From a virus, in the IMG/VR virus record IMGVR_UViG_3300032323_000920, positions 1 to 31,148 of that record: a stretch of 31,148 nucleotides of DNA; one strand, 5' to 3'. Below, one piece after another: positions 1-31,148 of this stretch. How positions within the stretch are numbered: the first letter of the stretch is position 1; each line of letters starts with the position of its first letter. The position numbers and the translations under genes are program-made. The notes beneath the pieces are model-generated. The model did not search any database. It saw only the letters and a program-made list of their open reading frames with translations, and was not told the DNA's origin.

Positions 1-123
1 CTTTTGCGCTTCGGATATTGCCTGCTGCTGTATTTGTTCTTTGGCTGCTTTTATTTGCTTCTCAAGTCGTGCAAGGTGGCAGAACGCATCCAAAGCGGAT
101 GCGTTGCCTTCCTCAACATCAAA
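1..123. repeat. Terminal direct repeat, left copy (circular join)
   Basis: These 123 bases are identical to 31026-31148. A reading frame entering the right copy continues without a break into the sequence after the left copy (see the gene at 1-147), so the two copies are one locus and the contig is a closed circle of 31,025 bp. An exact repeat of about assembler k-mer length is the usual trace of a circular or circularly permuted genome. It is too short and too well placed inside a gene to be a convincing packaged terminal repeat. Confidence 0.95.
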
Positions 124-147
124 TAAAACTTTTACGATGTCAATCAT
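1..147 (-). CDS. Junction-spanning small phage protein, N-terminal part
   Basis: The gene starts with ATG at 147-145, overlapping by four bases (ATGA) the stop of the upstream Rad52-like gene. It reads off base 1 and continues from base 31025 to its stop at 30768, giving 134 aa in the circular genome. The first residues are MIDIVKVLFDVEEGNASALD, followed by a charged helical stretch (KQIKAAKEQIQQQAISEAQK) likely to form a coiled coil. In the linear contig only an internal TTG start can be called in the right copy, which truncates the protein by 18 residues. I do not recognise a named family. Small helical proteins of this kind are common in early operons of Bacteroidota phages. Its position directly after the annealing protein suggests a recombination or replication accessory, but that is inference. 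Confidence 0.85.
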   Translation of the reverse strand, partial: MIDIVKVLFDVEEGNASALDAFCHLARLEKQIKAAKEQIQQQAISEAQK

Positions 148-605
148 GGCTTTAAAATTATTACTTCTTTGTAATTGCCAGCGTTTACCCAATCAACCAA
201 CTTGCCGAGTTTGTCATGCGCCCAATCCGGAATAAACTTGCCTTCGCATTCAATCATTACTTTGGGGTAATCGTAAAGGCAGCGGCCAAGTCCGAACTGC
301 ACAGCAGCCCTTTTCATCGCATCGGATATACCACCCTTTTCAGGTTCGATGTTGGTCTTGCTTGCACCATCTTCCCGGTATATTGTGCGCTTGTCAATGG
401 TAACTGATAATCGGCAAATGAAGCCGTTTGTAATTTCCCGGAACTCCGATGTCCAATTTGCTGCTCCAAAGGCTGCATCAAAGCGTTGCATTACACAACG
501 ATTGTTGATGTACGGCACAACAATTAACTTGCCAGTGCTTGTTTGCGATTGCACTCTCCATTCGATTTCCGATGGCAGGATTGGTGCGGTTAGAATTTCG
601 TTCAT
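144..605 (-). CDS. Rad52/Rad22-type single-strand annealing protein
   Basis: This 153-aa protein resembles the N-terminal annealing domain of the Rad52 family used by phages as recombinases, which bind ssDNA and anneal complementary strands. Family-like features are the segment around residues 27-55 (LIVVPYINNRCVMQRFDAAF followed by an NW pair) and the residues 90-110 block GGISDAMKRAAVQFGLGRCLY, a hallmark of phage Rad52-like proteins. It is shorter than eukaryotic Rad52, as usual in phages, and has no C-terminal extension. Its ATG overlaps the stop of the 602-823 gene by four bases and its own stop overlaps the next start, so it is translationally coupled on both sides. No partner 5'-3' exonuclease is obvious. 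The PD-(D/E)XK-like protein at 2035-2514 is the only candidate nuclease in the early region. Confidence 0.85.
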   Translation of the reverse strand: MNEILTAPILPSEIEWRVQSQTSTGKLIVVPYINNRCVMQRFDAAFGAANWTSEFREITNGFICRLSVTIDKRTIYREDGASKTNIEPEKGGISDAMKRAAVQFGLGRCLYDYPKVMIECEGKFIPDWAHDKLGKLVDWVNAGNYKEVIILKP

Positions 606-823
606 TTTTTGCTCTCCTCGATTGTGTTAAAAATTCCTACAAGTGTCGGCAGAATTTCAGCAGGGATGCTTAGGACTTTTAGGGATTGGATTGTTTCATC
701 CCATTTCTGAAATAAATAAACGATGTCGCTGTCATCTTCCCAGTCAATGCGGTAGATGACATCATCATGTTCAAAATTGGCAGAGTAGCTGCCGCTGTGT
801 GTTACTTTTATCTTGGTTTCCAT
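602..823 (-). CDS. Small acidic protein of unknown function, first gene of an early unit
   Basis: This 73-aa acidic protein has no family I recognise; its middle (HDDVIYRIDWEDDSDIVYLF) is rich in Asp and aromatic residues. It is the first gene behind a strong host-type promoter whose -7 box ends only four bases before the ATG, so its mRNA is probably leaderless or nearly so. Its stop overlaps the start of the Rad52-like gene by ATGA, which places it in the recombination unit. An OCR-like or nuclease-inhibitor role is conceivable from the acidity, but nothing in the sequence proves it. Confidence 0.8.
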   Translation of the reverse strand: METKIKVTHSGSYSANFEHDDVIYRIDWEDDSDIVYLFQKWDETIQSLKVLSIPAEILPTLVGIFNTIEESKK

Positions 824-827
824 GTTG

Positions 828-858
828 CAAATATAGTTTAATTTTTTATACTAACAAA
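828..858 (-). promoter_or_regulatory. Bacteroidota-type promoter for the recombination unit
   Basis: On the minus strand TTTG (858-855) is followed by exactly 19 bases and TATATTTG (835-828), matching the Bacteroidota -33/-7 consensus. The ATG of the 602-823 gene starts four bases after the box (CAAC spacer), leaving almost no 5' leader. The -33 element lies inside the last codons of the upstream 59-aa gene. Confidence 0.85.
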
Positions 859-1030
859 GTTTTTGTGATATTTTTTTTATCAGGTCATCGGTCAGCAGTT
901 GCGCCTTGTAACCTTGCTTTGTGTATTTTTTGATTGTCTTTTCCACTGCAATGTCCGGCACTGGCTCAAAGGATAGCATTTGTTCCTGCCAATAGACAAC
1001 CGTTTTAAATCCACGTTCTTCCGTTGTCAT
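851..1030 (-). CDS. Small protein of unknown function (59 aa)
   Basis: This frame begins with ATG at 1030-1028, overlapping the TGA of the 1027-1212 gene by ATGA, and ends at a TAG at 853-851. The product (MTTEERGFKTVVYWQEQMLS at the start) is 59 aa with a Lys-rich C-terminal half and contains no recognisable domain. It fills what would otherwise be a 200-base gap in a tightly packed operon, and the coupled start makes it a convincing gene despite its size. Its last codons overlap the promoter of the next unit. Confidence 0.8.
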   Translation of the reverse strand: MTTEERGFKTVVYWQEQMLSFEPVPDIAVEKTIKKYTKQGYKAQLLTDDLIKKISQKLC

Positions 1031-1212
1031 AGCAAGCCGAAGGCCACATCAATAACTTGCTGCTCCTTTTTGCTTTTGTAGGTGCTTTCTTTGTTCAGGG
1101 ATTTAATCACGGTGGCATAACTGGCCATTCCTTTGCAGGCATTCACCACTTGCATCTTCATCCCTTTACGGCTATTTGCAATAAAGTGCTTTCGTTTTTC
1201 CTCGTGTGTCAT
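1027..1212 (-). CDS. Small basic protein of unknown function (61 aa)
   Basis: The protein is 61 aa, Lys-rich and probably all-helical (starts MTHEEKRKHFIANSRKGMKM). I recognise no family. Its start overlaps the end of the 1209-1499 gene by ATGA and its stop overlaps the start of the 59-aa gene by ATGA, so it is expressed with the SSB-like unit. The basic character would suit nucleic-acid contact, but this is only inference. Confidence 0.75.
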   Translation of the reverse strand: MTHEEKRKHFIANSRKGMKMQVVNACKGMASYATVIKSLNKESTYKSKKEQQVIDVAFGLL

Positions 1213-1499
1213 ATCTTGCGAATTTGATTTTTATATTCGGTGTTGATTTCTTTTTTGGTTGCGATTTTCAGCAGGATAAGATATCCGATAAGGTCATTCA
1301 GCGTATCTTCATCCGGGGCTTGAAGCCCGGTTGTTTTAATGCGGCTTAATTTATCGTCAATGCGAACCAGCAACTGCTCGGTTGTGGATGCCTTGCTGAA
1401 AACTCGCACCGGTTCAAGGGCAGAGTTTCCATATTTGGCATTTTTTTCCAACAGCATTGTGCAGATTTGGTCGCAGGCTTTTACAATTTCGTTCTGCAT
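1209..1499 (-). CDS. DUF1599/Nmad1-like protein (nucleotide-modification associated)
   Basis: This 96-aa all-helical protein carries the pattern EKNAKYGNSALEP near residues 18-30, RIDDKLSRI near 46-54 and DLIGYLILL near 69-77. These fit the small phage family annotated as DUF1599 or nucleotide-modification associated domain 1, which resembles MazG-type helical proteins and is linked to phage nucleotide metabolism. The acidic residues in the middle helices could bind metal. Its start shares one base with the stop of the SSB-like gene (TAATG). If the assignment is right, it could relate to the glycosyltransferase/methyltransferase cassette on the right arm, but no base-synthesis enzyme is visible here. 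Confidence 0.6.
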   Translation of the reverse strand: MQNEIVKACDQICTMLLEKNAKYGNSALEPVRVFSKASTTEQLLVRIDDKLSRIKTTGLQAPDEDTLNDLIGYLILLKIATKKEINTEYKNQIRKI

Positions 1500-1789
1500 T
1501 AGAAAGGTAAATCATCACCGCCATACGAAGCAGGCGCATCAAATGTGGTTTGTGGTGCTGCACTGACTTTTTTCTCAAATTTGTAAGCCTTGCCACTGCC
1601 AACATACACCGGGGCGGCTTTCGCTTCTCGCTGTTCTTTGCTTTGACTTAGCTGCAACGTATGGGTTTCGCCAAATTTGCCCTCGCTTTTGCGTTCATTT
1701 ACCACCAGTTTCAGGTACTTTTTTCCGTTTTTGCCCTCGCTGATTGCATCCTTTGGGATGTCGGAAAGGCAGATGTCAATTACTATCAT
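1499..1789 (-). CDS. ssb: Single-stranded DNA-binding protein-like
   Basis: The 96-aa protein has a predicted beta-rich N-terminal domain (residues 1-70) with the start MIVIDICLSDIPKDAI and a KKYLKLVVNERK strand, consistent with an OB fold. A flexible Ala/Pro/Ser linker leads to an acidic-hydrophobic tip ending DDLPF. That tip closely matches the DDDIPF tail by which bacterial SSBs recruit replication partners. It is shorter than E. coli SSB but normal for phage SSBs. It is coupled by ATGA to the preceding small gene and lies among replication and recombination genes. It would cover ssDNA during phage replication. Confidence 0.7.
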   Translation of the reverse strand: MIVIDICLSDIPKDAISEGKNGKKYLKLVVNERKSEGKFGETHTLQLSQSKEQREAKAAPVYVGSGKAYKFEKKVSAAPQTTFDAPASYGGDDLPF

Positions 1790-2010
1790 ATTGCTTTTGC
1801 TTTGTTTAATTGTTTACGTTTGTAGGTCAGGATATCCAAGTGTATTTTGGCTTCGTTGTGGTACTTGAAAATTAGCAGATTGTCAACACAATCCGTGTAG
1901 GTTCCAAATTCAGTTAGAAACTGCCAGCGGAAGTTGCGCCATTCCCGGATTGCAAAGCCACCATCGGGCAGCTGTGCAACGTGGGGTTTCAATGGGTTCA
2001 TGAGTTTCAT
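1786..2010 (-). CDS. Small protein of unknown function, first gene of the SSB unit
   Basis: The product is 74 aa and basic, with several Trp and Phe residues (IREWRNFRWQFLTEFGTY), and has no family I recognise. It is preceded at four bases by a perfect host-type promoter and is coupled by ATGA to the SSB-like gene. A second in-frame ATG lies three codons downstream; the first is preferred because it sits at the same four-base spacing from the -7 box as other genes here. Confidence 0.75.
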   Translation of the reverse strand: MKLMNPLKPHVAQLPDGGFAIREWRNFRWQFLTEFGTYTDCVDNLLIFKYHNEAKIHLDILTYKRKQLNKAKAI

Positions 2011-2014
2011 AGTG

Positions 2015-2045
2015 CAAATATAATAAATTAAATCTTATTTCCAAA
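2015..2045 (-). promoter_or_regulatory. Bacteroidota-type promoter for the SSB unit
   Basis: Minus-strand TTTG (2045-2042), 19 bases, then TATATTTG (2022-2015), followed by CACT and the ATG at 2010. This is the same layout as the 828-858 promoter. It overlaps the last codons of the upstream nuclease-like gene. Confidence 0.85.
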
Positions 2046-2514
2046 TATCAGTATCTTTTTTTATACTGAATGTAGAATAATATTTTTTGCATAAATTTCT
2101 ATCCAAAAGATAACCTTCAGTTCTTTGACCATCACCACATAATTCTGCAATATTGATTTTTTCTTTCAATAGAAAAAGGCGAAATTCAGGCAATGGCATC
2201 AAATAAAATATTTCCAAATCCGGATAATAGTATACAAAATAATCCGCTTTTGAAGCATTGATGCCGCTTGGTTTTTGATTGCATGAAATTTCAATAAACA
2301 TATTGCCAGTGGTAATACCTTTTTTAAATTCGTAGCGGTCGGTCTTTACTTCAAATGTGATTATTTTGCCATTAACATCTTGGCAGATAAAATCCCAATC
2401 TTTACCCTTACCTAAAAATTCTATTTTTTTGATTGCTCGCCTTAGCAAGAAATAATTGGCAATAACTCTTTCGCCCATTTCGCCCTGATTTAAATCATTC
2501 TTGAATTTTTCCAT
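2035..2514 (-). CDS. Putative PD-(D/E)XK nuclease-like protein
   Basis: The 159-aa protein contains a restriction-endonuclease-like core: an early helix with GEMGERVIANYF (residues 11-22), then GKDWDFICQD (36-45) and ITFEVKTDRYE (about 52-62). The D...E-x-K arrangement (Asp in WDF, then EVK) is the catalytic signature of PD-(D/E)XK nucleases, including Holliday-junction resolvases and recombination exonucleases. The rest is rich in Tyr and Phe and not diagnostic. The gene is clearly more AT-rich than its neighbours, which suggests separate acquisition. It starts seven bases after the stop of the DnaA-like gene. It could be the nuclease partner of the Rad52-like protein or an independent moron. 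Confidence 0.55.
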   Translation of the reverse strand: MEKFKNDLNQGEMGERVIANYFLLRRAIKKIEFLGKGKDWDFICQDVNGKIITFEVKTDRYEFKKGITTGNMFIEISCNQKPSGINASKADYFVYYYPDLEIFYLMPLPEFRLFLLKEKINIAELCGDGQRTEGYLLDRNLCKKYYSTFSIKKDTDIWK

Positions 2515-2521
2515 TTGATTT

Positions 2522-2974
2522 TCAGTTTACAAAGTTTTCAAAGGCCAGTTTGATTTTGTCCAAATCTTCCCGGTACTTTTTGTTGGTATCTGCAAGGTCA
2601 TTGACCAGCCGGGTGCTGTGCATCACGGTTGTATGGTGTCGGTTGCCACACATCCTACCAATAGCTTTCAATGGCATGGTTGTTTTGTTTCGCAGAAGCC
2701 AAAGGAAAATTTGTCTTAGCTCCACGATTTCACGCTTCCGGGTGTGCAGTTTAACATATTCCGCTTGGTAGTACGGGAAAACGGATTTGATTGCAAGGTG
2801 GGCCGCTTTGGCATACTCGTTGCTGGCACTTAGATTGTCAACTTTCAGCATCCTTTCAAGTTCGGAAATTCGCACCGCTTGGTGCTTGATTGTTTCTTTG
2901 AGGGTATCAATTTCCGATACCCGGAATGATGTCCTGCTGTTTGGTTTTTTGGGTTGTTTTATTTTTATTCTCAT
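2522..2974 (-). CDS. Stand-alone DnaA domain IV-like origin-binding protein
   Basis: The C-terminal half (residues 75-150) matches the DNA-binding domain IV of DnaA: a basic helix REIVELRQIFLWLLRNK (81-97), a helix-turn-helix LKAIGRMCGNR (102-112), and the signature HHTTVMHS (113-120), where bacterial DnaA has DHSTVMHA or similar. The N-terminal 75 residues are a basic tail and a coiled coil (residues 23-45). There is no AAA+ ATPase domain, so it is not a full initiator. It is coupled by ATGA to the primase-helicase gene. A DnaA box (TTATCCACA) lies at 6257-6265 in the divergent gap. A likely role is binding the phage origin and loading the helicase there, or competing with host DnaA. Confidence 0.75.
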   Translation of the reverse strand: MRIKIKQPKKPNSRTSFRVSEIDTLKETIKHQAVRISELERMLKVDNLSASNEYAKAAHLAIKSVFPYYQAEYVKLHTRKREIVELRQIFLWLLRNKTTMPLKAIGRMCGNRHHTTVMHSTRLVNDLADTNKKYREDLDKIKLAFENFVN

Positions 2975-4602
2975 GATTTTTCTAAATATAATCCGGTTGG
3001 TATGTCGTATTGAAATAGCTGCGCTCCGATTGCGCCCCAGTGGCTGAATTTTACTTTCTGCACATGGACTTCAACACTATTGTTTTGGAAGTTGCGATAA
3101 ACCGTAATTCCATTGTCGGTCTTGTTGAAAAAGTTTGCGCTTCCTGCGATGTCGTAAAGCGTTGGCACTTCGTAATGGCCTGCTTCTTTCTTTTGTATCT
3201 TCCGTGGGTGGGCAACTAAAAAGCAATGCACGTTGTACCGCTCGCAGAAATTGACAATCTTGTCCAATGACTGCCCGATGTATTTGGTTTCGCTTTCGGT
3301 GTATTGGTGCTCCAATTTGTTCCAAGCATCAATTACAAACCAGTCAATATTTTTGCGGTTTTTCAGTTCGGCCACCTTTCCCAAAATGCTGTCGAGTGAA
3401 AAGTCCTTTTCAGGTTTCACAAAGAAGATATTGTTTTCAAGCAGCATCAATGCTTCGTACACTTCCTCTTGGTTCATGCGGTTATTGCCATCAAATGGCC
3501 GCTGTGTTATCTTCCGCATCAACTTACTGATGTGCAGTTCCACTGGTCTATTTTCGGGGCTGTAAAAGGCTCCTTTCCATCCGTGCTTTTGCAGTAACTT
3601 TATCAGGATGTGGTCTAAAAAATCGGATTTACCGTGCCCCGGTACTCCGGTAATGGTAGTCAAATACCCTTTGTGGAATTTGAGCAGGCTATCAAAGCCA
3701 CGCATCCCGGTTCCGGCTCCTTCCGGCAGGCCGTAGTTGTAAAGATTTTCAATTTCCGGGAGATAATCGGTAATGCTAAACACACCAATCATGGGAAATT
3801 CAGTAAAATTCATGCACGCATCTCGCAGGGCAAATGCACCATTGAGCAGCAGGAACTCGTTGGCATCTTTGCAATCCTTGAATACAATGTAATTACACTT
3901 TTCTTTTCCAAACCTTTCCGCTATGGCATTTCGCAAGTCAATACCCGGAGCATCGTTATCAACTGCGATGTGGATTTTTTCGATGTGGTCAAACGCTGGC
4001 ATGAAGCGGTCAAAGAATGTCAAGTTTGGTTGCGCTCCATTGGGCACACTGATTACATTTTCAATCCCGGCTTCAATCAAAGCCAGCGCATCCATTTCAC
4101 CTTCAACAATCCACAGCTCATTAGCGGCTGCAATGCAATCAATGTTGTATGGGATTAGCTCCGCTCCCTTGTGCATCTTAAAATGTTTGGAAGCATCCCG
4201 ATATTTCACGTTTTTTAGCTGCCCATTTTCAAAGTAATTAAAGCAAATGCAGTTTACATCTTTGGAAACTTGCGGCATCCATTCGGTTTGCTCCGTGATT
4301 TGCATCTTGTTCAGGGTTGCTGCTGTTATCCTGCGACCTTCAAACCATTTTAGCACCTTGTCGGATAGCTGTGTGGTGTTTTTCCATACGGGCACCTCGT
4401 ATTTGATAACTTCCGGGCGGTCAATAATGCCACCTTTCCACTGGCAATGCTGGCAAATCCAAACCTTTTTATCCAAGTTGACTGAAAGACACTTGTCGGT
4501 TTTCTTTTTCCGGGTGTGGCTGCATTGTGGGCAGAGTGTTTGAACTTCGCCTGATGTCTTTCCGGCAGGTATTTCGATATTGTGGTATGAATAAGTTAGC
4601 AT
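2971..4602 (-). CDS. Bifunctional primase-helicase (T7 gp4/Twinkle-like)
   Basis: This 543-aa protein primes and unwinds DNA at the phage fork. A zinc-binding domain has Cys pairs at 24/27 and 50/53. A TOPRIM fold follows, with WIVEGEMDAL (164-173, catalytic Glu 167) and AVDNDAPG (213-220, the DxD pair). The RecA-like helicase has a Walker A GVPGHGKS (319-326), a Walker B WFVIDAWN (421-428), a sensor LVAHPRK (462-468) and a probable arginine-finger region near 485-500. Size and domain order are those of phage primase-helicases. Its ATG overlaps the DUF6291 gene by seven bases, and it is coupled to the DnaA-like gene downstream. No DNA polymerase is visible in this genome, so the host replicase must be recruited. 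Confidence 0.9.
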   Translation of the reverse strand: MLTYSYHNIEIPAGKTSGEVQTLCPQCSHTRKKKTDKCLSVNLDKKVWICQHCQWKGGIIDRPEVIKYEVPVWKNTTQLSDKVLKWFEGRRITAATLNKMQITEQTEWMPQVSKDVNCICFNYFENGQLKNVKYRDASKHFKMHKGAELIPYNIDCIAAANELWIVEGEMDALALIEAGIENVISVPNGAQPNLTFFDRFMPAFDHIEKIHIAVDNDAPGIDLRNAIAERFGKEKCNYIVFKDCKDANEFLLLNGAFALRDACMNFTEFPMIGVFSITDYLPEIENLYNYGLPEGAGTGMRGFDSLLKFHKGYLTTITGVPGHGKSDFLDHILIKLLQKHGWKGAFYSPENRPVELHISKLMRKITQRPFDGNNRMNQEEVYEALMLLENNIFFVKPEKDFSLDSILGKVAELKNRKNIDWFVIDAWNKLEHQYTESETKYIGQSLDKIVNFCERYNVHCFLVAHPRKIQKKEAGHYEVPTLYDIAGSANFFNKTDNGITVYRNFQNNSVEVHVQKVKFSHWGAIGAQLFQYDIPTGLYLEKS

Positions 4603-5186
4603 ACAAATCCTTTCAAATGTTTAGGCAGCAATCCGTTCTTTGGTTTTTTTGCCAGCCATTTGCGAGCTGTCAAATATAAGCTCACATATTTTTTGTTATC
4701 CCGGTAGTTTTCAATTTCGCTTAAAATTTCATCAACCTGCTCACGCTCCCATCCTTCATCAATCAGTTTATCTATTTCGGCAGTAGAAATTTTCAAATGA
4801 GAAAAAGCCCTATATGTATCTTTATTTATTACATTAACATTATCATTAACATTAACATTTACATTAACAGCTTTTTTTGCTTTCGTTTGCTTTTCAAAAA
4901 AACCATTTGCTTTTTTTGCTTCCGTTTGCTTTTTTGGTCTGCCACCTAACTTACCACTTTCGCTGCGCTTTTCCCTTACTTCATCCCAGTGGCGCAAATC
5001 CCTTTTTAACTGCATCTTGATTGGTTCAAATGCCAGTTGCAATACAAGGTCATCGGCCACCGGGTTTTCATCGTTTACATAAGCGAGAATGTGCTTTATC
5101 AATTTGCCTGCAATTTCATCGGGCAGCATATTAAAAATATTCTGCTGGTCGCAGTACAGCACGAATGACTTTTTATCAGTTGCCAT
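4596..5186 (-). CDS. DUF6291 replication-associated protein
   Basis: The N-terminal 85 residues (KKSFVLYCDQQNIFNMLPDE..., with IKMQLKRDL and KRSESGKLGG) match the DUF6291 domain, often found just before replicative helicases in phages and thought to act as an initiator or loader similar in context to lambda O or DnaD proteins. A low-complexity linker follows (alternating Val-Asn residues), then a helical C-terminal domain (ISTAEIDKLIDEGWEREQ onward). I chose the ATG at 5186 because AGAAAGGG lies eight bases upstream; ATGs at 5204 and 5234 would extend it by 6 or 16 residues. It overlaps the upstream gene by 11 bases and the helicase gene by seven. Confidence 0.75.
   Translation of the reverse strand: MATDKKSFVLYCDQQNIFNMLPDEIAGKLIKHILAYVNDENPVADDLVLQLAFEPIKMQLKRDLRHWDEVREKRSESGKLGGRPKKQTEAKKANGFFEKQTKAKKAVNVNVNVNDNVNVINKDTYRAFSHLKISTAEIDKLIDEGWEREQVDEILSEIENYRDNKKYVSLYLTARKWLAKKPKNGLLPKHLKGFVC
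4831..4870. repeat. Hexameric tandem repeat inside the DUF6291 gene
   Basis: About six imperfect copies of ATTAAC (GTTAAT on the coding strand) encode an alternating Val-Asn linker between the two domains of the DUF6291 protein. Such short tandem repeats are prone to copy-number change without frameshift. Confidence 0.8.
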
Positions 5187-5400
5187 TTGTTTGCCCTTTC
5201 TCATGCAACCTAACGCACTCCCGGTAGTAAACAAGGTAGAGCTTTAGTTTTGCTTTTTCATGTAGGTAGGTGTGCCATAATAAACGATTGTGGCACTGGT
5301 CGATTTCGAGCTGACCTAATCGGTAGGCCAATGCTTCGATGCACTGCTCCGCTATTTCTTTGCAGAGCGGCTTTGGTTTGTATAGGTTTATTTTTTCCAT
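5176..5400 (-). CDS. Small protein of unknown function behind a structured leader
   Basis: The product is 74 aa, helical and basic (MEKINLYKPKPLCKEIAEQC...), with no family I recognise. The frame is open upstream to an ATG at 5490, which would give 104 aa, but that extension would be encoded by a strongly folded RNA ending in U8 and reads like non-coding sequence. I therefore prefer the ATG at 5400, immediately after the U-tract. The gene opens the replication operon and overlaps the DUF6291 gene by 11 bases. The leader makes it a candidate for conditional expression. Confidence 0.65.
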   Translation of the reverse strand: MEKINLYKPKPLCKEIAEQCIEALAYRLGQLEIDQCHNRLLWHTYLHEKAKLKLYLVYYRECVRLHEKGQTNGN

Positions 5401-5472
5401 AAAAAAAACACCCACACTTTCAAAGGTTGAACCCGGCTCCAAGTTAGCCGACCTTTTACTCGCATGGGTGTT
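5401..5472 (-). ncRNA. Structured leader RNA with terminator-like 3' end (attenuator candidate)
   Basis: On the minus strand the RNA folds into a nested rod. The outer stem is AACACCCA with UGGGUGUU (5472-5465 with 5414-5407); the middle stem is AAAGGU with ACCUUU (5456-5451 with 5427-5422); the inner stem is CGGCU with AGCCG (5450-5446 with 5438-5434) around a 7-nt loop AACUUGG. A one-sided 6-nt bulge (GGUUCA) could pair with the loop through AACU/GGUU. The outer stem runs into eight U residues and the AUG of the next gene follows at once. A host-type promoter lies about 70 bases upstream. The form is that of an intrinsic terminator or riboswitch-like attenuator controlling the replication operon. 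No known class is recognised. Confidence 0.6.
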
Positions 5473-5538
5473 GTTTAGGGGGGTATTCATTTGGCTTGGT
5501 ATTCTCGGCACGGGGTTCAGTCGTGTTGTTCCGATATG

Positions 5539-5570
5539 CAAACTTAAAAAGGAATTTTCAAATAAACAAA
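5539..5570 (-). promoter_or_regulatory. Bacteroidota-type promoter for the replication operon
   Basis: Minus-strand TTTG (5570-5567), 20 bases, then TAAGTTTG (5546-5539). Unlike the other host-type promoters it is not next to a start codon: about 135 bases of leader, including the folded element at 5401-5472, separate it from the ATG at 5400. Confidence 0.75.
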
Positions 5571-5786
5571 TTAATCGTTGGAATAATCTGTGCGGTCTGC
5601 CATATCTCGCAAATCAATGGCTTCGTCTTCCTGCCAGCGGATTTTGCATTCAAGATACCATGACCATCCTTTTTCCCATTGCTTAAATTCTTCGCTGCGC
5701 AATGGGTAGGGGTTGGTGCCATCGTGCTGCTGCCACTGGTAACGCTTGCATGCGTTGTAACCTTGTTCAAATATTGTGTTTTCCAT
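5571..5786 (-). CDS. RMF/CrpP-like small protein
   Basis: This 71-aa protein has the spacing GYNA (9-12), then NPYP about 16 residues later and WEKGWSWYL near 37-45. That matches the GYxA...(C/N)PY...W..GW pattern of the ribosome modulation factor and the phage/plasmid CrpP proteins. RMF dimerises 70S ribosomes in stationary phase; the function of phage members is unsettled. The N-terminal MENTIFEQ and the acidic tail are specific to this protein. It lies between the Cys-rich gene and the replication-operon promoter, and a small UUCG hairpin precedes it. Confidence 0.55.
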   Translation of the reverse strand: MENTIFEQGYNACKRYQWQQHDGTNPYPLRSEEFKQWEKGWSWYLECKIRWQEDEAIDLRDMADRTDYSND

Positions 5787-5800
5787 CTTGTTTTGATTAA

Positions 5801-5817
5801 GACATCCCGAAGGATGT
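5801..5817 (-). terminator. UUCG-capped hairpin, weak terminator or processing site
   Basis: On the minus strand ACATCC and GGATGT form six base pairs closed by a cUUCGg tetraloop, one of the most stable RNA loops. It lies between the stop of the Cys-rich gene (5841) and the ATG at 5786. Only a broken U-run follows (CTTAATC), so termination would be weak. Confidence 0.5.
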
Positions 5818-5840
5818 TTCGGCTATTGAAGCCTCGTCAG

Positions 5841-6185
5841 TTAACCTTCAGGTGTATATTGCCAATCACTGGCACGTAAAAGTTCAAAAACAAAATCAGA
5901 AGGTAGTTTTTTTGCGCAATCAGGGCCAATTTGAAAACATCCTTGGCTATCTTCAACTTCTTTAATTGTGTTAATTAAAGTACCAGCAGTTGTATAATGT
6001 ACCCAAAAATTATGATTGCTTGATTTAATTGGCTTCATGCAAATGAAACAACCATCGCAACCATATCTATCTTCGTTGTTATCTCTTTGAGAACTTTTAA
6101 CATAATCGAAATCAATGTTTGCAATACCATTGTCATCATGCCATACTTGAAATTTGCTTTTTGTGTTTTTCATGTCGTTTTTCAT
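5841..6185 (-). CDS. Cys-rich, possibly zinc-binding small protein
   Basis: With the ATG at 6185 the product is 114 aa. It has a CxxCxxC cluster (YGCDGCFICMKPI) in the middle and a further Cys near the end (FQIGPDCAKKLP), a pattern seen in small phage proteins that probably bind one zinc. No enzymatic motif is visible. The frame is open further upstream, but that extension crosses the promoter and is AT-rich non-coding sequence, so the start just after the promoter is preferred. The gene is more AT-rich than most neighbours. It is the leftmost-reading gene from the divergent gap. Confidence 0.65.
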   Translation of the reverse strand: MKNDMKNTKSKFQVWHDDNGIANIDFDYVKSSQRDNNEDRYGCDGCFICMKPIKSSNHNFWVHYTTAGTLINTIKEVEDSQGCFQIGPDCAKKLPSDFVFELLRASDWQYTPEG

Positions 6186-6328
6186 TAGTTTGATGATGCA
6201 AACATAGTATAAAAAATTATATCTGCAACAATTTATGTAAAATATTTTTATTGAAGTTATCCACATTTTAACAAAATAGAACATTTACGAATAAACTTTG
6301 TGCCATCAAAGCGCACACTAAAGCATAT
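6186..6328. other. Divergent AT-rich gap with DnaA box: candidate replication origin
   Basis: This 143-base gap between the leftward early genes and the rightward arm is strongly AT-rich. It contains TTATCCACA (6257-6265), a perfect match to the bacterial DnaA-box consensus TTATNCACA, and it is the only perfect match I noticed in the window. The phage encodes a DnaA domain IV-like protein. Together these make it the best origin candidate. No clear iteron array is visible. Confidence 0.5.
6199..6228 (-). promoter_or_regulatory. Bacteroidota-type promoter for the leftward early genes
   Basis: Minus-strand TTG (6228-6226), 19 bases, then TATGTTTG (6206-6199). The first ATG (6185) follows 13 bases after the box, leaving a very short leader. 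Confidence 0.75.
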
Positions 6329-6547
6329 TTGAAAGGCATGGGTTACGATGTAGCCGATTTTATACCGTGTGAGGTGTGCCATTCGCAGGCTGTGGACATT
6401 CACCACATCGAAGCCCGGGGCATGGGTGGCACCAAAAAGATTGACACCATCGACAACCTGATTGCGCTTTGCCGGGAATGCCATATAAAGTTAGGAGATA
6501 AAAAAGAATTTAAGGACTTCTTGCAGGACATTGTCAAATCGAGATAA
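6329..6547 (+). CDS. HNH endonuclease
   Basis: The protein has two CxxC zinc pairs (CEVC near residues 14-17 and CREC near 48-51) around the HNH core: DIHHIEARGMGG (23-34) supplies the catalytic HH and IDNLIALCRECH (41-52) supplies the N and final H. This is the compact form found in many phages, where HNH proteins cut DNA during packaging or act as homing nucleases. The start is uncertain: no upstream ATG exists, the frame is open back to 6272, a TTG at 6329 gives 72 aa and the first ATG (6338) gives 69 aa. It is the first gene of the rightward arm, and its end overlaps the sigma-like gene. Confidence 0.85.
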   Translation: MKGMGYDVADFIPCEVCHSQAVDIHHIEARGMGGTKKIDTIDNLIALCRECHIKLGDKKEFKDFLQDIVKSR

Positions 6548-7061
6548 GATATTGACGGAAATTGCAACAAGCGACTGGATAAATCAAGTGGCCAAAAATA
6601 TTGGCGGCAAGCATAGCCCGGAGATGGTGCAGGAATTTATGTTGTATCTTTGCCAGCTACCTGACCACAAACTTGAAGAACTCACCACCAAATATAATAT
6701 CAAGTGGTATGCCATCCGTAGCTTTGTCAACATGATACACGGCAACACCCGAACCCAATTTTTCAAAAACAATTTACGAATTTCCGAAACACTCCCTAAT
6801 AATGTTGATACAATACCTGATGAAAGCCGACCAGACAAAGAAGTCATGTATAGCTTATTCGACACCATTAACTTTCAAACCGTGGCAGTCAAATTCGACC
6901 GAGCGGAGTGGTATGTCGTACGGCTTTGGGAACTTTATCAGCAGCATATCAGCATGGCCGCAATGGCGAAAATGACAAAAATCAACTACCGGGAAATTCA
7001 GCAGATAATCAACGAAATAAAAAAACAACTCAATGATAATTACAATGCCATTATCGACTAA
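6531..7061 (+). CDS. Sigma-70-like DNA-binding regulator (candidate late sigma factor)
   Basis: This 176-aa protein looks like a divergent sigma factor. The N-terminal part (residues 24-60; HSPEMVQEFMLYLCQLPDHK...) has the helical pattern of sigma region 2, where bacterial factors have DLxQE-type helices. The C-terminal part (residues 138-168; HISMAAMAKMTKINYREIQQ) looks like the region 4 helix-turn-helix. Similar proteins sit at the head of late regions in Bacteroidota phages. The only workable start is TTG at 6531, with AGGA just upstream, overlapping the HNH gene by 17 bases. It could direct transcription from the non-host motif found before several late genes; that link is inference. Confidence 0.55.
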   Translation: MSNRDKILTEIATSDWINQVAKNIGGKHSPEMVQEFMLYLCQLPDHKLEELTTKYNIKWYAIRSFVNMIHGNTRTQFFKNNLRISETLPNNVDTIPDESRPDKEVMYSLFDTINFQTVAVKFDRAEWYVVRLWELYQQHISMAAMAKMTKINYREIQQIINEIKKQLNDNYNAIID

Positions 7062-7299
7062 CATTATAGCACTGGCCTGCTTATGCGTAATCATGAGCCG
7101 CTATGTTTACCCACCCATTGTCAGTTTTATACTCAAAGTTGACAGCCGCAACCGGGATGCAGTTAAACCTTGGGAGTGTGGTTTCTGCTTATCTTGGTGG
7201 ATGGGTTGCGCTGTTTGGATTTATCAGTTCGGAATATGGGGTGTGGCATACGCAGCCATGACCGCTATTTGTGGAGCCTTTATTGACCGCTACCTATGA
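7033..7299 (+). CDS. Small membrane protein with a CxxC-Trp motif
   Basis: The 88-aa product has hydrophobic segments at about residues 9-34 and 54-82, separated by a loop holding WECGFC (48-53) followed by SWW. Two membrane spans are likely. The CxxC could bind metal or form a disulfide. Overlap with the sigma-like gene is 29 bases from this ATG, or 17 if the ATG at 7045 is used. Its stop overlaps the next gene by ATGA. Function unknown. Confidence 0.7.
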   Translation: MIITMPLSTNIIALACLCVIMSRYVYPPIVSFILKVDSRNRDAVKPWECGFCLSWWMGCAVWIYQFGIWGVAYAAMTAICGAFIDRYL

Positions 7300-7499
7300 C
7301 CGAACAAGACAAAGCCATCTGCCTGCAATTAAAAGCGCACGTTGACCAAGTGAACCGCACCGGAACGCTGGCAATCCCACCGGATTTGTATGGCAAGGTG
7401 AATGAAATTTACAAGCGCAAGCATGGCCGACACATTCTGCCCTGCCCTACCTGCATAATTGATGCCATAAAGTCACTTTACAATGAAGCAAATGGTTAA
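7296..7499 (+). CDS. Small protein with CxxC, unknown function
   Basis: A 67-aa protein with a helical N-terminal half and HILPCPTCIIDAIKSLY near the end. Similar short proteins occur in Bacteroidota phages without known function. It is coupled to the preceding membrane protein by ATGA and overlaps the start of the glycosyltransferase-like gene. Confidence 0.7.
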   Translation: MTEQDKAICLQLKAHVDQVNRTGTLAIPPDLYGKVNEIYKRKHGRHILPCPTCIIDAIKSLYNEANG

Positions 7500-8247
7500 A
7501 ATCATACACTCCGGGAACGCAGGCGACTTGATTTATAGCCTGCCAGCCATGCGCAAGGCATCGGAAATCCACAATAACCCGGTGCATTTGTATCTTCGCA
7601 TCAATGTACCCGGCCAATATGCCGGAATGAACCATCCTTTGGGCAATGTGCAGATGAACCAAACCATTGCAGACATGCTGACACCTTTGCTGCTTTCAAC
7701 TAAATTCATCGGCAAAGTAGAAATCACCGATGAAGCCGCAAAATGCGACTACAACTTTGATTTATTCCGAAAAATCCATAACTACACCGGCCACATCAGC
7801 CAGTGGTATTTTCACGTTTACCCGGAACTAACGTGCGACCTTTCACGGCCGATTGATTTTAACCTTAAAAAATCCACCCCACAATTTGACATCGTGCTGA
7901 ACCGCACATCCCGGTATCACAACCCCACTTTTGATTACAGCATCCTGAAACCATACCAAGACCGCATTACCTTTGTAGGGTTGCCGCAGGAATTTAAAGT
8001 AATCACGGCCAAACTACCGGATATTAAATACCACCCGGTGCAGGATTTTTACGAGCTGGCGCAAGTGATTAAGGGTTCAAACCTTTTTATCGGGAACCAG
8101 TCAATGGCATACGCAATCGCAGAGCAAATGAAGCACCACCGCATTTTAGAAATATGCCCAAGTGCTCACAATGTAATCCCAACCGGGGCAAACGGCTACG
8201 GAGCCTGGACTGTCTTAAACCTTATACAATTACTCAAAAATGGCTGA
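7483..8247 (+). CDS. Glycosyltransferase family 9-like protein
   Basis: The 254-aa protein begins with VKIIHSGNAGDLIYSLPAMR, the nucleotide-sugar GT-B opening of heptosyltransferase-type (GT9) enzymes. Near residues 203-218 it has LFIGNQSMAYAIAEQM, resembling the conserved donor-site helix of that family. It is shorter than bacterial heptosyltransferases (about 340 aa), as seen in phage versions. Acceptor and sugar are unknown: phage DNA bases, virion proteins or host surface glycans are possible. Two starts fit: ATG at 7483 (17-base overlap) and ATG at 7492 (8-base overlap, just before VKII). It opens a cassette with a methyltransferase and a second glycosyltransferase. Confidence 0.65.
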   Translation: MKQMVKIIHSGNAGDLIYSLPAMRKASEIHNNPVHLYLRINVPGQYAGMNHPLGNVQMNQTIADMLTPLLLSTKFIGKVEITDEAAKCDYNFDLFRKIHNYTGHISQWYFHVYPELTCDLSRPIDFNLKKSTPQFDIVLNRTSRYHNPTFDYSILKPYQDRITFVGLPQEFKVITAKLPDIKYHPVQDFYELAQVIKGSNLFIGNQSMAYAIAEQMKHHRILEICPSAHNVIPTGANGYGAWTVLNLIQLLKNG

Positions 8248-8836
8248 AACAAGAAAAGCACACCAACGCAGATTGGCAGCAGGATTTTACGACCTTTATA
8301 TCAAAGGGCAGGGCATTGACATCGGCTGCGGCAGAATTGACACCTACGATGGCGTGGACATCATCAGCCTGACCGATTGCATCCACCATGACAAAGATGA
8401 TTGCGATGCAACCACAATGGATAAATATGCTGACAATACCTTTGACTACGTTTATGCATCCCATGTGTTGGAGCATTTGGATAACCCGGTGACCGCCATT
8501 CAAAACTGGCACCGGATTTGCAAACCGGGTGGTCATATTATTATCAGCATTCCGCATCGTGATTTGTATGAACGTAAAAAGACACTACCAAGCCGATGGA
8601 ACCTTGACCATCGTTATTTCTACTTGCCATACTCATGTGAGCCACCACATACTTTTTCAGTTGAAGGCATACTACTTGCAACAGGCATTCAGGAGTATTG
8701 GGATATTGAGATAATCGACACGGCAACAAACAAGGACAAACCCGAAGAACATAGCAACGGGGAATTTTCAATCGAAGTAATAATTAAAAAATATGCAGTG
8801 GGTAAAACTAAGCGAAGTAAAAGCAAACCCAAATAA
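8240..8836 (+). CDS. Class I SAM-dependent methyltransferase
   Basis: Motif I is GIDIGCGRIDTYDGVDI (25-41), motif II region DATTM near 56-60, and FDYVYASHVLEHLDNP (68-83) is the typical motif IV/post-I block of Methyltransf_11/23 enzymes; KPGGHIIISIPH (95-106) completes the fold. The HVLEH sequence is common in enzymes acting on small molecules, sugars or O-antigen rather than DNA bases. Its start overlaps the glycosyltransferase stop by eight bases, and its Lys-rich tail overlaps the ParB-like gene. It probably acts with the neighbouring glycosyltransferases. Confidence 0.85.
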   Translation: MAETRKAHQRRLAAGFYDLYIKGQGIDIGCGRIDTYDGVDIISLTDCIHHDKDDCDATTMDKYADNTFDYVYASHVLEHLDNPVTAIQNWHRICKPGGHIIISIPHRDLYERKKTLPSRWNLDHRYFYLPYSCEPPHTFSVEGILLATGIQEYWDIEIIDTATNKDKPEEHSNGEFSIEVIIKKYAVGKTKRSKSKPK

Positions 8837-9221
8837 CCCAAGGGTTATCCGGGATGAGGATTTCGCAAAGTTGAAGCGGTCGATAATCGAGTTCCCCGAA
8901 ATGTTGGAAGCCCGGCCGATTGTATGCTTCACTGATGAGCATGGCAAATATGTGGCATTGGGTGGCAATATGCGCCTGAAAGCCTTATCCGATATTGGAG
9001 CCAAAGAAGTGCCAATCATCCTCGCAGATAAGTGGACAGCCCAGCAGCGTGATGAATTTCTAATTAAAGATAATCTTTCATTTGGTGAGTGGAACTATGA
9101 CGAATTGGCCAACGAATGGGATGCGGATTTGCTTGAGCATTGGGGCATGAAATTACCAACCGATGATGAGCAGGAAAAGCCGGAACGTGATAGCTGCCCG
9201 ACTTGTGGCAAAGAAGTATAA
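8793..9221 (+). CDS. ParB/Srx-fold nuclease-like protein
   Basis: The 142-aa protein has a ParB N-terminal domain: LSEVKANPNNPR (6-17), PIVCF (42-46) and YVALGGNMRLKALSDIG (53-69), the last corresponding to the ParB GGNRRxxA nucleotide-binding box. In phages this domain is frequently placed next to terminase or DNA methylase genes and may bind CTP or cut DNA. The C-terminal part is acidic and ends with a CPTCGKEV zinc-ribbon-like tail. It overlaps the methyltransferase gene by 44 bases. Partition is unlikely, since no ParA or centromere repeats are seen. Confidence 0.75.
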   Translation: MQWVKLSEVKANPNNPRVIRDEDFAKLKRSIIEFPEMLEARPIVCFTDEHGKYVALGGNMRLKALSDIGAKEVPIILADKWTAQQRDEFLIKDNLSFGEWNYDELANEWDADLLEHWGMKLPTDDEQEKPERDSCPTCGKEV

Positions 9222-9242
9222 AATAGTGAATAAATAGTGAAC

Positions 9243-9605
9243 ATGGCAAACGAACAAAATTTAAAACCATTTAAAAAGGGCGAGGTGGCAAACCCCAACG
9301 GCAGACCAAAAAAGTTTGTCACTCTCCTGAAGGAAAACGGCTACAAAGTCAGCGAGGTGAATGACACCGTGCAGGCGATGTTATCAATGACACTGGATGA
9401 ACTAAAAGACGTATGGCAAGACCCCAAGGCAACAATCCTTGAAAAGACGATTGCCAATGCCATGCGGAAGTCGTTGGAGAAGGGTAGCCTTTACAGCATT
9501 GAAACGCTGCTATCCCGTGTGTTTGGCAAGCCGAAAGAAACGGCCGATGTTAACCAGACGGTGCAAGGCGAAATAAAAATAACACTTGATTTAGGCGACA
9601 AATGA
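9243..9605 (+). CDS. terS: DUF5681-like protein, probable terminase small subunit
   Basis: The N-terminus KPFKKGEVANPNGRPKK (about residues 8-24) is the DUF5681 signature, found in phage proteins encoded near large terminases. The remainder is helical (residues 30-95) and ends in a short acidic tail. By position and size (120 aa) it probably recognises DNA for packaging, although two genes intervene before terL. I prefer the ATG at 9243; a GTG two codons upstream is also open. A repeated AAATAGTGAA lies just before it. Confidence 0.6.
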   Translation: MANEQNLKPFKKGEVANPNGRPKKFVTLLKENGYKVSEVNDTVQAMLSMTLDELKDVWQDPKATILEKTIANAMRKSLEKGSLYSIETLLSRVFGKPKETADVNQTVQGEIKITLDLGDK

Positions 9606-9739
9606 AATACTACACCAAGCGCAACAAAAGGTATCGCAGCCGCCATAAAAAAATGACACTGCTTGACACGGCTTATCTAAAAATAAATTACCCCCAAATC
9701 CGGGAGTTGTTTCAACAGATAAAGGAAGTTAAGCTATGA
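9602..9739 (+). CDS. Very basic 45-aa protein
   Basis: The ATG at 9602 overlaps the previous stop (ATGA) and the TGA at 9737-9739 overlaps the next ATG in the same way. The product starts MKYYTKRNKRYRSRHKKM and is strongly positively charged in its first half, with a helical second half. Coupling at both ends makes it a convincing gene. It could bind nucleic acid, but no family is recognised. Confidence 0.75.
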   Translation: MKYYTKRNKRYRSRHKKMTLLDTAYLKINYPQIRELFQQIKEVKL

Positions 9740-10767
9740 AGGTGCTGGCACTTTGGCAAGGTATGGGTGGTGTTGAATACCATCGCCTTTATACTCCGTT
9801 AAAACGGCTGCAAATAGACCACGCAGAAGAAATAGAGGTGAATGTGTCGCAGGAGTTTGTTAAATCCGGTATTCCCGAACTTAAGCAATACGACCTTGTT
9901 TTGTTCAACCGGGATTTGGGTGAACTTCACTATGAAATCCTGCACTACTTAGCAAAGCATGAAATACCCTACATCGTGGATATTGACGATTACTGGGTGC
10001 TTCCAAAGTTCCACCCGATATACAAATACTACCGAGCCAACAAAATAAAGCAGCGCATCATTGATGCCATCCGTTATGCCGATGGGGTGACCACAACCAC
10101 CGATTTTTTAGCCAACGAAATCCGGCAGTACAATCAAAATGTGCAAGTGCTTCCCAATGCGCTTGACCTGACCGATGAACAATGGCTTGCGGAGCCACAG
10201 CAGCGTGATGTAATTACATTTGGCTGGGTTGGTGGCATTACCCACAGCAACGATATCATGCTTATATCCGATGCCATCGCCAAAATGTGCGATTACTACG
10301 GTGACAAGGTGCGGTTCGTGCTTTGTGGTTATCAACCCGGCAGCATGTGGGAAAGCATCCTTTACAAGTTCAACGGGTGCAGCGAAAGGTTACGGCCGCA
10401 AGTGGTGATTGCACCAAGCCAAAACGTAAACGAGTACGGCAATTTCTACCGCTTGTTTGACATCGCACTTGCGCCATTGGAGGATAATAAATGGAACAAC
10501 TGCAAATCGGAACTGAAAATAATCGAAGCGGCTGCATACGGCCTGCCAGTTATCGCATCGGAAGTGGCACCATACCTTTCCACCAACCCCGGTGTGAAGT
10601 TCACGCAGAACACCCCAGAAGCGTGGTTCGCTGCTATGCGCCAAATGTATGAACTTGCTGACCTAAAAATGGTGGGCAATAATAACCGGGAGCAAACCAA
10701 TAAAATCCACGATTTGCCGACCATTAACCAAAAGCGGTTGGCATTTTACAAACAGCTATGCAAATAA
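9736..10767 (+). CDS. GT-B fold glycosyltransferase (GT4-like)
   Basis: This 343-aa enzyme has a Rossmann N-domain (VLALWQGMGGVEYHRLY at the start, IVDIDDYW at 80-87) and a C-domain with FGWVGGITHSND (162-173) and SELKIIEAAAYGLPVIAS (258-275). The latter is the donor-binding E-x(n)-E helix of retaining GT4-type transferases; FDIALAPLEDN precedes it. It transfers a sugar from a nucleotide donor; the acceptor is not evident. It is the last gene of the cassette and overlaps terL by ten bases. Presence of two unrelated glycosyltransferases and a methyltransferase in one transcript suggests stepwise glycan building. Confidence 0.8.
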   Translation: MKVLALWQGMGGVEYHRLYTPLKRLQIDHAEEIEVNVSQEFVKSGIPELKQYDLVLFNRDLGELHYEILHYLAKHEIPYIVDIDDYWVLPKFHPIYKYYRANKIKQRIIDAIRYADGVTTTTDFLANEIRQYNQNVQVLPNALDLTDEQWLAEPQQRDVITFGWVGGITHSNDIMLISDAIAKMCDYYGDKVRFVLCGYQPGSMWESILYKFNGCSERLRPQVVIAPSQNVNEYGNFYRLFDIALAPLEDNKWNNCKSELKIIEAAAYGLPVIASEVAPYLSTNPGVKFTQNTPEAWFAAMRQMYELADLKMVGNNNREQTNKIHDLPTINQKRLAFYKQLCK

Positions 10768-11945
10768 CCTACACCCGGCCATTCGTAACTGATTACCAGC
10801 GCAGGATTTTAGACAGCCATGCGAGGTACACTATTACGGCAGCGGCCACAAAGGTAGGTAAAACAGCCAGCCACATTATTTGGCTATTTGAGCAGGCATT
10901 GGCACTCAAAGAAAATCAATCGGTTTGGTGGGTGGCTCCGGTATATCAGCAGGCAAAGATTGCATTCAGGCGTATGCGTACCCAAGTAACTGATAAAAGT
11001 TTTTTCAAGGTCAACGAAAGCGAACTGCGACTGATTACACCGATGGGTGGTGTTATTCAATTTAAGTCCGCAGAGAAGCCCGACAACCTTTATGGGGATG
11101 ATGTCTATGCTGCCGTGTTTGATGAGTTCACAAGGGCCCGGGAAGATGCGTGGTTTGCCCTGCGTTCCACCCTGACAAAGACACAAGGCAAATGCAAACT
11201 GATTGGTAACGTAAAAGGCAAAAAGAACTGGGGTTACAAGATGGCAGAACGTGCCCGGATGGGTGAGCCGGATTATGAGTTCCACAAGATTACGGCATAC
11301 GATGGTGTGAACGCTGGCATCTTGGCCTTTGAGGAAGTGGAGCAGGCCAAAAGGGATTTGCCACCGCATATATTTAGCGAGCTGTACCTTGCCGAACCAA
11401 CGGAAGATGGTAGCAACCCATTTGGATTGTCCTTCATTAACCAATGTATTGCACCATTGTCCATTAAGCCAGTGGAGTGGTACGGCATCGACCTTGCAAA
11501 ATATACGGATTGGAGTGTAATTATCGGCTTGGATGCGGAGTATCGGGTAGCGCACTTTGACCGCTTTCAAATGGATTGGGCGCAAACGGAGCAGCGAATA
11601 ATAAAAACGGTTGGCAGCAGCCCGGCAGCAGTGGACAGCACTGGTGTAGGTGACCCGATTGTGGAGAACATCCAACGGCAATGCCCTAAGATTTTAGGGG
11701 TAAAGTTCACATCCGTAAGCAAACAGCAGTTAATGGAGCAACTAACAGCCGATGTCCATGCCGGGGCCATTGGTTTCCCGGAAGGCATTATCGCAGATGA
11801 AATGCGTAACTTTGAATTTGAACACAGCCAAACGGGGATGAGGTATTCTGCGCCATCAGGGCTGCACGATGATGCGGTTGTTGCGCTTGCCCTTGCTCGG
11901 CATTGTTCAATCAAAAACAAAAAAGGAATATTTGTATTGATATGA
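10758..11945 (+). CDS. terL: Terminase large subunit
   Basis: The 395-aa packaging motor has an ATPase with a deviant Walker A AATKVGKT (29-36), a Walker B VYAAVFDEF (116-124) and the coupling motif GNVKG (150-154). The RNase H-like nuclease carries acidic residues at D245 (YGIDLAKYTDW), D293 (AVDSTG) and D371/D372 (LHDDAVVALALA). It is shorter than lambda- or T4-type terminases but complete. It cuts the concatemer and drives DNA into the prohead. It follows the glycosyltransferase with a ten-base overlap and is followed, unusually, by tail rather than portal genes. Confidence 0.95.
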   Translation: MQITYTRPFVTDYQRRILDSHARYTITAAATKVGKTASHIIWLFEQALALKENQSVWWVAPVYQQAKIAFRRMRTQVTDKSFFKVNESELRLITPMGGVIQFKSAEKPDNLYGDDVYAAVFDEFTRAREDAWFALRSTLTKTQGKCKLIGNVKGKKNWGYKMAERARMGEPDYEFHKITAYDGVNAGILAFEEVEQAKRDLPPHIFSELYLAEPTEDGSNPFGLSFINQCIAPLSIKPVEWYGIDLAKYTDWSVIIGLDAEYRVAHFDRFQMDWAQTEQRIIKTVGSSPAAVDSTGVGDPIVENIQRQCPKILGVKFTSVSKQQLMEQLTADVHAGAIGFPEGIIADEMRNFEFEHSQTGMRYSAPSGLHDDAVVALALARHCSIKNKKGIFVLI

Positions 11946-12019
11946 TAATAAAAACACTTATACTTTGGGAGATTATTAGATTTGGTATTTGTTGGTTATG
12001 GTTTAAATTTGTAAAATGA
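11942..12019 (+). CDS. Possible 25-aa membrane microprotein
   Basis: The ATG at 11942 overlaps the terL stop by ATGA, and the TGA at 12017-12019 overlaps the next ATG by ATGA. The product starts MIIKTLILWEIIRFGICWLW and is a single hydrophobic helix with a basic end. Double coupling argues for a gene. Against it, the same bases hold a good host-type promoter (11981-12011), so the frame may be fortuitous. Confidence 0.4.
   Translation: MIIKTLILWEIIRFGICWLWFKFVK
11981..12011 (+). promoter_or_regulatory. Bacteroidota-type promoter for the tail-assembly genes
   Basis: TTTG (11981-11984), 19 bases, then TAAATTTG (12004-12011), followed by TAAA and the ATG at 12016. Spacing and four-base distance to the start match the early promoters, so the tail module can be transcribed by unmodified host polymerase with an almost leaderless mRNA. 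Confidence 0.75.
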
Positions 12020-12609
12020 AACTACCGAAGAACTGGAGCCAAATAACCATTGGGCAATTCCAAGAATTGCAACTGCTGACGGAGCCGAGTTTTGACAACC
12101 AAATCAAAACGCTGTCCATTTTATCCGGCAAAAAAGTTGAGGAAATTGAGGAGATGCGGATTGCCGACATCACGGCTGCAATAAGCAAACTGGCATTCAT
12201 GGCAGAGTTACCCACCGCAAAGAACTTGGGCGGCTTCCGGGTTGGCAACACGCTGTATAAATTCGCTGCCAATCAGCACGATTTGCAAGCGCACCAATTC
12301 ATCACCGTGCAGGACTTGTTTGCGGAAAAAGATAAATGGGTTCACAATCTGCACCTGATTATGGCTTCGCTGTGCGTTCCTTACCGCATTCTACCACCCA
12401 AGCGCATGGAAGTAAAGACAAGTGAATTTGAAAAGATTGCAGCGCAGTTCCGGGAACGGATGCCGATTTCATTTGCATACGCATACACGCTTTTTTTTTC
12501 TCTATGCTTGCCGGAGTTACTCGAAACTACCCAAGCATATTTAAATCAGGAAGTGGAGAAGTTGAAGAAGATGGCAGACGAAAAGAACGGCCAGCCATTG
12601 CATGGTTAA
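12016..12609 (+). CDS. Probable tail assembly chaperone, N-terminal frame
   Basis: The 197-aa helical protein starts KLPKNWSQITIGQFQELQLL and belongs to a type common in Bacteroidota phages between terminase and tail genes. Position, predominantly helical character and the overlapping second frame suggest the tail assembly chaperone that coats the tape measure. The C-terminal region includes PISFAYAYTLFFSLCLPEL, encoded across a T9 run, and a charged tail. It starts four bases after a host-type promoter. The overlapping frame from 12504 is shifted by -1 relative to this one, as in classical chaperone frameshift pairs. Confidence 0.55.
   Translation: MKLPKNWSQITIGQFQELQLLTEPSFDNQIKTLSILSGKKVEEIEEMRIADITAAISKLAFMAELPTAKNLGGFRVGNTLYKFAANQHDLQAHQFITVQDLFAEKDKWVHNLHLIMASLCVPYRILPPKRMEVKTSEFEKIAAQFRERMPISFAYAYTLFFSLCLPELLETTQAYLNQEVEKLKKMADEKNGQPLHG
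12491..12499 (+). other. T9 run, candidate -1 ribosomal frameshift site
   Basis: Nine T residues are read as CTT TTT TTT TCT in the 12016 frame, so T-TTT-TTT forms a perfect slippery heptamer. A -1 slip enters the frame of the 12504-12815 ORF, which is open from this point to its stop. The site is upstream of any likely independent start for that frame. An indel error in the homopolymer is the main alternative. Confidence 0.45.
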
Positions 12610-12815
12610 AAACTATTGATGGTATCGCAAAACAAGACCGCACAAAATGGGATTATTTTCTAAACATGAGCCTCATCGAGTTTCTGAATGCCGTGAGCTT
12701 TCACAACGAGAAGCAACGGGCGAGAGCGGAAAGGTTAAACCAAGCCGCCCAAAGCGCAAAAAGTTCAAAGGATAGCACGGTGTATAAAATCGCATTGTTG
12801 CAAGAAATGATATAA
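12504..12815 (+). CDS. Second frame of the tail chaperone pair, or separate small tail gene
   Basis: This frame overlaps the previous gene by 106 bases. The first 35 residues (MLAGVTRNYPSIFK...) look like shadow translation, while the part from AWLKTIDGIAKQDRTKW onward (KWDYFLNMSLIEFLNAVSFH, residues 48-67) looks like a real helical protein. Its ATG at 12504 has no ribosome-binding site. It is therefore more likely produced as a -1 frameshift extension of the 12016 gene, like lambda gpGT, than as a free protein. Independent initiation inside the overlap cannot be excluded. Confidence 0.55.
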   Translation: MLAGVTRNYPSIFKSGSGEVEEDGRRKERPAIAWLKTIDGIAKQDRTKWDYFLNMSLIEFLNAVSFHNEKQRARAERLNQAAQSAKSSKDSTVYKIALLQEMI

Positions 12816-12817
12816 AT

Positions 12818-12931
12818 GCCGGGTTGGTCATAATAGTAAGATTTCCATAGCGCTTAACGGGTAGCAGCCAGCAGGCTCAATGCTGTTATTCAAAGGTGGA
12901 AGATAAGGGTGCAAATCCCTTACCCGGAGCA
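12818..12931 (+). ncRNA. tRNA-like structured RNA (possible degenerate or expanded tRNA)
   Basis: The ends pair as an acceptor-like stem (CCGGGT 12819-12824 with ACCCGG 12922-12927). A T-arm-like hairpin has a 5-bp stem AAGGG/CCCTT (12905-12909, 12917-12921) and a 7-nt loop TGCAAAT resembling TTCRANT. A short D-like arm is GTC/GAT (12827-12829, 12840-12842). A central arm contains TTTCCA/TGGAAG and a 5-bp, 7-nt-loop hairpin CAGCA/TGCTG (12869-12873, 12881-12885). At 114 nt it is too long for a normal tRNA, position 33 of the loop is G rather than U, and no CCA is encoded, so it is not called a functional tRNA. Confidence 0.45.
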
Positions 12932-12934
12932 AAA

Positions 12935-12945
12935 TTGTACTATTC
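12935..12945 (+). promoter_or_regulatory. Phage-specific promoter-like motif, copy 1
   Basis: TTGTACTATTC, five bases before the ATG at 12951. The same 11 bases occur at 19668-19678 and, on the other strand, at 30394-30384. No TTTG or TTG is found at -33, which separates it from the host-type promoters. Confidence 0.65.
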
Positions 12946-12950
12946 CAGTT

Positions 12951-13544
12951 ATGAGCATAACAAAAGCGCAATTGGATGCAATAAACAGCGGTATATTGGA
13001 TAGGCTGGGAATAAGTCAATCCGAAGCCGATGCAGTAATGGGTGGCTCCGTATTGGGTGAAGCCTTGGCAAATACAGCCACCGCAATAATCAAAGAACTT
13101 GAAAAAGATATCCGGGCAAAAAAACTGACCGCAACCAAAAGCCTGCTGCAAAAAATTGACCCCACAAATTATGTGGAAACTGCCAACGGGGTGACACTGG
13201 CAATCACAATGGTAAATTATTACCAATGGGTTGAGGATGGCAGGAAACGTGGTAAGCGGCCACCGATTGCATCAATCGAGGAATGGATATCTAGAAAGGG
13301 CATTCAGGTTCGCAAAAGCAAAGGTGAAAGTAAACAATCGGTTTTGGAACGCAGGCGGTCAATGGCCATAGCTATTGCCAATAAGATAGCGGCAAAGGGA
13401 ACAATAAAGCGGTTTGGCTATAAAGGTGGGGATTTCATCAAGGATGTATTGACACCGCAGACAATCGAAGCCATTGCCGGAAGCATTGGGGATGTAATTG
13501 GCAGGCAAGTTCAGGTGTTTGTGACTACCGAGGTTACCCAATAA
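12951..13544 (+). CDS. Tail completion/neck protein (HK97 gp10-like)
   Basis: The 197-aa protein carries YYQWVEDGRKRGKRPPIASI (about residues 85-104) followed by EEWISRKGI and a basic region ERRRSMAIAIANKIAAKG, a layout typical of HK97 gp10-like or tail-completion proteins of Bacteroidota phages, which join head and tail. I chose the ATG at 12951 over 12909 because 12909 lies inside the tRNA-like RNA and the motif sits five bases before 12951. It is followed by a weaker copy of the motif and the next tail gene. Confidence 0.65.
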   Translation: MSITKAQLDAINSGILDRLGISQSEADAVMGGSVLGEALANTATAIIKELEKDIRAKKLTATKSLLQKIDPTNYVETANGVTLAITMVNYYQWVEDGRKRGKRPPIASIEEWISRKGIQVRKSKGESKQSVLERRRSMAIAIANKIAAKGTIKRFGYKGGDFIKDVLTPQTIEAIAGSIGDVIGRQVQVFVTTEVTQ

Positions 13545-13554
13545 TGTATTATTT
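13544..13554 (+). promoter_or_regulatory. Phage-specific promoter-like motif, weak copy
   Basis: ATGTATTATTT matches TTGTACTATTC at 8 of 11 positions and lies five bases before the ATG at 13560, the same distance as the exact copies. Confidence 0.4.
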
Positions 13555-13559
13555 TAGGT

Positions 13560-14759
13560 ATGGCAATCACAATTGTAACCGAGCCAAACGACATTTGCCC
13601 GGTTTATTCCGATATTTCCTATGTTTTAAGCTCCACCAACTACACCCAAACCAATTTCAAGTTTGTGGCGGTGGTAAAAGATAGCGATGGCAACACCATT
13701 GCAAAGCTAAAAGCACCTATTTTCTACGGCACAACGGACAAAGGGGTGTTCAACATCAGCCGGATATTGCAGAACTATGTAACGTATGACTTCAACACCG
13801 CCACCACAACCACAGCAAAGTGCGCCAACAGCCATGTGTTGTACTCGGTTGAATTTGGCGAGGAATATGGTGGTGCAGAATATTTGAATTTGGCAAGCGA
13901 TACCGGGAAATTTGCATGGAACGGATTATTTGGTTTGTATTCAGGCGAAGCGATTGCGGATTACAAGGTGGATTTTCCATCCACATCCGTTAAATTCCTG
14001 ACAAGGGTACGCCAGCGCAGGGTGACATTGGTGCAAAATGACTACCTTTATTTTCTAAGGGCAGCGAACAACGTTGATGTGCAGATTTTAGCCTACAATG
14101 CCAGTGGCACATTGATTGCAACAAGCGTGATAGCAAACACATTTACCGACACAGCAGACAAAACACAATTCCTGCTCCGGGTTGGTGCCGGGCCTGCAAA
14201 CCTTAACGCACTGACAGCCGGGCAACTTGCATCCGGTACAGCCGGCAGCGTTGTTCCTGCAAATACCAGTTACTACACCATGCAAATTATCAGCGACCCG
14301 GGAAGCAATCCCGGCAGCGAAGCCTACCGATTTGATGTGGTGGAAGAATGCAGCAAATACAGCCCACAATATTTGTACTTCCTAAACCCATTGGGCGGCT
14401 TTGAAAGTGTCCGATGCAGCATGGCATCAACTGACCGATACAACATCAGCAGGAAGCAATTTAAGCGCAATAATTACACGCTCACTGGCGGCAGCACCTA
14501 TGGCTACGATACGAGCAAACATGGCCTGACCAATTACGCTACCGAAAAAACAAAAGAGGTAATACTGAACACCAACTTTTTGAACGAAACGGAATTTGAA
14601 TGGCTGCAAGATTTGATTGCCAGCCCGGTTGTGTTTCTCGGCAGCATCCCGGTAAATATCGTGGAAACTTCCTATGAGGTGTTTGACGATATCGCAGGCC
14701 CAAACAACCTAAAAATAACCGTGCAATATACCGAACCTGAAAGGCTGCAAAACGCATGA
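13560..14759 (+). CDS. Tail structural protein, beta-rich
   Basis: The 399-aa protein is rich in Thr, Ser, Asn and aromatic residues, with repeated beta-strand patterns and no membrane segment, as in baseplate or tail-tip proteins. I recognise no named domain, but proteins of this size between tail completion and a large hub-like protein are typical of Bacteroidota siphoviruses and could play the distal-tail (Dit) role. Its stop overlaps the next start by ATGA, suggesting the two products assemble together in fixed amounts. Confidence 0.6.
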   Translation: MAITIVTEPNDICPVYSDISYVLSSTNYTQTNFKFVAVVKDSDGNTIAKLKAPIFYGTTDKGVFNISRILQNYVTYDFNTATTTTAKCANSHVLYSVEFGEEYGGAEYLNLASDTGKFAWNGLFGLYSGEAIADYKVDFPSTSVKFLTRVRQRRVTLVQNDYLYFLRAANNVDVQILAYNASGTLIATSVIANTFTDTADKTQFLLRVGAGPANLNALTAGQLASGTAGSVVPANTSYYTMQIISDPGSNPGSEAYRFDVVEECSKYSPQYLYFLNPLGGFESVRCSMASTDRYNISRKQFKRNNYTLTGGSTYGYDTSKHGLTNYATEKTKEVILNTNFLNETEFEWLQDLIASPVVFLGSIPVNIVETSYEVFDDIAGPNNLKITVQYTEPERLQNA

Positions 14760-17518
14760 ACAACGTAAGATTAGTTTGCGGTAATGTGAGCGTGGATTTG
14801 CCGAGTGACTTCGGTATATTGATAAACAAATCCATTGCAGACATTCGGGAGCCGGAAAGCCGCAGTTCGGATTGGTCAAAGTCATTCACGCTGCCCGGAA
14901 CAAAGACAAATAACAAGCTGTTTACCCACTTGTTTGATTTGAATTTGAGCATCCGCAACACGAGTGCAACCAATTTCAGCCCGGATTTCAACCCTAACTT
15001 GAAAGCCGATGCCATTCTGCAAGTGGATGAGGTGACACAAATCGAAGGTTTTATCCGGCTGCTGTCAATAAAGGTGAACGACCTGAACCAAATCGAGTAT
15101 GAATGCTCCATGCACGGGCAACTTGCCGACCTATTTGCAAAGATTTCCGATGCCAAACTTGCTGATTTAAGCCTGACCGAGTACAATCACACCATCAGCA
15201 GCACAAATATTTTCAATTCTTGGAACACTTCCATAATAAAAAACGGCAGCACCTATGTAAATTTTAGTGGTGGTCTACCGATTGGTGATGGTTATGTTTA
15301 CGGATGGCTTGATAATGGCCAATATGCTGACTACAAAAATCTTTATACTGATGATATCACCCCTTATGTGTATGCCAAAACCGTGGTCGATAAGATTTTC
15401 AGCGGTGCCGGGTACACATATACATCGGATAGTTTTTTCAATTCTGCACAATTTAGGCGGCTTGTAATTCCATGCCCAACCCAAATGCCCATACTTTCCG
15501 AGAGCCAAATTCAGCAACGGCAGTTTGAAGCAAAATCTTCCGGCAGTACAAACTACACCAAAGGCAGTCAAATATTATTCCCGACCGAAATAACCGACCC
15601 AAGCAGCCAGTACAACCCAAGCACAAGCAAATTCACAAATGGGTATAGCGGACAGCGTTATGACTTTTTCTTTGTCTGCAAAGCGGAATTTCCATACACC
15701 ACAAACTATGAATACCAATTTTGGTTTGGACTTTATATAAACGGGGTGCGGAAAAAGTGGGTGATGATTGATACCTACAATATTAATCTTGCCAGCAACA
15801 AAGTTGAAATTGATGTGACCGTTGCATTTAGCAACATACAATTGAACACCGGGGATTTGGTTGAAATTCGCAGAGAGGAAATATTTAGGCAGGACACAAC
15901 GCTTGGTGTCACAAACTGGACAGCGACATCCGCAACATACACCCAATTACCTGACAGCAAATTCTTGAACGGAATTATTGATGGCATTTATGGCATTGGT
16001 GACACAATGGATTTGGCAGGATTTTTCACCGGGGTAGAAACAAAACAGCGTGAATTTATGCGGTGGATTTTTACCATGTTTAATCTTTACACCGAAGCCG
16101 ACCCGGACATCACCAAAAGATTGGTGGTAATGGCTCGTGAAGATTTCAACCAAACAACGGTAAAAGATTGGACAGCCAAACGTGATTTATCGCAGCAGCT
16201 TGAAATTATCCCAATGGGTGAACTTGATGCAGGCAAATACACTTTCACATACAAAGAGGGTGACGATGATGGCAATAAATTCTACAAAGAGGATTTTGCA
16301 AGAACCTATGGAGATAGGCAAATTGTAATCAACAATGACTTTGTAAAGGATGATAAAAAAATCGAAATCGGATTTGTTCCGACTTTGATTGTGAAGCCTG
16401 AAAACGAAGCCGATAAATATTTGCCGGATTTGTCAACCAACGATGGCAAACAAAAGTCGGGTGATTTGAGAATTTTGCAGTACAAATATTTGACTTGCAA
16501 AAATTACAACGTGATTGAAGGTTCCAAGCAAACGGCAACGGCTTCAAGTGTGACCGCCATCAAAACAAATTACCCTTACATGGGGCATTTGAACGACCCA
16601 ACAGCATCAACAAGCGACATCAATTTCGGGATGCCACGTTTTATCGGAGTTGCAGCAGGCACATCAATCACCAATAACAACTTATTTAACGCTTATTGGA
16701 GCAAATACATCAGCGAAATAACCGACAAAGACAGCAAGATTGTGCGTGGTAATTTCTACCTTACCCCGGCAGACATGGAAAAGTTGTCTTTCCGTGACCT
16801 TTATTTCTTCGATGGTAACTATTTCAGGCTCAACAAAATTGAAGATTACGACCCAATCAACCCATCGGTAAATATCTGCGAGTTTTTGTTCCTTAAATCC
16901 GGGCCAACATTCACCGCAAGCACCGGGGTAATTGGTGGCGGTGGAAGCCAAAGCAGTGGAACCAATGAGGAATACGACCCAAGAGGTGGCAATGTTAGCT
17001 CAAAAGTAATTCAGCAGCGTGGCATTGATATCGGAAACCTAAACAGCGCAGGGCAAGGTATAATGGTTGGAAATGGAAATGTAAATTTCGGCCAGCGCAA
17101 TGCAGCGTTTGCAACCAGCGGAGTGGCTTTTTTGTGTGATGATAGTATCGTGATTGGACAAGCTCCGCCACAGCCAGTTAATTGTAACGAGGTGTGGATG
17201 CAAGGGCAGTTGGTAGAACCTAACAATTTTGGAACAAACCGCTTTGTTTATCCAACGGCAAACTACACGGCTGAAATGGACAAGGACATCATTATCTTTT
17301 CAGCAAATGGCAACCACACAATCACTTTACCCCCGGCAGCAACAAGCACATCAAAAGCATTTTGGGTGGTGAAGAAAGGTTCAGGCGGCACATTACGCAT
17401 CGAACCCAGCACCGGGGATTTAATCGACAATCACGACCACTACAACATCAACAACCAATACGGCACAGCATACCTTGTCAGCGATGGCATTGATTGGTAC
17501 GCATTAACAAACAAATAA
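14756..17518 (+). CDS. Large tail-tip/baseplate hub protein with fibre-like C-terminus
   Basis: At 920 aa this is the largest protein. The N-terminal 150 residues (NNVRLVCGNVSVDLPSDFGI...) resemble the start of baseplate-hub or minor tail proteins of Bacteroidota phages. The middle is beta-rich. After a Gly/Ser linker (TGVIGGGGSQSSGTNEEYDP, about residue 720) the C-terminal 200 residues look like a fibre or host-contact domain, with NHTITLPPAATS and a final GIDWYALTNK, a common ending of phage tail fibres. It therefore probably combines hub and receptor contact. The tape-measure gene starts one base after its stop. Confidence 0.6.
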   Translation: MNNVRLVCGNVSVDLPSDFGILINKSIADIREPESRSSDWSKSFTLPGTKTNNKLFTHLFDLNLSIRNTSATNFSPDFNPNLKADAILQVDEVTQIEGFIRLLSIKVNDLNQIEYECSMHGQLADLFAKISDAKLADLSLTEYNHTISSTNIFNSWNTSIIKNGSTYVNFSGGLPIGDGYVYGWLDNGQYADYKNLYTDDITPYVYAKTVVDKIFSGAGYTYTSDSFFNSAQFRRLVIPCPTQMPILSESQIQQRQFEAKSSGSTNYTKGSQILFPTEITDPSSQYNPSTSKFTNGYSGQRYDFFFVCKAEFPYTTNYEYQFWFGLYINGVRKKWVMIDTYNINLASNKVEIDVTVAFSNIQLNTGDLVEIRREEIFRQDTTLGVTNWTATSATYTQLPDSKFLNGIIDGIYGIGDTMDLAGFFTGVETKQREFMRWIFTMFNLYTEADPDITKRLVVMAREDFNQTTVKDWTAKRDLSQQLEIIPMGELDAGKYTFTYKEGDDDGNKFYKEDFARTYGDRQIVINNDFVKDDKKIEIGFVPTLIVKPENEADKYLPDLSTNDGKQKSGDLRILQYKYLTCKNYNVIEGSKQTATASSVTAIKTNYPYMGHLNDPTASTSDINFGMPRFIGVAAGTSITNNNLFNAYWSKYISEITDKDSKIVRGNFYLTPADMEKLSFRDLYFFDGNYFRLNKIEDYDPINPSVNICEFLFLKSGPTFTASTGVIGGGGSQSSGTNEEYDPRGGNVSSKVIQQRGIDIGNLNSAGQGIMVGNGNVNFGQRNAAFATSGVAFLCDDSIVIGQAPPQPVNCNEVWMQGQLVEPNNFGTNRFVYPTANYTAEMDKDIIIFSANGNHTITLPPAATSTSKAFWVVKKGSGGTLRIEPSTGDLIDNHDHYNINNQYGTAYLVSDGIDWYALTNK

Positions 17519-17519
17519 A

Positions 17520-19667
17520 ATGGCAACGACAACGGTAGGAATAAAATTAGATGCAACGGTTAGCGGAGCTGACCAAGTAAAAAAGCTCAAAGATGAAATC
17601 AAGGCAGCGGAAGCAGAAGCAAAAAAGATTTCTAAAGAATTTGGAGCCAGCAGTGTTGAAGCACAAAAGGCTGCTGAAAAAGTAACGAAATTAGCGCAAG
17701 GGCTTGACAGCTTTAAATCCATAAAAACCCAAATTCGGGAAGCAACGCAGGAAGCGGTAAGATTAGCACAGCAGTTTGGGGAGTTTTCACCGGAAGCAAC
17801 CAAGGCAGCACAGAGAGTTGCCGAGTTGAAAGATACCATGCAAGATTTCCAGCAGCGTGTTCAGGCGTTAAATCCTGACAAGTTTGAAGCAGTTGGTAAA
17901 ATGGTAGGGGGTATTGCAAGTGGATTTTCTGCGGCACAAGGTGCGATGGCTTTGTTTGGTGCTGAAAGCGAAGATGTGCAAAAAACATTACTCAAAGTAC
18001 AAGGCGCAATGGCATTGGCGCAAGGTATTCAGGGTGTAATAGATGCACAAAAACAATTCAAAGTATTTGGGCAGGGTGCGGTAGCTGCATTTCAAGGAAT
18101 GACCACAGCATCCAAGGCATTCATGGCTACTGGTTTGGGATTGATTTTAACTGCGATTGCTGCCGTTGTTTCATATTGGGATGACATTAAAGGTGCTATC
18201 AGTGGCGTGTCTGCCGAACAAGAAAAGCTGAATGCACAAACACAAGCAAACCTTGAAACCAACAAAGCCAAACTTGATGCCATTGATAAATCGGAAAACA
18301 TACTAAAACTACAAGGCAAATCCGAAAAGGAAATCAGGCAGATGAAACTTGACCAGTTGAAGTTGACCATTGCCAATGCTGAAACAAATGTTAAAAATGC
18401 GAAGATTACAAAACAAGCACAAGTTGAAGCAGCCAAAAGTAATAAGGAATTTCTAAAGGGGATTTTAGATTTTATCAGTAAGCCATTGCAATTGGTGATT
18501 GACACGGTTACGGGGATTGCAAACTATTTTGGTGCTGATTGGGATTTCAACCTTGCTGAAAGTATTGCAGGCGCAATCTTTGACCCGGAAGAAACTGCCA
18601 AAGAGGGTGACAAAGTTATAGCCGAAGCAGAAGCCACATTGATGGAATTGAAAAATCAACAGGCTGGCATAATACTCTCCATTCAAAAAGAAAATCAGGA
18701 AGCAGCAAAAGCAGCATCGGATAAGCAAAAGAAAATAAATGAAGATAGGGCGAAAGCGGATGCGGACTATGCACAGCAAACAGCAGTCACTTTGAATGAA
18801 AGATTAAAAGCATTTGAAAAAGCATGGGCAATCGAGTTGCAAGGCGAAGCAAAAAAGAACTTAACCAAAGAACAACTTGAAAAAGAATATGCTCTCCGCA
18901 GGCAAGCAATAATTGACAAAAACAATGCCGAGCGTGAAGCAGCACAAAAAGCGGCAACCGAAAAAGAAATTGCTGAAACTACAAAAGCAACCGACCAATT
19001 TTTTAAGACCGAACAAGAAAAGGTTTTAGGCAATGACAAAGCACTGGCACAATTAGAGGTGCAACGACTTGAAGCGCAATTGCAAAATGCCCGTGATTAC
19101 GGACAAAGCACCGTTGATTTGGAATTGGCACTTGCCCAAAAGAAAAAAGAAATCCGAGATAAAGATGTGGCAGAAGCAAAAGCAGCCGAGGAAGCCAAAC
19201 AAGCGGCACAAATCGAAACTTTAAAGGCAGCCGCATCAGCCATCAGCGCATTGGGTGGATTATTTAAAGAAGGCAGCGATGCAGCAAAGGCAGCGGCATT
19301 GGCAGATATCGCAATCAACACGGGTATTGGTTTTGTTCAGGGTTTGGATATCGCACAAAAAGGAGCAAAAGCAACCGGGCCAGCCGCTCCATACGCATTC
19401 CCGATTTTCTATGCCACACAAATTGCAGCCGTTTTGGGTGCAGCATCAAGGGCAAGGGCTATAATGAAAGCCGGAAGCGGAAGCGGTGCATCTGGTGGTG
19501 GCGGTGCTGCTGGTGTTCCTGCTGCTCCATCGTTCACCCCGACCGCAGGCGGTGCACTCCCGGAAGAAGGTCAGTTCGGTGGCATGGGCCGGGTGTACGT
19601 TCTTGAAGGCGATATCACCAAAACACAAACAAGGGTTCGCAGGCTAAGAAATACAAGCGTGGTTTAA
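17520..19667 (+). CDS. Tape measure protein
   Basis: The 715-aa protein is Ala/Lys/Glu-rich with long coiled coils (residues 15-115 and 380-580), a hydrophobic segment FMATGLGLILTAIAAVVSYW at 201-220 and a second hydrophobic region near 585-660, then a Gly-rich linker and a basic tail. This is the standard make-up of siphovirus tape measure proteins, which set tail length and enter the host envelope at injection. By the usual 0.15 nm per residue it predicts a tail of about 107 nm. It is followed by an exact copy of the late motif. Confidence 0.9.
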   Translation: MATTTVGIKLDATVSGADQVKKLKDEIKAAEAEAKKISKEFGASSVEAQKAAEKVTKLAQGLDSFKSIKTQIREATQEAVRLAQQFGEFSPEATKAAQRVAELKDTMQDFQQRVQALNPDKFEAVGKMVGGIASGFSAAQGAMALFGAESEDVQKTLLKVQGAMALAQGIQGVIDAQKQFKVFGQGAVAAFQGMTTASKAFMATGLGLILTAIAAVVSYWDDIKGAISGVSAEQEKLNAQTQANLETNKAKLDAIDKSENILKLQGKSEKEIRQMKLDQLKLTIANAETNVKNAKITKQAQVEAAKSNKEFLKGILDFISKPLQLVIDTVTGIANYFGADWDFNLAESIAGAIFDPEETAKEGDKVIAEAEATLMELKNQQAGIILSIQKENQEAAKAASDKQKKINEDRAKADADYAQQTAVTLNERLKAFEKAWAIELQGEAKKNLTKEQLEKEYALRRQAIIDKNNAEREAAQKAATEKEIAETTKATDQFFKTEQEKVLGNDKALAQLEVQRLEAQLQNARDYGQSTVDLELALAQKKKEIRDKDVAEAKAAEEAKQAAQIETLKAAASAISALGGLFKEGSDAAKAAALADIAINTGIGFVQGLDIAQKGAKATGPAAPYAFPIFYATQIAAVLGAASRARAIMKAGSGSGASGGGGAAGVPAAPSFTPTAGGALPEEGQFGGMGRVYVLEGDITKTQTRVRRLRNTSVV

Positions 19668-19678
19668 TTGTACTATTC
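19668..19678 (+). promoter_or_regulatory. Phage-specific promoter-like motif, copy 2
   Basis: TTGTACTATTC followed by AAATT and the ATG at 19684. Identity with the minus-strand copy extends through TTGTACTATTCAAAT (15 bases). It overlaps the tape-measure stop region and would start transcription of the head module. Confidence 0.7.
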
Positions 19679-19683
19679 AAATT

Positions 19684-20697
19684 ATGGATTACCCAGTGTA
19701 TAAAATAGTGGTCAATGAGGATGATGAAACGGGCGTTGAGTTCGTTTCACTTGTTGACAAGCCAGCGATAAAAAAGGATTTCCTGCTTTTCCAAGAATTT
19801 GTTGAACCGGGTGCAAAAGAAAGCGAGGAAGAATTTATCAGCCGTTGCATCCCCGTAATGATTGGAGAAGGAATGGAACAAGACCAAGCCGCAGCCGTGT
19901 GTTATTCCAAGTGGGGCAGCAAGCAGAAATTTGAAAGTTACAGCGATTACCCGGAAGCAGCAAAAGAAAATGCAAAGGTTGCTTTGCGTTGGGCAGAAGA
20001 AAATGGATGGGGTGATTGTGGCACAGCAGTTGGAAAAATCAGGGCAAATCAGTTGGCCAATGGTGAAGCCATCAGCCGTGACACGATTGCAAGAATGGCA
20101 GGCTTTGAAAGGCACCGCCAAAACAGCGACAAAGAACTTGGTGATGGTTGCGGCCGCCTGATGTGGCTGGCATGGGGTGGCGATGAAGGTGTTGAATGGG
20201 CACAAAGGAAGTTGTCACAAATTGACAAGTCAAAATTCGCCATACAATCCGAAGAAAAGCGCATTATTTCCGGGCCCATCATGCTGGCAAACGTGCCCAT
20301 CTACCGCTTTGATGATATCCGGGGTGAGTATTATGTTACGTTTCCACCCGACACCATTTTCAGCATCGTAAAAAAGATGGCCCGTAAAGGGTTGTATAAG
20401 GCAGTCAATACCGACCATACCAATCCGGTGGATGATGGTGTGCACATGATTGAACTTTACCTGATTAACCGGGAGCGTGGTGTCATGCCGCCCAAAGGTT
20501 ATGAAGATGCCGAAGATGGAAGCGCATTTGCAAGCTACCTGATTGACAACGAGGAAATATGGACAAAGGTGAAAGCAGGCGAATGGAGAGGCTTTTCGGT
20601 TGAGGGTATGTTTGACATGGAGCAGCAGGATGATATTGCCGTAGCCATGCGTGAAATAGCTGTTATGCTCAAAAATTTTGCAGAGGAAATCAAGTAA
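19684..20697 (+). CDS. XkdF-type prohead protease with an N-terminal insertion domain
   Basis: The C-terminal half (residues 195-325) has the XkdF/Peptidase_S78_2 layout: ISGPIMLANVPIYRFDD, YYVTFPPDTI, NTDHTNPVDDGVHMIELYLI and WRGFSVEGMF, giving a candidate His and Ser for a serine protease that matures the prohead. The N-terminal half contains EEFISRCIPVMIGEGMEQDQ, then a Trp-rich block with GDCGTAVGKIRANQLANGEA and a final LMWLAWGGDEGVEWA. That block occurs in several head proteins of Bacteroidota phages and is not needed for proteolysis. At 337 aa the protein is a fusion. It opens the head module behind the late motif. Confidence 0.75.
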   Translation: MDYPVYKIVVNEDDETGVEFVSLVDKPAIKKDFLLFQEFVEPGAKESEEEFISRCIPVMIGEGMEQDQAAAVCYSKWGSKQKFESYSDYPEAAKENAKVALRWAEENGWGDCGTAVGKIRANQLANGEAISRDTIARMAGFERHRQNSDKELGDGCGRLMWLAWGGDEGVEWAQRKLSQIDKSKFAIQSEEKRIISGPIMLANVPIYRFDDIRGEYYVTFPPDTIFSIVKKMARKGLYKAVNTDHTNPVDDGVHMIELYLINRERGVMPPKGYEDAEDGSAFASYLIDNEEIWTKVKAGEWRGFSVEGMFDMEQQDDIAVAMREIAVMLKNFAEEIK

Positions 20698-20706
20698 TTA
20701 CTATTC
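20696..20706 (+). promoter_or_regulatory. Phage-specific promoter-like motif, weak copy
   Basis: AATTACTATTC matches TTGTACTATTC at 8 of 11 positions, with the whole TACTATTC core intact. It is seven bases before the ATG at 20714, the same distance as in the minus-strand copy, and one base before an alternative ATG at 20708. Confidence 0.45.
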
Positions 20707-20713
20707 TATGCGT

Positions 20714-21262
20714 ATGGACATCAAAATTGAACTTTCCGAAATGAAAAGCGGACTTTCTGCATTTATGGCAGAGGTGCGCCAGCGTTTCGAAAGTGCCGAG
20801 CCTGCGATGAAATTTGCTGAATTGACTTTGGTAGATGGTACAATAGTATCATTTGAAGGTGAGGAAGCGGTTATCGGAGCGGCTTTAAATGTAGTTGGGT
20901 TGGAGGGCATTGTGCCTGCTCCCGATGGCACTCACGAAACCACTGAAGGATTGCTGATTACTACCGTTGATGGCATGATTACCAACATTGAAACCAAAGA
21001 AATGGAAGCTCCCGAAGCCGAAGCCGAGGTCATTGTTGAATTTGCCAGCAAGGAAGAATTTGCAGCCCTGAACGACCGCATCGCAAAACTCGAAGAAATG
21101 TTGGTTTCCCTTGGCAGCAAGGTTGAAGACACATTCAGCGTTTTTGAAAAATTTGCATCACAAACCCCGGAGCCTGTTGCTAAACCTTTCGGCCCGGTTA
21201 AAACTGAAAAAAACGAAGCATTGAAAGGTTTTGCTTCTGCACTTAACAACAACAAAAAATAA
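20714..21262 (+). CDS. Capsid scaffolding protein
   Basis: The acidic, Glu/Ala-rich protein (182 aa from this ATG) has a predicted coiled coil around EEFAALNDRIAKLEEMLVSL (residues 118-137) and a short basic C-terminal end, the usual form of scaffolds that guide HK97-type capsid assembly and are removed by the protease. It lies between protease and capsid genes, as expected. The ATG at 20714 fits the late motif; the ATG at 20708 would add two residues. Confidence 0.7.
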   Translation: MDIKIELSEMKSGLSAFMAEVRQRFESAEPAMKFAELTLVDGTIVSFEGEEAVIGAALNVVGLEGIVPAPDGTHETTEGLLITTVDGMITNIETKEMEAPEAEAEVIVEFASKEEFAALNDRIAKLEEMLVSLGSKVEDTFSVFEKFASQTPEPVAKPFGPVKTEKNEALKGFASALNNNKK

Positions 21263-21269
21263 ATAAAAC

Positions 21270-22217
21270 ATGGCATTTGTAGTATCAGGGTTGACCAACT
21301 ATACGAAGGAAACCCAATTAGAGCTTTTAGTAAAAGCAATGTTCAGCGGAAAAACTGCATCTTTGTTGCAGGCTGCTGGACAAGTTATTCCCGGCATTAA
21401 ATCAGCCGAAGCACTTCCTCTTTTGAGTAGTGATGTATTCTTCCAAACCGATGGTTGCGGATATAGCCCATCAGGAACTACCACCATCAGTCAGCGTGTG
21501 TTAACCGTTGGAAAAGTTAAGGTTGAAGAAACTCTTTGCCCAAAAACATTGGAAACCAAATTCACACAGCAAGGATTGGCCGCTGGTTCACCCGTTGACT
21601 TGGGAGTATTCCAAGAGCAAATTGGTCTTGAAAAAGCAGCTAAAATTGCCGAAGCTATCGAGACCGCTATTTGGCAGGGTGACCTTACAAGTGGTAATGG
21701 CAACTTGAACAAATGGGATGGTTTCCTTACCCAACTGACTGCCCTTGGTTTCGGTGGTGCAGGTGACCCTATCAAAGGTAACGTTGGTAACGCCTACACT
21801 TCTATCACTTCCTCAAACATTGACGATATCATTGCTACCATTTACAGCGTAATTCCTGCCGCTTTGTTGGGCAAGCCTGATTTGTTCATCGCAATGGGTA
21901 CTGACACCTTCCGACTTTACCGCACTTGGTTGGTAGGTGCTAACCTTTTCCATTACGCTGCAACTGAAACCGCAGAGATGGAAATTGTTGACCCTATCAC
22001 TGGCATCAAAATCTACGGATTGAACGGAATGAACGGAACTAACAAAATCGTTGCTGGTCTTTGGTCTCAGTTCTATATGGGTACTGACATGATGGATGAG
22101 AGCGAGGAGTTTAAATTTTGGTTCTCACAAGATGCAGACGAAGTTAGATTTAGGTCTACTTTTAAGGCCGGAGTTGCCATTTCCTACCCAGACCAAACGG
22201 TATTTTTCTCATTGTAA
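21270..22217 (+). CDS. Major capsid protein (HK97 fold)
   Basis: The 315-aa protein is of the capsid type of Bacteroidota siphoviruses, with features such as TDGCGYSPSGTTTISQRVLT (about residues 60-79), VKVEETLCPKTLE, KAAKIAEAIETAIWQGDLTS and LFIAMGTDTFRLYRTWLVG. Codon choice looks less AT-skewed and more uniform than in most neighbours, consistent with high expression. It follows the scaffold gene after seven bases and is followed by a strong intrinsic terminator, which isolates its transcript. It forms the icosahedral shell after scaffold removal. Confidence 0.88.
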   Translation: MAFVVSGLTNYTKETQLELLVKAMFSGKTASLLQAAGQVIPGIKSAEALPLLSSDVFFQTDGCGYSPSGTTTISQRVLTVGKVKVEETLCPKTLETKFTQQGLAAGSPVDLGVFQEQIGLEKAAKIAEAIETAIWQGDLTSGNGNLNKWDGFLTQLTALGFGGAGDPIKGNVGNAYTSITSSNIDDIIATIYSVIPAALLGKPDLFIAMGTDTFRLYRTWLVGANLFHYAATETAEMEIVDPITGIKIYGLNGMNGTNKIVAGLWSQFYMGTDMMDESEEFKFWFSQDADEVRFRSTFKAGVAISYPDQTVFFSL

Positions 22218-22241
22218 TTCACTGAACTAAAGTTTAACCCG

Positions 22242-22271
22242 GGGGGTGGGGCACAACCCTACCCCCTTTTT
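22242..22271 (+). terminator. Strong intrinsic terminator after the capsid gene
   Basis: A 10-bp GC-rich stem (GGGGGTGGGG 22242-22251 with CCCTACCCCC 22257-22266, one G-U pair) with a 5-nt loop CACAA is followed by T5 and AATTAAA. It ends only 14 bases before the next ATG. Confidence 0.9.
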
Positions 22272-22285
22272 AATTAAAAAAAAAT

Positions 22286-22801
22286 ATGTGTGTATTAACC
22301 ACCGGATTTACCTTAGATTGCAAAACCGCATCAGCAGGTATTAAGACCATTTGGCTCGTTGAATTTTCTGCGAAGTCAACCCTCACCAAATCAAGCGGAG
22401 AAGTATCCGCATTAACCCTTTCAGGAGCAAAAGTATTTTTCAAGTACGAACTTGAAAAAGAAACAGCATCCATGACTTGGAGAACCATCCCAAGCACCGA
22501 GAACGGAACCGTATTTTACGAAGCCGACTTGGTTGCACGTCTGCACAAAGTGACCACCGCCCAGCGTAACGAAATAAAACTGCTTGCTCAAAACCGTATG
22601 CTTGCCATTGCCTTAGATGCAAGTGGTGACTACTGGCTGTTGGGTGCCGATTATGGCGCACAATTGCAGCAGAGCGAAAGCAATTTCGGACAAGCGTTTG
22701 GTGACTTCAAAGGTCATGTTTTAAATTTTCTGCACAAAGAAACCGATTTACCTTTGAAAGTTCAAAGCGGTGTTGTAACTTCGCTTGCTCTTGGTTCCTG
22801 A
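22286..22801 (+). CDS. Probable major tail tube protein
   Basis: The 171-aa protein starts CVLTTGFTLDCKTASAGIKT and has alternating beta segments, including ENGTVFYEADLVARLHKVTT (about residues 73-92) and RMLAIALDASGDYWLLGADYG. This pattern is common in a protein next to the capsid gene in Bacteroidota phages and fits a tail-tube fold. It is bracketed by two intrinsic terminators, so its mRNA is separate from that of the capsid; this suggests its own dosage. No promoter motif is visible in the 14 bases before it, so it may depend on read-through. Confidence 0.55.
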   Translation: MCVLTTGFTLDCKTASAGIKTIWLVEFSAKSTLTKSSGEVSALTLSGAKVFFKYELEKETASMTWRTIPSTENGTVFYEADLVARLHKVTTAQRNEIKLLAQNRMLAIALDASGDYWLLGADYGAQLQQSESNFGQAFGDFKGHVLNFLHKETDLPLKVQSGVVTSLALGS

Positions 22802-22828
22802 TTTTAGTTTTTCATAGTTTGCAAGAAA

Positions 22829-22852
22829 GGCTGCCGAAAGGTGGCCTTTTTT
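22829..22852 (+). terminator. Intrinsic terminator with GAAA tetraloop
   Basis: GGCTGCC (22829-22835), loop GAAA, GGTGGCC (22840-22846), then T6. Seven base pairs including two G-U pairs and a stable GNRA loop. Confidence 0.88.
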
Positions 22853-22871
22853 GTTATGCTTCAAAAAAATG

Positions 22872-22882
22872 TACTACTATAC
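22872..22882 (+). promoter_or_regulatory. Phage-specific promoter-like motif, weak copy
   Basis: TACTACTATAC matches TTGTACTATTC at 8 of 11 positions and lies four bases before the ATG at 22887. It comes directly after a terminator, where a new promoter is needed. Confidence 0.4.
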
Positions 22883-22886
22883 AAAG

Positions 22887-23264
22887 ATGCTGTACATTAC
22901 CAAAGCAGGAAGCCCCGAATTAATAATCACCGGCAAGGAGAAAGTGACAATCTCCCCGGTTTATTATTTGTTGGTCTTTGAAAGCGAAATGTCGCAGGAG
23001 CGCAAGGCATTTTTAGTAACCGACACAAGCACTGCACCCGATAGATACCAACTTTTCACATTTACCGAGGGCAGCACCACAGCCAAAACGCTGGCCATCG
23101 GCACACATTACTGGTCACTATACGCACAAACATCTTCATCCAACACCAATTATTTGTTGGCCAATGAAGAAATAGACCGGGGATTGGCTTATGTAAGCAC
23201 CAGCCACACCCCATTCAATGACCACGATGTAAACCTAACCATTAAACAACACAACGTAGGATGA
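22887..23264 (+). CDS. Probable virion protein of unknown function
   Basis: The 125-aa product is beta-rich (MLYITKAGSPELIITGKEKV...) and has no known motif. An Ig-like or decoration-protein fold is possible. I chose the ATG at 22887 because an upstream in-frame ATG (22869) lies within the promoter-like motif and the longest frame starts inside the terminator. It is coupled by ATGA to the portal gene. Confidence 0.6.
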   Translation: MLYITKAGSPELIITGKEKVTISPVYYLLVFESEMSQERKAFLVTDTSTAPDRYQLFTFTEGSTTAKTLAIGTHYWSLYAQTSSSNTNYLLANEEIDRGLAYVSTSHTPFNDHDVNLTIKQHNVG

Positions 23265-25006
23265 GCTTTGAGCTACTAAAAATAGATTTTGCCGAAACCA
23301 AACTGCCCAAATTTAAGGAGCAGAAAAGCAAGGGTTTTGTATCGTATGGAGAGAAAAATGACTTTCCACAATCCCTGCTTGAATTTTACATGAGGGCACC
23401 AAAACATGGAGCCATCGTGCGTACAAAAGCACGTTTTGTGTCCGGTGATGAATGTGTGATTGAAGGCAGCGATGAGGCGCAAAAGGTTCTTGATTACATC
23501 AACCCATACGAAGGGCTGCATGAACTGAAGGCCAAATTAGCATTGGACTTTGAAATCTTCAACGGCTTATGCTTTGAGGTGCATTACAACCGGATTGGTC
23601 AAATTTCTGCGCTTTACCATGTGGATTTTTCAAAGGTTCGCACACTTGACCACAAAAGTTACCAGTATGTCGAGGACTGGCAGAAATACAAGGCAGAAGA
23701 TGTAAAGCATTATCCGGCTTTTAACCCGGTTACAGCACAGCCATACAGCGTACAGCTTTACTATGCACGGGAATATCAGGCTGGCCTTGGTGTTTACCCA
23801 TTGCCACCATACCAACACGGATTGCAGTATGTGGAAATTGAAGTGGAAATCGCAAACTTCCACAATAACAACATCCGCAACGGGTTCAGCAATGGTACAT
23901 TGGTGCAGTTATTCAAAGGTCAACCAAGCCCGGAGCAGGCACGGATATTTGAGCGGAAGTTTAAGGAGCGCACAATCGGCACGGACAATGCAGGCGGTGT
24001 GCTAATTCAGTTCAACGAGAACAACGAGCAGCCAGCGACCATCAACCACTTGCAGCCATCAAATATGGATGAGCAGTTTTTGATGTTGAATGAAACCGTG
24101 CAAAGTGAAATCGTAATTGCACATTCAATTCCACCCGTGTTGGCAGGATTAAGAACTGAAGGCGCACTCGGTCAGCGCAATGAACTGATTGAAGCATATG
24201 AGATTTTCCACAAGCAGTATGTCAATCACCGCCAGCGTAAAATTGATTACTGCCTGCAAAGCGTTTTAAGGCAACAATACCCCGGCATCACCATTGAAAC
24301 CCGTTCTGCTGAATTTATCGGCTTAGATTACGTTGAATTGTATCAGGCAGGCATCGTGACAAAGGATGAAGCACGGGAAGCGTTGGGAATGAAAGCCGCC
24401 CCGGTTGCTGCATCTTTTAACACACAAAATGAATGCACCCGGTGGAATGAGCAGGACATTGATATCTTCATGCAATTTGGTGAGCCTGCGAGCAATTTTG
24501 AAGATGTGAGCATGAAATTTGCTGAACTTGGCAAGGATGAAATGAAGGTTTTGGCCGTTGTTTCTGCCGATGACCAAACAAGCATTGACGAAATTAGCGA
24601 AATAACCAAAATTGATACCGATGAGGTGACTAAAATCCTTAAGAAATTGCAGGACACTGGCAAAATTAAGTGGACAAACAACGCAATCCGGATTACCGAC
24701 ATAGGTAAAAAGGACATAAACGACACCGGAAAGCTGCCAAAATTGGAGCTGCGTTGGAAATACACGCTTGACCCGGATGCTTTACCACTGCAACCCGGTG
24801 GCAAAAGCCGTGAATTTTGCAAGAAAATGGTGGATGCTTCAAGGTTATACAGCAGGCAGGATATCGAAACCCTGACTGCCCGATTGGGTTATGATGTTTG
24901 GACAAGGCGTGGCGGTTGGTACACCGTACCTGACAGCGAACCACCCTTGCACATTCCGCATTGCAGGCACTATTGGAAGCAACAAGTAGTAAGGAGGAAA
25001 AACTGA
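23261..25006 (+). CDS. Portal protein fused to winged-helix and C-terminal Cys/His domains
   Basis: Residues 1-390 form a phage portal: YGEKNDFPQSLLEFY near 29-43, LHELKAKLALDFEIFNGL (86-103), an HNNNIRNGFSNGTLVQ core (201-216) and IAHSIPPVLAGLRTEGALGQ (286-305). Residues 424-482 look like a winged helix (KVLAVVSADDQTSIDEISEI, then KKLQDTGKIKW). The last 80 residues (ALPLQPGGKSREFCKKM, RLYSRQDIETLTARLGYDVW, then HCRHYW) resemble the minor head or MuF-like tail found fused to portals in Bacteroidota phages. The portal is the dodecameric DNA gate. It is coupled to neighbours on both sides. Confidence 0.85.
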   Translation: MSFELLKIDFAETKLPKFKEQKSKGFVSYGEKNDFPQSLLEFYMRAPKHGAIVRTKARFVSGDECVIEGSDEAQKVLDYINPYEGLHELKAKLALDFEIFNGLCFEVHYNRIGQISALYHVDFSKVRTLDHKSYQYVEDWQKYKAEDVKHYPAFNPVTAQPYSVQLYYAREYQAGLGVYPLPPYQHGLQYVEIEVEIANFHNNNIRNGFSNGTLVQLFKGQPSPEQARIFERKFKERTIGTDNAGGVLIQFNENNEQPATINHLQPSNMDEQFLMLNETVQSEIVIAHSIPPVLAGLRTEGALGQRNELIEAYEIFHKQYVNHRQRKIDYCLQSVLRQQYPGITIETRSAEFIGLDYVELYQAGIVTKDEAREALGMKAAPVAASFNTQNECTRWNEQDIDIFMQFGEPASNFEDVSMKFAELGKDEMKVLAVVSADDQTSIDEISEITKIDTDEVTKILKKLQDTGKIKWTNNAIRITDIGKKDINDTGKLPKLELRWKYTLDPDALPLQPGGKSREFCKKMVDASRLYSRQDIETLTARLGYDVWTRRGGWYTVPDSEPPLHIPHCRHYWKQQVVRRKN

Positions 25007-25560
25007 TGGCAAACTTTGCATTTTTCGTAAGCGAACAAGATGTAAAAAAGAACACGCCTATTGATGAGAATGTCGATAGCAAGATTTTACAAACCGCAAT
25101 GCGTACAGCGCAGGACATCCAAATCCGTGACATCATTGGCAGCGGCCTTTATGACAAGATTTGTGACGATATCAATGGTGCCGGGCTGGCAGGCAATTAC
25201 CTTACGCTTGTCAACAAATACATTGCACCTTGTTTGTATCATTTCATTGTTACCGAAAGTATGTTGCCCATGACTTTCAAGATGATGAACAAAAGCGTTT
25301 CAACGAGGGGCGCAGAAAACAGCAATGCCATTGACCTTGACCAACTGACAAGAGTTGAGCAAAGCTATTTGAATAAGGCCCAATATTACAGCGAAAGATT
25401 GAGGGATTATTTGTGCGAAAATAACACCTTGTTCCCGGAGTTCTTAAACCCCGGCAGTGGCATCGACACAATCCACCCACAAAACCAAGCTTTATTTGGT
25501 GGCTTCATTTTAGATAGTGACGATAACTGCTTTTACAATTACGACTTTCCAAAAGGATGA
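25006..25560 (+). CDS. Head-tail connector, DUF6712-like
   Basis: The 184-aa helical protein (MANFAFFVSEQDVKKNTPID...; IIGSGLYDKIC near 42-52; YLNKAQYYSERLRDYLCENN near 119-138) fits the DUF6712 family of probable gp6-like adaptors placed after portals in Bacteroidota phages. The start at 25006 shares one base with the portal stop, and AAGGAGG stands nine bases before it. That is one of very few clear Shine-Dalgarno sequences here, in agreement with a need for efficient translation. Confidence 0.7.
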   Translation: MANFAFFVSEQDVKKNTPIDENVDSKILQTAMRTAQDIQIRDIIGSGLYDKICDDINGAGLAGNYLTLVNKYIAPCLYHFIVTESMLPMTFKMMNKSVSTRGAENSNAIDLDQLTRVEQSYLNKAQYYSERLRDYLCENNTLFPEFLNPGSGIDTIHPQNQALFGGFILDSDDNCFYNYDFPKG

Positions 25561-25691
25561 GCAAGGTCAGGGAAAAAAACGAAAACAAACTGAAGATATT
25601 TTTAAATGGTAACGATAAACCAACTACTGGAAGCACTGGACACGGCAGGCCAAAACCACAAGCAAATAAAGGCAACGCTCATAAACGTTGA
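25557..25691 (+). CDS. Possible small basic protein overlapping the next gene
   Basis: An ATG at 25557 overlaps the connector stop by ATGA and opens a 44-aa basic frame (MSKVREKNENKLKIFLNGND...) that runs 86 bases into the next gene in another frame. The coupling favours translation. The low-complexity second half, rich in Gly, Lys and Pro, could be a shadow of the 25606 gene. It may serve only to carry ribosomes to that gene's start. Confidence 0.3.
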   Translation: MSKVREKNENKLKIFLNGNDKPTTGSTGHGRPKPQANKGNAHKR

Positions 25692-26070
25692 CCCCAATAT
25701 TAATACAAGTTGTGAGCAGCTATATCCGTTGATGCGGATTTTTCCTGATGGTAGTCAGGTGACCGTTGACCAAGTGCGTTATCGTTTTGCGGTTGCCATT
25801 ATGGATAGGCACCGGGAAGATTTCACCGATGCAGTGGAACGAATAAGCGATATGCACACGGTAATGCTTGACATTTACTCAATGCTTCGCTACGTTTATC
25901 GAGGCAACATTGCAGGCAGTTGGAATATCAACGATGCAATCACCCCGTTTTATGACGACAAAACCGACATCGTTGCCGGGGTTGCGGCAGTGATTGAATT
26001 TGTCTGCCCGAATTTGCGTGATTATTGCGACACACCCAATAACAATTTAACTTTTCCAACAATTAATTAA
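25606..26070 (+). CDS. Probable head-tail joining or tail terminator protein
   Basis: The 154-aa protein has VRYRFAVAIMDRHREDFTDA (about residues 58-77), then a helical stretch and a C-terminal strand PFYDDKTDIVAGVAAVIEFV followed by CPNLRDYC. This resembles the small tail-terminator or joining proteins that follow DUF6712 connectors in Bacteroidota phages. Its ATG has no ribosome-binding site and lies within the possible 44-aa frame, so translation may be coupled to it. Confidence 0.55.
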   Translation: MVTINQLLEALDTAGQNHKQIKATLINVDPNINTSCEQLYPLMRIFPDGSQVTVDQVRYRFAVAIMDRHREDFTDAVERISDMHTVMLDIYSMLRYVYRGNIAGSWNINDAITPFYDDKTDIVAGVAAVIEFVCPNLRDYCDTPNNNLTFPTIN

Positions 26071-26078
26071 AAATAAAA

Positions 26079-26348
26079 ATGAGTACAGCATTAGATTTTA
26101 TGAGCGGCTTCACTGGCTGCAAGGTTATTTCAAACACAAGCGCAAACACTGGCCGTTTTCAGGGCTTTGTAGTGAACGCAGATGCGGTTGTGTCTGCTTG
26201 TTTAGACGAAACAGGAGCCAGCCTTATGACCGCAATCGGTTTGACCGGAGTAACCTTGAAGCAGGGCACGTTTATCAGCGTAAGCGGTGATAAATATATC
26301 AGCAGCATCACGCTCGCAAGTGGCAGCATTGTAGCGTATAACGTATGA
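26079..26348 (+). CDS. Small virion-type protein of unknown function
   Basis: The 89-aa product is beta-rich with little charge (TGVTLKQGTFISVSGDKYIS, then TLASGSIVAYNV) and lacks membrane segments. Size and place just before a fibre-like protein suggest a decoration or fibre-attachment protein. It overlaps the next start by ATGA. Confidence 0.55.
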   Translation: MSTALDFMSGFTGCKVISNTSANTGRFQGFVVNADAVVSACLDETGASLMTAIGLTGVTLKQGTFISVSGDKYISSITLASGSIVAYNV

Positions 26349-27169
26349 TTAGGCGAGGTATTGGTGTTCAAAGCTATGTTGCGGCAGGCGGTGGCGTAAC
26401 CGATGCCGATGCACAAGCATTCATCACGGCTGCTGCCATAACTGATGCCACCCAGCAGAGTGCAATCAATACTTTGGTGGTTGACCTAAAAGCGTATGGT
26501 GTATGGACAAAGATGAAAGCACTTTATCCTTTTGTTGGTGGTACTGCATCAACTCACAAATGGAACTTGAAAGACCCAAGGGACTTGGATGCTGCGTTTA
26601 GATTGGTGTTTTCAGGAGGTTGGACACACAGCAGCAATGGGGCTTTGCCAAATGGAACTAATGCTTTTGCAAATACATATTGCAATCCACAAACGCAGTT
26701 AGCTTTACAAAGCAACCACATCAGCCATTATTCAAGGACACAAATCAGCAATACAAATACGCATGACATGGGCTGCGAAAGTGGTGCAGGATTGAATTTT
26801 AACTTATTTCAATATTTCAATTCAATCAGCAACAAGGGTTTCAACGATGGTTTATATCCTTCAAATGCTGCTGTTAGTAATACCACCAACACACTTGGTT
26901 TTCAAATAGGTACACGGACATCGAATGTGGTGTTGAAATTGCATTTTAACGGCTCGTTGTTAAATACCAACACCAATACCAAAACCCAGACGAGCTATCC
27001 AAACCATAACGTTTTTATAGGTGCAACTAATTCAAACGGCACAGCAGGAAATTACTCTGCTCGCCAATGTGCCTTTGCTTCCATTGGTGATGGTTTAACG
27101 GATACCGAAGCAGCCAATTTTAGAACCGCAGTTCAAGCATACCAAACTACTTTATCACGCAACGTATGA
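26345..27169 (+). CDS. Putative tail fibre/receptor-binding protein
   Basis: The 274-aa protein has a short N-terminal helical part (DADAQAFITAAAITDATQQS, then INTLVVDLKAYGVW) and a large C-terminal domain rich in Asn, Thr and Gly with a lectin-like or LamG-like appearance (YPFVGGTASTHKWNLKDPRD, GALPNGTNAFANTYCNP, RTSNVVLKLHFNGSLL). The YPFVGGTA/KWNLKDPRD pattern occurs in adhesin-like proteins of Bacteroidota phages. It probably binds the host surface. It is coupled by ATGA on both sides. Confidence 0.65.
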   Translation: MIRRGIGVQSYVAAGGGVTDADAQAFITAAAITDATQQSAINTLVVDLKAYGVWTKMKALYPFVGGTASTHKWNLKDPRDLDAAFRLVFSGGWTHSSNGALPNGTNAFANTYCNPQTQLALQSNHISHYSRTQISNTNTHDMGCESGAGLNFNLFQYFNSISNKGFNDGLYPSNAAVSNTTNTLGFQIGTRTSNVVLKLHFNGSLLNTNTNTKTQTSYPNHNVFIGATNSNGTAGNYSARQCAFASIGDGLTDTEAANFRTAVQAYQTTLSRNV

Positions 27170-27414
27170 CCTTAAAAGATTTAACCCCGGAACAATACAG
27201 CACTTATGTAGGGCTGCTAACTGAAATTGAGCATGAGGTACTGGTCGGCCAATGGTATGCACCAGACAGCTATTTCAATCCCATTCAGGATGCAGATAAT
27301 AATTGGGTTATTTCCGTTGAAGAAATTGCCCAATGTGTTAACCCATTGTGTATGTGGGTAAATGATTTGCCTCTTATTCCTTATGTTTCGAAACCATCAC
27401 CGCCCTTTCCATGA
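27166..27414 (+). CDS. Small protein of unknown function
   Basis: The 82-aa acidic protein (MTLKDLTPEQYSTYVGLLTE...) contains several Trp and Pro residues and no known motif. It lies between the fibre-like gene and the lysis genes and is coupled to both by ATGA. It may be a fibre chaperone or attachment protein; this is context only. Confidence 0.6.
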   Translation: MTLKDLTPEQYSTYVGLLTEIEHEVLVGQWYAPDSYFNPIQDADNNWVISVEEIAQCVNPLCMWVNDLPLIPYVSKPSPPFP

Positions 27415-27569
27415 AAAATGTAGGTGAAAATATCGTTGGAAGTTGGTTGCTATGGATAGCAGGAGCAGCCGCAAATTTGCTTCCGATAATTCAGTTTTTG
27501 TCTTTCACCGCAGCACTGATTTTGTCCTGCATCGGTATTTATAAGTTTTTCAAACATGGCAAAAAGTAA
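27411..27569 (+). CDS. Small two-span membrane protein, holin candidate
   Basis: This 52-aa protein starts MKNVGENIVGSWLLW. It has two hydrophobic stretches (SWLLWIAGAAANLLPIIQFL and FTAALILSCIGIYKFF) and ends with a basic KHGKK. Size, spans and charged tail fit a small holin. The ATG overlaps the previous stop by ATGA. It precedes another membrane protein and a spanin-like protein, which supports a role in lysis. Confidence 0.65.
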   Translation: MKNVGENIVGSWLLWIAGAAANLLPIIQFLSFTAALILSCIGIYKFFKHGKK

Positions 27570-27675
27570 AGAGGTAAGCAAATGGCAACCGAAAAGCAAG
27601 CGAAAATTGGGCAGGCACACGAAGTCGGCCAACAAACACAAGTCAGCAAAGCCGTATCAAGGGCAGGGAAGATGA
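27556..27675 (+). CDS. Very basic 39-aa protein
   Basis: The ATG at 27556 lies inside the end of the holin-like gene and the TGA at 27673-27675 overlaps the next ATG by ATGA. The product starts MAKSKEVSKWQPKSKRKLGR and ends YQGQGR, a Lys/Arg-rich composition and ending I associate with tiny conserved proteins of Bacteroidota phages. It explains why the longer frame starting at 27582 has a low-quality N-terminus: that stretch is its shadow. It might bind nucleic acid. Confidence 0.6.
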   Translation: MAKSKEVSKWQPKSKRKLGRHTKSANKHKSAKPYQGQGR

Positions 27676-27851
27676 AATTAAAAAACTATTTTGCACCAAC
27701 ACCTAAAAGGTTCCGTGTAATTGGTGACAGCATTGCGGCTGCATCGTTGTTTATTGCCGGGCTCAACATTGACCATCCCAAACTTATGCTCATTATCGGG
27801 GTGGCCGGGGCCGTTGGCAAATTCATCACAAACTTTTTCGCAGAGGAATGA
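27672..27851 (+). CDS. Small membrane protein, holin-like
   Basis: From the ATG at 27672 the product is 59 aa with a short amphipathic start (MKLKNYFAPTPKRFRVIGDS) and two hydrophobic segments (AAASLFIAGL and LMLIIGVAGAVGKFITNFF). I prefer this start to one at 27582 because it overlaps the stop of the 39-aa gene by ATGA. Two small membrane proteins before a spanin suggest a holin and a partner such as an antiholin. Its own stop overlaps the spanin-like start by ATGA. Confidence 0.65.
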   Translation: MKLKNYFAPTPKRFRVIGDSIAAASLFIAGLNIDHPKLMLIIGVAGAVGKFITNFFAEE

Positions 27852-28360
27852 GGTATGTCGGGATTATTCTTTTTTTGCTTTTTCTCGTTGTGTTTAGCAA
27901 TCGGGGCTGTAAAAGCACACCACAAGTTGTAAACAATACGGACAGCATGGCCAACATAGTGGACAAATACAAGGCAGACATTGACAGCATTAAGGCCGAG
28001 TATCTTTCACTCCTGAACAGCCGTGCCAAAAAGACAAAAATCCTTCGTGATTTTAGGACAAAATATGTCCACGACACCATCACGCTGGACAAACTTGTTG
28101 GAGATACCGCCAAACTGGAAATAATCCTATCCGAAAACAAACTCATGCAGGAGATATTGTTTGACGATAGCATTGTCATTTCAAATCAAGAGCAGGTGAT
28201 TATCATGCAGGATAGCGTTATTTCGTATTTAGAAGCCATTACAGCCAATCAAATCAAAGAAATAAACCAATGTACCAAAGAGTTTGCGAAACTGCGTAAA
28301 AAGGCAAATAAATGGAAAGCCATTGCGGTTATCTTTGGAATAGTGGCCGGAGTGAAATAA
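27848..28360 (+). CDS. Rz-like inner-membrane spanin
   Basis: The 170-aa protein has an N-terminal membrane anchor (YVGIILFLLFLVVF, residues 3-16), a long coiled-coil periplasmic part (residues 30-150, Lys/Asp/Leu-rich) and a hydrophobic C-terminus (WKAIAVIFGIVAGV). This is the design of an i-spanin that joins inner and outer membrane for the last step of lysis in Gram-negative hosts. A Cys at position 21 is not in a good lipobox. No separate outer-membrane partner was found in the overlapping frames; the C-terminal hydrophobic segment may replace it. Confidence 0.6.
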   Translation: MRYVGIILFLLFLVVFSNRGCKSTPQVVNNTDSMANIVDKYKADIDSIKAEYLSLLNSRAKKTKILRDFRTKYVHDTITLDKLVGDTAKLEIILSENKLMQEILFDDSIVISNQEQVIIMQDSVISYLEAITANQIKEINQCTKEFAKLRKKANKWKAIAVIFGIVAGVK

Positions 28361-28365
28361 ATTTG
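28334..28365 (+). promoter_or_regulatory. Bacteroidota-type promoter for the endolysin pair
   Basis: TTTG (28334-28337), 20 bases, TAAATTTG (28358-28365), then CTTT and the ATG at 28370. It lies over the end of the spanin-like gene and would give a near-leaderless lysis transcript from host polymerase. Confidence 0.75.
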
Positions 28366-28369
28366 CTTT

Positions 28370-28579
28370 ATGTTCACACTAATTAAACAGCACGGCATCC
28401 AAGATTTTTACCTTTGCCGGGATGGCAAATGGCATCCATCGGCCGAACTTAACGCAGCTATTCGCCCAGTATCTTTCCGCAACCAAACCGAAGCAAAAAA
28501 GGGATGGGAGAAAATTGGCAAGCCAGCTATGGTGTTCATGCAGGAAATTTACAGCCGGGATAAAACGCTATTACAATGA
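28370..28579 (+). CDS. Small protein of unknown function before the endolysin
   Basis: A 69-aa protein (MFTLIKQHGIQDFYLCRDGK...) with several aromatic residues and a basic middle. I recognise no family. It is the first gene after the promoter and is coupled by ATGA to the endolysin-like gene, so it may modulate lysis. Confidence 0.65.
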   Translation: MFTLIKQHGIQDFYLCRDGKWHPSAELNAAIRPVSFRNQTEAKKGWEKIGKPAMVFMQEIYSRDKTLLQ

Positions 28580-29205
28580 AAAACTTGCAGGAATTTCTTA
28601 ATACAAAGGGTGAAAACCTGAAAGTGGATGGAGTGGTCGGCCGTTACACTTTGGATGCGTTAGACCGCTACATTCAGGCCGAGTGTATCAAGCGCAAATG
28701 GTACACCCACGGAAATGGATTGGTTTGGATAAGGACTGATAACACATTCAGCAACAAGTTCGATGATTTTGTCGCAGTTTACAAAGGGCACCGGATTGTC
28801 TATGCGGCTCCGGCTTCCACCACTGCCGGGGATTTTTATGTTTACAACCCATTGACCGTTGGTGGCATTACTGGCACAGCCGTTGCAGTGGAGCAGCAAG
28901 TTCAAAACAGCCATAAATTTGTAAGCGGTGCAAATTGGGCCAATCTTTGGCTTGGTGCGCCATACTTTCAACAAGTGCTTCCGATTGAAATCTACCGGGA
29001 TGGCAACAAAAACAACCAAGTGGACAAAGTGACGAAGCAAAAAGGGCTTTATGGTATCAACTTTCACCGGGCCGGGGTGGGTAATTTGGTCAACAAGTGG
29101 TCGGCAGGCTGTCAAACGGTGCCGGATGCACATTGGTTTGAGATTGTCAAACGATTTAACCCAGGTGACGTTATTGCTTTTACCTTATTTTGCACATCCG
29201 GATAA
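28576..29205 (+). CDS. Endolysin-like protein: PG-binding domain plus L,D-transpeptidase-type catalytic motif
   Basis: Residues 1-33 (LQEFLNTKGENLKVDGVVGR...) form a short peptidoglycan-binding repeat with the typical VDGVVGRYTLDALDR sequence. The catalytic region near 160-182 has INFHRAG (His 164) and WSAGCQTV (Ser 176, Cys 179), resembling the H...S-x-G-C arrangement of L,D-transpeptidase-fold enzymes. Such a fold in a lysis position may cut or remodel peptide cross-links rather than sugar chains. There is no signal peptide, so a holin is required, in agreement with the upstream membrane proteins. It is the last gene of the plus-strand arm. Confidence 0.7.
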   Translation: MKNLQEFLNTKGENLKVDGVVGRYTLDALDRYIQAECIKRKWYTHGNGLVWIRTDNTFSNKFDDFVAVYKGHRIVYAAPASTTAGDFYVYNPLTVGGITGTAVAVEQQVQNSHKFVSGANWANLWLGAPYFQQVLPIEIYRDGNKNNQVDKVTKQKGLYGINFHRAGVGNLVNKWSAGCQTVPDAHWFEIVKRFNPGDVIAFTLFCTSG

Positions 29206-29212
29206 GCAAAAT

Positions 29213-29249
29213 TTGCAAAAATTGCTCAATGGAATGAGCAAAATTGCAA
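29213..29249. terminator. Bidirectional hairpin between convergent genes
   Basis: TTGCTCA (29222-29228) pairs with TGAGCAA (29235-29241) around ATGGAA, extended by the outer pair TTGCAA (29213-29218) and TTGCAA (29244-29249). It separates the lysis gene end (29205) from the convergent minus-strand gene end (29257) and is flanked by A/T-rich runs on both sides, so it can stop transcription from either direction. Confidence 0.65.
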
Positions 29250-29256
29250 AATGCTT

Positions 29257-29517
29257 TTACGATACAGCACTAATTCTCTCAACAAGTGTTGCCATGTCGA
29301 TTTTGACAAGGTACATCAGCTCACCACAAACCACACAGCTAATGGGTTTCTTTTTTGTGCTGCGTAAATCCGGCATTATTGCATCAATTTTGTAAAAACA
29401 AACCGGGAATGTTTCTGCTTCGTATAGGTCATCGTTTGGTTCGATGCCCATATTTTCAAGCATGGTGCTGTGGTCATCGGATGCCACAACTTCAAGACAC
29501 AATGCTATCTTAAACAT
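29257..29517 (-). CDS. Small CxxC protein of unknown function
   Basis: The 86-aa protein has an acidic N-terminal half and ISCVVCGELMYL (residues 59-70), with a CxxC pair that may bind metal. No family is recognised. It overlaps the end of the metallophosphoesterase gene by eight bases, so both are read from the same motif-driven transcript. Its end meets the plus-strand lysis gene at a shared hairpin. Confidence 0.65.
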   Translation of the reverse strand: MFKIALCLEVVASDDHSTMLENMGIEPNDDLYEAETFPVCFYKIDAIMPDLRSTKKKPISCVVCGELMYLVKIDMATLVERISAVS

Positions 29518-30376
29518 ACATTTTTTGGCAAAAGGAAAACTCAGGTATCACTTTGGTATCTGCAAATGATGTGCTAAGTGTCAACCACATCGCTCCCAGT
29601 GGTTTGGGTGGCCTGCCCCTTTCAATGTGGAAGCCTGCAAAGCCATCTTCATATTCTTCCTTGTAGCTTGATGTGCGGATTTGGTGAACATCCCGGATTT
29701 TGATTTTCTTTTGGTGGCTGTCGTAAACTTCCACCGGGTTGATGTGGTGATACAATTCGTGAACGTGGCCTTGCCATATACAATCGTAGCCTTCCATGAA
29801 GCTCATCATGCGCTGGTCTTGAATTACTCCTTTGGTAACAATACCACCACCACCAAATCCATGATAATATCGGAGTGTCCACTTCCTGCGATGGCTATCT
29901 GCGCTTAATTGGAATTTGAAATCAACCACCCCACCATAACCGCCAGCGTGAATTTCGGCCCCGTGCGTTGTGTTGAATAGGTCAACAAATCTTTGTATAG
30001 GGTCAGTTTCCAAAGCCTTCAAAATAGCGGTTTCGTGGTTTCCATAACCAACAACGAGAATGTGGTCTTTGTACGGGCCAAACCAATTAACCGCATCTTG
30101 AATAACCGCATCAATGTAGTTGGCCTTATTATGCTCCGGCAGGATGTCTTTCTTGCTTCGCCTTGGGTCATACTTGCCCTGCATCATACAAAAGGTGTCA
30201 CCATTCAGGATGATTTTTGCATCACGCTTTACGGCTTCGTCAAGGTGGTTTTTCAGCAGCACTCGGTCGCACTTGGGGTTATCCCAGTGTAAGTCCGAAA
30301 GCAGCAGTAATTTGATTTCTTTTTCGCAATATACAGCATGCACGTTGCGAGATACACGGGTTATTTGTTTGGGCAT
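29510..30376 (-). CDS. Calcineurin-like metallophosphoesterase
   Basis: From the ATG at 30376 the protein is 288 aa. All metal-site blocks are present: LLSDLHWD (D28, H30), NGDTF (59-63), YGNHET (111-116), YYHGFG (H172) and QGHVHE (202-207). Phage enzymes of this fold include nucleases and phosphatases of nucleotides, RNA or DNA ends; the substrate cannot be deduced. A longer frame from a TTG at 30394 exists, but that TTG is the start of the late motif, so the ATG is preferred. It is read against the lysis genes and probably late, given its motif. Confidence 0.85.
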   Translation of the reverse strand: MPKQITRVSRNVHAVYCEKEIKLLLLSDLHWDNPKCDRVLLKNHLDEAVKRDAKIILNGDTFCMMQGKYDPRRSKKDILPEHNKANYIDAVIQDAVNWFGPYKDHILVVGYGNHETAILKALETDPIQRFVDLFNTTHGAEIHAGGYGGVVDFKFQLSADSHRRKWTLRYYHGFGGGGIVTKGVIQDQRMMSFMEGYDCIWQGHVHELYHHINPVEVYDSHQKKIKIRDVHQIRTSSYKEEYEDGFAGFHIERGRPPKPLGAMWLTLSTSFADTKVIPEFSFCQKMYV

Positions 30377-30383
30377 CTTATTT

Positions 30384-30394
30384 GAATAGTACAA
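30384..30394 (-). promoter_or_regulatory. Phage-specific promoter-like motif, copy 3 (minus strand)
   Basis: TTGTACTATTC on the minus strand, then AAATAAG and the ATG at 30376. It directly follows the terminator of the early region, sharing the end of its T-tract, which argues for a fresh transcription start here. Confidence 0.7.
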
Positions 30395-30417
30395 AAAAAG
30401 GGGATGAAATCATCCCC
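30393..30417 (-). terminator. Intrinsic terminator of the leftward early genes
   Basis: On the minus strand GGGGATGA (30417-30410) pairs with TCATCCCC (30407-30400), followed by T7 (30399-30393). The early transcript that crosses the genome join ends here, and the metallophosphoesterase unit begins beyond it. Confidence 0.85.
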
Positions 30418-30511
30418 TATTTGAAAAATGTGTCAAAAAGTCAATCAAAGCCAATAGACACGGCAATAAATAAAGTGCAACACCTATGATATTTAAGGCA
30501 TCGGATAACAA
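30410..30511 (-). CDS. Possible 33-aa membrane microprotein
   Basis: A frame from TTG at 30511 to TGA at 30410 encodes LSDALNIIGVALYLLPCLLA and a short basic end, a clear single membrane helix. Its stop lies in the terminator stem. The non-ATG start and lack of a ribosome-binding site keep this uncertain. Confidence 0.3.
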   Translation of the reverse strand: MLSDALNIIGVALYLLPCLLALIDFLTHFSNRG

Positions 30512-30585
30512 AGTGCAATCACATTATGCTGTGGTTTTAACATTATTCCAACAAGATAAGGTTGTTTTTTATCAGTAATCCCCAT
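30493..30585 (-). CDS. Possible 30-aa microprotein
   Basis: An ATG at 30585 opens a 30-aa frame (MGITDKKQPYLVGIMLKPQH...) that ends at 30493 and overlaps the membrane-helix frame. With it, the roughly 180 bases between the 60-aa gene and the terminator would be largely coding. There is no coupling overlap with the upstream gene, so support is weak. Confidence 0.3.
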   Translation of the reverse strand: MGITDKKQPYLVGIMLKPQHNVIALCYPMP

Positions 30586-30595
30586 TATATTGTGA

Positions 30596-30778
30596 TTATC
30601 CGGTTAAGGCAACCCCATTAAGTTCATCCTGCCATATACGGATGCGGAACCAATCATCAACGCTGGGCATATCGTCTGCCATTTCCGCATAGTTGTATGG
30701 CTGTGCTTCGATAACTTCCGGCTCAACGGGTTGCTGCCAGTTCTCAACCGATTTTGGGGTTTCACGTTTAGTCAGCAT
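30596..30778 (-). CDS. Small acidic protein of unknown function
   Basis: The 60-aa acidic protein (MLTKRETPKSVENWQQPVEP...) is Pro/Glu-rich at first and ends DWFRIRIWQDELNGVALTG. No family is recognised. Its start overlaps the end of the junction-spanning gene by 11 bases. It is the last well-supported gene of the early recombination unit before the terminator. Confidence 0.65.
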   Translation of the reverse strand: MLTKRETPKSVENWQQPVEPEVIEAQPYNYAEMADDMPSVDDWFRIRIWQDELNGVALTG

Positions 30779-31148
30779 GGCTAATCTCCTTCAATGCAAT
30801 GGTTTCACTTCCTGCAATGTACTCGGCAGGCTTTACAATCTCACCGCCCTCAGTTACTGGCATGATATTTTTCTGCTCGCTTTGGTACGACCATTTTGCA
30901 AGGTGTTCAACGTGCAGCATTTTTTGTTTGAGTGCTGCCCATTCGTCTAAGTGGTCAAATTTCCACCGCCCTGCCCCGGCCCGGCATTGAATTTCAAAGC
31001 CCAAGTGCTGAAAGGTTTTTCCATGCTTTTGCGCTTCGGATATTGCCTGCTGCTGTATTTGTTCTTTGGCTGCTTTTATTTGCTTCTCAAGTCGTGCAAG
31101 GTGGCAGAACGCATCCAAAGCGGATGCGTTGCCTTCCTCAACATCAAA
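30768..31148 (-). CDS. Junction-spanning small phage protein, C-terminal part
   Basis: This is the continuation of the gene that starts at 147. In the circular genome it is one 134-aa frame; here it is open to the right end of the contig and stops at 30768. The visible part contains the end of the N-terminal coiled coil, a Cys/Gly-containing middle (GFEIQCRAGAGRWKFDHL) and MPVTEGGEIVKPAEYIAGSE near the C-terminus, a layout shared by small early proteins of Bacteroidota phages. An internal TTG at 31118 would be a false start created by the contig end. Function unknown. Confidence 0.85.
   Translation of the reverse strand, partial: FDVEEGNASALDAFCHLARLEKQIKAAKEQIQQQAISEAQKHGKTFQHLGFEIQCRAGAGRWKFDHLDEWAALKQKMLHVEHLAKWSYQSEQKNIMPVTEGGEIVKPAEYIAGSETIALKEISHAD
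31026..31148. repeat. Terminal direct repeat, right copy (circular join)
   Basis: Identical to bases 1-123. See the left copy. Bases 1-123 and 31026-31148 should be counted once. Confidence 0.95.

Follow-up and report, generated by a model that had tools for sequence, protein, structure and literature searches.

A leader RNA with two covarying pseudoknots ahead of a phage replication operon: a candidate transcription attenuator

The window analysed here is a virus contig of 31 kb (IMG/VR virus record IMGVR_UViG_3300032323_000920, 31,148 nucleotides). Its ends, positions 1-123 and 31026-31148, overlap by about 123 nt, i.e. the last 100 bases are repeated at the start with an offset of 23, which makes a closed or circularly permuted genome probable. 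On the minus strand a structured leader is followed by an operon consisting of gene 1, a DUF6291 protein gene, a primase-helicase gene and a DnaA-like gene (Table 1). The product of gene 1 matched nothing in Pfam and PHROGs at 1e-3, and a loose Pfam limit gave one sub-threshold hit (E 0.013). The DUF6291 protein has a repetitive Asn-Val stretch (NVNVNVNDNVNV, window ~4800-4870) between its conserved N-terminal and C-terminal parts. The 71-aa protein encoded upstream of the leader had no match in Pfam; its N-PYP-W--GW pattern recalls what we take to be ribosome modulation factor-like proteins, and a relative is found in the same position in locus L056.

The promoter between this upstream gene and the leader is present as an earlier note on this DNA had described it, and it fits the Bacteroidota consensus TTTG / TAnnTTTG as given in the available text of PMC7366714. 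A TA-rich -7 box at constant spacing before the first hairpin is found in the 50 related RNAs that have enough upstream sequence; it is the strict TAnnTTTG in 14 of these, and mostly TATAATTG, TATATTCG or similar in the remainder. From the type of promoter and from the relatives we infer that the host belongs to the phylum Bacteroidota.

Table 1. Positions of the genes and RNA elements around the leader in the window, in the order of transcription.
Feature	Position	Strand	Remarks
Upstream gene, 71 aa	5571..5786	- (same strand as leader)	ends at 5571, adjoining the promoter
Promoter	5539..5570	-	TTTG 5570-5567, TAAGTTTG 5546-5539; Bacteroidota-type
P1 hairpin	5505..5534	-	5534-5531/5508-5505 and 5525-5522/5512-5509; conserved bulge AACAA 5530-5526
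a, UGAACC in the P1 loop	5514..5519	-	pairs with a'
b, CCAAG	5495..5499	-	4 nt 5' of the leader AUG; pairs with b'
Conserved leader AUG	5488..5490	-	present in relatives
Leader ORF	5176..5490	-	crosses the terminator, in frame into gene 1
P2 terminator stem, 5' strand	5462..5472	-	pairs with the 3' strand
Internal loop AGUA	5457..5460	-	faces GAAA 5421-5418; letters nearly invariant
P3, 5' strand	5451..5456	-	pairs with 5427-5422
P4 hairpin	5434..5450	-	5450-5446/5438-5434
b', CUUGG in the P4 loop	5439..5443	-	pairs with b
a', GGUUCA (the 6-nt bulge)	5428..5433	-	pairs with a
P2 terminator stem, 3' strand	5407..5417	-	pairs with the 5' strand
U8 tract	5401..5408	-	read in the sequence
Gene 1, 74 aa	5176..5400	-	AUG at 5400; without known family
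DUF6291 protein	4596..5186	-	PF19808, E 9.8e-25
Primase-helicase	2971..4602	-	phrog_239, E 1.2e-93
Protein with DnaA C-terminal helix-turn-helix	2522..2974	-	PF08299, E 1.1e-15

The leader (5539-5401) contains four nested helices, with the terminator stem P2 and its U8 last. The earlier note had read nested helices, a 7-nt loop, a 6-nt one-sided bulge, the U8 and the AUG at 5400 from the sequence, and all of these are present; the folding program gives 11, 6 and 5 bp for the three helices. The note had overlooked the 5' hairpin, two pairings over a long distance and the AUG at 5490, which is conserved. The 75-nt terminator part has a folding energy of -28.3 kcal/mol, whereas its shuffles average -17.5 (z -3.4; 2 of 200 were as good). 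The energy of the 163-nt stretch 5532-5370 alone is unremarkable in the shuffle test (z -1.3), and for the longer leader energy folding favours a different, nested pairing. The main proof of the fold is comparative: judged by the related sequences, the leader RNA does fold, and it does so with two pseudoknots.

Relatives were collected by an IMG/VR search with the primase-helicase, which gave 80 loci (the best 80 of 100 stretches), and a covariance model was built from 27 distinct leaders (alignment A1). The model gave 44 strong matches in the window and the 80 loci. Two 60-locus sets drawn by DNA patterns added 33 and 36 matches scoring over 75 bits, many of them from contigs already found. 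The 111 collated matches, from which three truncated ones were excluded and in which one 26-bit row was included though not believed, reduce to 51 credible distinct RNAs; that row (L163, 26.3 bits) was set aside as chance. The motif matched a second time in L027 and in L069; the match in L027 appears to be coding sequence that resembles it by chance.

In the 27 relatives of A1, 96.7% of 1083 cells pair, 24 of the 41 pairs have both partners changed, and covariation scores 0.416, compared with 0.151 for shuffled and at most 0.096 for slid alignments. The 51-sequence alignment A3, which was fitted to the covariance model and does not include the pairing b/b', has 99.5% of 1777 cells paired. Within it, all cells of P2, P3 and the upper stem of P1 are paired (100% each), with both sides changed in 7 of 11, 5 of 5 modelled and 2 of 4 pairs, respectively; P4 has 98.4% of its cells paired, and the nearly invariant lower stem of P1 has 97.5%. 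Covariation is thus seen in each helix except that lower stem, and also in both pseudoknots. The absence of compensatory changes in homologues, which the earlier note had listed as speaking against its reading, is firmly ruled out. The unpaired letters AACAA in P1 and AGUA/GAAA between P2 and P3 are nearly invariant in this RNA (class A in what follows); the AGUA/GAAA loop is presumably of the loop-E type.

The first pseudoknot, a/a', comprises 6 pairs that are formed in 100% of cells in all 51 relatives, 4 of them changed on both sides, and it was absent from the covariance model to which the alignment had been fitted. The loop-bulge pairing AACU/GGUU proposed by the earlier note did not hold up, as it can form exactly in only 7 of the 51. 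The second pseudoknot, b/b', was tested separately because the linker aligns poorly. All 31 distinct combinations of linker and loop are complementary (at least 5 bp in 29, 4 bp in 2), and the mean score of 13.2 dropped to 8.7 when the loops were re-dealt (0 of 5000 shuffles). The partners include CCAAG/CUUGG, GGAAG/CUUCC, GGAAC/GUUCC and CAGAG/CUCUG as well as AGAGC/GCUCU, CCGAC/GUCGG and UGGACA/UGUCCA.

Where enough sequence follows, the RNA is nearly always found 5' of a gene of 65-74 aa, the L183 group having it directly 5' of DUF6291. Beyond the small gene the neighbours are exchanged, i.e. DUF6291, two other kinds of replication protein and differing helicases occur there, and identity of the leader DNA reaches 97% in loci whose next protein is only ~50% identical (L002, L001). 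We note that the 65-74 aa gene travels with the RNA while the later genes swap; its product may be a partner of the RNA. Class A RNA was not found outside phage contigs in what was searched. Among bacterial genome contigs, the P1 pattern occurred in 90 stretches, and in the 80 of these that made loci the best model score was 17.2 bits. In the phylum of Spirosoma, the genus of the genome with locus L230, 3 of 395 genomes gave 31-43 bits, all judged to be chance: all that the 43- and 31-bit rows retain is a P1-like part plus a generic hairpin of small size, the 32-bit match L402 is longer and pairs poorly, and L401 overlies the 3' end of a gene. Published phage records held no match to the leader, and the closest primase relative among them is 41%. 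Class A RNA was not found upstream of metabolic genes; its context is replication genes only.

These data bear on the idea of a ligand-controlled attenuator, in which a phage or host protein or a metabolite would bind the core (AACAA, AGUA/GAAA) and thereby shift termination or the masking of a start. The near-invariant letters outside the helices, in P1 as well as in the P2-P3 internal loop, and a core that the two pseudoknots make aptamer-like, agree with it, and the conserved letters could indeed be a binding site for a protein or other ligand. We nevertheless think such control quite unlikely, given that no Rfam class matches, that no member lies upstream of metabolic genes and no convincing one was seen in the 395 Bacteroidota genomes, that the unrelated leader classes described below have no common core sequence and that the first gene past the leader varies.

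The conserved AUG is found ~0-9 nt 3' of b in every relative. The frame that it opens stays open past the terminator in all of the 48 distinct RNAs tested (three of the 51 were dropped by the pattern of the script), and in 46 it shares the phase of gene 1. The +2 frame, which is the sole fair control because the UGA of AUGA closes the +1 frame at once, is open in only 1 of 48. In the two exceptions, L183 and L196, the leader frame overlaps the beginning of the gene in another phase and reaches its stop codon within the gene. The register in which the conserved RNA is read differs between three clades (e.g. THASKEAANFQPGSTLESVGVFFM, LTQVKGGSLPAGFNLESVGSFVFM, TPPTSMMRLSSGRVEHQNVGGVLFM), so the peptide is not conserved even though the ORF is open. 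In other words, since the frame stays open despite the differing registers, it is an open path for ribosomes and not the peptide that is conserved. Counted from the first base of the AUG, P2 starts 18 nt downstream, and therefore a few codons suffice for a ribosome to reach it. The earlier note had considered leader-peptide control through a Trp-rich 25-aa frame from an ATG at 5465. In spirit this survives in the 5490 frame that is kept open through the terminator, but the ORF was the wrong one, as the 5465 frame is found in only 4 of 51 relatives. Conservation of the 5490-5400 frame as protein, which the note had named as a sign against its reading, is ruled out by the same change of register. 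Thus comparison of the relatives establishes not only the fold and both pseudoknots, but also the leader AUG and its open frame.

The agreement in phase in 46 of 48 RNAs would also be seen if gene 1 simply began at 5490 and the structure, lying in the 5' end of the coding region, tuned mRNA stability or translation without terminating transcription. This seems very improbable, since a U-tract directly follows a stem with covariation along its 11 bp, since the extension that such a gene would encode is not conserved and its register differs among relatives, and since two groups of RNAs (L183, L196) have a leader frame that differs from that of the gene. Hardly credible is the notion that the structure is merely the terminator of the same-strand gene that ends at 5571, just 5' of the promoter, or that it arose by chance: its own promoter, the compensatory pseudoknots and the frame that is open across distinct relatives already contradict it.

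Primase relatives without class A RNA were inspected by eye and with a descriptor scan. They yielded four classes of leaders (B: L056, L061, L063, L064, L067, L068; C: L071-L075, L078, L315; D: L300; E: L331-L333, L344), of which L063, L068, L073, L315 and L300 were found by eye or pattern, outside the scan; some of the relatives inspected (e.g. L077, L299, L302, L307) have no such leader. The classes are unrelated in sequence, and in each a segment X before or over the leader AUG pairs with a segment X' in the loop of a terminator hairpin that sits before replication genes. These leaders probably belong to phages infecting Bacteroidota. Of the 18 hand-chosen leaders of classes B-E, 16 have an ORF without a stop as far as the 3' terminator strand, and in 12 it continues beyond the U-tract; the +2 frame is open as far as the strand in 2 leaders. 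In L073 and L315 the ORF ends 8 nt short of the strand, and in L071, L072 and L331 at or inside it. X and X' covary: the true partnering was the best of all permutations in class B (1/120, 5 leaders), class C (1/120, 5 leaders) and class E (1/24, 4 leaders). In class B, the 5'-end segment X is repeated at the start of the first gene past the terminator, so that X' could pair with either start, a layout that we take to be similar in form to seqA/seqB/seqC of P4. The leaders L331, L332 and L333 have a common box, ACATACTTAAA, between the leader AUG and the terminator; it is read in different frames and is therefore conserved as nucleic acid.

The descriptor scan covered the 2.4 kb that lie 5' of the primase in 102 loci, with the class A loci and nine others excluded, and gave 26 matches, 20 with an open leader ORF; these include near-identical contigs and represent 13 distinct credible leaders. 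The reverse strand gave 5 matches and the shuffles 4, none with an ORF. Over whole loci at a higher cut-off there were 65 matches, 16 with an ORF near X, compared with 40 and 4 in shuffled sequence. The scan had been tuned on leaders already seen, and its matches are few, most of the 102 loci giving none; because of these limits we place the weight on covariation and on the position before replication genes rather than on the scan alone.

A related leader (class F) is found upstream of the primase in the cultured Flavobacterium phages Muminvirus, Lillamyvirus and Elemovirus (L405, L407-L410). Its 5' end and the loop of a terminator-like hairpin form the pairings GTGAGACG/CGTCTCAC, GTGGAACG/CGTTCCAC, GTGAGAAG/CTTCTCAC, GTGAGATG/CATCTCAC and GAGAGC/GCTCTC, which covary (1/120 permutations). 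The class F leaders have no ORF that crosses the hairpin, so translation is not a universal part of the design.

That cultured phages retain the pseudoknot without an ORF would suit a product that acts in trans. Here the terminated transcript of ~130 nt would itself be the product, a pseudoknotted small RNA directed at other leaders or at host RNAs, like the P4 CI RNA or Gifsy-1 IsrK, for timing, dosage control or superinfection exclusion. A promoter and a terminator of its own flank the RNA tightly, complementarity between the 5' end and the terminator loop could work between molecules as well, sequence X recurs at a gene start in class B, and the available text on IsrK (PMC4825925) offers a precedent. 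We consider this unlikely, since it leaves the open frame through the terminator in 48 of 48 RNAs unexplained and since the pairing segments vary freely among relatives, as suits a partner in cis.

The reading that we put forward, with about even confidence, is transcription attenuation in cis: the leader would control the phage replication operon through its terminator, which a ribosome initiating at 5490 would keep from forming, and b/b' would mask that initiation site. The RNA holds its position while the genes past gene 1 are exchanged, and the unrelated leaders of classes B-E repeat the layout in the same position (16 of 18 with the ORF). Against coupling to translation stand the class F pairing without an ORF through the terminator and the ORFs of L073, L315, L071, L072 and L331 that end short of, at or inside the 3' terminator strand, and no polymerase pause signal was identified in the window leader. 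For the start site, termination, ribosome read-through and start masking we infer the following course. Transcription would begin at or just 5' of the P1 hairpin, and in the folded RNA the P1 loop would pair with a' and the linker ahead of the AUG with the P4 loop. P3 and P2 would close this double-pseudoknotted core, and RNA polymerase would halt at U8. While the terminator forms, b/b' would cover the ribosome-binding region of the 5490 AUG. A ribosome that started there before b' existed would translate into P2 and prevent the terminator, and polymerase could then proceed into gene 1, DUF6291, the primase-helicase and the DnaA-like gene. According to the available text of PMC7366714, Bacteroidota select start sites without Shine-Dalgarno sequences; such a choice of starts would fit masks of free sequence, as in b/b' and X/X'.

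A broader version is possible, and we offer it tentatively. Many Bacteroidota phages may gate their replication operon by a common, undescribed RNA switch, in which the terminator loop holds a private antisense to the start region of a terminator-crossing leader ORF and the first ribosome decides on transcription of the replication genes. Without Shine-Dalgarno sequences each lineage would evolve its own pair of start and anti-start, and the double pseudoknot of the window would be the most elaborate version. The window leader would represent an RNA family not known before, marked by two covarying pseudoknots, and would be evidence that in a major phylum phages time DNA replication by translation-tied transcription attenuation. 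It would also offer a way of masking start sites in bacteria that do without Shine-Dalgarno sequences. Since cultured Flavobacterium phages carry a related leader, part of the attenuator idea is testable now.

The RNA was found neither in the open-access literature searched nor in Rfam. Rfam 15 gave no match in the window at the gathering score and none to the other-class leaders in 13 loci, three further loci giving tRNA only; the class F leaders of L405 and L407 also had no match in Rfam. The model RF03535 (TEG147 of Staphylococcus aureus) scored 26.8 bits against a gathering score of 56.1, so the leader is not a member. The likeness extends over the whole 60-nt model and consists of a terminator stem and a GAGUA/GAAA internal loop, but TEG147 is without the P1, the leader AUG and the pseudoknots of the window leader, and the resemblance is best read as chance or a shared motif. 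Of the switch before the replication operon that the earlier note had proposed, the structured, terminator-like controlling leader is well supported by conservation, covariation and context. Nothing points to a small-molecule riboswitch: there is no Rfam class for it, no member turned up outside phage contigs in what was searched, and since no ligand is indicated the term "riboswitch" is not supported.

The autoregulatory pseudoknot of T4 gene 32 also lies in the leader of an early phage gene. It acts on translation, is bound by protein and has no terminator. An attenuator of the trp leader-peptide type can be set aside, as the peptide is not conserved and the Trp-rich ATG is rare. The leader resembles that of E. 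coli pyrBI (pyrL), where, in the available texts of PMC5021804 and PMC4824070, a leader ORF enters an intrinsic terminator just before the operon, the ribosome blocks the hairpin, and translation of pyrL into its terminator prevents termination (PMC5021804). The window leader has, by form, an intrinsic terminator (covarying stem and U8) and, by sequence, an ORF that runs into it in all 48 RNAs tested. Unlike pyrBI, the window RNA is extensively folded, a pseudoknot formed with the terminator's own loop would mask the start of its ORF, no pause region rich in U was seen in the window, and the operon serves replication, not pyrimidines. The available text of PMC4824070 also states that stop codons near a terminator repress that terminator in E. 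coli, and that a terminator in the first 100 bp of a coding region can work undisturbed by ribosomes, as these do not reach polymerase in time unless it pauses. The nearest phage systems are the P4 CI RNA and IsrK-orf45-anrP of Salmonella Gifsy-1, and action of the window RNA in trans is only a candidate. They too have a phage leader RNA with a terminator and a read-through mRNA, and in IsrK-orf45-anrP the leader ORF is conserved as nucleotides and not as peptide (available text of PMC4825925). There, orf45 is translated from the read-through transcript (PMC4825925, same text), whereas the window ORF starts before the terminator and crosses it.

Follow-up and report, generated by a model that had tools for sequence, protein, structure and literature searches.

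Promoter-like boxes in a small phage genome

The window, the whole stretch of 31,148 nucleotides analysed here, is the complete 31-kb genome, with 123-bp terminal repeats, of a small uncultured Bacteroidota phage. Short, closely similar boxes lie just before several late genes on both strands, together with two terminator structures:

12938..12945, plus strand: late box TACTATTC, its T 13 nt before ATG 12951; carries the exact 11-mer
13547..13554, plus strand: late box TATTATTT, 13 nt before ATG 13560
19671..19678, plus strand: late box TACTATTC, 13 nt before ATG 19684 (head protease homolog)
20699..20706, plus strand: late box TACTATTC, 15 nt before ATG 20714
22829..22852, plus strand: terminator-like hairpin and T run, visible in the sequence, upstream of the 22887 box
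22872..22879, plus strand: decayed late box TACTACTA, 15 nt before ATG 22887, the gene preceding portal
30384..30391, minus strand: late box TACTATTC, 15 nt before ATG 30376 (metallophosphoesterase)
30399..30418, minus strand: intrinsic terminator found by terminator calling, immediately next to the 30376 gene's late box

The initial annotation had described an 11-mer, TTGTACTATTC, at three of these sites, and its coordinates are borne out: 12935-12945 and 19668-19678 on the plus strand and 30394-30384 on the minus strand, 5, 5 and 7 nt before the ATG respectively. Three copies stand against 0.03 expected, and none of 100 dinucleotide shuffles reaches three. The 15-base identity between the 19668 and 30394 copies holds as well, and the three further degenerate copies, with 8 of 11 matches, are present at 13560, 20714 and 22887. 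When two mismatches are allowed, the 11-mer is not enriched in the window (7 found, 8.25 expected); what counts, therefore, is the exact core at a set distance from starts. This core, TACTATTC, occurs four times in the genome, each time with a gene start 13 or 15 nt downstream.

One register in that description is probably wrong. The copy at 22887, ATGTACTACTATACAAAGATG, had been placed 4 nt before the ATG, while the corresponding GTGTACTATTTGAATTAGATG of relatives puts the box 7 nt before it, and the window copy is probably a decayed form of the latter. The placing of two boxes directly behind terminators stood up; the 22829-22852 hairpin is the weaker of the two, and its sequence differs among relatives, while the 30399-30418 terminator is kept in clade B with sequence changes.

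The box changes in concert among related phages

Absence of the motif from related phages would have spoken against it, and it is found there. In about 70 related contigs the orthologous late starts (5-6 sites) carry a box that changes in concert by clade: GTACTATT in clades A and B, CTAC[TC]TTT in clade C and GTACATTT in clades D and E, with TATACTTA in a distant prophage of Mucilaginibacter pedocola. In sister clades the box becomes TAnnTTTA. The 11-mer itself is limited to the window's clade, and what stays invariant is a 5' TAC or TAT together with a T-rich 3' end.

The individual sites follow the same pattern. At 13560, relatives have CGTACTATTTTAGGTATG, clade C GTACTTTTATAGGTA and clades D and E GTACATTTTNNNNN before a GTG; at 19684, the M. 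pedocola ortholog has TATACTTAATTACATG; and at 22887, close relatives carry TACTATTTGAATTAGATG, clade C CTACTTTTATAGTTGATG, clade D GTACATTTAGGGTTGATG and M. pedocola TATACTTAACTATATG. No good box was seen at the 20714 site in clade D. The 12951 box is retained in contigs L105, L107 and L110; in L112 and clade C1 it lies upstream of a tRNA-like gene instead, and in clades B and C1 this places it 26 nt ahead of that gene, over 100 nt away from the ATG. The box is also retained where the gene behind it has been replaced. At the 30376 site, clade C carries CTACTTTTATANNNAGATG, and in clades D and C2 the gene is swapped for another phosphoesterase with the clade-type box still there; distant relatives of the phosphoesterase (53-64%) have no box, and another sequence directly precedes the gene.

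An unbiased ranking of upstream k-mers in four genomes returned as the top k-mer the genome's own box or a piece overlapping it (TACTATTC, TACTTTTA, CTACTTTT and GTACATTT); for L540 and for individual E and D fragments the ranking yielded no clear signal. The clade patterns fall at starts in 4/4, 5/12, 5/11 and 4/5 of their genome copies within their own clade and in none at the starts of other clades, the patterns having been chosen after the sites were seen, with the k-mer ranking and the comparison across clades serving as controls. The M. pedocola TBZ30 prophage encodes a homolog of the sigma factor described below and has TATACTTA or AATACTTA boxes before four genes, whose start codons lie at contig positions 299613, 302686, 307233 and 310182; two of these sites have orthologs in the window. 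Its strict pattern occurs three times in the 7-Mb genome, each time within the prophage.

Wider scans added little. Searching the whole collection for DNA patterns of 14 fixed bases, for both box types, gave almost solely chance matches in unrelated contigs; INPHARED phages held no relatives by DNA, sigma protein or capsid protein; and a sigma-70-type promoter scan, whose model comes from the wrong phylum, gave no clear enrichment.

A candidate phage sigma factor

The proposed reader of the late box is encoded in the middle of the genome, next to a small gene:

6531..7061, plus strand: phage sigma factor of ECF type, 176 aa, with sigma2 and sigma4 domains
7033..7299, plus strand: small membrane-like protein with a CxxC motif, beside the sigma gene in every clade

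The 6531 product matches TIGR02937 at E=5.2e-6 over residues 18-169 of 176 (model positions 15-163 of 165), with a score of 26.2 bits that lies under the curated cut-off of 42.9 bits; Pfam and PHROGs gave sub-threshold matches only. Its AlphaFold model has a pLDDT of 73, and the top 25 Foldseek matches in the PDB are nearly all sigma factors, mostly of ECF type, the best at probability 0.98 and E=0.015 and none at E<0.001. The low TM of these fold matches arises because the domains float. TAL-effector matches from a PDB sequence search were spurious. The window, clade D and M. pedocola sigmas found no match in the phage collection. Judged by profile and model, the product appears to be a full-length ECF-type relative of sigma-70, predicted to bind core polymerase and to direct promoter-specific initiation. 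The 7033-7299 product is a possible partner.

The divergence of this protein tracks the box type. Identity is high within box groups (A-B 90%, C1-C2 66%, D-E 67%) and falls to 33-40% between them, whereas early neighbour genes have no such break (g4602, A-C1 92% vs C1-C2 85%; g9736, 71% vs 69%). Among early genes, it is sigma whose identity tracks the type of box, a correlation over four independent groups; late structural genes (capsid, portal) likewise group A/B versus C, so that linkage with box type is not unique to sigma. The profile match, the fold matches and this divergence agree with the initial annotation, which had named the 6531-7061 protein as the candidate reader.

Early promoters and predicted leaderless transcripts

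The early genes carry a different box, the host-type TAHHTTTG, exactly 4 nt (N4) before the ATG:

828..835, minus strand: host-type -7 box TATATTTG, N4, ATG 823; TTTG 19 nt upstream
2015..2022, minus strand: host-type -7 box TATATTTG, N4, ATG 2010; early, predicted leaderless
12004..12011, plus strand: host-type -7 box TAAATTTG, N4, ATG 12016
28358..28365, plus strand: host-type -7 box TAAATTTG, N4, ATG 28370

A spacing of exactly 4 between TAHHTTTG and ATG is found in 124 distinct sequences, and nearly all other spacings number from single to low double figures. The TAHHTTTG-N4-ATG geometry equals the mapped box-to-start distance of F. johnsoniae, so both early and late messages seem to have little or no leader. 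Leaderless or near-leaderless mRNAs are rare in Bacteroidota and were unexpected here. With start sites predicted from this geometry, the near-leaderless transcripts would be the most unusual feature of the genome, and one that the initial annotation had overlooked.

A model for late transcription

The late box was earlier read as a variant -7 box, and this reading gains from its position, which is that of the early host-type -7 boxes, from its placing behind terminators and from the TAnnTTTA form in sister clades. The late boxes TACTATTC, TACTTTTA, TACATTTA and TACTTA fail the primary-sigma -7 consensus TAHHTTTG, which the early genes of the same genome meet. The further claim that a -33 element is lacking holds in that none is common to all six sites: four never have TTTG at 17-21 nt, but the 20714 and 22887 sites always have TTTG, 17-18 nt upstream. 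The modified polymerase proposed earlier would more probably be the host enzyme carrying a phage sigma. The box is best taken as a promoter box and not as a chance or translation motif.

It is highly probable that the late box is a single core promoter element of the -7/-10 class and that a phage sigma directs host polymerase to it; late mRNAs would then be wholly or nearly leaderless. Made from the middle of the genome, the ECF-type 6531-7061 factor would take the place of the host's primary sigma in its RNA polymerase, which would then initiate at TACTATTC-type boxes: on the plus strand those of the tail, protease/head and portal gene groups, and on the minus strand that of the phosphoesterase. 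This fits the late regulon suggested earlier, running from tail to head on one strand and taking in the metallophosphoesterase on the other. From the arrangement we infer that the sigma binds the box, that these genes are expressed late and that RNA starts 5-8 nt past the box, at the start codon or 1-3 nt before it, which would leave late mRNAs with little or no leader; on early mRNAs the host sigma would start exactly at the ATG.

More broadly, we think it fairly likely that these small Bacteroidota phages belong to a family that is uncultured but widespread in freshwater and has 0-3 nt leaders in both phases, using host sigma early and a fast-evolving phage sigma late, and that the specificities of sigma and box have shifted jointly on three or more occasions, giving at least four natural, probably orthogonal pairs.

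Alternative explanations

The box could instead be the site of another phage DNA-binding protein, an activator or repressor acting on host primary-sigma polymerase, with the sigma-like protein not the reader. Half of the distinct clade C sites show an operator-like dyad, TAC-N6-9-GTA, TTTG is kept at -33 distance at two sites, and other small regulators are encoded, such as a DnaA-like HTH protein at 2522-2974. However, clades A (2/20) and D (0/8) lack this dyad, and since it is confined to clade C the operator idea is kept as a rival only; the box takes the -7 position itself with no overlapping host -7 box, and the early gene that tracks its type is sigma. We regard this explanation as unlikely.

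Reading by a host alternative (ECF) sigma is very unlikely. Bacteroidota alternative-sigma promoters can look like -7 variants, as does SM5 (TAnnTTGY) in F. psychrophilum (PMC9723704), but among sister phages the type of box goes with the group of phage sigma, and the strict M. pedocola pattern occurs nowhere in that genome outside the prophage.

A translation-initiation or mRNA-stability signal just before the start codon has a slighter chance still. The box-ATG distance is fixed at 5-7 nt at most sites, and Bacteroidota are without Shine-Dalgarno sites (PMC6847099). A pure translation signal is excluded by the boxes moved upstream of the tRNA-like gene in B and C1; moreover, boxes lie directly after terminators, where any transcript would have ended, precede only some gene starts and vary among clades whose hosts' ribosomes should be alike.

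A promoter for a T7-class single-subunit polymerase, suggested by the long conserved stretch of clade C (CCTACTTTTATAGGTAG, with TATAGG at its end), is rejected because the complete 31-kb genome has no polymerase ORF (the largest ORF outside the structural region, 543 aa, has Toprim/DnaB domains), and the long form occurs only in clade C; we give it almost no credence.

Significance

The literature searched contained no Bacteroidota phage whose late promoters or sigma factor had been worked out. The phage family offers a natural series of sigma factors and promoters shifting specificity together, with several sites per genome, and hence a clean case for how sigma-promoter rewiring happens and a source of orthogonal Bacteroidota promoters. 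Systematic near-leaderless mRNAs also raise a question of translation, given that about 4-6% of mapped Bacteroidota mRNAs are almost leaderless. The leading explanation is directly testable in a cultured bacterium through the M. pedocola prophage.

Comparison with known systems

Promoters of the Bacteroidota primary sigma, sigma-ABfr, have the form TTTG/TAnnTTTG (PMC6847099, PMC7366714). The late boxes share their position, TA start and T-rich end, and the early genes use the sigma-ABfr type; unlike these promoters, the late boxes end in ATTC, TTTA or TTA rather than TTTG and share no -33 element. T4 late promoters consist of an 8-bp -10-class box without -35 conservation and give transcripts of either polarity (PMC2988020). 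The window boxes resemble these gp55 promoters in being single, -10-class, without a shared -35 element and on both strands; T4, however, uses the gp45 sliding clamp and gp33, its gp55 is modelled on sigma domain 2, and its box is of TATA type. We do not class the window's system as T4-type.

In phage 7-11, SaPh711_gp47 late promoters read GTAAtg-16-aCTA (PMC8948821). There, too, related phages with divergent sigmas have different late promoters at similar genome positions, but those promoters are two-element, and just two sigma types were compared.

Another close system is that of phiEco32, in which gp36 is a phage sigma on host polymerase and middle/late promoters read tAATGTAtA (PMC8948821, PMC4331800). 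No close sequence relation of the window sigma to phi32_gp36 was found in the phage collection, and the box differs from tAATGTAtA. Common to both are a phage-encoded sigma for host polymerase (proposed, in the window), a single conserved element, a start lying 6-8 bp downstream in phiEco32, and few promoters, before structural gene groups (PMC8948821, PMC4331800). The window phage differs in its host phylum, box, 31-kb genome and predicted near-leaderless mRNAs; its sigma retains a sigma4-like domain, and co-divergence of sigma and box is visible family-wide. By analogy, the window system would work like that of phiEco32, though we do not class it as a member.

Genome, relatives and hosts

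A 123-bp direct terminal repeat at its two ends (1-123 and 31026-31148) marks the window as a complete phage genome, about 31.0 kb long. Among 50,697 phage records of GenBank, searches with the DNA and with the capsid and sigma proteins gave no relative, and many relatives are present in IMG/VR. By protein identity, these split into clade A (the window phage with contigs almost identical to it), B (about 90%), C1 and C2 (mostly 55-90%), D and E. A terminase search of named genomes recovered, among other relatives, a prophage integrated into Mucilaginibacter pedocola TBZ30, and the hosts are therefore Bacteroidota. The prophage (NZ_MBTF01000037.1, about 292-315 kb; L541, L555 and L556) encodes distant homologs of most structural genes and gives this family a model that can be cultured.

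A shared box that changes in concert

The initial annotation had described an exact 11-mer shortly before gene starts on both strands, and its repetition is borne out, with three copies seen against 0.03 expected and none of 100 shuffles reaching three; the box-to-start spacings it gave also hold. Loose-match copies are not enriched in the window. All four genome copies of TACTATTC sit 13 or 15 nt upstream of a gene start, and in an unbiased ranking of upstream windows, pieces of the box come first among all 7- and 8-mers. Gene content suggests that the boxed genes are late.

For six orthologous late genes, the sequences lying upstream were gathered from all contigs and tallied by site, revealing a distinct word for each group of clades.

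Late box by clade
A and B: GTA[CT]TATT[CT]
C: [CG]TAC[TC]T[TA]T[AT]
C, protease site: CCTACTTTTAAAGATATG
C, site before the gene preceding the portal: CTACTTTTATGGGTAGATG
C, phosphoesterase site: CTACTTTTATAGGTAGATG
D and E: GTACATTT

Separate k-mer rankings returned TACTTTTA for C1, CTACTTTT for C2 and GTACATTT for D as top words. The sites at 22887 (the gene before the portal) in the window and at 20714 in D are degenerate. Within their own clades, 4/4, 5/12, 5/11 and 4/5 of the genome copies of the clade patterns lie at starts, and in other clades none do; the patterns behind the nominal P values were fitted to the data. Common descent of single sites fails to explain how separate sites in one genome shift to the same new word, which a changed shared reader would fit. 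Half of the C boxes are followed by GGTAG (for example in L391, L404 and L418), giving a dyad CCTAC...GTAGG that is almost missing from A boxes and absent from D.

A promoter rather than a translation signal

The same phages place textbook promoters of the Bacteroidota type before their early genes, in many cases TTTG-N19-TATATTTG; relative to the ATG, the late box occupies the position of the early one. Several late boxes come straight after intrinsic terminators (30399-30418 in the window); hairpins precede the box of the 12951 homolog (tail group) in C2 and D, and that of the minus-strand gene in D. Further, in B and C1, the 12951-homolog box has shifted to 26 nt upstream of a tRNA-like gene whose 3' end abuts the ATG. 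In D and C2, a different phosphoesterase replaces the minus-strand gene, and a clade-type box still stands upstream. Position, terminators, the shift and the box kept despite the gene swap together argue, from sequence, that the late box is a promoter and not a translation signal.

Genes beside the box
29510-30376, minus strand: phosphoesterase, window
L496:2926-3924 and L476:193-1197, minus strand: non-orthologous phosphoesterases, D and C2
12809-12925 (window) and L112:8139-8251: tRNA-like gene upstream of the 12951 gene

Rfam matches the L112 copy as a tRNA whose anticodon region holds an insert of 47 nt. In the window, the T arm and acceptor have been retained, but neither Rfam nor ARAGORN recognises the copy.

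Predicted near-leaderless transcripts

The Flavobacterium johnsoniae box spans T-12 to G-5, and transcription starts 4-5 nt beyond (PMC6847099). Among these phages, 124 distinct sequences have a gap of exactly 4 nt between TAHHTTTG, the host-type -7 box, and the ATG, and 27 have one of 5 nt, nearly all other gaps reaching single to low double figures; the cultured Bacteroidota phages 11b and B124-14 have no such peak. By such geometry, the early mRNAs would be leaderless.

TAHHTTTG-N4-ATG sites in the window
835, minus strand
2022, minus strand
12004, plus strand
28358, plus strand

By the F. johnsoniae geometry, late transcripts would start 0-3 nt upstream of the ATG. Near-leaderless mRNAs are rare in the hosts, judging by B. 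thetaiotaomicron (leaders below 10 nt, 3.7%; PMC7366714) and F. psychrophilum (5.5% leaderless; PMC9723704). At 20714 and 22887, the late box always has a TTTG 17-21 nt upstream, which could strengthen these promoters; the four other sites lack it, so a -33 element is not required.

A sigma-like protein as the candidate reader

The 176-aa product of 6531-7061 is proposed as the reader. It matches TIGR02937 (sigma70-ECF) over its whole length at E=5.2e-6, under the curated cut-off. Its AlphaFold model (pLDDT 73) has two helical domains; sigma factors make up almost the entire set of its 25 best PDB matches, most of them of ECF type, and phage sigma factors were matched in a viral structure library. 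Sigma identity is 90% (A-B), 66% (C1-C2) and about 67% (D-E) between clades sharing a box and only 33-40% between groups with unlike boxes, a link drawn from about four independent groups. This break is absent from the early neighbours primase-helicase (A-C1 92, C1-C2 85), glycosyltransferase (71, 69) and terminase (87, 87). Structural genes cluster more as sigma does (capsid A-C1 72, C1-C2 86), which is what joint travel of the late module and its reader would produce.

Beside sigma, a small CxxC membrane-like protein (window 7033-7299; L541:8452-8685) occurs in the clades looked at and the Mucilaginibacter prophage, and is a candidate sigma partner or anti-sigma. A short HNH-endonuclease-like ORF (6329-6547, plus strand) overlaps the sigma gene start.

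In the M. pedocola prophage, whose sigma homolog has 24-26% identity, TATACTTA or AATACTTA, then N5 and ATG, stands at four gene starts. A stricter version of this pattern has only three copies in the 7-Mb genome, all inside the prophage.

Boxed genes of the M. pedocola prophage
Tape measure gene
Homolog of the 12016 gene
Homolog of the 19684 gene (head protease homolog)
Homolog of the 22887 gene

Comparison with known systems

The proposed mechanism resembles that of phiEco32 gp36, with its single-element promoters and start 6-8 bp downstream, and of T4 gp55, whose box lacks a -35 element; membership in neither is claimed. The concerted sigma-box change finds a parallel in phiEco32 versus 7-11, and at least four sigma-box types exist here within one phage family.
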